Assembly: GCA_037157565.1 (NCBI GenBank)
Contig: JAZHRO010000012.1
Location: forward strand, 10,566,501 to 10,630,500
Direction: 5' to 3'
Source: Thalassia testudinum
Lineage: Eukaryota; Streptophyta; Magnoliopsida; Alismatales; Hydrocharitaceae
DNA length: 64,000 nucleotides
Numbering within the stretch: position 1 is the first letter of the stretch; each line of letters opens with the position of its first letter. The position numbers and the translations under genes were made by a program. The notes under the pieces were generated by a model. That model did no database searches. It worked only from the letters and a program-made list of their open reading frames with translations, and had not been told where the DNA came from. Shown here in pieces: positions 1 through 64,000 of the stretch.

Positions 1-169
1 CAAGGGACTTCTCTCATCCTTCTTTCTATTATTGCTTTATTTTCATCATCATGTAATAAACTTGTGGATTGAAATAGAATTAATTGAAATTGTTTCTCTA
101 TATTTTCTCTCTCTACTTGTTTATTTTAATTGCAAGTAGAATAGCTCGATTATTCCATTGTCATCCTAC

Positions 170-1861
170 TGATAGACGACTTTTCGCTTTGCGTTATAGT
201 ATTTAAGTGGTGGAAAAATCGACTAATCAAAAATAATGAAAATAACCACTCGCAGAAGAGCGGGTCGTGTCCACAGGGAGGCAATGATGCAATCAATACT
301 TAATTATTTAATGTTATTTCGGATAGTGCGAAATCCCTTTTCAAATCGGACTTAAAATGTGAAGGAAAGTAGATTTGCAATAACCTAAAAAGTTAAGGGT
401 GTAAGTGCAGTTTTCGCTCACAGAAATCCTCAATAAATTTAGGATGAATTCATGCAGTTTTCACGTGATGTGTACTAAAAATAATTAGTACTTAACTTAA
501 GCCCAAAATCAACCTTTAAACTAGTTAATATCAATACCATGCAATTAGAAAGAACTATGAGTGTTTGAATGCAATTCTGCCATAATATAATAATAAAAAA
601 ATCAAATTGGTGGCAATGGCATTGAATGTAATTTTTAATTAAGATAAAAATAGAGCTTTCTTCCTCTCTCCTCCTCGCGAGAGAGAGAGAACCGCGGGGG
701 TCGATGCAAGGCTCAAGAGGACGGCGAGGTCGAGAGCTTTCCGACGGTGGCAGCGGCGGTGATGGAGGTTGCCGCCGGTGGCCGGTGGAGGTGGCTGGAG
801 CGCCGGCCTGTTGGAAGAGACGGCGGCGGTGCTGTTGGGGTGCCTGCAGCTGTGCGTGCGCGCGCTGGTGCGCAGGCGTGCGCGCTCTGGTGCGGCCTGC
901 AATGGTTGGAGGGAGATGGCGCGCGGTTGTGCGCTGCAGAGGCTGGCGGTGGTCTGCAGGAAGGTGAGTGGTGCGCCTGCTGATGGCACTGAAGGGAGAG
1001 GCACACGGGGGTTGCGGGCGTGAGCGCCTGCAGTGGTTGGAGGGGGCGAGCGGTAAGGTGCAGGCGCGCATTCTGCAGGTGGGCGGTGGGGCGCGCTGCC
1101 TACGGTGGAAAAGTTGGCTGCGGTGAGGCTTGCGGCTGCGCCTGCAGGGTGGAGAGGCGCTGTGAAGGGTGCGCTGGAAAGCCGCGGGCTTGGTGCGCGC
1201 GGGCAGGCGCTTGCAGGAAGGAGGGTGCGGCAGTGGTGAAGGCGTGCGGCTGCAGGCTGAGGCGAGATGGTGCACGCCTGCGGGGAGCACTGGAAGGTCT
1301 GCAGTGCAGGAGTTGAAGGTGCATGCCTGCGGGCGCTGCTGCAGGCTAAGGCGCAGGTCTGGAAGATGCTGTGCAGAAATTGGTGATGGCGCTGTGGTCG
1401 GTGGAGGCTGAGGCAAGATGGTGCTTGGCGCACAGTGCGTGCGGTGGGTCACAGGGTTCGCCCTTTCCACGGTGAAGCAGTTCCCCGCGAGGGGAAAAGA
1501 TGATCCTCCTCTCTCCTCGCCTCCTTTCTTTAACTCCCTTTGCGCGTGAGTTCAGGGATTTTCCCAAATCCCCGGTCACAGTTGTTGAGAAAGGCGGTGG
1601 AAGAGAAGATTACCCCAATGTCCGGTGGGGGAGGGGGGAAAGAGTTGCGGCTGTTTGGGGAAATTTATCCCCCCACCCTTCCTCTTTGTGCATTTTATTA
1701 CCTGCACATAAAAACAATAAAATCATTAAGTTATAGAATGTTATAACTTAAATCATGAGGTGTACAATTATTTTATAACTTAATTGCCATTATTAACACA
1801 CCTAAACTATACGATTAAATATTCTTAGGCTTAATATTAGTCCATTTTAATGGACTCATCA
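170..1861 (-). mobile_element. Solo LTR, family E, minus strand
   Basis: A 1,692-bp unit bounded by TG...CA on its own (minus) strand and flanked by the direct repeat CCTAC at 165-169 and 1862-1866, a 5-bp target duplication typical of LTR retrotransposon integration. No internal region is present, so it is a solo LTR left by LTR-LTR recombination. Near its 5' end (1839-1856) is a hairpin AGTCCATT-TT-AATGGACT. Near its 3' end (about 260-285) lies the U5 box, read on the minus strand as GCCTCCCTGTGGACACGACC. Long ORFs read through this region on both strands, but they are compositional and match no family I recognise. Confidence 0.85.
690..1460. other. GC-rich island inside the family E LTR
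   Basis: About 770 bases are strikingly G+C rich and CpG rich, with recurring GCGCGC, CTGCAG and TGCGGGCG words, while the DNA on both sides is AT-rich. Open frames exist on both strands (for example a 331-residue minus frame at 475-1470 rich in Pro, Ser, Arg and Ala) because AT-rich stop codons are rare here. None shows a recognisable domain. It is best read as GC-biased LTR sequence. Confidence 0.6.
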
Positions 1862-2095
1862 CCTACCTATATAAAATTACAAAAAAAATGCAAAAGCCAA
1901 AAATCCCCAAAAACGAATAACACCAAACGTATATTTTTTAATCAAATGTTCGTCTCCCTGTGTTCGATCCGGGACTCATCAAGTCTCGGTAATTTTATCT
2001 GATGGATTTTTTGCACGTACTATGACGTGGGTTTCTCTGAAACCCTAATCGCTATTTTTCTCTGCGAATTTCCGACTCATCAACTCACTAGTTTG

Positions 2096-2686
2096 CAGGT
2101 GTAAAGTTGGAAAGGGATGCTAGAGGATGGAAATTGGAGACCTTAGGAGATCTATGGATTTTTAAGGATGGTTATAGCAATGAGGCAATTATGTCTTGAG
2201 TTGATTGGTTGTATTATAGAGGGATAAATGGCTGATCCATATCTACAAAGCCTTTGTGACTAGGTCTTAGCTAGAGGATCTTCCTTTTTGCATGGGGTGC
2301 TTAGATTTTATGGTTGATTCTATTTTTGTTAGTATCATGCACTTCATAGAGATTTGTTAGCAGAGGCACATAGCTCGAGATCAGTGATCCCCCTAGGGAA
2401 TAACAAGATGAATCTTGATTTGAAGAGAGATTTCTAGTCGTGTAGAATGAAAAAAGATATTGGTGAGTATGTAAAGTATTGCTTGATTTGTTAATAGGTA
2501 AAGGACAAGCATCAGAGACTTGCAGGTCCCCTACAACCATGCCCCATGTCGCTTACTTTGAGAGTCCACGATGAAATATGAGTGATTGTTGATTAATTGA
2601 CAAAGATGGTACATTTCTTGCCTTTTCAAGTTATGTATAGCCTTTCACAGTTGGAAAGCATATATATTTAGGAACTTGTGTGTCTT
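2096..2686 (+). pseudogene. Gypsy pol relic, piece 1: integrase zinc-binding region and start of core
   Basis: Decayed reading frames on the plus strand resemble the integrase of chromovirus-type Ty3/gypsy elements. From about 2350 to 2560 the frame gives EAHSS..., then KRDF...MKKDIGEYVKYCLIC, then KHQRLAGPLQP, which is the HHCC finger region and the linker that follows it. From about 2575 the frame VIVDQLTKMVHFLPF carries the first catalytic Asp of the core. Stops and frameshifts are frequent, so it is dead. The gene breaks at 2686 inside the core and resumes at 5254 after an LTR insertion; the same reading (ELVCL then HGDP) crosses the junction. Confidence 0.75.
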
Positions 2687-5253
2687 TATTGTTAGTGAAA
2701 ATCGTTGTTTTAGGAATGTATAGCATTGTAGTACAAGACAAAAATTGCAACGACACTTAAAATTTATAAACTCGAAAACATGAGTTCGAGGTCGTTTGTA
2801 GGCCCAAATTGGCAAATTCAATCACTAATCGTAATTAATAACGATGAGCACAATAAGATATTCAATGAATAAGAGAAATTTACTCAAAATGATGTTCAAT
2901 AATATCAAATGTATCTTAAGAAATAATGGGAAAAAAAGAATATAAAGAACTATAAAAATGGTGATTTGAATCACCAATTAATCTCCCACATTAAGCACAT
3001 ATCCCAATGAAATCAATCAACTCAAATATTGCAATAGTGGCCTCAACCACTTATTCTCAAATTCCATATCAGCACAGGAGCCAAATAAGTCCACAATATC
3101 TCAATCAAGGCCAAGTCAGATGTCGACCACAACATCCAAACGACTTAAGCATCAAGCCAAATAGTGTAGGCACCAGCACAGAGTTAGCCTCTCAAATCCT
3201 CGCTAATTGTTGAGCACATAGGCATGCATCCCGATGTGAAAAGCCTACCCCTACCCTCCTGAGAAATTCGTAATCAGGCTTGTAATCGAGTAATTGGATC
3301 CTAATCGGGTCCAGATCAGCGGGTAATGGTCATGGGTGAGGAGTGAGAGAGAGTGCAGTACGCAGACCTCACCCTCGGTGAAGAGGTGATAAGCCACTGA
3401 GACAAAATCAACTTATATGCTGTGAAGGCTATGAAAACCCACGATGTGGGACTTTTTCTTTAGCCTTTCTTCACTGCATAGCTGCAAATGAAATACAAGC
3501 AATGGAGGCTATTGCGGTTGGGTGCTTGCTCCATTGGAGGTTGGGGAAGTCACCTAGGGGTAGCCTGCGTTGATTGGGAGTGGTAGCATGGTTGGAGGAG
3601 GGCAATTAGCGGCAAAGTGATGGCCGGCAATGACTCAAAAAGATGAGATACGAGCTATTCGCCCCAATTAGAATGCTCAGCAGCTTCGCCAAGTGGTGGT
3701 GAAGGTGATGGTGGTGTTCTCATGGTGCGCCGTGAAGTGTAGAGGTCTGTCGATGTCGGTAATGGCATATGGGGGGTGGGTTGTTCGGAGGGGTGAAGGA
3801 GTGGATGGAAGGTGAAATTTTGTGAGGGGTTTTGGTGAGTGAGATGAGGTAGAACTTTTGGTGGTGACGCGAGGCATTTCGTGGAGTGTAGTGACCGGAG
3901 GCAACGCCGGCCGTGGAGAAGACAAAAGGGAAGGAGGTGATTTGGCAGTCGAATTAGGAAGATAAGAGGTTAGGGAGACACTAGAGAGAGAGGGAAAGGG
4001 AGAGCTTATCTATGGACAAAGGGAGGGAGGATTCGGTGTCAGCTATGATTGGCCAGCATCAGAGAAGGTGAATACTTCGAAGATGAGGACACCGAGGAGG
4101 AAGGGGTCGAGGTAGCCTTGGTTTTGGCCCATCAGGCACGGATGAAGTCGGGGAAGATGCTTCCTTTTCCTATTTTACGTGGAAGAGGGTGAAAAAGGGG
4201 AATTGAGGAGCTCGATGGAGATGCGGTGGAGTTGGACGGAGAGAGAAGGAAGAAGATTTAGGGGCCAGACCGGACTAGGGAGTATGTTAGGACCTTCAGG
4301 AGCTTTTATAGAGCTCAAAATCGAGCATTAATTCAGGAAAGAAGCTCAATTAGGTTGAGATTTGGGAACAAGAAACCCCACAATTTTCATGGGTTCGCTG
4401 GGGCTTTATACAACGAATTAGGAGCCAAGATGGAGCTTAATTAATTCCTTGCAATATGAACACCAATCCCACCAAATTTAGTGGGATTTGGTGTTGATTT
4501 GTTAAGGTTTTTAGTCAGTCAAAGTAGGTGTTTAGGTTGGTTGACCTAACAATGGTAGCAAGGGTGTTTTTGCGAAGATGACAGCAAAGTTAGGGACCTA
4601 TTCGCATGAAATTTTGAAAGCTAAGGGTTTGAGTGTAGAAAATAGAGGTTTTAAGGATTGAAGTGCAAACTAGGTCAAGATGACTTTGATTGGGCTCAAA
4701 TTTTGGTGTTAAACTAATTTGGACTCAAGGAATTTGATGGTGAACTTATATTTGAGTTTTGACCATGTTTGAATGGGAAATTTGCACATAAGCCCAAATT
4801 AGGGTAAAATCCCGACTAAAACTCTATTTTAGGTCAAAATAGGTTCAGATGGTCAAACCAAGGGTACCAAACCTCTTAGAATATTTTTTTATGAATTTTA
4901 GGAGGTTTAGATGAATTTTATCCTGATCAGAACCTCTTTAATTTAGGTAGGTTAATAATCAGGGTTTTATGCTCTAATTTGGTTTTCGAAACACGTGAAA
5001 CCCTGTTGCTGTCAATGTTGACCCACTTGTTGGCCTTTAGGGATCATTTGACCTCTAATTAACCCTTGGTTGACCTCATGGTTACTCTGTAATCATTATG
5101 TATGTTAAAACTACAAATTTAACCATGTTTTATTATTTTCTTCTCAAAATGGATTTGAGTGGAATTACTATCCTCAGATGACCATTTAGGAACTTTTATC
5201 ACTTGATTCCAACTAATTTAAGCTAGTTATGGCGAATGATGGTGTTACCATCA
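2687..5253 (-). mobile_element. Solo LTR, family A, minus strand, inside the pol relic
   Basis: A 2,567-bp LTR lies between direct repeats GTCTT at 2682-2686 and 5254-5258. Its own 5' end is at 5253 and opens with the palindrome TGATGGTAACACCATCA (5237-5253 on the complement). An upstream TATA box (minus TATAAAA, 4304-4310) and a second promoter-like pair at 3412-3452 are present. The U5 box is near 2787-2810. Between the left target duplication and the last TG/CA dinucleotide three extra bases (TAT, 2687-2689) remain. Long stretches match the LTRs at 25822-28428, 39328-41871, 42694-45296 and 52744-55410. Confidence 0.85.
3412..3452 (-). promoter_or_regulatory. snRNA-type USE plus TATA, 24-nt spacing (LTR-A)
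   Basis: On the minus strand GTCCCACATCG (3452-3442) exactly matches the upstream sequence element of plant snRNA genes, RTCCCACATCG. Exactly 24 bases later comes TATAAG (3417-3412). This spacing is the one reported for Pol III-type (U6-like) plant promoters; Pol II snRNA genes have about ten bases more. No run of T long enough to end Pol III transcription follows at once, so the polymerase is not settled. Confidence 0.6.
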
Positions 5254-5449
5254 GTCTTCATGGAGATCCTAAGGAGATTATCTCAAACAAAGTTCCAAAT
5301 TCACCTCACAATTGTTTAGAGGATATCCCTTAGGGACTCAATTGAGGTTCAATATAGGGTATCACCCTTAGATAGATGGACAATCCAAGGGTACCATTCA
5401 TATGTTGGAGGATCAACTATAGGACCATGTCCTAAGGTGGAAGGACTCG
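5254..5449 (+). pseudogene. Gypsy pol relic, piece 2: integrase core
   Basis: Continuation of the chromovirus-like integrase. The frame GTQLRFNIGYHP, one stop, then IDGQSKGTIHMLED matches the segment around the third catalytic residue of the DD35E core. The position normally held by Glu is Lys here, and the region of the second Asp reads Asn (IISNK), so the catalytic triad is lost. The piece ends at 5449 inside the target duplication ACTCG, and the protein frame continues at 14115 after the nested insertions (WKDS, then WDDYLPLVEF). Confidence 0.8.
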
Positions 5450-5712
5450 TGTTAATCGAGTTTTTAGGAGTTTAGTGTTTTGTGTTGTAGCAAAATCTCC
5501 TAAATAGCTTAATCAACAAATACAATTTATAACTTGAATATCTAAAATGAAGTCCGAGGTTTAACACAGGGAGCAAGTATTGCAATTCATGCGCTAATCA
5601 ATATGAATATATAAATGAGCATAGGAATTTAAGCACAATAATGATATTAAATGAATAACAGGTACTCAAATCTGATATTTGATGAGAGACTCATCATGAT
5701 CTCTAATTACCC

Positions 5713-5741
5713 CTAATTAACTAGTCTTCCTAGTTAATTAG
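5713..5741. repeat. Perfect 12-bp hairpin near the LTR-B start
   Basis: CTAATTAACTAG (5713-5724), a 5-base loop, then CTAGTTAATTAG (5730-5741). The arms are exact reverse complements. It lies 17 bases inside the terminal palindrome of the LTR, so the first 62 bases of this LTR hold two successive foldbacks. Confidence 0.8.
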
Positions 5742-6174
5742 CTAAGGATGTGAGTATATATGGGTTAATTATAAAATAAGGGATATATAGTAAAGGACAT
5801 TAAAATAAGTTAAAAATGCTATTTATCATTCAAATATTATTATTAATAATCTGATTAATAATTGGACTCTAGATCTTATCAATCATTCCTTTAATTAATA
5901 AGTTAATTAACTTAAGCATAATGTATACCTAAGTATATAATAACTTAAGTAACTTTACCTAATTTAATAAATTAACCTAAAAAGGTCAAAAATGTAAATT
6001 CAAGGTCTAAACATAATAATTACCTTATTTATAATCATATATAAAAAGTTGAAAAAAATCTAAGTTAAAATAAACCTTTAAAACCTGAGTTTACATTTTG
6101 ATCCTTATTACTCATTTCAATTGGGTCCTTAATTTTTATATAGGTCCTTAGGTTTCATCCCACAAAGGTCCCTA

Positions 6175-6201
6175 TCTTCTTCTTCTTCTTCTTCTTCTTC
6201 C
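6175..6201 (+). repeat. (CTT)n microsatellite
   Basis: An uninterrupted run of CTT units on the plus strand within LTR-B, in a pyrimidine-rich stretch upstream of the TATAAATA box at 6455. Confidence 0.9.
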
Positions 6202-7039
6202 TTTAATCAGTTGAACGGCTGATGACAGAGGGTGCTTCCACCGCTCGATCACCGCACATCCGACGTCGTTCCACCTTCTCTAAGCTCCTGGAGCTTGTGC
6301 TCATCATCCCATTCTCATCCATCGGTCTGGATGATTCTTTAATCCTAATTTTAGGTAGGAGTTAAGCTCACCGTCATTGGAGACGACGCCGATGGTTAAC
6401 CTCCTCTAGCTCCTCACACGTCAAGACTCCGCCGCCCTCTTCGTCACCGTCAACTATAAATAGCCCCTCACCCCCTCGATTTTTGGTAAGTTGGCTCCCT
6501 TCCCTCTTCTTCACTATAGCCAACCTAATAAGCTATTCTTCTACAACTCCGGTGATCGTCCACATCAATCTCCGACTTCTTCTATCCATCCTGATAGGCT
6601 TAGGAACTTCATTGAGGTCTGCTGCGTCCTTGGACAAAGGCATCGACCAAGAAGATCCACTGCTCCATCCATTTTCACCCGCCGGAGATCTATTGGAACC
6701 TTGTTCCACATCTTATTTTGGTGTTAACAAAATTATTATGGATTAATGTTTGCAATTAAGTATTTTTTAGATTTAGGTCAAGGAGCAAGGCAAACAGGAA
6801 ATGATGGAGGCTTGATGAGAAAGAGAAGATGATGACAAGGAGGCAAGATGACAAGGAGGAATTGAGAAGAAGAAGATCATCTTTGACCTTTAGTTTATTT
6901 AGTTTATATTTTAGTTTTATAGATTGCATTTGCCTCTTAACAAGAGAATTTAACTTAGATCATAAAAATCAATTAGAGATAAATTAGGATTTATATGGCA
7001 TTTGTTTTCAAAGAACGTAATGAATTAAAATACTTAAAA

Positions 7040-7375
7040 CAAGTACTTGTAAGCAAGTACTGGTACTGTTCATCAGTACTGGTATTTGCAAGGCATAGGT
7101 TTGAGAATTCGTCTCAAATTGTGAACAACAAGTACCGGTACTAACCATGAGTATCGGTACAGGTTGGCCACAGGTTGAAGGCTTAATTCTGGCCAGAACC
7201 TTACAAGTACCGGTACCTATGATGAGTACCGGTTCGAGTAGGTTATTGTGCCCAAGGAATTCCAAACCTGGGAGTCACAAGTACCGGTACCCATGATGAG
7301 TACCGGTACCGGGACTCTTGTACTGGTGGCAGAGAGCTGCTAGTACCGGTATAGGTACTTTAGTACCAGTACCAG
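7040..7375 (+). repeat. Array of GTACCGGTAC palindromes in the copia LTR
   Basis: Variants of AGTACCGGTAC occur in pairs about 20-25 bases apart (CAAGTACCGGTACC...ATGATGAGTACCGGTAC), repeated around 7040-7085, 7130-7165, 7203-7235, 7270-7310 and 7340-7375. Each motif is self-complementary. The spacing between pairs is roughly 65-75 bases. They sit upstream of the TATA box at 7481, in U3, where enhancer repeats are usual. The 3' LTR keeps only the last few. Confidence 0.8.
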
Positions 7376-7480
7376 GTAGCTTTTGGCTCAAAACTGAACG
7401 GCTAGAAAATTAATTCCAACAATGTGAACGTTGGGAATTAAATCCCAACGTCTAGTAGACGAGTATCCTAGGTCCTAAAC

Positions 7481-7490
7481 TCTATAAAAT
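7481..7490 (+). promoter_or_regulatory. TATA box of the copia LTR
   Basis: TCTATAAAAT lies just downstream of a 9-bp hairpin and upstream of a purine-rich leader (ACAAGAGACACAAGAAAAG). The same box is at the matching place in the 3' LTR (about 9444-9453). It is the likely Pol II promoter that marks the U3/R border. Confidence 0.65.
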
Positions 7491-8071
7491 GACCTTAGGA
7501 CTCTTTGTTTACATACAAGAGACACAAGAAAAGAGAAGAGAAAATCCTAGAGCTAGAATTTCAAATTCCCACCATATTCACAAGAGAGAAAAAAGAAGCT
7601 TGCCATCCACGCTCATAGTATTCTTGCAAGCTCAACGATGCATTTTTTTTATGCATCTACGAAGTGAATCACGTTCTTTCTAGGCTGTCAACTCGGTAAT
7701 ATTATTCTCTATATTGTTGAGAGGCTTAGGAACTTAGTTGTAAGATTAGTTTTTCTTACACCTGTACTTCTTTTGTATTTAAGCATTTGCTCGTTGGGTT
7801 GTAACAAACCCGTTGTTGTACTTGGGTTGAGGTAACCTGTTAATTACCTCGGTTAGTAAATTGATTCTCTCGGGGTTGAGAGAATCAGGTTAAAAACCCT
7901 AAGCTGGGAGGCTTAGGTAGTGGAGTACCCAAGGAAGGGGAACCACTACACATATTATGCCAATTTCTGTGATTGTATTTTGTGCAAATTATTTTTGTTA
8001 TTACTAACATTTTGTGATTGTATTTTGTGCGTGTAGATAGCCATATATTACATATCTTTAGATCCTTCAAG

Positions 8072-8083
8072 TGGTATCAGAGC
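8072..8083 (+). other. Primer-binding site, initiator Met-tRNA type
   Basis: TGGTATCAGAGC, the standard primer site of plant copia elements, starts two bases after the LTR end at 8069. It fixes the 3' edge of the 5' LTR and the plus-strand direction of the element. Confidence 0.9.
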
Positions 8084-8116
8084 AGGTTGCGAGAAGACAT
8101 AAAAAATCAACTCGCA

Positions 8117-9140
8117 ATGGCATCTACAACAAGGTGCACCAAAGGACAGTCATCCACCCGTCCTCCCTATTTTGATGGGACAGACTACGGATATTGGAAG
8201 AGGAGGATGCAAGTCTTCCTCAAAGCCATGGATGAAGATTCATGGACTCTCATTCAAGAAAGGTACATGGATCTGTAGCCGCAAGAAGGAGTGGCATGGA
8301 CGGCGGATCAAAAGAAGAAAATTGTTGGCAACGCGAAGGCGATGAACGCACTCTAGTGTGCGTTATCAAGGGAAGAGTTCAACCGGATCTCCGTATGCGA
8401 GTCTGCCTACGAGATATGGAATACTATGCAAATCACCTATGAAGGTACGAGTAAGGTTAAAGAAACTCGTATTTCTATTCTAACCGAAGAATATGAGTGT
8501 TTCAGGATGATGAAAGGAGAGTCAATCAAGGATATGTATACGAGGTTTGGGGAAATAGTTAACCGCATGAAGAACTTAGGAGTCAAGCTGAAAGAAGAGC
8601 AGCTTGTAAAGAAGATCTTGAGATCTCTTACAAGTGATTGGTCTCCAAAGACCATAGTCATCCAAGAGGCGAAAGACCTTTCTACTCTCTCCTTGGATGG
8701 TCTAATTGGAAGCCTCATGGCATATGAAGAAGAACGAGGAGAAGGTGACAAGCAAGAAGAAGAGCATTGCTTTTAGACCAATCAAGGAGGACTCGGATTC
8801 AAGCACCTCGGAATCTGAAGATGAAGAGATGAAGATACTCACAAGAAAGTTCCAGAAATTTCTTCAAAAGCAAGGTAAGAAAGTGAATAAAATTTCATTT
8901 GATATTGTTTGCTATGAATGCAAGAGAAAGGGTCACCTACGAAAGGATTGCCCCGTAAACAAGGAGGACAATAGGAAAGAAATAAAGGAGCTCAAGAAGA
9001 AGAAGAAAAAGAAAGCATTTAAAGTGACATGGGATGCTAGCGACTCTGACATGAACACCGACTCCAGTGAATCGGAATCCGAAGACGAGGTCCCACATCT
9101 TTGCTTGGTGGCAACTTCGGAAGATACGGACAACTTCGAA
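8117..9140 (+). pseudogene. Copia gag with zinc knuckle, broken
   Basis: The ATG at 8117 opens MASTTRCTKG, followed by the early copia gag signature PPYFDGTDYGYWKRRM. Stops occur at about 8275 and 8355. The same protein continues as AYEIWNTMQITYEGTSKVK and on to MAYEEERG, with a frame change near 8750, then an acidic and basic tail. The CCHC knuckle CYECKRKGHLRKDC (8911-8953) is intact (C-x2-C-x4-H-x4-C). Gag is the nucleocapsid and particle protein of the element. The frame runs straight into LTR sequence after about 9140, so the C-terminus and all of pol are lost by deletion. Confidence 0.85.
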
Positions 9141-10034
9141 AGGCTTAATTCTGGCCTGAACCTTACAAGTACTGGTACCCATAATGAGTACCGGTATAGA
9201 TAGGTTACTGTGCCCAAGGAATTCCAAACCTGGGAGTCACAAGCACCGGTACACATGATGAGTATTGGTACCAAGACTCTTGTACTGGTGGTAGTGAGCT
9301 GCTAGGACCAGTATAGGTACTTTAGTACCGGTACCAGGTAGCCGTTGGCTCAAAACTGAACGGCTAGAAAATTAATTCCAACAATGTGAACGTTGGGAAT
9401 TAAATCCCAACGTCTAGTAGACGAGTATCCTAGGTCCTAAATTCTATAAAATTACCCTAGGACTCTTTGTTTGCATACAAGAGACACAAGAAAAGAGAAG
9501 AGAAAATCCTAGAGCTAGAATTTCAAATTCCCACCATATTCACAAGAGAGAAAGAAGAAGCTTGCTATCCACTCTCGTAGTATTCTTGCAAGCTCAACGA
9601 CGCATTTTTTTTATGCATCTACGAAGTGAATCACGTTCTTTCTAGGCTCTTAAATTGGTAATATAATTCTATATATTGTTGAGAGGCTTAGGAACTTAGT
9701 TGTAAGATTAGTTTTTCTTACACCTGTACTTCTTTTGTATTTGAGCATTTGCTCGTTGGGTTGTAACAAACCCGTTGTTGTACTTGGGTTGAGGTAACCT
9801 GTTAATTACCTCGGTTAGTAAATTGATTCTCTCGGGGTTGAGAGAATCGAGTTAAAAACCCTAAGCTGGGAGGCTTAGGTAGTGGAGTACCCAAGGGAGG
9901 GGAACCACTATACATATTGTGCCAATTTCTGTGATTGTATTTTGTGCAAATTATTTTTGTTATTACTAATATTTTGTGATTAAGTTTGTGTGTGCATAGA
10001 TAGGCATATATTACATATCTTTTTAGATTCTACA
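9141..10034 (+). repeat. Truncated 3' LTR of the copia element
   Basis: It matches 7179-8069 of the 5' LTR from AGGCTTAATTCTGGCC to the terminal CA. The upstream half of the LTR is absent because the deletion that removed pol ended here. The breakpoint has the short shared word AAGGCTTAATTCTGGCC at the join, preceded by GAA in both parents, which suggests a microhomology-mediated or strand-switch deletion. Confidence 0.85.
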
Positions 10035-11908
10035 AGATCTTCCTCAATACCCTCTGATTTCGTCCTCCGTCATGAGTTGTCGATGGAGTCCCTTTACCTC
10101 CTTCGTCCAGGTAACAGTAGGTAAGAGTAGGAGTAGGAGTAGTCTACTTAGTTAGTTAGGTAGTTAATGTAGTTTAATGTCAGATTTCAGAGTTTGTCTT
10201 CTTCGACTCTGGCGAGCTCCTTGAGCTTGCTGGAGCTCTTGTTTTGTCTTTTGAATTTGCTGATCACTTTCCTCTATCACTCATGATCACTTCTAACTCA
10301 TTAAAACACTAATTCTATCATTCAATCGCCTAAATCATATCCACCTTCAACAGCTACTGTTGCTGTCCATGGCGGCAGTAGCTGAGCTTAGATTCACATT
10401 CACAAGGTTCTTCATCACTTACTCATCATCTAAGGACCCTATTCCACACCTTAATTTGAATAATTATCAACTCTGACGTAAAAGCCTAATTTTAATTAAG
10501 CTCTTGAGCTCGCTGTCAATGGTGGCTCAGGAACAGTTTTAATTATAAATTATTTATATTAATATGATCGCGAACATCTGTTGACTTCTCTCAACCACTC
10601 AATTGAGTGGGAGACCAAGTCCTGAGCCTCAACCACTAAAATTCTATTAAAACTTGAATCTACTGATTAATCATTTATCTAACAAATTAATGAGGAATTA
10701 AATGCGATCCTGAGGTTCCTTGCAACCTCAGGAACCTTTTCAGATCAAAAATGGCATAAATTCACCATTCTGAACATGATTTGAATTTTTCTAGACTCAC
10801 CGGAGCTCCGACGAGTCGTTATTGAGCTTCAACCTATAAAAGTTGATGAAAAGCTTCAGATTGATGTGATTTTGATTATAGAGTAGTTTGAGGCCAATTA
10901 TTTGGGATTTTAACCACTGGAGCTCAGAGTGAGATGTCTTCTTGTCCAACTCCGGTGGAGTTAGAGAAGCCTGCACAGAAGTTTCAAAGAAGCATTTAAA
11001 GAGTCTAGAAGCTTCAGTGCAGTGCACTGAAGCTATTCTTGATTTAGATTTTTATAGAAACCTCAATCATTCTGACGAACAAAGTGATTTAGAGTTCAGG
11101 CGATGAGCTTGAAACCCTAGACTTTTAGGTTAGAACACCTGATTAAGGGACTGGGAAGATTTCTGAGGTTGAGAGGATTCTGTTTAAGTTGTTAATTTTG
11201 TGAAAAGAAGCTTTAATCATAAAGTCAAAATTTCAATCTTCACAGTCAAACTGAGTTTGAGATCTTGATTCTGAGCTTGATCTGAGAAATTAAGGAGTTA
11301 GAAGTGTCTCTGAGATTCTGTTGAATGATTTGAGAGTGATTAAATTGAGCTCAGACTTGTAAATCTGTTGGAATTCATTCCCAGCTAGTTTGGGTTGTTT
11401 TCGAACCCAAACAGATGGCAGTGACATTTTGTTTAGATTTGATTTCAATTCCTACCCAGATTAATTTGTAAGTACCCTTAAAATCTGTTCTAATCGATTG
11501 AAGATGACTGCAGCTGTCTATTAGCCCTTTTTCAAGTTAGAATTCGTTCTCTGAAGCTTTCAAAGAAGCTTGAAGCTTCTCTGCGGCTTCAGAAGCTTAA
11601 AGAGCTTCAGGATCCATTCCAATATATGCAGAATTACCTATAGAGTTTGCTCAGACCCTTAGTTAAGTTAGAAAAGCCATCCTATAGACTCTGTAAGCAT
11701 AACTTCATTTCTAGGCAGTTATAACCTGTAGGAAAACCTTAGATTTACTCTTCAAATTGAAGAGGAAAACATCCTCTTAACCTAAAATTGACCTTGTAAT
11801 CTTGTAGAGCTACCTTAGAGCTTTCCATCAAGCTTTGAATCGCTTGATTTGGAGCTCTGAGTAGGGAGAAATCCTCAGTTGAAGTCGGGTCTGGAGGGGG
11901 GACACATA

Positions 11909-11950
11909 GTCTCACATCGGATGTTGCTGAATGCGTGCATAGGTATAAAA
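11909..11950 (+). promoter_or_regulatory. snRNA-type USE plus TATA, 24-nt spacing (LTR-B)
   Basis: GTCTCACATCG (11909-11919) differs by one base from the plant snRNA upstream element. After exactly 24 bases comes TATAAAA (11944-11950). The LTR belongs to a different family from the other carriers in this window, yet the spacing is the same. Confidence 0.6.
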
Positions 11951-12019
11951 TGAATTTGTGAATAAGGCTCACCAGTCATCAAGCGCTCGGCGCGAATTGA
12001 ACATCTGATCATCTGAGCA

Positions 12020-12080
12020 TAGCATGTGTGTGTGTGTGTGCGGGTATGTGTGTGCCTGTGGGTGTGCACCCGAGTGGGCG
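12020..12080 (+). repeat. TG-rich microsatellite
   Basis: Runs of TGTG with CGGG interruptions within LTR-B, about 70 bases after its TATA box. Minus-strand open frames here read as His/Thr repeats and are not genes. Confidence 0.8.
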
Positions 12081-12289
12081 TGTGTGCGATGTGGGTCTGG
12101 GAGGGCGAGGCTTGGGAGGTGGTTGGGCCAGTTTGGCTCGAGAAAGAAATAAACCAAAAATAAACTGTAATCAAATAAGGAGAGGACCGAGTAGGGTCTG
12201 GTCCCACCCTCACAAGGGTGCTGTGTATCCTCAAAAGGATCTTGCTGCAAACCTTAAACTAATTTTTGGTTAAAGGAAAAACCTGGTTC

Positions 12290-12730
12290 AGCTGAAAGGA
12301 ATGAAGGAAAAGAGAGAAAGAAGAAGCTGAAGAAGGCTAAGTGTTGAAGGCAGAAGCTACGGGCTGAAGGAAAGCAGATGTCGTGCAGAAAAGAAAAGGC
12401 TAAGGAAAGGGAAAAGAAAGAAAGGGAAAGAAGGAAACAGAAGGACTCGCACACAAGTCATGAAGATTAAGCTTAAGAAACATACTGAAGGAGAAGAACA
12501 GGCAGGCACTAAGGAAAAGAACATTAGAAGAAAGAAGGAAGAAAAAAAAGACTAAGGGAAGAGAAGATAAAGGTAGGAACAAAGTAATGGAAAAAGAAGA
12601 AAGAAAGAGCTCGAGAGAATAAGAGAGAAATAAAAAGAGAAAGAGAAAAATAAAAGGTAAATAGAATAAATGAAATAAAGAAGAGAAGAGAAAGAATAGA
12701 GAGAAAAGAAAAAGAAAAGAGGCTGAAGAA
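12290..12730 (+). other. Purine-rich (GA/AAG) strand-biased tract
   Basis: About 440 bases are nearly all A and G on the plus strand, with GAAGAA, AAAGAGAAA and GAAAGG words. Comparable GA-rich tracts occur at the same relative place in the plus-oriented LTRs at 38110-38480 and 49580-49790, just upstream of the U5 box. The minus-strand frames here (Phe/Ser/Leu-rich) are compositional. Confidence 0.7.
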
Positions 12731-14114
12731 GTTTAATTTCTTTAATTTATTTTTGTAAGAATTTGTTGTAATTGCTTTTAATTGTAATAAGGCATGTTTT
12801 GAATAGATACTTTTATTAGCCTTTAATCTTTTGAAATAAATAGATTTCAAAATGGGATTTTGCATGTTACTTCAAATTAAATCAATTTTTGCAAAATTTA
12901 TGTTTCTATAATTAACTTAACTATACCTCCTAAACTTATAAGAAAAATAAAGTTAATTAGTGAATTTAAAATGAATTATACCTCCTTGCGAACGACTTGG
13001 ACTCAACTAGTTAAAAAAATTTTAAAATGTTAGGTTAATTCGACCCTATACTACTAAATGACACAATTTTGAGTTAACCTAAGTTACTTTTCTCTACTCA
13101 TAATTAAGTAAAATTAACTTAATTATCTGAGTTGAGGTGAGAAACGAACAATTTTCAATGAAAAACATGAGTATTTCAAGAGTTTAAGAGGACAAAAGGA
13201 TATTTAAGATAAAATAATAGCAATTTGGATCACCAATTATTAGCCTAAACACATATATATCAATTACTTAAACATATGAAATAAATGAACAATGGCCTGA
13301 ACCACTTAAACTTCAATATGTCCATAGTGTCAGAACCTTGCTTTAGCCAATCAGATGTTGCCTTCTCAATATCAGATGACTTAAACGTCACCTTCACAGT
13401 ACAACACAAGGCTCATCGTAGTAAGCATGCACGACTGCTCATGCATTCACGATGTGGGACTAAGTCCCCATCCTTTTGCTCGTGCGTAGCTGTAGGGAAG
13501 ACTTCCTTCAATTTGAGTAGCAAACGAGGTCGAGGTCTTCAATTGACAACCTGGGAGGCTTCAGGACCTCGGACCGCATTGATCTAGAGCTGCAGCAGGT
13601 TGCTTCGACGCCTGGAGGTGAAGAACACATGGGAGAAGATGGTGGCAGCTATCCGGTGAAGCACCTAAAACACGAAAATGACCTTGTGACCTTGTCAAAA
13701 TGGGTTCTAATGGTCAAATCAAGGATACCAACGCTTATAGAATATTTTTCTATAATTTTTAGAAGGTTTAGGTGAATTTGCTCCTGACCAGAACCTCAGT
13801 TATTTATGCGGGTCTGAAATTAGGGTTTCGGATGTCCATTAATTCTTGAAATGGGTAAAAACCCGTTTCTTTTTGCATGGACCCTCTTATTAGACATTTA
13901 TGAACATTTGACCTTTAATTAACCCCTGGGAAAACCCATGGTTGTTCTGCATTTAGGTTATACTATTAAAATTGAAATTTTAACCCTGGTTTAATGCATT
14001 TCTCTCAGAATGAATATGCAGTGAGTTATGGTTCTTTGGCGGTTATGTAGGAGGATTTGTCTATTGATTATGACTAGTTAAAGTTAGTTATAGCAGATGA
14101 TGATGTTATCATCA

Positions 14115-14820
14115 ACTCGTGGGATGACTACCTACCATTAGTAGAGTTTACATCCAATAACAACTACCATGCTAGTATCGATATGGCATTGTATGAGGCA
14201 CTTTGTGGAGAAAGTACATGTCTCCATTGTGTTGAATAGAAGTCGAGGTCAAATGGGAAGTGGGACTAAGACTAGTTTGGCAGAGCCAAGAAGTTATAGA
14301 GAAAATCCATAAGAAGCTCCTTGCAGTATAGAGTAGATAGAGGAGCTACGTAGATCACAAGTGTAGATAGATAAGGTTAGAGGTTGGCGATTATCTTTCT
14401 CAAGATTTTACCAATGAAGGGCATGCAATGGTTCAAGATAAGGGGCAAGCTGGCATTGAGATTCGTGGGACCATTTGAGAATCTTGAGTGGGTTGAACCT
14501 ATTGCTTACATGCTTTCCCTACTACCGCATTTGGTTGGCATTCATGATGTATTTCATATTTCCAACCTAAGGAAGTATGTCTTGAATATTAGTCACATTC
14601 TGAACTATGAGGATTCAGGAATCAAGGAGAATTTGTTATATGAAGACCATCCTAAGTAGATATTAGATCGAATAATCAAAGAAGCTCTGAAAAAAGGAAG
14701 TCCCTTTGGTCAAAGTGCTCTAGAGAGGCATAGATGTGAAGTGGAAACCTGGGAGCCAGAGATGGAGATGAGGGAGCACTGTCCGAATCTCTTTCCATGT
14801 GAGTTCTAAAATCCTACTTT
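14115..14820 (+). pseudogene. Gypsy pol relic, piece 3: integrase C-terminus
   Basis: The frame WDDYLPLVEF opens the piece and continues the integrase interrupted at 5449. A readable stretch at 14384-14659 contains PMKGMQWFKIRGKLALRFVGPFE, then HDVFHISNLRKYV and NYEDSG, the typical C-terminal region of chromovirus integrase. Decayed sequence to about 14820 (WEPEMEMREHCPNLF) corresponds to the final segment before the stop. There are several in-frame stops and shifts. The three pieces at 2096, 5254 and 14115 form one gene cut by LTRs. Confidence 0.85.
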
Positions 14821-16890
14821 TCTCTTCTTTAAAGTTGTTATGCCTCTTTAAGATTGATATGGACTTCCTATTTACATGTTCTACCAACACCTATAACCTT
14901 GCTCGAGTTGTAAAGGCAAAACTCCATTTATTATTTTTATATTTGTAGACTACATATCTACATTCCCAAGCCATCTCAAAATCAAATGCATCAAGATGAA
15001 CACGATGACACTTGTCGAGCATGAATCAAGTTAGCATATCATGAAAAATGAGAAATCATGTCCTTTCGTTAAACCCTAGTCAACACTCAAGTAAAACTTG
15101 CCCTAAATGTGTCATATATGGCATCATTAGAATCCTTTTGTCACAAGTTTCTAATTGGTCCTATTTGCAAAAAATTGAGTTTTGTAGCCCAAGTTACTCA
15201 TAAACATGTAACACAGGGATGTGGGCTCTTATGTATCAAAATTGAGGGTATTTTAGTCTAAATTCATGTTTTTTTAACCTTAATCCAAGTGCCAAAAGCC
15301 CATAAAATAAGTCCTAGATTTCCATGACACGATCATTTTTCTCTAGGCTTGTAGATAGAGACAGAATTTGAAGAAAAAGTAATAGAATAGAGAAAAAAGA
15401 GAGGGGAGAGTGGGAATAGAGGAGAGAGAATGGTGGGGAGGAAACTCCCTTTCTTGTGCTCACACATACACATAGAGAAGACAGGACCACCTCTGGTGAC
15501 TTGGTATAAAGGCTTGATGTGTGAGTGGGGCAGCTAGCAATCACACGCCATGCATCATCCTTGATTGCAGATAGGGGTTTTACACATGCTACAACGGGAT
15601 ATGCATTGTGCACCAATTGTAAGGAGGAAGGAGGCCCGCATGTGCACATTCATTGGTGAAGCAAAGGCATCGATCATGCCACGCATGCAATCCAAAAGCA
15701 TGGGCAACAACCAATGAGCAGTTGACATGTATCAAGCAGTTTGGTGTGGCAACCAAGGAGCCAATTTGGTTGAATTGGGTAAGATTAGGCCGGTGCAAAG
15801 CCCTCCGAACTTCCTAAGGGTGGTTTAAGGCCTTTCGATACTCGAAAATACATTGTTGGAATCCTTTTTGCATATAAGATGCTTGGTAAGCCTCAAACTC
15901 ACTTTCGACCACTATTTTGCGATGTAAACCCTGGAATAATTTTCCAAGATGTATGAATCCTTATTATGACAGTCTAACCTAGAGGTGCACTCGAAGCATG
16001 CACGAGACTTGAGACAATGCTGCCATCACTCAAGAGTCACCATAACCCTTAGCAACCTTAGTTAAAGTAGTCATTTGTCCACTCCGATGTGAATGGTGTG
16101 GAGATGTGCCTACCCATTAATACCTTACTTTTGTCTCATTCTGTGTGCATATCTTTTATTTTCTAGCTGAGTATGAGAGTCCCAATGTATATTATTGCTT
16201 ATTTATGTTTGGATATATATTTGATTATTTTTATACCAATGCTTGGAACTAGTGAGAAATAAAAGGAATGTAGTAATCTACATAGGAATGATTATTAATA
16301 ATTTAGATGTTTATAATTGCTCCATGGACTAATAAATTATGTGATAAATTAGATCTAACTCTAGAATTTAATCCCAAGAATTAGTTTAACGGATGATACA
16401 CAAATAATGACAAAGGCTCATTAATGGTTGGTGATATAGGGTTAACCAAATAATTATCTCTTCTGATTGAAATGTTAATTGTCCAATGCCTAATATGTCG
16501 GATCGCATAAACGATTATACACCTTCTAAGTGATAAAATAAGTTACAATGAAATTATTATGGACCCAATACTTTTGTGGTGAATAAGGAGGTGGAACGAA
16601 CAATGGTACGTCGTGATAATAAAACGATGGAATATGTAATGAAACAAAATAAAATAAAAGTAACGAGGTTATCGGAAATTGGCTATAATCTAATTGTTTA
16701 GACTCTTGGCTGCGAATTAAGGCCTTACCTTAGGAGATCACTTGTGACGGCTGAAGATTGTTTTAGGAAGTAGGCTACCCTCCCTACCACTCTTGGATAG
16801 GCTTCTTAGCTAATTCAATAGCTAGATGGAATGGTTAAGTGTTGCCTAACATGAGAAGATTCAGTAGCCAGTAGAGATGATTCACTGTAA
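14821..16890. other. No gene recognised; probable 3' part of the old gypsy element
   Basis: This stretch follows the integrase stop and is AT-rich without a convincing frame. It most likely contains the untranslated tail and an eroded LTR of the chromovirus-like element. I could not find a matching copy in the window to fix LTR edges. Small minus-strand frames at 15314-15798 show no domain. Confidence 0.4.
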
Positions 16891-17505
16891 CAAAAAAGAT
16901 TAAAAGTGATGTCTAATTGAATGTAATATCATTATTTTTGATGACATTAATAAATTAACATAATCAAAATAATAAAAATAATATGAATTTCATTTATAGA
17001 TATCTTTTTAATTAAATGTCATTTAAAAAATTTAAATGCAAACATTAAAAAAAATCATCAATAAACATGGTAACAACATCGTTTCTCTTTATCCCATGCC
17101 CCCCACTCCCAAAAAAAATTCCCCCCTCTCCCACCCCCACCTTTTCCTTTCCCTCCCTTAATCAAACTCAAAACTATTTTCCTAATTAAATCCTATAACA
17201 AAAAGATCAAAAGTGATGTCTAATTAAATATAATGTCACCATCTTTAATGACGTTAATAAATTAATATAATTAAAATAATAAAAATAATATGAAATTTAC
17301 TTATATTAACATCTTTTTAATTAAATATCATTTAAAAAAAATTAAATGCAAACATTAAAAAAATCATCACCAAACATGGTAACGAACGTAGTTTCTCTTT
17401 ATCCCATGCCACCGACTCCTAAAAAAAAAATTTTCCCCTCCCCCACCTTTTCCTTTCCCTCCCTTAATCAAATCCAAAACTATTTTCCTAATTAAATCCC
17501 TCCCG
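16891..17505. repeat. Tandem duplication, two copies of about 307 bp
   Basis: The word AAGTGATGTC occurs at 16904-16913 and 17211-17220, and the two units stay collinear to about 17505. The shared order is: AAAAGTGATGTCTAATT, ATTTAAATGCAAACATTAAA, CATGGTAAC, TTTCTCTTTATCCCATGCC, a C/T-rich tract (CCCCTCCC...CCTTTTCC) and CTATTTTCCTAATTAAATCC. Point changes and small indels separate the copies, so the duplication is not recent. Confidence 0.85.
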
Positions 17506-17559
17506 CGACCCCCACCCCCTAATCCCCCTCCTCCTCTAAACATTGTCTGCACCTAAGAC

Positions 17560-17800
17560 ATTTAGACATATTGGAAACCATGGAAAGCATCCTTCGCCTC
17601 GTCATCGCCATCATCATCAATGCACACTCGTCGTTCACACTCATCAGCATCCTTCACCTCATCGTTTGCACTCGTCATTGTGCTCGCTCCCCTTCGCCTC
17701 GTCCGCGTCATCATTGACACGCTTGCCCCCCTCTGCTTCGTTTGCATCATCGTCACGCTCGCCCCCTCTTTGGCCACTAGCCACTTCCACCACCCTCCTC
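17560..17800 (+). repeat. CT/CG-rich low-complexity, minisatellite-like DNA
   Basis: Degenerate repeats of TTCGCCTCGTC, GCATCATCGTCA and CACTCGTC follow one another with irregular spacing. Frames on both strands remain open (106, 71 and 62 residues) only because of the composition. I see no domain. Confidence 0.6.
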
Positions 17801-17863
17801 AAAGGTGAGCTCTCTCAACCCTTCTCTCTGATGACCCTCCGTCACCCTCCCTTCCTCCCTTAG

Positions 17864-19642
17864 CCATGATCCCCACTAGCCGTTGATACTCAAAATATTG
17901 CTTATGGATGGGGCAGTTTGGATGCAACATCTTCCTAGATCTTGACGTATAGATCTCAGATCTGTTGCACCACTGCCAGTTGTTGTGAGGGGTGCTGATT
18001 GACCGCATTACTGTTGTTGTAAGAGGTGGTACCGAGGTGGATTGGGGACTGTCAGAGAAGTTTGGAGCGGATTTAGGGACTAAAAGGGAGGTGTAGTACC
18101 TATGAGTCATGAACAAAGTTGGGATGGGAGTTGGGTACTTGTGGATTGGACCATGGGTACCAATTGGGACCCCATTCACACACAATTCGGCTTGAATAGA
18201 TATCCAACCTAGCTTTAGTTGGTGGGTACCTAACCTGATAGGGTCAAAAATAGTGGGTTGGGTACCTGTTAAATTTGGGTTGTATGAATATCCCTACTTT
18301 TTGTTGTAAATGCATTTGTTAAGAGAGAAGCATTTGATCACTATGCAAATGGTTTAATAGGAACATGGATTGATTGGTTTATTTGGAGGAAACAAGATTG
18401 ACTGTGTTGCAAGGATTGTCAAGTTATTCCAAGGGAGCCTGGCAATTAAACTTCACTTGGCAATGGATGTACATGTAAAGAAGTTGAAGACAAGAAAAAA
18501 GTGCAGAATAACACAAGAACTAAATAATGGAACCAAAGGAATAGTACTGGGAAAAGGAAGCTTGTAGATTGTATAAAGAAGTTCAAGAGAAGTTTAGAGA
18601 TAAAAGGACTGGTTTCAAAAACCTTCTTGACCAAAAAAAATATCGAAAGCTTTGTAGATTACAAAAAGTAAAAGAAGTAAGCCAAAAAGGCCACGAATGA
18701 GCAAAGGAATAAAGCTTGGGACATCTTTAAACAAAGCTTGCTAACATGAGGGCACATAGCAAAGGAAGAATTTTAGCATGTTGCTATCAAGGAAAAGGAA
18801 GAGAAAGTGCTTATAGAAAGTGAAGATATTTGAAAAAAGGCTGGAGGGGTTTCTAAAAGCTTTATAGAGGAATTGATGCAATTGAAATCACTTTGGTATA
18901 TTTAGCAAAGTGTGATGCTTATTGGATCATGCAAATTAGCTATATGCGCAAGGTAAAGGAGACTCTGAAATGATGGAACTAGGAAACCTGTAGGAATTGA
19001 TTTGTAGTTTTTTTTGGTGGGAGAGGTGTGTAGGGAAATCCCTTGGCTTATGAAATTATTCATTGTCATTTGGACAAGCAAAAGAATGATACATGAATGG
19101 GAAAGGAGTATTATGATATCCTTATACAGGGATGAATGAGACATGCAAGACTTTCAAACTATAAAGTTATTAAGTTGATGAGACACGCGATAAAGGATTG
19201 GGACAAGGTAACCAAAAGGGGATTGAAATAAGTCTCTTATGTAGAAAAGGATAGGCTATGTTTTATACTTAGTATGTCTACAACTAAAGCAATATACATT
19301 TTTAGGATTTTGATGAAAATTCTTAGGCCCAAGAAGAATGCCTCGATGCATTAGACTGAATGTATGAGAAATTGAATGTTGTGCATGAGAAGCTCCAATG
19401 AAGTAATGATACAAAATTATTAGGCAAAATACATTTGAATGAAGGCATAAATCCATGCAGCCAACCCTATTTCATGCGGGAAAAAGTTTTGATCATTATT
19501 GTTGTTGACTACCTTTATATTTCTTAGACTTAGTAAGATGCTAATGGAACCTGAGTCATGACTTATTCGAAGGACCACACTTGTACAATGTGTTTTAATT
19601 TGTATAGTCTTATTCATTGCTCATAATTTTCAAATAAACTCA
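17864..19642. other. No gene recognised
   Basis: AT-rich sequence with scattered short frames of 60-80 residues on both strands. A plus-strand frame at 18370-18567 is Lys-rich and ends without a recognisable domain. Nothing here can be assigned. Confidence 0.4.
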
Positions 19643-19961
19643 GGTTGTATTTGTATTTGTGAGAGTGGGAGGGTTTCGAGTGAGTTGGTGGATTTAGATT
19701 AACCATGTGGTGGAGTGTGGTCTACAAGGAGTGTCATCTTGCATCACTACTTGCAACATATTACAAGCACTCTCTAATCCACTACAGAACAATGAAAAAA
19801 AGATCCCAAAATCAAATATCAAACAAAGAATTCACAATGCACTCTCTAATAAATTCACATCAACTCATATCACATCAAATCCACTACAACCTAACTTACC
19901 ATCAAACTTACCACCAAAATATTAGCCAATGCTAAACACTAACCCTCATGCAAACACGGCC
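19643..19961. mobile_element. Possible MITE with imperfect terminal inverted repeats
   Basis: The left end GGTTGTATTTGTAT and the complement of the right end GGCCGTGTTTGCAT share about 10 of 14 bases, and the roughly 320-bp interior is AT-rich and non-coding. A GGCCGTGTTTG-like end is common in plant MITEs. No convincing target duplication is visible, so the call is weak. Confidence 0.3.
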
Positions 19962-20217
19962 TAGAATTTTCCCTCTTTTTTCTCCAAAGAAAGAACTAAA
20001 TTTCCTTTTGTTTATACTGAGTAAGAATAGACTTGTGAATAACCATACTTTGGAGAATTAAAAATGTTTTGATCTTCTAAATAGGAAGACACCACTTAAT
20101 GGAATGCAAACATCAATGCAAGACAAATGAAATTACATCAGGGAACATTATGTTGTTTCTGACATTACTTGTCCACTAATTAATCTACATGTAGTAGCCT
20201 CCAATGAAACATTTTAC

Positions 20218-21147
20218 CTAAAATATACAAGGGCTTGAGTTTCCAGAAGTCTGGCCTTTAAAAGAAATGACCACTAACAAGTTGATAGAAAAAGAACCAT
20301 GCAAAGGCTTCATAGCCCTATTTGCTTCCTCTGGTGTTGAAAAGCATACGAACCCAAATCCCTTGCTAATTCCTTTATCAATGTGCATGATTTTAGCAGA
20401 AGTGATGGTACCATGCACCCCAAAATGCTCAAGAAGGTCATTATCATCAATACCATCATCAATATTCTTCACATACATATTACAAGCTTGAATGTGGTTA
20501 AGTTGAAAAAAGGTAGTTAATTAAGAAAAGAGTGAAATAATTGGATGGCAAACAAGTTTAACAGTTTAGTACAAGAGCAGTTAAAACTTGCCATGCTGTT
20601 CTTGATACGTTCATTCCTTTTCTCCTCATACAATCGATTTAAGGCTTGTACACACTTTGCCTTCTTCTGAGCCCTTGCTATATACAAAGCATTTGACCCT
20701 ATTTTAACACAATTGCAAGCCTCAGAGACCAAGACTTGTGATTTTCTTTCTGCTACAAAAGTTATCATTTATTCCTCGAAATCAAATCTTACCAAGCTAG
20801 ACTCCATCCATTTTCTCCAAGGCAAGCTTGGCATCATCATGGTTCTCAAAGTTTACAAATGCAAATCCTTTGGGATTCCCATCTACATCTTTTGCAATAA
20901 CCAAACTAGTGATTTTTCCAACTTTAGAACATCTACATCTACTTGAAGAGTTTCTCCAATACAACTTGGCACCATCATGGTTCTCAAAGTTTTCAAATGC
21001 AAATCCTTTGGGATTCCCATCTATATCTTTTGTAATAACCAAACTAGTGATTTTTCCAAATTTAGAACATCTACATCTACTCGAAGAGTTTCTGTGAAGT
21101 GCATAATTAATAAAGTGAAAATAGCATCTAGTGTAATTGAAGAGCAC
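20218..21147 (-). pseudogene. Poly(A)-binding-protein-like gene relic (RRM3-RRM4)
   Basis: Three minus-strand exon-like pieces follow the order of a plant cytoplasmic poly(A)-binding protein. The piece at 21147-20797 carries the second half of an RRM (GKITSLVIAKDVDGNPKGFAFVNFENHDDAKLALEKMDGV, in two copies because of a tandem duplication). The piece at 20768-20560 carries the linker with RAQKKAK and EEKRNERIKNSM. The piece at 20490-20218 carries RRM4 ([12 protein letters not shown], then [19 protein letters not shown]). The protein family binds mRNA poly(A) tails and eIF4G. Here RRM1, RRM2 and the C-terminal domain are absent, so it is a fragment. The gap between pieces 2 and 3 looks like an intron ending in CAAG, which argues for a DNA-level copy over a processed one. 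Confidence 0.8.
20812..21089 (-). repeat. 139-bp tandem duplication within the RRM3 exon
   Basis: 20812-20950 and 20951-21089 start with TTTCTCCAA and run collinear to GAAGAG. They share the RNP1-type segment (KGFAF) and the residues before it. The duplication repeats the end of RRM3 out of context, which supports loss of function. Confidence 0.85.
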
Positions 21148-22107
21148 AGAGTGGCTATTTTTAAAAAAAGGTAAAAATAACCAAAACTCTTCCTCCTAAA
21201 AGATTGAGGGCCTAATGCAACCCAAACCCTCTCCCTTAATGATTGCAAATTATGGATTGGTATAGTTTCTTTTTTAAACAATATCTATTTTATACATATT
21301 GTTTTTTATTTGAATAAATGATTGTGGAGTGTGGCCACTTGTGTGATGCATTTTTAATCTGGGGTGGATTCAGTTTTATTGTGCGTGTTATTTTGATATG
21401 TAGGTTTATCGAAAAACTTCAAAATTTAAGAGGAAACTCTGTCAATTTTTTTTTGAAATTTTTTTAATGTTCAAATTGGTTAAGTTGGGTTTGTATTTAG
21501 GAATTGGTAATTTAATTTATTCTGTAAGTAAATGGTAAATTATTATAATTCTTAGATACATACACTTGCACTATTGTAGATGCACTTAAGGCTAAAAAAT
21601 AGGTATTCTAATTCTTAGTATATAGGTTGTCTGATTTTATCAATGTGTAAACTTGAGATGATTTTCAGGCCATCTATCTGCAAATTTACTTCTAGTTTAA
21701 AATCTAAGGGATAACCTATACACATGGGAAGGGCACCTTAAGGTTGCATTTAAATGAGATATGAGGTATAGTTTGGCCTCTCACGGGTTTGGGTGAAAAG
21801 TATTAATGTGTTAATTCCCTATCTCATAAAATTGTTCCACATAAGAATAAAAAAAGAAAGGGATTTTCAAATAACCACCCCTATAATCCTTTGTAATGAT
21901 GTTGAAAAAATTGAATAAAAAAAATAAAATTTTGCATCCTAGACTAATGTAAGTCTTTCCCCTTATATTTTCCTCTTTCTCTTCATCTCCCTCCAATCAA
22001 CTCTCAACTTTCTACTTAAATCATATCAACTTAGCTATAATTGAATGATATTATAGGTTTTTGCTAGATGTGAGATGTACCCACTTGTGTGCTTTTTTTT
22101 TAATGTG
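21148..22107. other. Intergenic; carries a repeat shared with 24108-24260
   Basis: No gene seen. The part around 21370-21560 (GTAGGTTTATCGAAAAACTTCAAA, a poly-T stretch, TGTTCAAATTGGTTA) is a diverged copy of 24110-24260. A short piece near 21640-21690 (AATGTGTAAACTTGAGATGATTTT) resembles 55650-55690 of the CACTA transposase gene. Both suggest an older CACTA relic just outside the left terminus at 22108. Confidence 0.5.
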
Positions 22108-22530
22108 CACTACAACACAGTAGGCCTTTAGAGACGGTTGCAAATCCATCACTAGTGGTCTTTAACCGTGTCAAAAGGGTTTTTGTGACGATTTGGCAAC
22201 TGTTCCTAAAAGTGGTGTTCCAAATGATTTTTTTAGATGGTTACTAAAAACCATCCCTAAAATATTCCTTTAGGGATGGTTGTTAATCGTCCCTAAATTT
22301 CAAACTAACATTTGAAGTAACTGTTACTTTTTTTTTGTAATGCTTACAACAGTCATTAAAGTTCAACTAACATTTTAAATGACTGTTATATTTTTTTGTG
22401 ACACTTACAACCATCCCTAAAAATCGTCAGTAAAAGGCATTTCAATTGTTATAAAAAAATAATTCAAACGTTGTTGTATCCTCTGATAACATTTACTAGA
22501 ACTGTTACTAATACTGGCAAGTAAGAATAG
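22108..22530 (+). repeat. CACTA terminal and subterminal repeats
   Basis: The terminal CACTACAACACAG is followed by many copies of AACCATCCCTAAA-type words in both orientations: near 22141 (GACGGTT), 22195, 22249-22281, 22293 and 22405-22420. The pair at 22249-22261 and 22269-22281 forms a perfect 13-bp stem with a 7-base loop. In this superfamily such motifs are the binding sites of the TNPA-like protein. Confidence 0.8.
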
Positions 22531-22754
22531 TATCTTCTCAAAATTTATATTCATTTCCATTCATAACATTCACAGTTTGAATAAGAAAATCATAAGAAAC
22601 CAAATAAGAACTCATCTTTTATTAAAGAAAGTAACAAAAATAGTCATCTACATGCATTCAAAAAAATCAAAGTTCCACATATGAAACTAAAAGTTACATA
22701 TCTAAGCTATAAAAAGGAAAGCTATCATTTAGTTCTTAATAAATCTATATTAGA

Positions 22755-23099
22755 CTAAGATTCTGGCGATACTTGTCCTTCAACCATGCTCTTCAATCTA
22801 TTCAAATTTTCCTCCCTGAGTTTTTGATTGTGGAGTTCTTCAATTTTGTTATTTGCTTCTTCTAATTGTGTATGCTTAGATGACATTGTTGCCTTGAGAT
22901 TATGATTTTCCTGTGATTGTGAAGAGGATCCACAACTTCTATACCAATTGGTGATTGTGGCTCCACGACCACCACATTTTACACATCTAGGATGCTCATC
23001 TGGTAGGACTTTGCGAAATGCTTCTTCAGGAGATAATGGTTCAACAGTATGACCTACTTCATCATCTTCATTTGGAACTGGATTAACAAGTGCCAACAT
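22755..23099 (-). pseudogene. TNPA-like second CACTA protein, C-terminal fragment
   Basis: A 114-residue minus-strand frame reads PEEAFRKVLPDEHPRCVKCGGRG, then a Ser/Gln linker and a predicted coiled coil (LEEANNKIEELHNQKLREENLNRLKSMVEG). Position (between the left terminus and the transposase, convergent to it) and layout fit the plant transposase family of TNPA/Ptta type, which binds the subterminal repeats. It lacks the N-terminal DNA-binding part, so it is partial or has further exons I cannot place. Confidence 0.55.
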
Positions 23100-24775
23100 C
23101 TCCTCCTACAAGACATTTAACTGGAAGGACATTTTAAGATTAAAAAAGTAATGGAAAAGAAAAATGTTCTTCATGTTTAAAACATTACATCCAACTCCTC
23201 TTTATTTCAACTTTTAAACTCCAGTGAATAAGATAGAATTAACCCCCTACTTCAAAATGGATTACCAATGTGTCAATTCCTCTTGCTTAGTAGACTTAGC
23301 TTGGAGTGAGTGTTGTGGGGAAAGTTGAAAGAAGTAGCCTAAAAGAGGAAGCAAAACCAATTAGGCCCTATTAACCAATGCCCCTTGATATTGTTGGTAT
23401 CATCGTTTATGTATTTTTATTGGCATTCTTATATGCTGCAACATATGTACTTATTTCCAAGAAAAGGAAGATCATACATAATGGTTCTTCCAACCTCTTC
23501 ATTTTCAGACATTGGTCATTCTTGCAAGGCTCACCATTTTAACTTTTCATGCTTTTCTCATGAGCACATTCTTTTGCCTTCTCTTAGGATATCCTGATAA
23601 TTAAACAACTAAATCTCTAACACTTCCTCTGAAGTTGGAGTATGTAAATCTATCATGTTAGGTTGGGAGATGTTGAGTTGTACGTGTAACCGGGCAATTG
23701 GGTCTTCGGCAATTAGGTCATTTTGTTATCCTACTATTTAACCCAAAGCTAATTCTATCATTGCATGAATTATGTTAGAAGAAGTTTACATGAACAATAA
23801 ACATAAACTTGTATATTCCTCTTGACATCTTGGATCTATCCAAGAAATGCTTCCATCGTTCGCTTTCTTACTTCTCAAAAATAAATATACCTCCATTTGA
23901 TTAAGTTCACATCCTTCCTTTTCGTATTGCATTAAGTAACCAACGCATATTACTAATAAATAATGTGAAAAATAAATGAATAAATATCAAAATTAGTAAA
24001 TAGTTCCTTAAAAATTCATAATGCAATTGATTTGAACTTTTCCTACCCAATCAATGGGTAGGTTGGATGGCCATCACACGATTTTCACTATTTTAATTGT
24101 ATGTGATTCATTTTTAATGTGGGCTACGCCTACTTGTATTTGTTTTATTATTTTGCTATGTAGGTTTATAGAAAAACTTCAAATTTTAAGGGAAAACTCT
24201 ACCGAAATTTTTAAAATTTTGTTAATGTTCAAATTAGTTATTGTTTAGATACACACACTTACTAAAGAAAATAAATGCATGCAAGTTCAAACATTAAGTA
24301 TTATAACCCCTAGGGTAAAAGTCCTTCGAGTCAAATTGTTTCAAATTATTCGCTCGTCGAGACTTATGATCATGTTATACAAACAGTGCATTCGTGTATG
24401 TATACCTCACTTACATGCACGATGTATTATCTTTGTAGCATGATGAATAATTGTCCATTTGAAAAGAAACATAGACTATGCATAATGTACTTGCATTAGT
24501 TCGATAGGAAGAAGTTTTCCTTAATACTTTTTGCTTTTAATTTTTAAAATGATAGTCACTCACCTGCTTAAAAAATGCTTAATTTTGCTACTATAAGTCA
24601 TTATATTAATTGTCTTATGTTAAATATTGAAAAGTGTTACATTTAATTGAACTACTTTGATAAATTACATAAAATTTTGAGAATTGTGATAAATTATTTT
24701 CCTTCATTTCATTCTTTGATTTACATCTACTTTTGATGTTTAATCTAATTTAACATCTTCTAAAAAAGTAAGCCA
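23100..24775 (+). other. Non-coding CACTA interior upstream of the transposase
   Basis: AT-rich, without a supported frame. It contains a diverged repeat of 21370-21560 at about 24110-24260. It may hold introns or the promoter of the transposase gene; nothing definite can be marked. Confidence 0.4.
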
Positions 24776-25821
24776 ATGGATCGATATGCTTGGATGAATG
24801 AAGATAAGAGAACAGATGCATATAAAGCTGGGGTTGATATATTCATGACACATGTACAGGAGATATACGATAGAGAGAAAATCATACAATGCCCTTGCAA
24901 GAATTGTTCAAACGTGTTTATGCACTCGCAACATGTGGTATATGGACATTTGATCGTGGATGGTATTGACAAGTCATATAAACCTTGGATACTTCATGGA
25001 GATAAGCCTCGATTTACTTGGTGTCGAAAGCCTAAAGCATTACAAGTCAAGGATGCAGAGGATATTATTAATGATAATGAAGATGTGAATGATTCTGATA
25101 CAGATTCCGTTTGCGACATACTTGAGGATATTGGTTATTATCATGATGGGACAAATGCTGGTCCTTCTATCAAACATGATTATAATGATCTAATGTATGG
25201 TATGATGCATCACAAAAAGTTGCACAAGAGTACCTTTTTCCTGGACAAAACAAGCATACCAAGTTCTCATTTCTTAAAAAGCTCCTCCACTTAAAAGTGT
25301 ATGAAAAATTTACTAAAAAGACCTTGAATGGGATTCTATCATTGCTAAGAGATACAGTGCCTGGTTTAGAAGTATTACCTAAGGACTCTTACAAAGCTTG
25401 TAAGTATTTGAAGGAGATGGGAATGGTTCAGCAAAAGATCGATGTGTGCAAGTATGATTGCATGTTATTTTGGAAGGAGAATGATAAAGCGGTTGTATGC
25501 TCAAAATGCAGAACATCGAGGTATAAAATAAATGATAGGATGGGCAAGCTAGTGCCACATAAAGTTATGCGATATTTTCCGTTGAAGCCAAGGTTGCAAT
25601 GTCTATTCTTATCCTCTAAGATAGCTATCTATATGGATTGACACAAAAAAACTGAGCCAATTGATGACAAGTTTATCTCCCATCCTAGAAGTTCAACAAA
25701 GATTACCCATGGTTTGTAGAGGATGGTCAAAATGTATATCTTGCATTGGCATTTGATGGGTTCAATCTATTTAGTACATTGGGTTACAACATGTGGTCTG
25801 TGATATTATTAACATACAGCC
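24776..25821 (+). pseudogene. TNP2-like CACTA transposase, piece 1
   Basis: The ATG at 24776 opens MDRYAWMNED, the transposase-associated domain, with the Cys cluster IQCPCKNCSNVF at about residue 39 and SYKPWILHG after it. The frame at 25297-25641 holds LEVLPKDSYKACKYLKEMGM, CMLFWKEN and the finger CSKCRTSRYK, then VMRYFPLKPRLQCLF, all typical of TNP2 proteins, which cut the element ends. A TGA stands for an expected Trp at about 25638, and the frame shifts near 25700 before WFVEDGQNVYLALAFDGFN. The piece stops at 25821 inside the target duplication CAGCC. Confidence 0.85.
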
Positions 25822-28428
25822 TGTTGCATTGAAAATCATCATATTTAGAAAACGCATTGTAGTATAATGACGAAAATTGATACAACATTTAAATTTGTAA
25901 TATCGAAAATAAGAAATGAGTTTGAGGTTGTTCGTAGGGAGCAATTGTAAGCAAATCAATCACTAATGACAATTATTGAGAATAATAATACCAGTGAATC
26001 AAAAAGATATGAAATGTATGTCAGAAAATGTATCTCAAAATGTGGATATCAAAGTGCAAAAAGATTAGGCTAAAAATAGTTGTTTGAACTACCAATTTTA
26101 ACCCTAAATTCTAAGCTCTAATTAACTCAAATAATTCAACAGTAACCACAATCAACGATCTCAGTAATATCAGAACCAAGCACAACACCAAAGTAACTAA
26201 TCAAATGATAGAACCAAGGCATAGACGCCTTATCTCAAGCCTTAGAGGTGCTAAGGCAACACAGTAGCACGGAGGCACAAGGGCCTGACAAGCCTAGCAC
26301 GGAGGCACAAGGGCCTGACAAGCCTTAGAATAGCTAAGTATTGATCGAGGGGGAGGGCACGATTCCCGAGGCCAAAGTGCGAAACCACCCCCAGATTTCT
26401 CTTCTCTTTCTAGCCAGATAAACAAGTATGTAGAGTATCGGGTAAACGGATCTGGCCCAGACCTGCATGGCATGAACCGCAGGCGAGGGCATGTGCAAGA
26501 GCGTGTTATTACATGCATGGGGGCGTGTGAGGGACCTCACCCCTGTGTGTTCGGAGGCGAAGAGCAGTTGTGATGATTTGCTCTTATGTGCTGTCGTAGG
26601 GTCTCCCACACATGATGTGGGACTTTGTTTCCTTCTTCTTTGCCTGCTTCAGCAGGGAATGGCTTCATTGATTGAGGCTATTGTGATCGCTATGTTACTC
26701 AATTAAAGATGCACAAAGCTTTGTTAGGGTGAGCGGCAGCTCTTGAGGGCAGCAGCTGGGTGAGTGATGGCTGGAGTAGCATTGTCGTGGTCGAAGAAGA
26801 CAGTAGTGGCAACGGCGAATCGACGAAAACCTGAAGAGGGAAAATACGACCTCATGGCCCAATTAAATATGCTCACGAGCTTCGCCGTACGATGGTGAGT
26901 ACAATGGTGGTGGTTGAAGGGCGTGCAGCAGTCGGAAGAGGCCTAACAGTGACGGAGAAGATAACTAGAGGAGGTTGTTTTCAGTGGGGTGTAGGAGAGT
27001 ACAAAGCCATAACTTTCTTAAGGGATTTTACTTAGTGTGACTTGGCGGAGGTTGTGGAGGTGATGGAGTGGTGTTTGGTGGTCAGTGGCGGTTGAGCAAA
27101 CTTGCCGGAATTTCACCGGTCGTAGGGAAGACGGTGGTGGAATGGTGCAATGAGTGTTCGATCCTAAGGTCTAAGTGAGTGGAATTGAAGTAGAGAGGGA
27201 GAAGAAGAGATTAGAGGGACTTAGGAGGTGAGACAAAGAGGGATTAGTGCCAGTGTTAGTTGGCCGACGTTGAAGAAGATGAGGTCGACGGTGAAGGAGT
27301 GGCGAGGAAGGAGAGGTCGGAGGCAATCGATCTTTGGCCAGACTCGATCGTGAAGAAGAGGTGAAGAAGATGAGCCAGTCAATTTGACCGTTGGCTGACT
27401 CGATGAAGTGGTTAGAGGAGGCTCACCGGAGCCGAAGTCGCGGAGGCTGGAGAAGGAGAGAAGATGGTATATTCAACTCAAACTTGGCTGAGGAGGATGG
27501 CGAAGTCTCGAGGGCTCTTTATAGAGCTCTAAAATGAGCTCAAAAGCAAGGAAAGAGATACAATAGCCATGCGATTTCAAGGAAAAAATCCCCTAAAATC
27601 TTGCACTTCGCCTAAGCTCTAGGGATCTTTGTGGAGTTTCTATGTCGGTTCGACTGATCAGGGAGGTTCTTACAATCAATCCCTTCAATCTTGGAGGGAT
27701 TTGGCTTTGATTGGAGGGAGGAATCCTCCCTCGAATCTCGGTTGCAAAGCTTTCACACCTTCAATGGTGACAGGGACCCAAATGCAATAAACTTGAAACC
27801 TGAGGGACTAAATGTAAGAAATAAAGTGTTTTAAGGGCTAAAATGCAAACTAGATCAAGATGGACTCTGATTAGGCCCAAATTTTGGTGATAACCTAATT
27901 TGGACCCAAGGAATCTAATTGTAAACTTGGATTTTCGTTTGATCACATTTGAGTGGGCAATTTGCACAAAAGCCTAAATTAGGGTAAATTTCCATTTGAA
28001 ACTCTGTTCTAGGTTAAAATGGGTTCAAATGGTCAAACCAAGGGTACCGAACCTCTTAGAATATTTTTCTATGAATTTTAGAGGGTTTAGACTAATTTTA
28101 TCCTGACTGAAACCTCTTTAATTTAAGTAGGTTGATAATTATGATTTTTAGTGTTGTTTTCGCCCTCAAAATACGTGAAACCCCATTTCTTTTAGTGTTG
28201 ACCCAGTTTTTAGACTTTTGTGCTTATTTGACCTTCAATTGACTCTTGAATGACCCCGTGGTTAATCTGTGTTTGTGATGTATTAAAATTACAGAATTAA
28301 CCTTGATTCCCTATCTTCTCAAATCAGAATGATGTGGAGTTGTGGCCCTCAGATGATTAGGTAGGAGCTTTTATCAATCAGAACTAACTAAATGTGGCTA
28401 GTTAGGACCCATGATGGTGTTGCCATCA
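25822..28428 (-). repeat. 3' LTR of element 1 (family A)
   Basis: Runs from TGATGGCAACACCATCA at 28428 (minus) to the terminal CA at 25822. It carries TATAAA at 27523-27518, a second USE/TATA pair at 26583-26623 and the U5 box near 25925-25945. A 30-bp unit (TAGCACGGAGGCACAAGGGC...) is duplicated in tandem at 26265-26294 and 26295-26324; the 5' LTR has only one copy. It is collinear with 39328-41871. Confidence 0.9.
26583..26623 (-). promoter_or_regulatory. snRNA-type USE plus TATA-like box, 24-nt spacing
   Basis: On the minus strand GTCCCACATCA (26623-26613) is one base off the plant snRNA upstream element. It is followed after 24 bases by CATAAG (26588-26583). The matching pair in the 5' LTR of the same element is at 40080-40070 (GTCCCACATTG) and 40045-40040 (CATAAA), again 24 bases apart. 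Confidence 0.55.
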
Positions 28429-28445
28429 TACCCCCCATGCCTAGC
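28429..28445 (-). other. Polypurine tract of element 1
   Basis: On the minus strand GCATGGGGGGTA stands directly before the LTR start TGATGG, the place of plus-strand priming. The same word with one base fewer is at 45297-45310 before the 3' LTR of element 2. Confidence 0.7.
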
Positions 28446-30359
28446 TTTTGCTGGTCCCTAGCAAAATCCTATGGATCAAACCATATCTCTGAGCCTGATG
28501 TAATCATCAGGATGACCTAGTAAGCCACATCTTTATAAATCTGATCAAAATACTAACAATAGGCCTAGAGGTACTCAAGTACCAGCCAAGATCCAGACAT
28601 AACCAGTTTCAGCCTTGGGTCTACTGCGAAGGTTTCTAAGGCTTGCAAAAACTGCCTAGAGGTTCGTTGACCCTAGCGGTTAAAGCACCCGTGAATATAT
28701 GTAGCATGTCCAAGGTCAGTTTGTCAGTGCATTTTGATAAGAGAGATAGAGAAGGATTTCATTTTGAGAGTTTTCTCTCTTTTCCTTTTTATATTCCCCT
28801 AAACCCAGCATCGGATTGGCCCTAACCACGGTCTGTATCGGATTCCTTGTCCCCACCATCAATCCTTGAAGGGTCCCTAGCTTTTGATGCTTCAGGATAG
28901 CACCACCCATGGCAACCCCCAGCACCCTGGCTTTCGACACTTTGGGATAGTGCCACCCATGGCATTTTGTAGCTAAATTCAGGCCTTGGAAATCGACATT
29001 TTGGGGTAATCTCGCCATGGCACCTGAACCAGCGCAAGGTGCTTACATGCCTCCGATAGGATATTTAAATATCCTATGAGACAAGCACTGAGGAGGCGAT
29101 ATGTTATCATGCATCTTCAAGGGGAGCATTCCACCTCTTCGCGTCGAGAACTTGTCCAATCAACTTGTATCTTTGAGCCGCTCCTAAGCTAGATCTTCAA
29201 GATGACTTTTTTAGAGCAGAACACTTTTGGCATTATTTCTTTATTAGGCGCACTGAACCAGACTAGTGTGTGAATTTTGGGTGCTTAGGTTACCAAGTCC
29301 CACAAACCAAAGTGCAAGCAACGAGGCTGAATACTCCCTAACCTCTTAAGGAATAATGTAGACCTTAACGAATATGTGAGTGTTTAAGCCTTAGAATAGG
29401 CCCAAGAGGCCCAAGGTCGATACTCATCACTAATCTCCTAAGTTTTAGCTTTTCAGGTCTTAATTCATCATTCGATCCAGCCTAAAAGTTAGGTAAGTTC
29501 CATACTCAATCACAAGGGACTATTCCTTTTCTTTCTTTTCTGATTGCTCCTTTTTTTCTTTTCTACTCCTCAATTGTTTTCAATTTAGCTTAAAATTTGA
29601 CACCTCCTTTCTCCTTTCTCCATTTTTTTTATATGAAACCCCTCCATGAATCGAATTTCATAGCATTTTGCACTTTAATACCCCCCATGCCTAAGATTTG
29701 TAATGTCCTCATTGTAAATTAGGTGGGTTCGACTTCAACTCAAATCATACATTAGAATAGGTTTGGTGGGTGACGCAAGGGTCGTGATGACTATTTGCAG
29801 ATGATTTCTAGCTCTGATACAAGTATCAAAAGTGGAGTTGACTGTCCTAATGGACGAACCCTAAAGTGCAATATGATTTCAACAAAAAAGATAGGTCAGA
29901 AGGGTCTTGGGTTTTTCAAAGTGACAGGTTCCCTCCTGTTAAGTGCTAAGTTTAACACCATTGGCTGGGCTTAATGCAACTTAAAGGAATATGTCATCTA
30001 GTGCATTGTGATGAATAGTAGGCGAAAAAATGTGATCATGATGGATGAGAATTAGATGGCCACAAATGAGTATCAAATCATGATGAAGAGTTAATCCAGA
30101 AGGTTTATGATATGGATCAAGTTGATTCATTTCTGGGTGCTTCTTATTGAGTTTTTGCGGAGGAATCACTAGGAAGATGTAGTGATCACAGGGCTCTAAA
30201 GTAAGATAGTGGTGAGTCCAGGACCCCATAGAGGTTAACCTAATCAACGTAGCCCAAATGTTCGGTTCCTCTTGTGCAATTTGGCTTAATGGATCATTAT
30301 CCAATGAATCATCTTGATTCCTTTCAAGTAGGTGCAAGATCAATTCCTGAAGAAATGAC
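28446..30359 (-). other. 3' untranslated region of element 1
   Basis: About 1.9 kb without a supported gene, collinear with 45311-47076 of element 2. It holds a second copy of the polypurine-tract word (CCCCCCATGCCTAAG on the plus strand, 29681-29695). A minus-strand frame of 120 residues at 29981-30343 is probably the decayed end of the acidic ORF above it. Confidence 0.55.
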
Positions 30360-30744
30360 TCAAAGATTTAATGAATCTTCTCTATAGTTCTTATCCCAAT
30401 CAAAAGTCAATGTCTGGAGAGTCCCTTTTGGATCATCAAACTCGAATCCTGTAAAGGATTCATACTCTGGGTAGTGGTCACTCTTGGTATCTACCAAGCT
30501 CGATTCCTGGAGATCCTCAAAACAGTCATCATAATAAAATGTCTCCAGATCCATGATTGTGCAGCAATCATAAGTCTTAATTGACCTAAATTAGGCTAGG
30601 ACTTAGCATAAGTTAGGGTAATTCACGCATGCATAATCATTACTTGCATCCTTACTGCTTTCCTTTAGCTATGCATAAAATAATGTTATAATGTACTGAT
30701 TAAGTGAATTATGTTAATTGCAGGCAATAAGCTAATCAGAAGGT

Positions 30745-30799
30745 AGATCTGGAGTTGGATCTGGAGCTGGATCTGGTGCTGGATCTGAAGCTGGATCAG
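30745..30799 (+). repeat. 12-bp tandem repeat
   Basis: About four and a half copies of GGATCTGGAGCT with small changes (GAGTT, GAGCT, GTGCT, GAAGCT), starting about 190 bases into the family C LTR. Confidence 0.85.
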
Positions 30800-31030
30800 A
30801 AATAATGGGTGTTGCAGTTGGGCTGGAGCAGAAGACTTAGATTTGATGTAGTGAATGATGATGTAAGGGAGTTAAGGTATGCTATTCTATTAAGTAGGAA
30901 TAAAGCAGTAAAAGGTGAAGAGCTTAGGACCATCTTAGCCCTAGGATAGCCTAGAGGCTTCCTCAAGCCTTAGCCACCCTTAGAATAGGTCACAGCACCC
31001 TAGGAAACCCTAAAACCCTAGTTCCAACCC

Positions 31031-31205
31031 TTATCTGGACGTCCAGATAAGTTATAGGACATCCAGAACCCTTCGCCAACTCCCGCACACCTTAAACCCA
31101 CTTCTGCAGTGTTATTGGACGTCCAGACACTTGGTCAGACATCCAATTTCTGCAGAATACCCAAAACAGAACCTAGAATTTCCCCTGACTCAGATTGGAC
31201 GTCCA
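31031..31205. repeat. GGACGTCC palindromes
   Basis: A perfect 20-bp palindrome lies at 31031-31050 (left arm TTATCTGGAC). Further CTGGACGTCCAG-like copies lie at about 31116-31127 and 31197-31206, and decayed GACATCC copies at about 31057 and 31138. The core GACGTC is a known bZIP-type binding word in plants. Confidence 0.8.
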
Positions 31206-31770
31206 GAACTGAAGTCTAGACTTCTGATTTTTGAGTATAAGTCATCTGGCTATGTTTTTGGATGTTTGGAACGGTTCTCCAGTTCCTGTTTTGAGATTCA
31301 AGCCTTGATCTTGGATCTCTAGCTCCCTAGACTTAATCCCAACCCCATAGGAGCCTAAATTAAGGTGCCATAACCCTAGTACATCACCTCTAGACCTCCC
31401 TAAGGACCTAATTAGGTCCTCACCAAACCCAATTGACTTAGATCATAGTCAATTACCATTACCTAAGTCAATTGGACTCATTAAGTCCGATTAAGCTCAG
31501 ATCTCAACCCACACAAGTCCAGTTGGACTTAGTGAGAGTCCAATTGACCTAAGCCCAACCTAATTGTGTTATTTCACTCTCAATTAGGTTCACACTCATT
31601 CAATTAAACTTAGGTTAAGTTTAATTGCAATTTCCCCTTAGCAATTAGGGTTTGCAACCCTAATTCAAGGCATACACCTACCCAAACCCTTTAGGACCTA
31701 ACCTAGACCTCTTAGCCACCTAGGGCACGACCACACACACACACACCCATTCACGCACACACACTCCTCT

Positions 31771-31874
31771 AGAGTTCTCTAGAACTCTCTTCAAAGTGGC
31801 ACCAACTCTTGGTTGCCAAATTTAGCAACCAAGAGGCATTCAATTCTTAGATCCACTTTTTGTGGATCTAAGAA
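31771..31874. repeat. Three successive hairpins in the family C LTR
   Basis: Stem AGAGTTCT/AGAACTCT (31771-31788, 8 bp). Stem CTCTTGGTTGC/GCAACCAAGAG (31806-31835, 11 bp, 8-base loop). Stem TTCTTAGATCCAC/GTGGATCTAAGAA (31844-31874, 13 bp, 5-base T loop). All three are perfect. Two more short palindromes, CTCTCGAGAG and TCTCTAGAGA, follow before 31950. Confidence 0.85.
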
Positions 31875-33001
31875 CCACTTCATCCACTCTTGGTCGGCCA
31901 CTCATTGGAGATCTCTCGAGAGAGTTCCACACTTCTCTAGAGAGACTCCCTTAGGTATATTAAAAGACATTTTCACCCATCCATTTCCTTGGCATTCATT
32001 CCACTTAGGCTAGCCACTTTCATCTCCACTCCACCTCCACGAGGAGTACCACCATGAAGGCCACCATCTCCACGCCAGGATGCTGGATCATCTCCCCAAC
32101 CTCTCTCCAACGGTTGGCCTAAGCACCATTGGCCGCCCCTCCTTCTTCTCTTAGCCACTCAAAGGCCATCGGAGCCCACCTCCGAATGCCCTTCTTTTCG
32201 GCTAGATTAGTAACTTAGCTCTTCGTAGTTTACTTCTTTTATTTACTGCTTAGTAGTTTAACTCTTATTCTCCCCCAATGATGCATGCAAAATCCCCCCA
32301 TAGATTCCTGTATGCGATCATTTTCTGGTAGCTAGATTTACATTTTCAAGCATTCCTATACAAGCTTTCCTCTACATTCCATGTTGCAAACACTTCTCTG
32401 AATGAATGAATAAAAGATACATTTTTATATATATCTCTATGTTTGAAATCACCATGAGCTTATTGGTTGCCATCTTTTTTGTGTGATTCAAGTTGCCTGC
32501 TTTTCATTATCATCTATTGCAACTAAGCATGTCGTGTTTAAATACGTAATAACCATGAACCCCCATGCGACTGTAAATAAAGTAGAGAGATAAAAGATCG
32601 ATTTCAGATTTGCACAGACGCCTCCCAGAGACGAACGACCGGGACTCAAAGTCTCGTTATTTTTACAAACTCATTTTTTTTTACGAACATTTTTGCTCGA
32701 CCATACTACAATTTCCGACGACTTTTAAATGCACGAAAATGGCTTTCCGTCAATCCATGGAATAGAAATCCGAATCTCGTTGAATGTTATCTTGTTCCCT
32801 GAAATCCATGTGTATGTCCTCAAGATCAAAGGTGAATGCCTCCAATACTCTCAATTCGCTAACATCATGCTCAGCTAAATCGAGATTCTCCGCAATGTGG
32901 AAATCTTCTAGTTCTAGTTCTAGGTTTTCTACTACCAAAATGGTCATGAGATTCTGAATCAAACCTAGTTATTCTGTCGAGCATTTTTCTTTTCCTTTAG
33001 A

Positions 33002-33205
33002 TCATGCCTCGAAAATATTGATCTCAGTTCGCTTATCTCTAGAGGCGATTATCATGTGCCCTGATTCACAATTGATTATGGATCCTGCAGTAGCCAAGAA
33101 GGGTCTCCCCAAAATCAAGGGCATATCTTGTATTTGTTGTGGCGCCTCCATGTCAAGAACTAGAAAGTCAACTAGGTAGCTGAAATCTTTGACTCTAATT
33201 ACCAC
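33002..33205 (-). pseudogene. Retroviral-type aspartic protease region of element 1
   Basis: A minus-strand frame of 67 residues reads VDFLVLDMEAPQQIQDMPLILGRPFLATAGSIINC, the flap and C-terminal part (ILGRPFLATA) seen in Athila/Tat gypsy proteases that cut the gag-pol polyprotein. The catalytic Asp segment should be upstream near 33300-33420, where the frame is broken. It lies between gag and the acidic ORF. Confidence 0.8.
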
Positions 33206-33506
33206 ATCCTCTACCTGCCCAATTGGGGTGATTACGGTTCAGTCAGCTAATTACAGAGTAACATCAGTGGGTTTTAGCTGTCTTATCCATAGTTTCTCAA
33301 ATAGGGTGGTCGGGATTAGGTTGATTAAAGCGTCGAGATCCAATATAGCCCACTTAAACTTTGTACCATCGATCTTGAAGGGATCAACGGGGTGCCTGGA
33401 TCAGATTTCCTAGGAGGTAGACTATTTTGGATTATAGCACTCACATTTTAGACAGTGCTACCTTCCATTGCAAGGATTCCTCAACCTCTTTTTTGGATGA
33501 GTCAAG

Positions 33507-35700
33507 CTAGGTGAAGTTGAGAGTGAGGATATCAAGTAACGAGACAGTGACTTGTGCATTCCTCATTGGTTCCGTTATGTCAGATTCAAATAGTCTTTTA
33601 ATGTGAAGGTGGGATAAGATCTGGGATGAGGGAATGGATTGGCTATCCTGAGGAATGGGCTTCTGTTTCCACTTCTTGGTTTTGTCCTCAACCTTGTTGT
33701 GCTGATCATGGGTTGAGTGAGATTTGGGAGATGGGCCTCGGGGCCTGGTCATGTGGTCTTTTCTCATACCCACAACATTGATCATATCACAATCATGGTG
33801 CAGAGGAGAGAGGATCGGACCTTGTTGTCGAATAGCAGGGTTATTCATTAAGGCTTGATTTGAATCAGCTGAGGAGGTGGAAACTCCAAACATGCAGGTA
33901 TGAGTTGATGGGCCTACCTGAGTGTAGCAAGATTGACCCTGGATTTGTTTCACCACATGTTTCTAGGTCGACACGTTGTTTGGATTTGGTAGAGGTTGGG
34001 AAGGAAGTGCACCAGGCTGGCGATTCCACTCCATCTGTGCAAGTTGATTGCGAACCTCTGTGATCTCATCTTTGTGTTGTTTTTGCATGGAGGCATTAGT
34101 CTTCTATATGTTAGCCAGGGCTTGCAAAACCATGCTCATTTGATCTTTCTTGCTTGGTCCGAATTGGAAATTCGAGTTGGGCCTAGACTAGGTGGGCTAA
34201 TATGGTTGTTGTGCTTGTGGTTGGGGTTGGAATTAAGGTTTCGAATTTTGATTATTTCCCGACCATAAAAAGTTAGGGTGATTATGCCATCTAGGGTTAT
34301 ATGTGTTGGAGAATGGATTACTTTGGATGGCATGGAGATCCTCACAGGTCTGAGGAGCTCTAGAGAAATTAGAGTACGAGGGTTTAGAGTTCCCCCAACT
34401 AGAGTAGGCAGGTCCGGAGTTTCCTCCAAAACTGGGATCAGACAGGGGTGGATACGGGTCCATCCCCTGATAAGAGTGGTGGTGAATGTTATGCACAGCC
34501 TCCTTACCTGAGAGCGGTTACGCATATGTGCTCTACTATACGGTGGTGGCTCTCTGTAGATGTCAAGTCAATTCATCCATGTTCTTCTCAATGATAGAGA
34601 CCTTATCCAAGCGACTGGCCAACTCTAGATTGACGGATGCAGATAGGCCTTGAGTCTCGTGTGCCCCTCGTGTGTTTGTTAATGTGTAGGTGGTCGTATG
34701 GTAGAATATACCCATAGATTCATTGTTTATGGAGTTCTCACACATGTTCTCAAGAATCTCTCAAACAGTATCTTCATGCTGACCCATGATGTTGCCATGA
34801 CAGGTTGCATTGAAAAAGACTCTGATATCCTCATGAAGTCCCTGGTAAAAAGACTGGATTTGTTCCCATTTGGGAACTTCATGATGGGAGCATTTCCGCA
34901 TAAGATCCAAAAAGCAATCCCATGCCTCATGAAGTGGTTCTCTCGCATTTTGAGTGAAGTGCATGATTTGGTGCCCCAATGCGTTCGTGAGACCAATTGG
35001 GAAGAATTTCTTTAGGAATTCAGATTGGAGTTCCTCCCATGTGTTGATTGGACGGGTTAGAGTCTGATACCAATGGGCAGCCTTGTCCAAAAGTGAGAAG
35101 GAGAACATCTTCATGAGCAGGATGTCCTGATTTTGAACAGGAGGCCTAAAGGTCTAGGCCAGATGTTTTAGCTGCTTGATATGCTGGAAGGGATCCTCGG
35201 AGTTTAAGTCATGAAATTTTGGGATAGCATTAATCAGATTCAGCTTTAGTTCAGTATCAGGTCCTCCAGTTGGGATTTGTACTCTGGGTTCGATCGCTAC
35301 TGCAACAGGATTGTAGTGATCTCACATTTGAGGATGCTGTGACGGGTTGATGAATGCATGGAATAGACTGGTGAGGTGCTGCAATTGATTTTGAATGTTA
35401 GGCTCTTCTTTCTAGTTCTCCATGGATGCAGATGAAAGAGATCTGGGCTCAGATATGGAAAAGTAAGAAGAGATGTCAATATGGTTGTGTGGTAGCACAA
35501 ACAAATGGGTCGAAACTTGGCATTGACGAGAATGAATTGCTAATGGAGGCCTCAAAGGTGGTCTTAAGGACCTCCTCCTGAACATGCACTATAGAACTAG
35601 ATGAGGGACAGAATATATAATGGTCCCAATCGAGGCACCCAAAAAATCTCTGGATGAATAAGGAGGTTTGAGGCAGATGATACCTCTGGATCAGAAACTC
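33507..35700 (-). pseudogene. Athila/Tat gag of element 1, frameshifted
   Basis: The N-terminal capsid region at 35114-34761 reads MKMFSFSLLDKAAHWYQTL, then FLKKFFPIG and EAWDCFLDLMRKCSHHEVPKWEQIQSFYQGL, the classic retrotransposon gag domain; related sequence extends up to about 35300 and probably 35700. At 34496-34233 the frame holds NPFSNTYNPRWHNHPNFLW, a hallmark of Athila/Tat gag. The stretch 33956-33507 is probably the C-terminal spacer. At least three frameshifts separate these frames. Gag forms the particle; this copy cannot make a full protein. Confidence 0.85.
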
Positions 35701-36028
35701 ACCCGAGAATTACTTGGGCAGCCAGGAAGGGGAGTCCCGCAAAGACCCCTACACGGTAGAGTATCCCCACGGGTTACAAGGTTTCCTCCACCCGACCTTC
35801 CTTGTCACTGAGAATCCAAGTAGACCGGAATGACCAAGCTTGACTCCTAAGTCTACCAATTTTAATCTTGAGTATGTGCCTTGAATTTCACTTGAGTTTT
35901 AGAGTTGATTTTGATTTGCGACCTAATTTGGAGGTTGGTTGACCCACCAACTGGATCAACTTCACCTAACCTGCCATAAAATTTAGGATGAGTTGGGTAA
36001 AGAACGCAAAATCACCCTGAGTGGTTTG

Positions 36029-38766
36029 TGATGGGAACACCATCATAAGCCTTAACTAACTCATTTTGATCCAATGAAGTCAATAAATGCTCCTATATAA
36101 CCAACTAAAGGTCATAATTCATTGCATAACCATTCTGAGAGAAAAATAAGAAATTAAGGATAAAACTGCAATTTTACTAGCTTATCATGAATGCAGTACA
36201 ACCGTGGGTTTTCTTAAGGGCTAAACAAAGGTCAAATGGTCTTAATAAGATAACAAGTGAGTTAGATCAGACAGAAAAGGGTTTGAGTGTGTTTTGTGAA
36301 TTAAATGACTTTTGAAACCCTAAAAACAGACTCACTTAATTAACCAAGGTTCTGGTTAGGATAAGATTCACCTAAACCCTCTAAAAATCATAGAAAAATA
36401 TTCTCTAGGGTTTAGTACCTTCAATTTGGCCATCAGAACCCATCTTGACCTAAAATGGAGTCTCAGAAAGATATTTGCCCTAAATTAGGTTTTTGCATAA
36501 ATTACCCATTCAAACGTGGTTAAAACCAAAATCCAACTTTACCATTGGATTACTTAGGTTCAAATTAGGTTTGTATCAAAATTTGGACCCAAGATGAGCT
36601 TGCTTTGACCTAATTTACAAAATGGTCTTGTCTGATTACATTTATACCCCTAACTTTCAAAAACCCTTACATTCAACCCCCTAACTTCTTCGTCATCTTC
36701 ATAATTAGGTCCCTCCACCATTATCATGGAGGAAACCTACTCCGGCGACCTTTGATAGGAGATTTCTCCTTGATTGCTTGGAGAATCTCTTCCAAACTTG
36801 GAAGGGAGATTCTCTGAGAAATTCTCTCCAATATGTACCCGTCCATATGCTTTGATTCTTTCCCAATCTCTCATGCGAACGCATGGGAGATTTGGGTATC
36901 TAAAAGCTCCCAAGTTCAACAACCTTCCAAGCTTTGGAAGCTTGCTTCCCAACCCCTAACCACCCCCTAGAGCCCATTATAAGGACCCTCAGAACTCACC
37001 GATCTCTTCACGCTCGAAATTGGCCGTGAAAACCCCACAATTCATCTCTCCCTCTCACGATCGAAGGCTCCTCTATGTCCGGTGATCCCCTCTGCTCTTT
37101 CTCATCATTCATCCGCCATACCTACGGCGGATTCCTCCTACTTCTCCGTGTCTCGCCGTACCAGCAGACGCTCAATCCCCTTCATCCTCACCGTCTCCAC
37201 CTCACCAGAGCCGCCTTCGTCTCCGGCATCGGTCACACCACACCCGGTGCCATCGCTGCCCCACTTCGTCCATCAACCTCCTAGCTCTGTCCCCTATCCC
37301 CTCTACTTTATTCCCTGCTCTTTATCTTCCAAATCCGACCACCGACAACCCTTCGCAACTCCATCATCTCCATCTCCGACCATCCCCTCCAGCGAGCCCA
37401 TCCCACCTCCACAGGCCACCAAAACCCTCGCTGACCATCGCAAAACCTTCACCACACATCCCTGATCATTTCCCCTCTTTTCATTCACCTCACCATCCAC
37501 TCACATGCATCCCCGAACACACCCACTCACCTGCACACAATTTGACCTAGCCACGCATTCACAACCACTGCGGTCCACGCCACCACCTCCATCAAGTTCG
37601 TCGTGCTCCGGTGATACTCCCTAAATGTTCTGACGTAGCTGAGAGGCCGTTCCACTATTTTCAGGTACACTCCCTATCTGCCATTAACGAGTAAGCTTCA
37701 AGCTTGCTTGAAGGTCGCTCCAGGTCTTGCTACGCCCAGGTTGAAGTCCCAGGTTGCACGGAAGAGCCTTGCACACAATCCCAGGTCCTCAATTGAAGAC
37801 ATGAGCCTTAGTAGCTATTGCAATTGAAAGGGAATCCTCTACTGTAGACGTGCGAAGGAGGGGGGTGAGGATAGTTCCACATCGGGAAGTTCTGAAGCCG
37901 CGCACCCGCATAAGTTGATTTTGTGACAGCAGCTGTTTGCCTCAAGTTCACGGAGTGAGGCTCGTCTCACTTGCTCACCCAGCCTCATCCATGACACCTA
38001 CCTGCGAACCTGGTCGACCTGATTACCCGCCTGACCTGCACTCCTCGCTCACTGCCGCGAGTGGGTGAGCCTGGACCTGGGTACTTGCCTGATCCGATAA
38101 CCCGAATGCCCTGTGGCTCTAGGAGAGAGGATCCTAAGAGAGAAAAAAAGAGGAGAGTAGTGCGGGTAGGGGGAGGGTTTTGCTGCAGGGACCTTCGACT
38201 GACACTTAGTCGAATTCTGAAGAGGAAAGCCAGAGAAGAAGAAGAGGAGGCCTGAAGCTGAAGAAGAAGAGAAAGTAGCTAAGGGCCAAAGAAGAAGAGA
38301 ACTAAAGGCAGAGGAAGAAGAAGAAGGCTTGGAGAGGTCGTAGCTGAGAAAGAAGAGAAAGAAGAAGAGGCAGGTCTGAAGGAAGAGCTGAAGAGGAAAG
38401 GAAGAATCAGAGAAAGCAAAGAAAGAGAGGAAGCAGAAGAAAGGAAGAATCAGAGAAAGAGAAGAAAAGAAGAAGAAGACAATAGAATTAGCTCTCATTT
38501 CATACATTTACATTAAGTTCTTTAGTTGATATTGTAGGAGTATTTGGTGATCTAAATCACCATTTTACTCCCATCTTTTTGCACAATGCTACTGATATTA
38601 TTGCAAATTCTTTTAGTTTGAATTGTGACCTTGATTTCTAATTCCCATATTGCTCCCTGTGTTCAACCTCAGAACTTTTTCGAGTAATAAAAATTGTATT
38701 TCTTTTCAAAGAGATTTCGACTATATTACAATGCTTTATTTTAAATCGATCTCACAACAATAAACA
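36029..38766 (+). mobile_element. Solo LTR, family A, plus strand, in the leader of element 1
   Basis: A 2,738-bp unit between GTTTG at 36024-36028 and 38767-38771. It starts TGATGGGAACACCATCA and ends ATAAACA. Promoter-like features: an upstream TATAAG near 36979 and a USE/TATA pair at 37874-37914. A GA-rich tract lies at 38110-38480 and the U5 box at about 38651-38682. Frames such as the 127-residue Ser/Pro-rich one at 37082-37465 match no family I know. Confidence 0.9.
37874..37914 (+). promoter_or_regulatory. snRNA-type USE plus TATA-like box, 24-nt spacing
   Basis: GTTCCACATCG (37874-37884), one base off the plant snRNA element, then 24 bases, then CATAAG (37909-37914). A GCCTC/GAGGC hairpin begins 31 bases after the start of the TATA-like box. 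Confidence 0.55.
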
Positions 38767-39306
38767 GTTTGCAAATAGGCTATTAGGTCCCAAGTTTTAG
38801 TGATTCAAGTGATTGCTAGAGACTGCTTTTAGGGTTCACTTGATAAGATGAATTCAACCAAGGCTTAGGTAATGCACGATGCGGGAAATTGGTTCTCCTT
38901 AAATCAAGCAAGTGTGTTTTCCTGAAAATCTAATATTAAACCCTAATTTGGCTCTATTTTCCAAGTCCAATTCTCAAAGTTGGCACTTAGGGCTCAATCA
39001 AGAAGGTATGTAGCCCAAGGCAACTTAAGACCCTAATAGGTGCAAGTATTAGGATTGGGGATCTCTAAGCAGATCAGATCAAATCAAGCAACTCAGATGA
39101 TAATAAGGTGAGTTGATCCTACTTGATTCTTCTTTTAATCCTTTCTAGAAATGAGGGGCTTACAGAAGAAGGGAATGAAATTACTTGCCCCTAAAGTGGT
39201 TGTCGTGCAGCTGATCCTGTGATTTATCTCGCAAAATTACAACAAATCAGATAAAGAAACTTAGTATCAAATCATAATTGTAATCAGTGAATGAAATGCG
39301 CGTTGC

Positions 39307-39324
39307 TCCCCAGCAACGGCACCA
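39307..39324 (-). other. Primer-binding site of element 1, tRNA-Asp type
   Basis: On the minus strand TGGTGCCGTTGCTGGGGA, three bases after the LTR end. It differs at two positions from the tRNA-Asp primer site usual in Athila/Tat elements. It fixes element direction and the 39328 LTR edge. Confidence 0.85.
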
Positions 39325-39327
39325 AAA

Positions 39328-41871
39328 TGTTGCATCGAAAATCATTGTATTTAGGAAAACAATTGTAGTATAGTGACTAAAATCGATACAACATTTAAAT
39401 TTGTAATATCGAAAATAAAAAATGAGTCTAAGGTCATTCGCAGGGAGCAATTGTAAACAAATCAATCACTAATCACAATTATTGAGAATAATAATACTAG
39501 TGAATAAAAAGGATATGCAATATATGTTAGAAAATGTTTCTCAGAATGTGGATATGTGCAAAAAGATTGGGCTAAAAATAGTGATTTGAACTACCAATTT
39601 TAACCCTAAATTCTAAGCTCTAATTAATCAAATAATTCAACAGTAACTGCAGTCAACGATCTCAGTAATATCAGAACCAAGCATAGCACCAAACTAACCA
39701 ATCAAATGACAGAACCAAGGCACAGATGCCTTATCTCAAGCCTTACACAACATCATGAAGGCACAAGGGCCTCATAAGCCTCAGAATGGCTAAGTATTGA
39801 GCAAGGGGGAGGGCATGATTCCTGAGGCCACAATGCAAAACCACCCAACAAATTTCTCTTCTCTTTCTAGTCGGATAAATAGGTATGCACAGTATCAGGT
39901 AAATGGATCCGGACCAAACTCGCGTGGTGTGAACCGCGGGCAAGGGCATGTGCTATTGCGTGTTAGCGTGTGCGTGGGGCCGTGCGAGGGACCTCGCCCC
40001 TGTGCATTCAGAGGAAAAGAGCAATTGTGATGATTTGCTTTTATGTGTCGTCGTAGGGCCTCCCACATACAATGTGGGACTTTGTTTCCTTCTTCATCGC
40101 ATGCTTTAGAAGGGAAGGGCTTCATTGATTGAGGTTGCTGCGATCCCTGTGTTGCTCAATTGAAGACGCACAAAGCTTCATTAGGGTGAGCTGCAGCTCT
40201 TGAGGGCTGTAGCTGGGTGAGTGATGGCTGGAGTAGTGCTATCGTGGTTGGAGAAGATAGTGGTGGCAACAACGAATAGGCGAAGACCTGAAGAGGGAAA
40301 ATACGGCCTCACGACCCGATTAAATATGCTCATGACCTTTGCTGGATGATGGTGAGTAAAGTGGTGGTGGCTAAAGGGCGTTTAGTGGTCAGAGGAGGCC
40401 TGACGGTGACGGAGAAGATGACTGGAGGAGGTTGTGTTCGGTGGGGTGTAGGAAAGTGCAAAGCCCAAAATTTCTTGAGGGCTTTCAGTCAGTGTGACTC
40501 GACGGAGGTTGTGGAGTTGGAGTGGTGTTTGGTGGTCTGTGGTGACTGAGCGAACTCATCGGAGTTTCGTTGGCCATAGGGAAGATAGTGGCGGAATGGT
40601 GTGATGAGTGTTTGATCCTAAGGTCTAAGTGAGTGGAATTGAAGTAGAGAGGGAGAGGAAGAGATTAGAGGGACTTAGAAGGTGAGATGGATGAGGTCGA
40701 CGGCGAGGGAGTAGCAAGGAAGGAGAGGTTAGAGGCAACCAGTCTTTGGCTGGACTCGGTCGTGAAGAAGAGGCGAAGAAGATGAGCCGATCAATTTGAC
40801 CGTTGGCTGGCTCGAAGAAGTGATCGGAGGAGGCTCACTAGAGCCGAAGTTGCGAAGGTCGGAGGAGAGGAGATGGTATTTCCAGCTCAAACTTGGTTGA
40901 GGAGGATGGTGAAGCCTCAAGGGCTCTTTATAGAGCTCTAAAACGAGCTCAAAAGCAAGGAAAGAGCTAGAATAGTCGCGCGATTTTAGGGAAAAAATAC
41001 CCTAAAATCTTGCACTTTGCCTGAGCTCTAGGGATCTTTGTGGGTTTTCTAAGTCAGTTCGATTGATTGGGGAAGTTCTTGTAATCAATCCCTCCAATTT
41101 TGGAGGGATTTGGCTTTGATTTGAGGGAGGAATCCTCCCTCGAATCTCAGCTGCAGAGATTTCACACCTTCAATGGCAGCAGGGACCCAAGTGAAGAAAA
41201 TGATGAAAAAGTTAGGTACCCAAACGTAATAAACTTGAAACTTGAGGGGCTAAATGTAAGAAATAGAGTTTTTTAAGGGCTAAAATGCAAACTAGGTCAA
41301 GGTAGACTCTGATTAGGCCCAAATTTTGGTGCTAACTTAATTTGGACATAAGGAATCTAATGGTGAACTTGGATTTGATTTTTGACCATGTTTTACCATA
41401 CGATTTGCACAGAACCCAAATTAGGGTAAATTTTCGTTTGAAACTATGTTATGGATCAAATGGGTTCAGATGGTCAAACCAAGGGTAGAAAACCTCTTAG
41501 AATACTTTTCTATGAATTTTAGGTGGTTTAGATTAATTTTATCTTATCCAGAACCTCTTTAAATTAAGTAGGTTGTTAATTAGGGTTTTTGGTGCTGTTT
41601 TCACCCTTGAAATTCGTAAAACCCCATTTCTATCAGTGTTGACCCACTTTTTAGACTTTTGTCATATATGACCTTCAATTGACCCTTGAATGATCCTACA
41701 GTTAATTTGTGCTTGTGATGTGATGTTAAAATTACAGAATTAACCCTAATTCCCTATCTTCTCAAATCAGAATGATGTAGAGTTGTGGTCCTCAGATGAT
41801 TAGGTGGCAGCTTTTATCAATTAGACCTAACTAAATGTGGCTTGTTATGGTCCATGATGGTGTTACCATCA
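39328..41871 (-). repeat. 5' LTR of element 1 (family A)
   Basis: Runs from TGATGGTAACACCATCA at 41871 to CA at 39328. It has TATAAA at 40932-40927 and a USE/TATA pair at 40040-40080. The U5 box, read on the plus strand as GGTCATTCGCAGGGAGC, is near 39432. It is collinear with the 3' LTR at 25822-28428, with many point changes and indels, so the insertion is not young. Confidence 0.9.
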
Positions 41872-42693
41872 CAACCTACCACCATGGATGTGCATGAAGC
41901 CTGAGTATTATATGATGTCTCTATTAATTATGGGACTATAAGCACAAGGTATAGTTATAGATGTATTCCTACAACCTCTTGTCGAGGAGTTGAGGGAACT
42001 ATGGGGGAATGGAATACAAATATTTGATGCTGCAAAGAAAGATGGTTCACCATGCATGCAGTTCTATTGTGGACAACTAATGATTTTCTAGCTTATGGGA
42101 TCTTGTTAAGTTGGCAGACCAAGGGGGATACAAGGAATGCCTGTATGTATGGGCCACAATCCTTCAAAGAGACTTTGTTAAAAAATTGGATACATAGGTT
42201 ATCGTTGTTTCCTCCCGATTGACCACCATTGGACAAAAAGTAAGAAATTTGATGGGAAAACTGAAAATCAAATAATAATTGTAGACATTATAGTTGAAGG
42301 GCTTCTACAATAGGTAGATAATTTGACAGATGTTCAGCATGGAAAGAATCCTTTGATGAGAAAGCGTCGATGGCCATATGAATATCACAATTGGAGGAAG
42401 AGATCAATTTTCTTTGAACTTTCATATTGGCATACATTAGCATTGAGACACAACCTGGATGTTATGCATGTGGAGAAGAATATCTTAGAAAATATTCTGT
42501 GGACAATTTTAGATGTTGATGGGAAATCAAAAGACACATTGAAAGCAAGGCTCGACCTTCATGACATGAACATAAGGAAGGAGTTACATCTAAAGAAGCA
42601 AAGTGATGGAAAATTTGATGTTTCGATTGCCTGTTAAATAATGAGCCCTTCTGAAAGGAAAAAATTCTGTGAATTCCTAAAGCAGTTTGGATG
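41872..42693 (+). pseudogene. TNP2-like CACTA transposase, piece 2
   Basis: It resumes exactly where piece 1 ended: NLPPWMCMKPEYYMMSLL follows the LLTY of the upstream piece once the duplicated five bases are allowed for. Later come DVFLQPLVEELRELW and, at 42323-42637, WRKRSIFFELSYW, RHNLDVMHVEKNI and DGKSKDTLKARLDL, the most conserved transposase block. Several stops and one or more frameshifts lie between. It ends at the duplication GGATG (42689-42693) where element 2 entered. Confidence 0.9.
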
Positions 42694-45296
42694 TTTTGAC
42701 GTGAAATTGTCAATGTTAAGATATGTATACGTTGTAGTATAATAAACGAAAATGCGACAAACACTTAAACTTATAAAGCTCGAAAATAATGTGAGTCCAA
42801 GGTCATTTGTAGGGAGCAAATGGAATTCACACACTAATCACATTTAGAAATAATGAACACAATAATATAGATTTGCAATAGAAATCAATAATCAAAATAT
42901 ATTCAGTAATAGCCCAACTTGTGTTTCAGGAAATGATAGAACAAAAAGAATAGAAAGAACTATAAAAAGTGGTGATTTAGATCACCAACTAATCCTTCCA
43001 ATTTAAGCATACATCCCAAGCATATCAATTTAATCAAATAACTCAACAGTGTCTTTAAACCACTAATCTCAAATAGCCACGCCAGAGGAGATATCAAACA
43101 TCCTTACAGTACCAAACCAGACGTCCTCAAAGTTCCACAGATGACTTAAATATCACCAAGGCACAGAGCCTCAACAAGGTTCATAAGGGTGCCAAGCACA
43201 TCACAAAGAGTCTCAAGGCAAAGCCTCAAGGACACTAAGTGTTGAGAACATCAACACGTAGCAAAACCTTCCCCCCTCCTCCTCACAATTTCTCCTCTTC
43301 TCTCGGAACCAGATAATCGAGTCATTAAGTGGGTAATCGGATCCAGGTATTGGGTCCAGGCTCCGTGCATGTGTACACAGGCAAGGAGTGAGAGCGTGAG
43401 GAGGCATGTGCGAAGGGGGACCTCACCCCCCATGTTACTGAGGCAATGAAGCTATGTGAGAATTTGGCTTTATGTGCCTCAGCGAGTTTATGGCTTTCCG
43501 GAGTGGGACTACCCACTTTATTCCTTCACATGCAGCAACGTCAAAGGTCTCTCTTTGATTGGCATGCTGCTGCGAGGGAGCACTCCAGACGATTCCACAT
43601 TGATTGCAAGTGTTTTGAAGTGGAATGGTGGCTGGAAAGGGGTGAAAATTGTCGGAGAAGATGGTAGTGGCGACGTCGATCTGGTGAAGACCTGCGAGGA
43701 GAAATATGGCCTAAACACCCCAGTTAAAACATTCATGAGTGTTGCCGGAGCATGGCAGGTGTGATGATGGGGTTTATTTGGTGAATGGTAGCGTGTGGTA
43801 AGCGGCCAAGGTCGAAGATGATGACGGTGAGGTGCAGCACTCGGTGGAGGTGTATGGTGGATGAATGCCTCAATAAAGAGAGGGCTTTTATTCGGGTGAA
43901 TGTGGCGAAGGTCGTGGAGGTGGCAGTGAGGTGAAAGATGGTGTGTGGTGGTCGGATGACCATGCTAGAGGTGTGGTCGACCTTGGAGAAGACGGAGGGG
44001 GAGAGTAATGATTGTCCATCAAATTGGGATGTAGAAGATCCTAATCTAAACTAGGGAGAGAGAGAGAAAGTGAAGGAACCTAATTATGGATGATGGGGAG
44101 GGAGATCCACATCGACTTTGATTGGCCGATGTCGAAGGGGACGAAATCTTCGGTGGGCGAAGTGGCGAAGATGAGAGGGTCTGGGAGCACCTTGCTAGTA
44201 TTGCAAGGAGTGAACGGAGAGGAGGAAGCAGGTGCCTCCAATTTGTCCATTGGAGGCCTTGACGAGAGAGATCACCAAAGTTAGTGGAGTTTGTGGCTGG
44301 AGAGAAAGAAGAGGGGGTTTTTCGACCTAGAAACGATTAAGGAGAATAGCTGAGCGTAGGGAAGCTTATATAGAGCTTCAGGATGAGCTTTGAATGAGGA
44401 AAGGAGCTTGATTGATTCGTGGATTTTAGGGAAAATTTTCCCCAAAATCCTTGAGCTCTCCTGAGCTCTAGGATTAATTCCATTCCCTCAAATGGGCTTG
44501 GTTGGACTCCTGATTGTCTGATCATTAATCCCTCTAATTTTGGAGGGATTTGGAGTTGAATCGAGAGAGATCTCCTCTCTTGAAGGTCGGTGCCCTTGGG
44601 TTCACACCTGCCATGGTGGAAGGGACCCATTTGCAAATGTGACGACAAAGTTAGGGACCTATGTGTAAGAGATTTCAAAAGTTGGGGTTCTGATTGTAGA
44701 AAATAGAGTTTTAAGGCGTTAGATTGTAAACTAGGTAAAGATGAACATTGATTGGGCCCAAATTTTGGTACAAGCCTAATTTTGACCCAAGGAATATGAT
44801 GTTAAAGTTGGATTTGAGTTTTGACCATGTTTGACTAAGCAATTTGCACAGAAGCCCAAATTAGGGTAAAATCCCGTCTGGAACACTGTTCAAGGTCAAA
44901 GTGGTTTCAGATGGTCAAACCAAGGGTATCAAACCTCTCAAGATATTTTTCTATGAATTTTATCCTGACCAAAACCTCTTCAATTCAAGTAGGTCTAAAA
45001 TTAGGGTTTTATGTTTTGATTTGGTTCTCGAAACGTGTGAAACCTCGTTTCTGTCTATATGGACGCACATTTTGGACTTTAATGCTCATTTGACCTTTAA
45101 TTAATCCCTGGGAAATCCCATGGTTACTCTACATTCATGATATGATGTTAAAACTATAGAATTATCCCTGTTTTAGTGTTTTCTCCTCAGAATGGATTTG
45201 CATGAAATTATTGTCTTCAGGCGATTATGTAGGAGCATTTGTCACTTGATTTTGGTTAATTAAAGCTAGTTATGGCTAATGATGGTGTTACCATCA
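42694..45296 (-). repeat. 3' LTR of element 2 (family A)
   Basis: From TGATGGTAACACCATCA at 45296 down to 42697 (CA), with three further bases TTT before the target duplication. TATATAAG is at 44372-44365; the second promoter pair is at 43469-43509 (GTCCCACTCCG, 24 bases, CATAAA). Confidence 0.9.
43469..43509 (-). promoter_or_regulatory. Degenerate USE plus TATA-like box, 24-nt spacing
   Basis: GTCCCACTCCG (43509-43499) has two changes from the plant snRNA element and is followed after 24 bases by CATAAA (43474-43469). The 5' LTR of the same element keeps a better copy: ATCCCACATCT at 53557-53547, 24 bases, CATAAA at 53522-53517. A CCTCA/TGAGG hairpin lies at 43421-43443. Confidence 0.5.
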
Positions 45297-47076
45297 TACC
45301 CCCATACCTAACTTTTGTTAGTCCCTAACAAAATCTCATGGAAAGAACTAGATCTCTAGACCATGCTTTGATGTTCAGATGCCCGATGTGTGCCACTCTA
45401 GAAATTAGACCAGAATGCCAACAATAGGCCTAAAGGTACTCAAGTATCAGCTGAAATCCAAACCTGACCAGCTTCAGCCTGGGTCTATCGTGATTGTTTC
45501 TAAGGCCCACAAAAGCTGCCTAGAGGTTCGTTGAACCCAGGGGTTAAAGCACCCGTGCGTAAATGTATTGTGTCTAAGTATAGTTTGCCTGTGCATTTTT
45601 GTAAGAGTGATGAAGAAGGATTTTTCATTTGGAGAGTTTTCTCTCTTTTATTTTTATATTTCCCTAAATCTAGCCTTAGATTGGCCCTAGGCACGGTTTG
45701 TATCAAATTCCTTGTCCCCACCATCAACTCTCGAAGGGTCCCTAGCTTTTGAGGCTTCGGGATAGCACTGCCCATGGAAACCCCTAGAACCCTTGCTTTT
45801 GACACTTCGGAATAGTGCCACTCATGGTGTTCTGTAGCTAAATTCAGGCCCTGACAATCAACATTTCAGGATAATCCTGCCCATGGCACCTGAACTAGCA
45901 CATGGTGCTTACATGCCCCCAATAGGATATTTAGATATCCTAAGAGATAAGCACTGAGGAGACGATATGTTATTATGCATCTTCGAGGGGAATTTCTAAC
46001 CTCTCCACATTGGGAACTTGTCCAATCAACTTGTGTTTTTGAGTCACTCCTAAGCTAGATCTTTGAGATAGCTTTTCAGAATAGAACACTTTTGGCATGA
46101 TTTCTTTATTAAGCGCATTGAACCAGACTGGTGTGTAATTTTAGGTGCTTAGGTTACCAAGTCTCGTAAACCAAAGGGCAGGCAATGGGGCCGAATAATC
46201 CCTAAGCCTTAAACCTACTACATCAGCTTCGCACTTTCCTCAACCTCTTGAGGACTAATCCTGATCTTAATGAATATGTGAGTGCTTAGGCCCTAAAACA
46301 AGCCCAAGAGGCTTATGATCAGCACTCATACTAATCTCCTTGTCTCTAGAATTCCAGGACTTAATCTTTGCTTTGATTAAATCTTGAACTTAAGTAGATC
46401 CCATAATCAATTGCTATCACTATCATTTTTTTCTTGATTTTTTCTCCTTTTTGTATTTTGAATTTCCTCCTCTTTTCCTCCTCAAGAAAGATTTTCAATC
46501 ATTTCTCAAAATTTTCCTCCCTTTTTTCATTTGTTTTAATAATATATATTTTTTGTGAGAATCACTCAGAGAATTAATTTTTCATTTGTTTGCACTTTAA
46601 CACCCCCCATGCCTAAGTTTTGCAATGTCCTCATTATAAACTAGGAGAGTATGAATTCAACTTGGTTTAAAGATTAGAACAGGGTTAGAAGGGTGAGTGA
46701 TCGGGTCGGGATGATTGTTTGCGGATGATTTCAAGCTTTGATACACGTACCAAAGGTGGAGTCGATTGTTCTAAAGTTGAACTCTCAAGTGCAGTAGGAG
46801 TGTAGCTCAAAAGATGAATTAGAAGGGTCTCGAGTTTTTGGAATGATGGGTTGCCTCCCGTTAAGCACTAAATTCAATGCCTTTAGCCGAGCAGAAGGTG
46901 ATCAAGGAGAAGGGGTGGTCAAATCAGAGGAATTTTATAAAACAAGCACCCTGATAAGTAGCCTGTTGGTCCAACCAGGTGCTTATTCAGATCAATAGGT
47001 TGATGATGCAGACCAAACCCAATCAGTCTGGTGGGTTGATGGATATGAATCAGTAAGTGTGGGTCCACCAGATACT
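45297..47076 (-). other. Polypurine tract and 3' untranslated region of element 2
   Basis: TATGGGGGTA (minus) directly precedes the LTR. The rest is collinear with 28446-30359 of element 1, including a second polypurine-like word at 46601-46617. No gene is supported. Confidence 0.6.
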
Positions 47077-47548
47077 TTATGGCTCAGAAAGATATGGAAA
47101 TGCGAATCGCGACTTTGGCTGAATCAGTTCAGCTTGATCAGAGTAGGGGTCCTCAAAGGAAAATGGATCTATGGAGGATGTAGGAACCCTACTGTTGAGA
47201 TCAGAGAATGATAAGAAATGATTAATAGTTTGATCAATGTCCGATTCTCGATCAAAGGATATAGTTGAATCATATGCAACCAGATCAGAGAGAGGTGAAT
47301 CAAAGTAAAGGTTGATTCCGGTGGTGGGTTGAGGTTGGGATTGGATTTTGGAAAACTTTGACTTTATGATGGAAGGTGTGGCTTCTTCAAAATCTGGGTG
47401 CGGTGAGGGCTCTTCTAGAAATGATTCAAAGATAGGTTCATCGAGAGTCTTTATGATGCTCATCCAAATCAAATGTAAATTCCTGGAGAGTGCTTATAGG
47501 ATCATGGAAATTTGAGTTAGTGAAAGATTCGAACTCTGGATTGTGGAC
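47077..47548 (-). pseudogene. Unknown acidic ORF of element 2, C-terminal part
   Basis: A minus-strand frame at 47472-47077 (131 residues) is rich in Ser, Asp, Glu and Pro (EPIFESFLEEPSPHPDFEEA, SFDRESDIDQTINHFLSFSD). Just upstream, another frame (FHDPISTLQEFTFDLDE) matches the C-terminal part of the acidic ORF in element 1. It continues the ORF at 50214-51602, from which the solo LTR separates it. No domain recognised. Confidence 0.5.
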
Positions 47549-50213
47549 TGATGATAACGCCATCATCAGCCATATCTAGCTTTAATTAGTCATCAATTGA
47601 TAAATGCTCCTACATAACCGCCAAAGAGCCGTAATTCACTACATATCCTTTCTAAGGATTAAAAGTAAAATAAGGGTAAATCTGTAGTTTTAACATAATA
47701 TCCTAAATGCAGAACAATCACAGGGTTTTCCATGGGCATATTAAAGGTCAAATGTTCATAAATGTCTAATAAGTAGGTTCGTGCATAAAGAAATGAGTTT
47801 TCATGCATTTCAAGAATTAATGGATATTTGAAACCCTAAAAACAGACTTGCTTAATTAACTGAGGTTCTAGTCAGGATAAAATTCACCTAAACCTTCTAA
47901 AAATCATAGAAAAATATTCCTTAAGGTTTGGTACCTTTGATTTGATTTAGAACCTATTTTGACTTAAAACAGTCTCAGATAGATAATTGCCCTAATTTGG
48001 GTTTTTGCATGAATTACTCAATCAAACTTGGTCAAAAACTAAATCCAACTTCACCATTAGATTCCTTGGGTCCAAATTAAGTTTGTACCAAAATTTGAGC
48101 CCAATCAGAGATCATGTTGATCTAGTTTGCATTCCAACCCTAGTTTAATTCTTTTTCTTACACAGATCCCCTAACTTTTGAAATCTTTGTAAGGAACCTC
48201 CTAATCTCATCATCTTCTTCACCAAACGATGTCCACCACCTCCATACCTATAGAACTCCTAAACCTACCTTGCACCGACCTTCAATTAGGAAGAGCTCCC
48301 TGATTTCATGGCCAATTCCTTCCAAAATTGGAAGGAAGGATCTTGAGACCTTCCTCTTTCATATGATTACAATCTCGAACTTAGATTTGAGTTGAGATGC
48401 CCATGAGAACTCCTTGAATTCGTGGGTCCTATTCCATGATTTTCAAGCTTTCAAGCTTGAAGCTCAACCTAATGGCCTATAGAAGACCCCCGTGCTCAAC
48501 CATACATCCTTAGCTTGTTTTTGGCTGAAAAACCTACTTCTTCCCTCCTCTCTAGCCGAATGCTCCACGAGCTCTAGCGACCTTCTCCGACCACCTTCCT
48601 CGTCCACCCTCACAGATCAAAGTGGGTGGATTCCTCTTCCTCGACTTCTTCCGTACGTCGCAATACCAATGGCCGTTGCCTACGCCTCTTCGTCATCGCT
48701 GCTCCTATCACCGGAGATTTCATCTTCCCCATGTCCGGCATACCATAGACGTGGGAATCCTCTCCTTCATCCATTAGATTTAGTGTTAGTTAGGTTCCTT
48801 TAGATTATTAGGTTAATTTCCACAACTCAAAACCCAAAAATTAGCCCTCGACGTCGTCACCAACCACCTTCATCTCTACCTTCGGCCACAACTCCGGTGA
48901 GGTTTTCTGCTCACCACACATGTCTAACGACCTCACCAACACCATCACAACCTCCGTCGTGCCCCCATGACCAAAAGCCCTAACTTTATTGGGCTTCTCA
49001 ACCTCCCAAACCACCCATTGAACAACCCCACATTCTCCGGCCTTCTTCGCATCCGCCACACCGACATACACTCTCTTGTAGCATGCCACCACCACCAACA
49101 CTCTTGGCACACCCTTGCGAAGCTTCTAAGCAAGTTTGACGCGGCCATGAGGCCTTCTTTTGTGTTTCAGGTACAGGACCTTCGACTGCCATTGATGAAG
49201 CTTCACATGACCTTGAAGCAGATGTTATTCTCAAGCAACCCCAAGTGCCATCTCTAAGTAGTGAGGAATCAACATCTCCAGGCTCCCAAGTCCTCAATTG
49301 GGAGAAAGGGGCACAACTGCGACTACAATTTGCGATGACACCTTCAGTAGCTGCGCAAATAGAAGCCTTGTCGATTTAAGTCCCACATCATTCATGGATA
49401 AGTCGTTGAGCATGCATAAGTTGATTGTCTCACATGGCCTTATCACCTCCAAACACATGGGGTGAGGTCCCTTCACCCGCACTCGACCCGACCCGCCTAA
49501 CCTATACACTCCTCGCTCATCACCACCCCTGGTGAGCCTCGACCCGGTTACTGTTCAACCCGAATACCCGATTAAGACTGGTTATCTAAGGAAGAGGAAA
49601 GCGAGGAAGAAAAGGAAAGAGAGAGAGAGAGAGAGTGGGGGAGGGGAGGGTTTTGCACCTATGTGCATTGTGAGACACTTAGTCGCTAGGAAGGAAAGAT
49701 GAGAAGAGGAAGAAGCTTTGAAGAAGGGCAAAAGGAAAGACAAGGCTGAAGACTCGAGCAGAAGAGAAGAAGAAGAATAGCAGAGAAAGCTTTGAAGGCA
49801 CTGTAGCAAGTGACAATTAATTCGTATGATTACCAAATCAGATGTCTGATCACTGTTCATTTATTTAAAACATTTGAGTAATTGATGTGTGCTTAACGAA
49901 GGCTAATAATTAGTGATCTAAATCACCATTATTTTTTGCTTTTCTATTCTTTTTGTCTTGAAATACATTGAGTATCATTAAATATTTGATGTGATAGATT
50001 AGTATTCATTGAATATCATTATTGTGCTTAATTTTTTGTGCTCATTTATATATTCATTTTGATTAGCACATGGATGCAATACTTGCTCCTTGTGTTCAAC
50101 CTCGGACTTCTTTTAGATATTCAAGTTATAAATTTTATTTGTTGAGAGATCTATTTAGGAGACTTTACTACAACCAGACACACTTAAAACTCCTATCTAG
50201 TTCCCCATCAACA
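47549..50213 (+). mobile_element. Solo LTR, family A, plus strand, inside element 2
   Basis: A 2,665-bp unit between TGGAC at 47544-47548 and 50214-50218. It starts TGATGATAACGCCATCA and ends CATCAACA. A TATAG-type box is near 48479, the USE/TATA pair at 49380-49420, a GA-rich tract at 49580-49790, and the U5 box (GCTCCTTGTGTTCAACCTCGG) near 50085-50107. The host acidic ORF of element 2 resumes on both sides. Small frames such as 48492-48803 are not supported as genes. Confidence 0.9.
49380..49420 (+). promoter_or_regulatory. snRNA-type USE plus TATA-like box, 24-nt spacing
   Basis: GTCCCACATCA (49380-49390), 24 bases, CATAAG (49415-49420). An ACCTC/GAGGT hairpin starts 31 bases after the start of the TATA-like box. 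Confidence 0.55.
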
Positions 50214-51602
50214 TGGACACTCTCGGCACTTACTATTTCTGATTCCTACAGATCATAACAGAATGATTCCAACTCAATGGAACATGATTTTGAATCAATG
50301 ATCTCGGGATCAGGGACCTCAGAGTCAGAATCAAAGAATGGGTCATGGATGCTGAGGTCGTAGATTGGCTCGTAATCGTCAGGAAATAATGGTTCTCCGA
50401 AATCAAAGTATGATTCAAAATCATCAAAGAATCTGTGAAAATCAGTTTATGAACTTGATTCGAAATCGGGATTTCCACCACAAGATAAATCATGATGCAT
50501 AGAATCAACAATCTGACTTGGATCTAACCTAATCTCAAATTTCGAGCTCAAAGAGGTATCCTTATTAATCATAGGCTCAGGTTCTTGGCTCCTAGGGTAG
50601 ATCCAATCAAATCCCAACTCTCTGTATCGTAAATCGATATGACTTCTGATAGATCAATTTGTATCTCTGAGGAGTTTGGAGAGGTGTAATCATCAAATAT
50701 GGACCCAAAATCATAGTTTAGATCCAAAATATGATTCTCATCATATTGGGCCTCATGATCATCCCAAATAGGCTCAGATCGATATTCTAGGTTAGGGTTA
50801 GGAATTGGGTCACTAGAATCTGGACTTGATTCTATTGGGATGTCAGAATTACTCTTGAGGATTACCTTAATAAGGTAAGGTTTAGGAATTACATCCTCGC
50901 AATGTTCTGATTGAAGCTCACTATAGGTGTTTGGGAAATCAACGCATGATGAACCAGCTTCATGGCTCTCTAAGGCTGGTTTAGAATTAGGAACACCTAC
51001 AACTAGATCACCCAACAAACATTAAGATCAGGTATGTCATTCTGCACAAAGTTTGAATCTGATTCCATTTGTGATGGGGGTCCACAACAACCTCGATTTT
51101 CTAACCCAGGCTCTGGGAAATCATATCGATCCTTAATGTTTCTCCAAGATGTCTCATCAACTTCTGAGGGGATATATGGGTATTTTTTATTGATGGCTGC
51201 ATACACCATATTCAACAATTTTTCACGTTTCTCCATGAGACCTTGGTGTTTTTCCAAAAGTGGGGGATTCGACCAACATTGTAGATACTCGTTGCTATGT
51301 AATTTCCCCAATTCAATATATTCTAATAAGAGATCATCCTGGGTTGAACCATGTATCATTTGTGTCAACATCATTGCAACACGGTTCATAATGTGGGTTG
51401 TTGTTTCTGGTATATTAACTTGAATGTGCCTAGATGGATCTGAGGCTTTGTAATACTCATCATGATGTCTAAGAGCAGCCTCGATCATTTTCTCTTTCAT
51501 GCTCATTTGGGATTCAGGTTTCCTAAACAGTCTTCCTAAATTGTCAGGTTGCATTTTCAAATCAGGTGGTGGATCAAGATGTAGAATTAAATTTAGGTTC
51601 AA
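50214..51602 (-). pseudogene. Unknown ORF of element 2 (helical N-part, acidic C-part)
   Basis: The longest frame is 199 residues (51602-51003): a helical-looking region with MKEKMIEAALRHHDEYYKA, YIELGKLHSNEYLQCWSNPP and EKREKLLNMVYAAINKKYPY, ending NDIPDLNVCWVI. It overlaps a 149-residue frame at 51018-50569 rich in Asp, Ser and Pro, and a further acidic frame (FDDFESYFDFGEPLFPDDYEP) runs to about 50220 with one stop. The shifts suggest one decayed protein of 450 or more residues. It occupies the place of gag and protease, but has no gag signature, CCHC knuckle or protease motif. Function unknown. Confidence 0.5.
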
Positions 51603-51639
51603 ATTGAATTGATCAGATCAAATTAGAAATCCCCAAGAA

Positions 51640-52743
51640 GATCAACTCTAATGAGGCCTCTAGGTCAACAACCTAGGGACCTTTCCTGTGTATGTGCTCT
51701 AAAGAATAGATGAGGGACTGGATATGAATTGGACCCAATTAAGGCACCAAAAAATCTCTGGATGACTAAGGCTATTTCAAGGCAGATGCTACCTTTGAAT
51801 AAAATATTCACACACTCGAGAATTACATGGACAACCAGGAAGGGAGAACCCTGCAAAGACCCCTACACGGTAGAGGATCCCCACGGGTTATAGGGTTTCC
51901 TTATCACTACAGTTCCAAGTAGACCAGAATGTGCAAATTGCGACTTTAAGTCTACCAATTTTAGTCCTAATTTGTGCCTTGAATTTCACTTGATTAGAAA
52001 TTGATTCAATTTGTGACCTAATTTGAAGGTTGGTTGGCCCACAAGGTGGACCAACTTCACTTGATCTGTCCTAAAGATGGAGGATGAAATTTGGGTCATG
52101 ATCCAAAATTACCCTGAATTGACTCTCAGGTTATTAGGCCAAAAAATTTTAGGGTTCAAGTGCGTTTAGAGGTTTGCTTGAATAGATCTTTTCAACCAAG
52201 GGCTTGGGTGGCACACAAATGCGGGAAGGTTAATTTCCTTTTAATGCATGCAAGTGTGTCTAGCACTTCAAAACACTAAAATGGAAATCATAATTAGCTC
52301 TATTTCAAGTCCAATTTAATCTCAAATGTGGCACCTTGGACTCAAACAAGAAAGTAAGTACTCCAAGATGTTGAGAATTTAAGCGTAAATCCCTAGTAGG
52401 TATAGGAAATCAAGATAGGGGCCTCTAAACAAAATCATCTCAACTTCAATCAGATATCAAATCAATTTTGCAAATCAGGAAGTTTTGCCTTTAAATGATA
52501 ATTACTAGAAAAGTAAGGCAAGTGGATATTAATTGTTTGTTTCCTTTTTCTCTTTCCCAGATTAGGAGGTTGATTAGGGAAGAAGAGAGACTTTACCTAC
52601 CCTGGAGTGGTTGATTGAGTTGAAGATCTTCTCATATTGTACCTCACAAAATCACAGCAAAACAGATAGGGCAAGTTAGCAGTAGGCTCAATCAAATAAG
52701 ATACGACTAGTGATGAATTGCGCGTTGCTTCCTGGCAATAGCT
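51640..52743 (-). other. Leader and decayed primer site of element 2
   Basis: Collinear with the leader of element 1. The primer site remnant at 52723-52742 reads CGTTGCTTCCTGGCAATAGC on the plus strand, where element 1 has CGTTGCTCCCCAGCAACGGC. The last bases next to the LTR are missing. Confidence 0.7.
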
Positions 52744-55410
52744 TGACGTGAAATCATCGATGTTAAGATATGTATGCATCGTAGTATAGTCAACAAAAAC
52801 GTGATAAACACTTAAATTTATAAATCTCTAAAACAATGTGAGTCCAAGGTCGTTTGTAGGGAGCAAATGGAATTCACGCACTAATCACATCCAGAAATAA
52901 TGTGCATAATAATACAGATATGCAATAGAAATCAATAATCAGAATACATTCAGTAATAGCCCAAATTGTGTTTTAGGAAATGATAGAACAAAAAGAATAG
53001 AAAGAACTATAAAAAGTGGTGATTTAGATCACCAACTAATTTTTCCAATTTAAGCATACATCCCAAGCATATGAATTTAATCAAATAACTCAATAGTGTC
53101 TTTAAACCACTAATCTCAAATGGCCACACCAGAGCAAATATCAAATATCCTTACAGTACCAAACCAGACGTCCTCAAAGTTTCATAGACAACTTAGATAT
53201 CACCAAGGCACAGAGCCTCAGCAAGGTGCACAAGGGTGTCAAGCACAGCACAAAGAGTCTCAAGGCAAAGCCTCAAGGACACTAAGTGTTGGGAACTTCA
53301 GCACATAGCAAAACCTTCCCCCCTCCTCCTCATAATTTCTCCTCTTCTCTCAGAACCAGATAATCGGCTCATTAGGTAGGTAATCAGATCCAGGCATTGG
53401 GTCTAGACCCGCATGCATGTGTACACAGGCGAGGAGTGAGAGCGTGAGGAGGCACGTGTGAAGGGGGACCTCACCCCTCATGTTACTGAGGCAATGAAGC
53501 TATGTGAGAATTTGGCTTTATGTGCCTCAGCAAGTTTGTGGCTTTCAGATGTGGGATTATCCCACTTTGTTCCTTCACATGCAGCAACGTCAAAGGGCAC
53601 ACCTTGATTGGCTTGCTATTGCTTTACTTCTCAATTGCTGCTGCAAGGGAGCACTCCAGACAATTCCGCGTTGATTGCAAGTGTTCTGAAGTGGAATGGT
53701 GGCTGGCAAGGGGTGAACGTTGTTGGAGAAGACCGCAGCGGTGACGTCGATCCAGCGAAGACATGTGAGGAGAAATATGGGCTAAATTCCCTAGTTAAAA
53801 CATTCATGAGCATCACCGGAGCACGACAGGTGTGATGATGGGGTTTATTCGGTGAATGTCAACGTGTGGTGAGAGGTTGAGGTCGGAGATAATGACAATG
53901 AGGTGTGGCATTCGGTGGAGGTGTATGGTGTATGAATTCCTCAATAAAGAGAGGGCTTTTGTTTGGGTGAATGTGGTGAAGGTCATGGAGGTGGCAGCGA
54001 GGTGAAAGATGGTGTGTGGTGGTTGGATGACCACGCTGGAGGCATGGGTAGCCGTGGAGAAGACGGAGGGGGAGAGTAGTGATTGTTGGTCGAATTGGGA
54101 CATAGAAGATCCTAATCTAAACTAGGGAGAGAGAGAGAGAGAGAGAAAGTGTGTGAAGGAACCTAATTATGGATGATGGGGAGGGAGATCCGCACCGGCT
54201 TTGATTGGCCACGCCGTAGGGGACGAAATCTCTGGTGGGCGAAGCGATCGACGACAATGAGAGGGTCTGGAAGTGCCTTGCTGGTATTGCAAGTAGCGTA
54301 CGAAGGAGAGGAGGAAGGAGTAGCCTCCAATTTATCCGTTGGAGGCCCTGACCAGAGAGATCGAGGAGATCACCAGAGTCGGTGGAGTTCGTGGTTGGAG
54401 AGAAGGGAAGAGGGGGTTTTCCGACCTAGAAACGACTAAGGAGAATGGCCCAACATAGGGAAGCTTATATAGAGCTTCAGGACGAGCTTTGAATAAGGAA
54501 AGGAGCTTGATTGATTCACAGATTTTGGGGAAAAAATTCCCCAAAATCCTCAAGCTCGTCTGACCTCTAGGATCAATTCCAATCCCTCAAATGGGGTTGA
54601 TTGGATTCCTGATTGTCTGATCATAAATCCCTCCAATTTTGGAGGGATTTTGAGTCGAATCGAGAGAGATCTCCTCTCTTGAAGGTTGATGCCCTTGGGT
54701 TCACTCCTACCATGGTGGCAAGGACCCATTTACAAAGGTGATGACAAAGTTAGGGACCTATGTGTAAGAGATTTCAAAAGCTGGTGGTCTGACCGTAGAA
54801 AGTAGAGTTTTAAGGGGCTAGATTGGAAACTAGGTCAAGATGAACTCTAATTGGGCCTAAATTTTAGTACAAACCTAATTTGTACTCAAAAAATACGATG
54901 GTGAAGTTTGATTTGAGTTTTGGCCACATTTGACTAGGCAATTTATACAGAATCCCAAATTAGGATAAAATCCTGTCTGAGACTCTATTCAAGGTCAAAG
55001 TTGGTTCAAATGACCAAGGGTATCAAACCTCTCAGGATATTTTTCTGTGAATTTTAGGAGGTTTAGATGAATTTTATCCTGACCAGAACCTCTTCAATTC
55101 AAGTAGTTCTGAAATTAGGGTTTTGTGTTCTGATTTAGTTCTTAAAATACGTGAAACCCCGTTTCTGTCTATATGGACCCACATTTTGGACTTTAACGCT
55201 GATTTGACCTTTAATTAACCCCTGGAAAGTCCCTTGGTTACTCTCCATTCATGATATGATGTTAAAACTGTAGAATTATCCCTGTTTTAGTGTTTTCTCT
55301 TCAGAATGGATTTGCATGAAATTATGGTCGTCAGGCGATTATGTAGGAGCATTTGTCACTTGATTTTGACTAATTAAAGCTAGTTATGGCCAATGATGGT
55401 GTTACCACCA
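52744..55410 (-). repeat. 5' LTR of element 2 (family A)
   Basis: From TGGTGGTAACACCATCA at 55410 (one change from the family start) to CA at 52744. TATATAAG is at 54471-54464, and ATCCCACATCT with CATAAA at 53517-53557. It is collinear with 42694-45296. Confidence 0.9.
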
Positions 55411-55902
55411 GGATGCCAGATGGTTACGCTTCTCACATAGGTAGATGTGTAAATGTTATGGACAGAAGGATTACTGGTCTAAAGAGTCATGATTGTCACG
55501 TGCTATTGCAACATCTTCTTGGAGTTGGATTGTGTGGATTGCTTCCCAATGATGTAGTCTTTGCAATTTTAGAACTCATCTTAATATTCTCTAAGCTTTG
55601 TAGGTAGAAGGTTAACATTGACGAGATGAGAAAAATGTAGAGACTTATGATCTTATTAATGTGTATACTTGAGATGATTTTCCTGCCAGCATTCTTCGAT
55701 ATAATGGTACATCTTGCGATCCACCTACCAAGAGAGGTACTACCTACTGGACTGGTAGTATTCTACTAGATGTATCCTATTAAAAGGTATAATAATTACA
55801 TTCTTTAAGTCGAATGCTTCTTCTCTTACATTTATTGTAACCTGATAGTGTTTAAATTTGTTTTCATAGGTTCCTGTCTACTTTAAAATAATTCGTACGT
55901 AA
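55411..55902 (+). pseudogene. TNP2-like CACTA transposase, piece 3, with an intron
   Basis: The piece starts at the second GGATG and reads MPDGYASHIGRCVNV and GLKSHDCHVLLQHLL, then LEMIFLPAFFDIMVHLAIHLPREV after a stop and a frame change near 55600. An 83-bp GT-AG intron (55787-55869) splits the codon in YPIKR/FLSTLK and restores the expected order. The frame is cut at 55902 by a family A LTR. The preserved intron shows this is a genomic transposon copy. Confidence 0.85.
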
Positions 55903-56142
55903 TGATGGTAACTCCATCATTCATCATAACTAACTTGAATTAGTTGAAATCAAGAGATAAATGCTCCTAAATGATCGCCTGAGGATAGTAATTCCACTAT
56001 GAGTTGAGTTGAGAAGAAGGCAATAAAACTGGGTTAATTCTATAGTTTTAACAGCATATCATGAATGCAGATTAACCACGATGTTATTCAGGGGTTAATT
56101 AAAGGTTAATTGACCATAAAAGATCAAAAAGTGGGTCCACAC

Positions 56143-58281
56143 TAATCGCGAAAATACGCGGTTTGTTAATTAGGCAATTTAGTGTTGTTGCAATCCATAA
56201 ATCTGCTTTCTCTTTTAAATTTATAAGACCTAGATAGTGGGGTATCTAGGGTTGTCCAAGGAGGCAATATGTTTGCAAAATTCAGGCCTCTTGCTTGGAA
56301 ATAGAAATCACCTTTCTTTTTGGTCTTTTCAACTATATCATTTCTTTTAGAGTTTTGAAATAACGAGGGAAAACATGAGTTGTTGGCGAAAAGGTAAATA
56401 ACAACTATGATCACTAAGCTAACACCTAAGTGACAAGTAATTCCTCTTCCTAAGCTCACTCTAGGCACGTGGAGGCCTAGAGTAATTAGGGAGAGGGAGT
56501 GAAGAGTGCTAGAATCAAAGCAATAAAAAATGCAACTAAAAGAAATTTCAAAGAAGGCAACTAGATTAATGAGAAAGTGTTTTACAGAAAAACCTAGTAG
56601 ATGAATGCTTCTACTACTAGAGAATTGCAATAAATAAAATAAAACACAAGTCCTCCTGAATTGTTGGTGAAGAGGGGAAGCTCCTTGCTCCAAGCTTAGG
56701 GGCTCATAGGCTTGAAAAGGGCTCCTCCTTCTCCTTCCTTGAGATGCTCCTCCAAGGTGGAAGCTACCACCTTCAATGCTCTTCTTCAAGGGTTGGCGTG
56801 CACCACCCTTGCTCCTCCTTGCCTGGCCTTCCTCCTAGTGGTGGAGTGCTCCTCCTCCTTGGCGTGGCACAAGGGAGAAGAAATGGGGAGAAGAAGGCAC
56901 CAAGGGGGCAGGTGATGTGCCCCCTTAATCTTCTTCTCTACTCCTTCATCTTGGTCGTAGGTACAGGTGGATGTAGGTGGAAGTACACACTAATGGAGGA
57001 TGATCTAAAATGGTGGTAGGTGGTGGGTTTATATAGAGTAGGATGGGGGCTAAGGTGATGTTTGAAATGGAGGGCTAAGATGGGAAGATGGAGGTGGTTG
57101 GGGATCCTATGGCTAAGGGTAATTGGTGCCAACCCAAGGGGCACCTAGGTGGTGGTTATGGGTGGTGGCACCCCTTGAAGTTGGTGCCAAAATGGCTTCT
57201 AGAAGTGGGGCTTAGGTGGTGCCAAGTAGGGTTCTAGAAAGAGGGGTATGTGGATGGCTAAGATGGGTTATGTGGGTAGGTGTAGGGTGGATAAAGGGGC
57301 TGAAAGTTGGTGAAGAGGTGGCACCCAAATGAGTAGGGTGGAGCTAGCTTAAGTAGGCTTAGGTGGACTTGGAGTGGTAGGTTATGAAGGTGGAGTTAGG
57401 GTTAGGTTTTTGGTGCCATGGAGGTGGATGCTAGCTAAGCTAAGCTAGCTTAGCTAGCTATAGAGTAGAGGAATATGCATGTGGAGATTAGGGTTTGAGG
57501 AGAGGAGCTGAGGAGGAGAAGCCTGGAGCTGAACTGGAGCTGGCAGCTGCTGAAGAGGGTGGCATGGAGCTACTCTAGCTGGCTTAGCTTGCTAGTTCTT
57601 TGCTAATTGCTAAGCCAAGCTAAAGTAACCTGGCTTCTACCATAATGAGCTGAGGTGAGCTAGGTTTGGTTTTCTCGGGGTGGATCAAGCTGGTTGAGGC
57701 AACTAAGGGAGCTTAGCTCAACTAAGTTGAGCTAAGCTGAGTCCCCGAGAGCTGGACTTGAGCTTCCTGAGCTGGGATGAATTCATCTTCAGCTGGCTGG
57801 AGTTGAGTGGAGCTGGATGTAGTTGGATCTGAGCTGGGGTGAACTTCAGTCAACTTAGCTGAGTTGGCTAGAGCTCCTTGTGGACTTGTGGGAGCTGAGA
57901 TGAGCTAGACTCAACTAGGTTGAGCTAAGATGAACTCTCTTGAGCTGCCATTCAGCTGAGATTAGCTGAATGGAGCTGGGATGAGCTAACCCTAGTCCAA
58001 GTGAGCTAGGTTCCAGCTGTGGTGAGCTGGATAAAGCTGAGTTCTAGTTAGTCTGAGCTCCTCCTTCACCATTTTCCTTCTTGAGTGCTAGGGTTTTAGG
58101 GATCTGCATATCTATTCATCCCTAACACTCACAAAAACACATTAAAACAACAAAAGAAAATGCAATGCATGCCTAACCTAGTTAATGCCTAAATGCAGCC
58201 TAAAAACCTGTTTGCATAGTAAAATCTTAAGAGCTAGGTTTGTTTTAATGCACAAGAATGATGATAAACTGGAGTTTATCA
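56143..58281 (-). mobile_element. Solo LTR, family D, minus strand, inside a family A LTR
   Basis: A 2,139-bp unit between CACAC at 56138-56142 and 58282-58286. On its own strand it opens TGATAAACTCCAGTTTATCA, a 20-base palindrome, and ends CGCGATTA (TA for the usual CA). A TATA box (TATATAAA, minus) lies at 57035-57028. The host family A sequence (GGGTCCACAC, then TGACAAAAAC) rejoins perfectly when it is removed. The 207-residue minus frame at 56166-56789 shows no domain. Confidence 0.8.
57420..58060. repeat. Degenerate GAGCT/AGCTAAGCT repeats
   Basis: About 640 bases are dominated by AGCT-centred words (GAGCTGAGCT, AGCTAAGCTAAGCT, GAGCTGGGATGAGCT) in irregular order within the family D LTR. 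Each AGCT is self-complementary, so the stretch can fold in many ways. It lies in U3, upstream of the TATA box at 57035 on the minus strand. Confidence 0.75.
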
Positions 58282-58950
58282 CACACTGACAAAAACAGAG
58301 TTTCACACATGTTGAGGGTGAAAATAATACACAAAATCCTTATTATCAACCCTACTTAAATTGAAGAGATTCTGATTAAGATAAAATCAGTCCAAACCTC
58401 CTAAAATTCATAGAAAAATATTCTAAGAGGTTTGGTACCTTTGGTTTGACCATCTGAACCTATTTTGACCTAGAATAGTGTTTCAGATGAGAATTTCACC
58501 TAATTTGGGCTTCTATGCAAGTTATCCAGTCAACATGGTCAAAACTTAAATCCAAGTTCACCATTAGATTACTTGGATCCAAATTAGGTTAACAGCAAAA
58601 TTTGGGCCCAATTAGAGTCCATCTTAACCTAATTTGCAATTCAATCCCTAAGACCTCTATTTCTAACAATCAACCCCCTAACTTTTAAGTTATTTACAAA
58701 AATCCCCCTAGATTTATCATCTCCTTCACATTTATACCCCTACCTCCATTGAAGGTGTGAACCCACCTTCAGTGAGATTTGAGGGAGGATTCCTCCCTCA
58801 AATCAAGACCAAATCCCTCCAAACTTTGAGGGATTGATCTTGAGAGGTTTCTTAATCCAATGAACCAGATCTTGGGTCCTAATTTGGACCCAAGAGCTCA
58901 GGAAAGCTCAAGAATTCAAGGAAAATTTTTGCCTAAAATCACGACGCAAT

Positions 58951-60625
58951 TGATTGCACAGCAATCATGCAACCTAAATCACCTGAATTAAGTTAGATTC
59001 TAGCATAACTTAGGAACAATGCATGCATAAGTGTTGTAATTCACATAATAGTTAGTTTGTTAGCTACATAATAATATTATCATTATGCACTAAAAGAGAG
59101 GTGAAATTAATTGTAGATGATTCGAGAATGTGAATGACAGATCAGACCATACATATCTAATTAGGATGACAACGGGAGTCCAACACTTTCAAAATCGTCT
59201 TGATTAGACATCCATAGCATCACGTGCAGCCCATAGAAGATTAGAAGACAAGGAGCAAAAGGATAGAAATCCATACCTCAGATGCCAAATCTGACCGCAC
59301 GGATGGATCCAGATCAACGATCGCAGTGCAACGGTGCAAACATCATCTCAATTGGAGGCCTACAGCACCGTCTACAAAGCAAGAAAGATGGATGGCCACG
59401 ATGGTGCCATGTGGCACCATCGCAGCCACCCTTGCGGCACGTCCAACCTCTGAAAGAAGAAACAAGGACCATTGGATTGTCATCCAATGGCTTCAAAGAA
59501 GCCATGTCGCCTGCCTCACTGCAGTTCAACAAAAGGAAGGTTACTCTCAGCTGTTGGATTTCCATTGAACAACCGAGAGCAGCCGAGCATCGAATAAGAA
59601 ACTCGCCCATCTGCGGACTCAGCACAACAGAGAGTGCGCTCAACCGCAAGTGCGAGGTGTGGGTTCAAGATGCACTCAGAACTAAAATTAGAAAGCCGGT
59701 GGGAGCGCACGCGATTGGCTGTTGGATGGTGATCAGAGGGTGCTGAAGCGGCTGCGTGGCGCAACTAGAGGCTTCCGCAGCTACACGCAAGAATGAACGT
59801 GTGTGCCACCTGCGATCTCACGTGCTCTCTTCAATGAAGGCGGTGCAGGCGCGAGTTAAGCAATCAGACGACTGATGTTAATGTCGTGCAATTTGAATGT
59901 GCAGCCATGTGAGAGGAGAGAGAAAAGCGCAGCGGTGTTGGAGCGGGCAAGCAGGAGCATCCGATGGTGATCCAAGGCATGAGAGGCTGCCACATGTCAC
60001 CACCAGAATAAATCTGAGCGTAGATGATGCAAATGAGGTTGTTTTGAGGCCAAATCAGAGTCGTTGATCTCCCGATTGACGGATTTGATTGGCTTAGAGT
60101 TGTTGCATAGTTTTAAGGGCTAAAATGCCCTCTTTGCCCCTCATCAAAGCTATAAAAGAAGACCAAGGCCCCCCTGTTGAACAGCTCTTCCACCGGAACT
60201 CCCACCAGATATAACTCCAGCCTCTCTCCCTCTCTGCAACTCCTCTCCTGACTTCCTCCCGGTTCTCTGGATCTGAAGTGCTGCTGCACTTCCCATAAGA
60301 ATCCCACAAGCGGCATTGTCGTCATCATCTATCTCTCTCTCTCTATTTCTCTATCTCTATTTAGCATAATGATTCTAGTTTAAAAACTATTTTCAAATAG
60401 TAATAAAATTCTGTTTATCTGGATATCTAATGCCTATATATATACATATATAAATATATAAATTTTGTTTAAAACAACCTTCTGAAAAGCTTTCGTATAA
60501 AATTATGTTTTGCCTCCTTACGAACGACTCGATACTCACCGAAACTTTATAAACATTATTTGTTTCATCGTGATTCTCAACTACAACGATAGCTATAATC
60601 TTTTAACGCGTATCGCGATTGAACA
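58951..60625 (+). repeat. 5' LTR of element 5 (family C)
   Basis: Opens TGATTGCACAGCAATCA (58951-58967) and ends GATTGAACA just before the primer site. It has a CT-rich run (60325-60360), an AT-rich region with TATATATA near 60435, and the U5 box GCCTCCTTACGAACGACTCG near 60512-60531. A plus frame of 154 residues (59282-59746) and several overlapping ones exist in its GC-rich part, without any domain. Confidence 0.8.
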
Positions 60626-60627
60626 AG

Positions 60628-60654
60628 TTGGTACTACTACCGGGGAGGCAACGG
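60628..60654 (+). other. Primer-binding site of element 5
   Basis: TTGGTACTACTACCGGGGAGG starts two bases after the LTR. It is a decayed tRNA-Asp-type site (compare TGGTGCCGTTGCTGGGGA in element 1). Confidence 0.65.
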
Positions 60655-62323
60655 AAATTTTTAAAAGCTTTTCTTGTAAAAGTGCTTATGTGAGATTCTA
60701 ACTGGCTATTTTTAATTACGCAGGAATCACAAAATTGCAGGAAGATACATGCAACAAAGAAAAAAAATGGGTGTGAATCTCAGGTAAGTACTTGTATCTT
60801 AGATTAGTTTAGATTTTGAAAAAAGAAAATAAAAAAAAGGTGTTTTTATTGAATCTTAGGATTAGTTAGCATTTTCCTATTTTTTGAAATAAAAAAATCT
60901 CTCTTGGTGATTTTTCATGCTGAAAAAAACTTTCATATTAAAAATTCAATTCCTGAAAATCCGCACGTCTAAAAATTCTAAAATTTTTACTAACATGGAT
61001 TTTAAAGTCAAGAATGACATATTGAAACTTTGCTTAAATCTGAGTTATAGAAAAATTCTAAAAATTCACGTACTAAACTATTATCAATTCGATTATTGTT
61101 CTTGATTTTTCAGAGTTCAAAATATTATAGGAATTTTTATAAAATTCTGATTGACTTTAAATTTATGGTATTGAATTTTTGTTGAAATCAAGAATTTAGG
61201 AAAAATTTTAAAAAAATATTTCTTACACGTTTGGTTGCATGGATTATTAAATCACTAAGGGTCAAAACAGACTTCAAAACCCCTAGTACAGTTTAAATCT
61301 GAAAAAAATAGAAGAGGAGCATTAAAATTCTTGAAAAAATATTTTCTGAGTGCCTAGTTAGTGGTGAAATAGGTCCAATTGATTGCATTGCTTGGGTGGC
61401 ACCACTTTCCTGAATTTGGACTTAAAAGGACCATCTAGCACTATCTACGCTTAGGGCTTCACATTAAGGGTAGAGCACACCTGCATTTCCATTCATAAAG
61501 GAAATTTATCAAATAATTGGGAATTGCAAAACTCTTGTATGCCTCATCAAAACCCTTGATTGAAGATATTAACTCAAGTGAACCCTAAAACTGACTAATA
61601 CAAGCATTTGAACATTAAAATTCACTTCATCATAAAAAAATTGGTTATGAGTCCCTTGCCTGTGCACTACACACTTTGAAAATCAATCTTAAGTGAAACA
61701 CCCCCCTAACGCCAATCATATTCCAAAAGCACATCAAGCCTAAGCCTAAAACTGAGCAGACTTGCCCTAGGTAAGACTAATCTTCATGGGGACTTGAAAT
61801 TAGATTGGGATAAGGTCAAGGCTTTGTCTACTTGGACCAACTAGTGACAAGAAAGGTCGGTGTGGTAACCACGTTAACCCTTAGTGGTGTCTCACCGTGC
61901 GGGATATCCTAGGGGATCCCACCCTTCTGGCCAGCCAAGTAATTCAAGGGTTGACTTAACCTAGTCATGTTTTGGGGAACTAGGATTAGGTCTTTTTAGG
62001 GTTTACACTGTAAGGATTATTTTGATTGCTTGCATTAAAAGGGTGGGGTATTCTCTCGACTGTCTTCTCCCTCTCATCTATGGACATTCTTCTGATGCAT
62101 GCAAGGTAGAAGATCTCTACATCCTGATTTGCTACCACCTTTAGAAAGAAATCCTAGGAGAAGACCTAATTGTCTAGAATCTGAATTTGAACCCTCTTCA
62201 ATGGCTAGTCACCATGAGGAAGATGAGATCGAAGAGGAGGAATAAAATCTAGATCCAATGACTCTTCTACAAAGGTAAATCACTAAGCAAAGCCAGCATC
62301 ATGACAGACAAATAGAGGTCATA
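60655..62323 (+). other. Leader of element 5
   Basis: About 1.7 kb of AT-rich untranslated leader without a supported frame. Later parts (61340-61930: GGGTGGCACCACTTTCCTG, CCCTAAAACTGAC, GTCTCACCGTGCGGGATATCC) resemble in order, but on the other strand, the leaders of elements 1 and 2. Confidence 0.5.
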
Positions 62324-64000
62324 GTGCAAGCCATTACTCGACTACAAAATGGAAGAGTAGACTGGCCTCTCCGTGACTTTTACAATCCTCCTGAAGCCCA
62401 ACCTGAACCTTTTGTCAAGGTACCTCAGGATGGGGATGATTTTGAACTCAAACCACAGATCATCAATCTGATTCTTTACTTCCATGGTCGTGAGTCTAAT
62501 GACCCCTTCCACCACCTTGAAGAACTTCTACACATAGGAAGGACCTTTGGCCCTAGGAACTTGAATGAAGGTACCTTAATGATGAAAATGTTCCCATTCT
62601 CCTTAAAAGATAAAGCTACTCATTGGTTGAGGACTATTGGTAGACCAATCCTAACATGGGAAGATTTAAGAAGCACATTCCTAAAAAAAATTCTTTTACG
62701 TAGGAAAAACTGATGCCCTTAGATGTGCCATTACAACCTTTAAGCAAAACCCTAGGGAATAACTACATGAGGCTTGGGAGAGATTTAATGATTTGACTAG
62801 GAAATGCCCTCATCATGGGATTCTGAAGTGGCACATGGCCCATATTTTCTATTATGGGTTAAGTGACAATCTGAATAATTTTGTTGATGTAGCATGTGGG
62901 GGCAATTTCCTAAGCAAAGATGCTGAGAGAGCCTTTCAATTATTTGAGAATATGAGTGAATTTCCTCAACAATGCCTCAATGTCTACCTTTAACAGAGCA
63001 AATCAACCAAGGAGTGGAGTTTATAAAGTTAAGGATAATTCAAACTCGGTTGATTTAGAGTTAATTGCATAATGATTGGACAAGGTGGAACTCGTGGGAA
63101 AGAACGTAGAGAGTTTGGATAAGAAACTAGACAAACTTTTGAAGGGTAGGAGTTCCTTAGGTACACATTCCAGAATAGATCCTATGCTTACCCAAGGAGT
63201 TCCTATGTCAACCTACACCCAACTCCCCAACCCCTTAGGTCATGAAACGATACACAATATTAATGACTTGACCATGGCTCCACCTATGAGCCAACTCTAC
63301 TTGGACCCATCTCTTTTTGGGTACCAAGGAGGGACCTTGATGCCCTTAAATTCTAAACTAGGCATCCCAATGCCTAGTTATCTTGAGGATGTGAATGCAC
63401 TCCAGGGTTACATTAGAAATGATCCCTATTCAAACACTTACAACCCTGGATGGCGCAACCATCCTAACTTTGCTTGGTCAAGTTAGAAACCCGCCTAAGG
63501 TCCTAACTTGACTAAGCTAAACACTTATGGGCAACCCAGTAGGTACACACAACCACGCACATATCAGCCACAACCTACTCAGGAAAACCTGCCCTCTAAT
63601 CTGAGTCTGGTCCTCAAGGAAATGCAAGAAATGAATCTAAGGCATAAGGAAGAAATAAATCAATTGAGGACAAAATTGACGGGACGACTAGACCAGCTAG
63701 TTGATGCTAGACAACATGGGATGTTCCCATCCCAACCCATCCCCAACCTAAGGAACTTCAATAGGGTTAACCAGCACAACACACGAGAGCAACAGGCACA
63801 TATAGTTTGACTTGCTCCCCAGCACCCACCTGGTTTTGTTAACCCAAACCCAACCCAGGCTCAGCCTATCTTGACAAACCCACCTCACCCTTCTAACCCT
63901 AATGCCTATGCTTGTGTTGTCACTTTAAGAAGTGGGAAACAAATCTAAGATCCTTATCCTTCTACATCGAAATCTTACCAAGATCTTGAGGAGCCTGAAT
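62324..64000 (+). pseudogene. Athila/Tat gag of element 5, frameshifted, incomplete
   Basis: The frame at 62324-62713 holds the capsid region (DPFHHLEELLHIGRTFGP, MFPFSLKDKATHWLRTI, TWEDLRSTFLKK). After a shift near 62690 it continues as EAWERFNDLTRKCPHHG and FYYGLSDNLNNFVDVACGG, with one TAA near 62760. 63076-63486 ends with DPYSNTYNPGWRNHPNF, the Athila/Tat signature. 63508-63810 carries a coiled-coil-like stretch (LVLKEMQEMNLRHKEEINQL), and near 63925 the frame reads VVTLRSGKQ, the usual end of gag. At least four stops or shifts are present. Confidence 0.85.

Follow-up and report, generated by a model that had tools for sequence, protein, structure and literature searches.

Plant LTR elements are mostly read by RNA polymerase II (Pol II), and the Cassandra TRIM is named in the cited account as the exception read by RNA polymerase III (Pol III) (PMC12786077), its LTR being described as carrying a host Pol III-type promoter (PMC10853983; PMC12786077). 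The barley copia element BARE is described with two LTR promoters, TATA1 and TATA2, one of which is reported to give uncapped, non-polyadenylated RNA (PMC12786077). For rice Retrosat2 the description gives an LTR of more than 3 kb that has its TATA box close to the LTR start and a predicted R region of about 2 kb (PMC3485330), and the trypanosomatid Pr77 retrotransposon promoter is reported to be bound by TBP and SNAP50 (PMC8190864). In plant U3 and U6 genes, the USE is said to lie one helical turn nearer the TATA box, and whether Pol III recognises the promoter is said to depend largely on this spacing (PMC9845283; PMC11961915). The literature searched yielded no account of plant LTRs that carry a USE.

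We analysed a stretch of 64,000 nucleotides from Thalassia testudinum (the window), in which LTRs had been predicted to hold an snRNA-type promoter signature, a USE and a TATA-like box with 24 bases between them. The observation was correct, and its actual extent is far greater than first noted: the motif pair, its conservation above the flanks, the shorter spacing and two promoter-like sites per LTR stood, but the independence of the family B copy did not. On balance, the sequences favour LTRs with a conserved core promoter of snRNA type, laid out as in host U3/U6 genes, from which Pol III would make a short RNA, and an upstream promoter from which Pol II would make the genomic RNA.

The motif pair and the elements that carry it

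All eight predicted pairs lie within LTRs of the window, each with a gap of exactly 24 bases. The USE-like box spans 11 bases, with at most two mismatches to RTCCCACATCG at all eight sites, and the second box reads TATAA at two sites and CATAA at six. USE-like words alone (up to two mismatches) are in modest excess, with 34 sites in the window against 18.4 expected and none of 100 shuffles reaching 34; the distinctive signal in the window is the USE and TATA-like pair rather than the USE alone.

On the minus strand, a motif scan places the exact USE GTCCCACATCG at 3442-3452 in the family A LTR 2695-5253 (3' end approximate), followed by TATAAG at 3412-3417 and an inferred start (+1) at 3387. 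The family A LTRs 25822-28428 and 39328-41871 are paired, also on the minus strand, the former with the USE GTCCCACATCA at 26613-26623, CATAAG at 26583-26588 and +1 at 26558, and the latter with GTCCCACATTG at 40070-40080, CATAAA at 40040-40045 and +1 at 40015. A second minus-strand pair consists of 42696-45296, with the USE-like GTCCCACTCCG at 43499-43509, CATAAA at 43469-43474 and +1 at 43444, and 52743-55410, with ATCCCACATCT at 53547-53557, CATAAA at 53517-53522 and +1 at 53492. On the plus strand, the LTR with its 5' end at 36029 has GTTCCACATCG at 37874-37884, CATAAG at 37909-37914 and +1 at 37939, and the one with its 5' end at 47549 has GTCCCACATCA at 49380-49390, CATAAG at 49415-49420 and +1 at 49445.

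The module is thus present in seven of the nine family A LTRs of the window. In an internally deleted minus-strand LTR (5' end 14114), the exact USE is kept at 13450-13460 and the TATA box is replaced by CTTACT, and no module can be recognised in the plus-strand LTR with its 5' end at 55903, where even the best USE-like words differ at three positions.

The eighth pair belongs to a class B (family B) LTR on the plus strand, which starts no later than 10420 and ends near 13150, with the USE GTCTCACATCG at 11909-11919, the TATA box TATAAA at 11944-11949 and the inferred +1 at 11974 (AGTCATC). This copy had been put forward as the stronger, independent hint. It is no independent occurrence, because it is locally homologous to a family A LTR at the module (71 bases at 73%); the real support lies in the number of diverged lineages that share a near-rigid geometry, not in family B.

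Three features of Athila/Tat Ty3 elements are present: a Retrotrans_gag domain (PF03732; 34761-35153, minus strand) in the element between the LTRs with 5' ends 41871 and 28428, LTRs of about 2.5 kb, and the primer binding site TTGGTGCCGTTGCTGGGGA (39307-39325, minus strand) that follows the 5' LTR 39328-41871. We take the lineage label of this primer binding site to be Athila/Tat Ty3. No pol domain was found among the 14 reading frames of the window scanned in Pfam. The ordinary TATA box expected about 0.9 kb upstream of the module occurs in six of the seven family A LTRs, in one of them as the weaker TTATAA, but not in the seventh; examples are TATAAA at 4305-4310 and TATATA at 54466-54471 (both minus strand), in the LTRs with 5' ends 5253 and 55410. 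The module sits 0.85-0.95 kb downstream of this conventional box, and each of the six full class A LTRs fetched has, 900-948 bases upstream, a distinct CTATAAAA box.

Conservation, copy number and spacing

A word search that made no use of the motif placed the USE near the top in conservation among words co-linear between family A LTRs. For 11-base words at LTR positions 650-2600, GGGGTGAGGTC ranked best and AGTCCCACATC next, the latter tying on total mismatches with CCAAATCCCTC (co-linear in six of seven) and CCTTCCTCCTC (of low complexity and not co-linear). Excess conservation over the flanks was borne out: with the seven family A copies weighted as five lineages, conservation was 0.91 for the USE and 0.92 for the TATA box, against 0.54 for both the spacer and the upstream 20 bases, and none of 100,000 permutations reached the USE/TATA values. 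Among 17 non-redundant class A sequences the values were 0.96 (USE), 0.52 (spacer), 0.87 (TATA) and 0.96 (+1 to +5), with the USE, ATAAR and GTGAGGT columns inflated because rows were selected by those words (exact USE and ATAAR for rows L021-L050, GTGAGGT for every genome row). These sequences align without gaps from the USE to +5, and alignment gaps follow directly afterwards. For class B, 15 short stretches were hand-picked from rows selected by USE, ATAAR and GTCGTC. Six probable LTR pairs, 94.0-99.6% identical, indicate that the module is retained in recent copies.

The family A copies have a common ancestral LTR and family B is locally homologous to them, as would suit a motif pair that is a passive relic copied along with the LTRs, through shared ancestry or chance. 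Against this, the spacers have diverged to about 49-56% mean pairwise identity, yet the USE, TATA box and start word hold their place. Reversed-pattern controls, which gave no match for the gap-24 pair or for the class A patterns, also speak against it. In the 4.26-Gb host genome, GTCCCACATCG-N25-ATAAR (gap 24) has 27,087 exact matches and its reversed control has none. All gaps of 15-45 before ATAAR together give 31,903 matches (reversed control, 12), so that the other 30 spacings combined account for 4,816. A passive relic is already disfavoured, and we regard it as very improbable.

The 24-base spacing is near-rigid, not absolute: among the first 100 of the 31,903 matches, counted by eye, the gap was 24 in 86, 23 in three, 25 in six and another length in five. 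The pair in viral contigs (IMG/VR) was discarded as a signal and kept only as a chance control, in which two of the 80 matches listed had a gap of 24 and no peak was seen there. A spacing-blind sample was defined by exact TCCCACATCG and the class A word with 40-69 bases between, the TATA box not being used. Of its 80 matches listed with letters, 79 had the purine-led word at the inferred start at offset 65 from the USE start, and one had it at offset 64. The hexamer at offset 35 was AT-only or CATAAA in 66 of 79 listed matches, and TATAAG, TTTAAG or TATAAC, with only the last base differing, in nine more.

By exact matches, a 10-base USE lies within the allowed distance of only 8,766 of 26,535 class A anchors. 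Thirty loci were picked by the primer binding site without regard to the USE. In 14 of them GGGGTGAGGTCC occurs with no more than one mismatch, and each of these 14 also shows a USE (one mismatch or none), a TATA-like hexamer after a gap of 24, and GCCTY at offset 65. The other 16 share the primer binding site and have no module; in two of these (L190 and L192) the class A word matched with two mismatches.

Polymerase choice and the predicted transcript

The host snRNA genes serve as a yardstick. Five of seven U3 genes (four from one cluster) have the USE at -65 and a gap of 24, with CATACA as the AT box in four and TATATA in one. At U6, the USE lies at -61 to -65 in five of eight loci. In contrast, 12 of 13 U1 genes have it at -75 or -76, with three mismatches allowed, and three of 12 U2 loci have it at -75, -79 and -76. 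Gaps counted by hand on the promoters were about 33-35 for U1, where an AT box is recognisable, and 32-33 for U2. The LTR gap of 24 therefore equals that of host U3, as the predicted shorter, Pol III-type spacing implied, and does not fit the Pol II U1/U2-type layout (USE at -75 to -79, gap about 32-35). From these USE positions we conclude that the module has Pol III geometry. It is almost certainly a real snRNA-type promoter module, and Pol III is, from the layout, probably the polymerase that acts there.

Alternatively, the module could be the element's own U3/R promoter, at which Pol II would use the USE and TATA box at an unusual 24-base spacing, start genomic RNA at offset 65 and end R at a nearby poly(A) site. 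In 14 of 18 class B sequences, AATAAA follows the inferred start at +131 to +192, as suits a Pol II R region, and this keeps a Pol II genomic-RNA promoter a live rival. The USE lies about 780-1000 bases before the primer binding site at loci where that site is exact, and the LTR TATA words (TATAAA, TTTAAA, CATAAR) are as like host U1 (CATAAG) as U6; the prevalence of Pol II among plant LTR elements (PMC12786077) also speaks for it. However, the spacing and start offset fit host U3/U6 rather than U1/U2, a conserved conventional TATA box is already present upstream, and in the 38 class A sequences scanned AATAAA is absent from the start to +360, one having it at +365. We consider a Pol II role at the module unlikely, though well worth weighing.

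The layout is a USE, 24 bases, an AT box, a further 24 bases and a predicted start at a purine, at offset 65 from the first base of the USE. With Pol III at the module, a plant SNAPc-like factor and TBP would bind at the USE, Pol III would start at offset 65 and would mostly stop where a T-run of T4-T6 is conserved, its end lying at about +165 to +300, and the product would be a short uncapped LTR RNA. Polyadenylated genomic RNA would come from the upstream conventional TATA box, making the LTR a dual-polymerase repeat; the second conserved promoter-like site with its Pol III layout suggests that two polymerases may read these LTRs.

Downstream, 35 of the 38 class A sequences have the conserved T-run, as do 17 of the 18 in class B. 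Before it, class A has no T-runs against 3.8 expected (three of 200 shuffles as low) and class B has three against 1.8 expected. Depletion in the same region also affects C runs, in both classes, and G runs, in class B, and a Pol III terminator logic drawn from T-run depletion was rejected as the depletion is non-specific. A downstream T-run density of 0.0 derives from cut-off sequence ends and was excluded from the evidence. A U6-like 5' hairpin (RCCTC with GAGGY) was also rejected: its first base is unpaired in four of seven family A minimum-energy folds, and the alignment fold chooses otherwise. Also dropped was the idea that about 240 nt form a structured non-coding RNA gene: folded singly, most of the 17 rows had energies close to shuffled values (lowest z -2.46), and the whole-alignment fold (z -3.5, one of 100 shuffles as low), which has one helix with some double changes, was judged insufficient. 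Nor was a known RNA retained downstream of the module, where an Rfam search of two copies gave none above the gathering score and a sole match (E 0.88) on the opposite strand. We put the chance that a discrete short RNA is made from the module at a little short of even.

The scarcity of signs of selection on the downstream RNA fold, together with near-rigid spacing of protein-contact boxes around a free spacer sequence, would suit a docking site for SNAPc and TBP, or for Pol III machinery, that serves chromatin access, boundary formation or titration and yields little RNA. The inferred-start word is as conserved as the USE (0.96), so initiation fits better than docking alone, which we consider improbable.

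In its widest form, the Pol III reading would make each LTR of the superfamily a complete U3/U6-class Pol III unit beside a promoter for Pol II. With over 27,000 exact copies in one genome, such dual-polymerase LTRs would give uncapped short RNAs and form a huge reservoir of snRNA-type promoters that could titrate SNAPc and from which new Pol III genes could arise; from the sequences, we propose this only tentatively. If true, tens of thousands of large LTRs would hold a start outside ordinary Pol II control and would supply uncapped RNA of the sort reported in BARE (PMC12786077). They would also stock the genome with portable promoters of the U3/U6 type. The prediction is precise: a start at a single base, offset 65, in intact copies.

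Comparison with known promoters and retroelements

Retrosat2 is a comparable case by LTR length, TATA box position and predicted R region, but an snRNA-type element is absent from the cited description of Retrosat2 (PMC3485330). Pr77 is a retroelement promoter reported to bind TBP and SNAP50; it is described as TATA-less, in non-LTR elements and read by Pol II (PMC8190864). BARE shares two promoters per LTR, here promoter-like sites, although its promoters are described in the cited account as TATA boxes, with no mention there of a USE or Pol III geometry (PMC12786077). With Cassandra the shared feature is a Pol III-type host promoter in an LTR, which for the module is a candidate only. As described, the Cassandra promoter is the internal one of the 5S rRNA gene, in small non-coding elements (PMC10853983; PMC12786077), whereas here it is external and snRNA-type, in LTRs of about 2.5 kb, with gag in one element. 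By Rfam, no 5S rRNA-like sequence was found in the window, where only snoR71 reaches the gathering score.

Unlike plant U3/U6 promoters, the module is part of an LTR, with no known small RNA gene under its control, and no spacer similarity to host snRNA genes was noted, by eye only. The USE word, the 24-base gap, the AT box and the purine start at offset 65 are nevertheless those of plant U3/U6 promoters, and the same layout is found in the host U3 genes with a recognisable USE.

The box pair in the window LTRs

The eight sites of the original prediction are all real (8/8): in each, a USE-like box of 11 bases is separated by exactly 24 bases from a TATA-like box, which reads CATAAR, not TATA, in six of them. 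On their own, USE-like words show only a moderate excess in the window (34 found, 18.4 expected), and the case therefore rests on the box pair and its spacing, which is invariant among the window copies having both boxes. Nine LTRs of family A, to which seven of the eight sites belong, were located via a common start word and their similarity to one another; where unbroken, they measure about 2.5-2.7 kb. The module (both boxes and the gap) is present in seven of the nine, 1,787-1,853 bases into the LTR, and another has kept the USE and lost the TATA box. The ninth, at 55903-60627 (plus), is split by an insertion of ~2.1 kb and is without a recognisable module.

The boxes are conserved above their flanks in the window LTRs, with a column conservation of 0.91 for the USE and 0.92 for the TATA box and of 0.54 for the spacer and upstream flank. 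A word search over LTR positions 650-2600 that was given no motif ranked GGGGTGAGGTC first and AGTCCCACATC, which is the USE, next, the latter having as many mismatches as two other words, one of them co-linear and located near position 740, the other of low complexity. Family A LTRs also contain, at positions ~2331-2372 (e.g. 26057-26098, minus), the conserved words TTGGTGAT and AATCACCA, which could pair and are followed by a conserved T-rich stretch ~530 bases past the USE.

Genome-wide occurrence and start words

The USE-24-TATA observation is confirmed as a genome-wide feature. In the host genome (4.26 Gb), GTCCCACATCG is followed by ATAAR within 15-45 bases in 31,903 matches, compared with 12 for the reversed pattern, and exactly 24 bases precede the six-base TATA box in 27,087 of these (reversed control, 0). 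Small spacing shifts do occur, since the gaps in the first 100 matches, read by eye, were 24 in 86, 23 in three, 25 in six and other values in five. Viral contigs showed no peak at gap 24 (2/80 among the matches listed). Identical USE-TATA stretches at G000:C1:6026980, 6079646, 6132315 and 6184975, ~52.7 kb apart, suggest a large tandem duplication. A different element in the host genome (G000:C1:1572851-1572899, locus L035) has a gap of ~32 between the USE and CTATAAATAG, a Pol II snRNA-like spacing.

Classes A and B, the genome-wide groups defined by start word, have one promoter in common. RCCTC, followed by GGGGTGAGGTCC, begins 65 bases after the USE start in class A, and RGTCGTC begins at the same place in class B, into which the single family B copy of the window falls (USE at 11909, plus). 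When class A sequences were selected by USE and start word, blind to TATA and spacing, the word lay at offset 65 in 79 of 80 lettered rows and at 64 in the other. Exact class B copies number 1,834 genome-wide, with the start word permitted a three-position range; by eye, three of ~100 among the matches listed were one base short and the others at offset 65. In a separate sample of 30 loci selected by primer binding site only, 14 are class A LTRs (word with ≤1 mismatch), and every one of these carries the complete module. None of the remaining 16 has a module within 1,500 bases upstream, although two of them match the class A word with two mismatches. A class A subfamily (L172, L174, L180, L181, L185, L188 and L198) carries GTCCCACCTCG instead of GTCCCACATCG, its TATA box being CATAAA in 6/7 and CTTAAA in L185.

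For family A, the earlier claim that an LTR has two promoter-like sites is correct. Outside the window, six full class A LTRs have CCTATAAAA upstream of the USE, at distances of 900, 904, 903, 948, 900 and 901 bases; six of seven window LTRs have a TATA-like box at the equivalent position (in one of these only TTATAA), and the class B LTR of the window has CCTATAAAAG 1,075 bases upstream.

Host elements carrying the module

The LTR pairs 41871/28428 and 55410/45296 (minus), named by 5' end position, appear to be the paired termini of old elements, with 82% and 86% identity, respectively, in their longest local alignments. The former encloses a Retrotrans_gag domain, a primer binding site adjoins its 5' LTR, and its outer flanks show a possible target-site duplication (GGTTG/GGCTG, by eye). 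Identity reaches 94.0-99.6% in six probable LTR pairs whose modules are intact, indicating that the module belonged to elements moving recently on an evolutionary scale; three more locus pairs are alike throughout the sequence fetched and may instead be duplications.

The window also holds a direct repeat of ~0.9 kb (7178-8071 and 9140-10036, 94% identity), with a zinc-knuckle gag-like frame (8706-9203) between its copies and slightly into the second. A Transposase-associated domain (PF13963, 24764-25294, plus, E 3.4e-21) near the LTR end at 25822 marks a DNA transposon remnant, and the plant snoRNA snoR71 (62715-62821, minus) exceeds the Rfam gathering score with 61.2 bits.

Polymerase geometry and known systems

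The host's own U1, U2, U3 and U6 genes served as yardstick for the module geometry. Of seven U3 genes above the Rfam cut-off, five show the layout of the LTR module, with the USE at -65 and, after a gap of 24 bases, CATACA or TATATA; the remaining two have no USE. In U6, the USE is at -61 to -65 in five of eight loci fetched. It is found at -75 or -76 in 12/13 U1 genes above cut-off (up to three mismatches), where the AT box, if recognisable, follows ~33-35 bases after it. Among U2 loci a USE was found in 3/12, lying at -75, -79 and -76, and the gaps there are 32-33. In U3 and U6 genes the USE is reported to sit closer to TATA by one helical turn (PMC9845283), and recognition by Pol III to depend to a major degree on the USE-TATA spacing (PMC11961915). 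The best reading of the module is an LTR-borne U3/U6-type promoter.

In class A, a conserved GTTTT run ends 169-252 bases past the start in 35/38 sequences. In class B, 17/18 sequences have a T4-T6 run at +242 to +301, three T4 runs occur earlier, and AATAAA is present at +131 to +192 in 14/18. While the T-runs fit Pol III, the AATAAA fits the R region of a Pol II transcript; the depletion of T-runs past the start was not specific, and folding gave no convincing conserved structure there. The polymerase is thus inferred, and the LTR promoter would likely be used by Pol III.

The literature searched yielded, among the papers listed, no description of a USE in plant LTRs, which is weak evidence as most subscription journals were outside its coverage. 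Among the nearest known cases are Cassandra, whose LTRs carry a 5S promoter, and BARE, with a pair of promoters in its LTR, one of which is reported to produce uncapped RNA.
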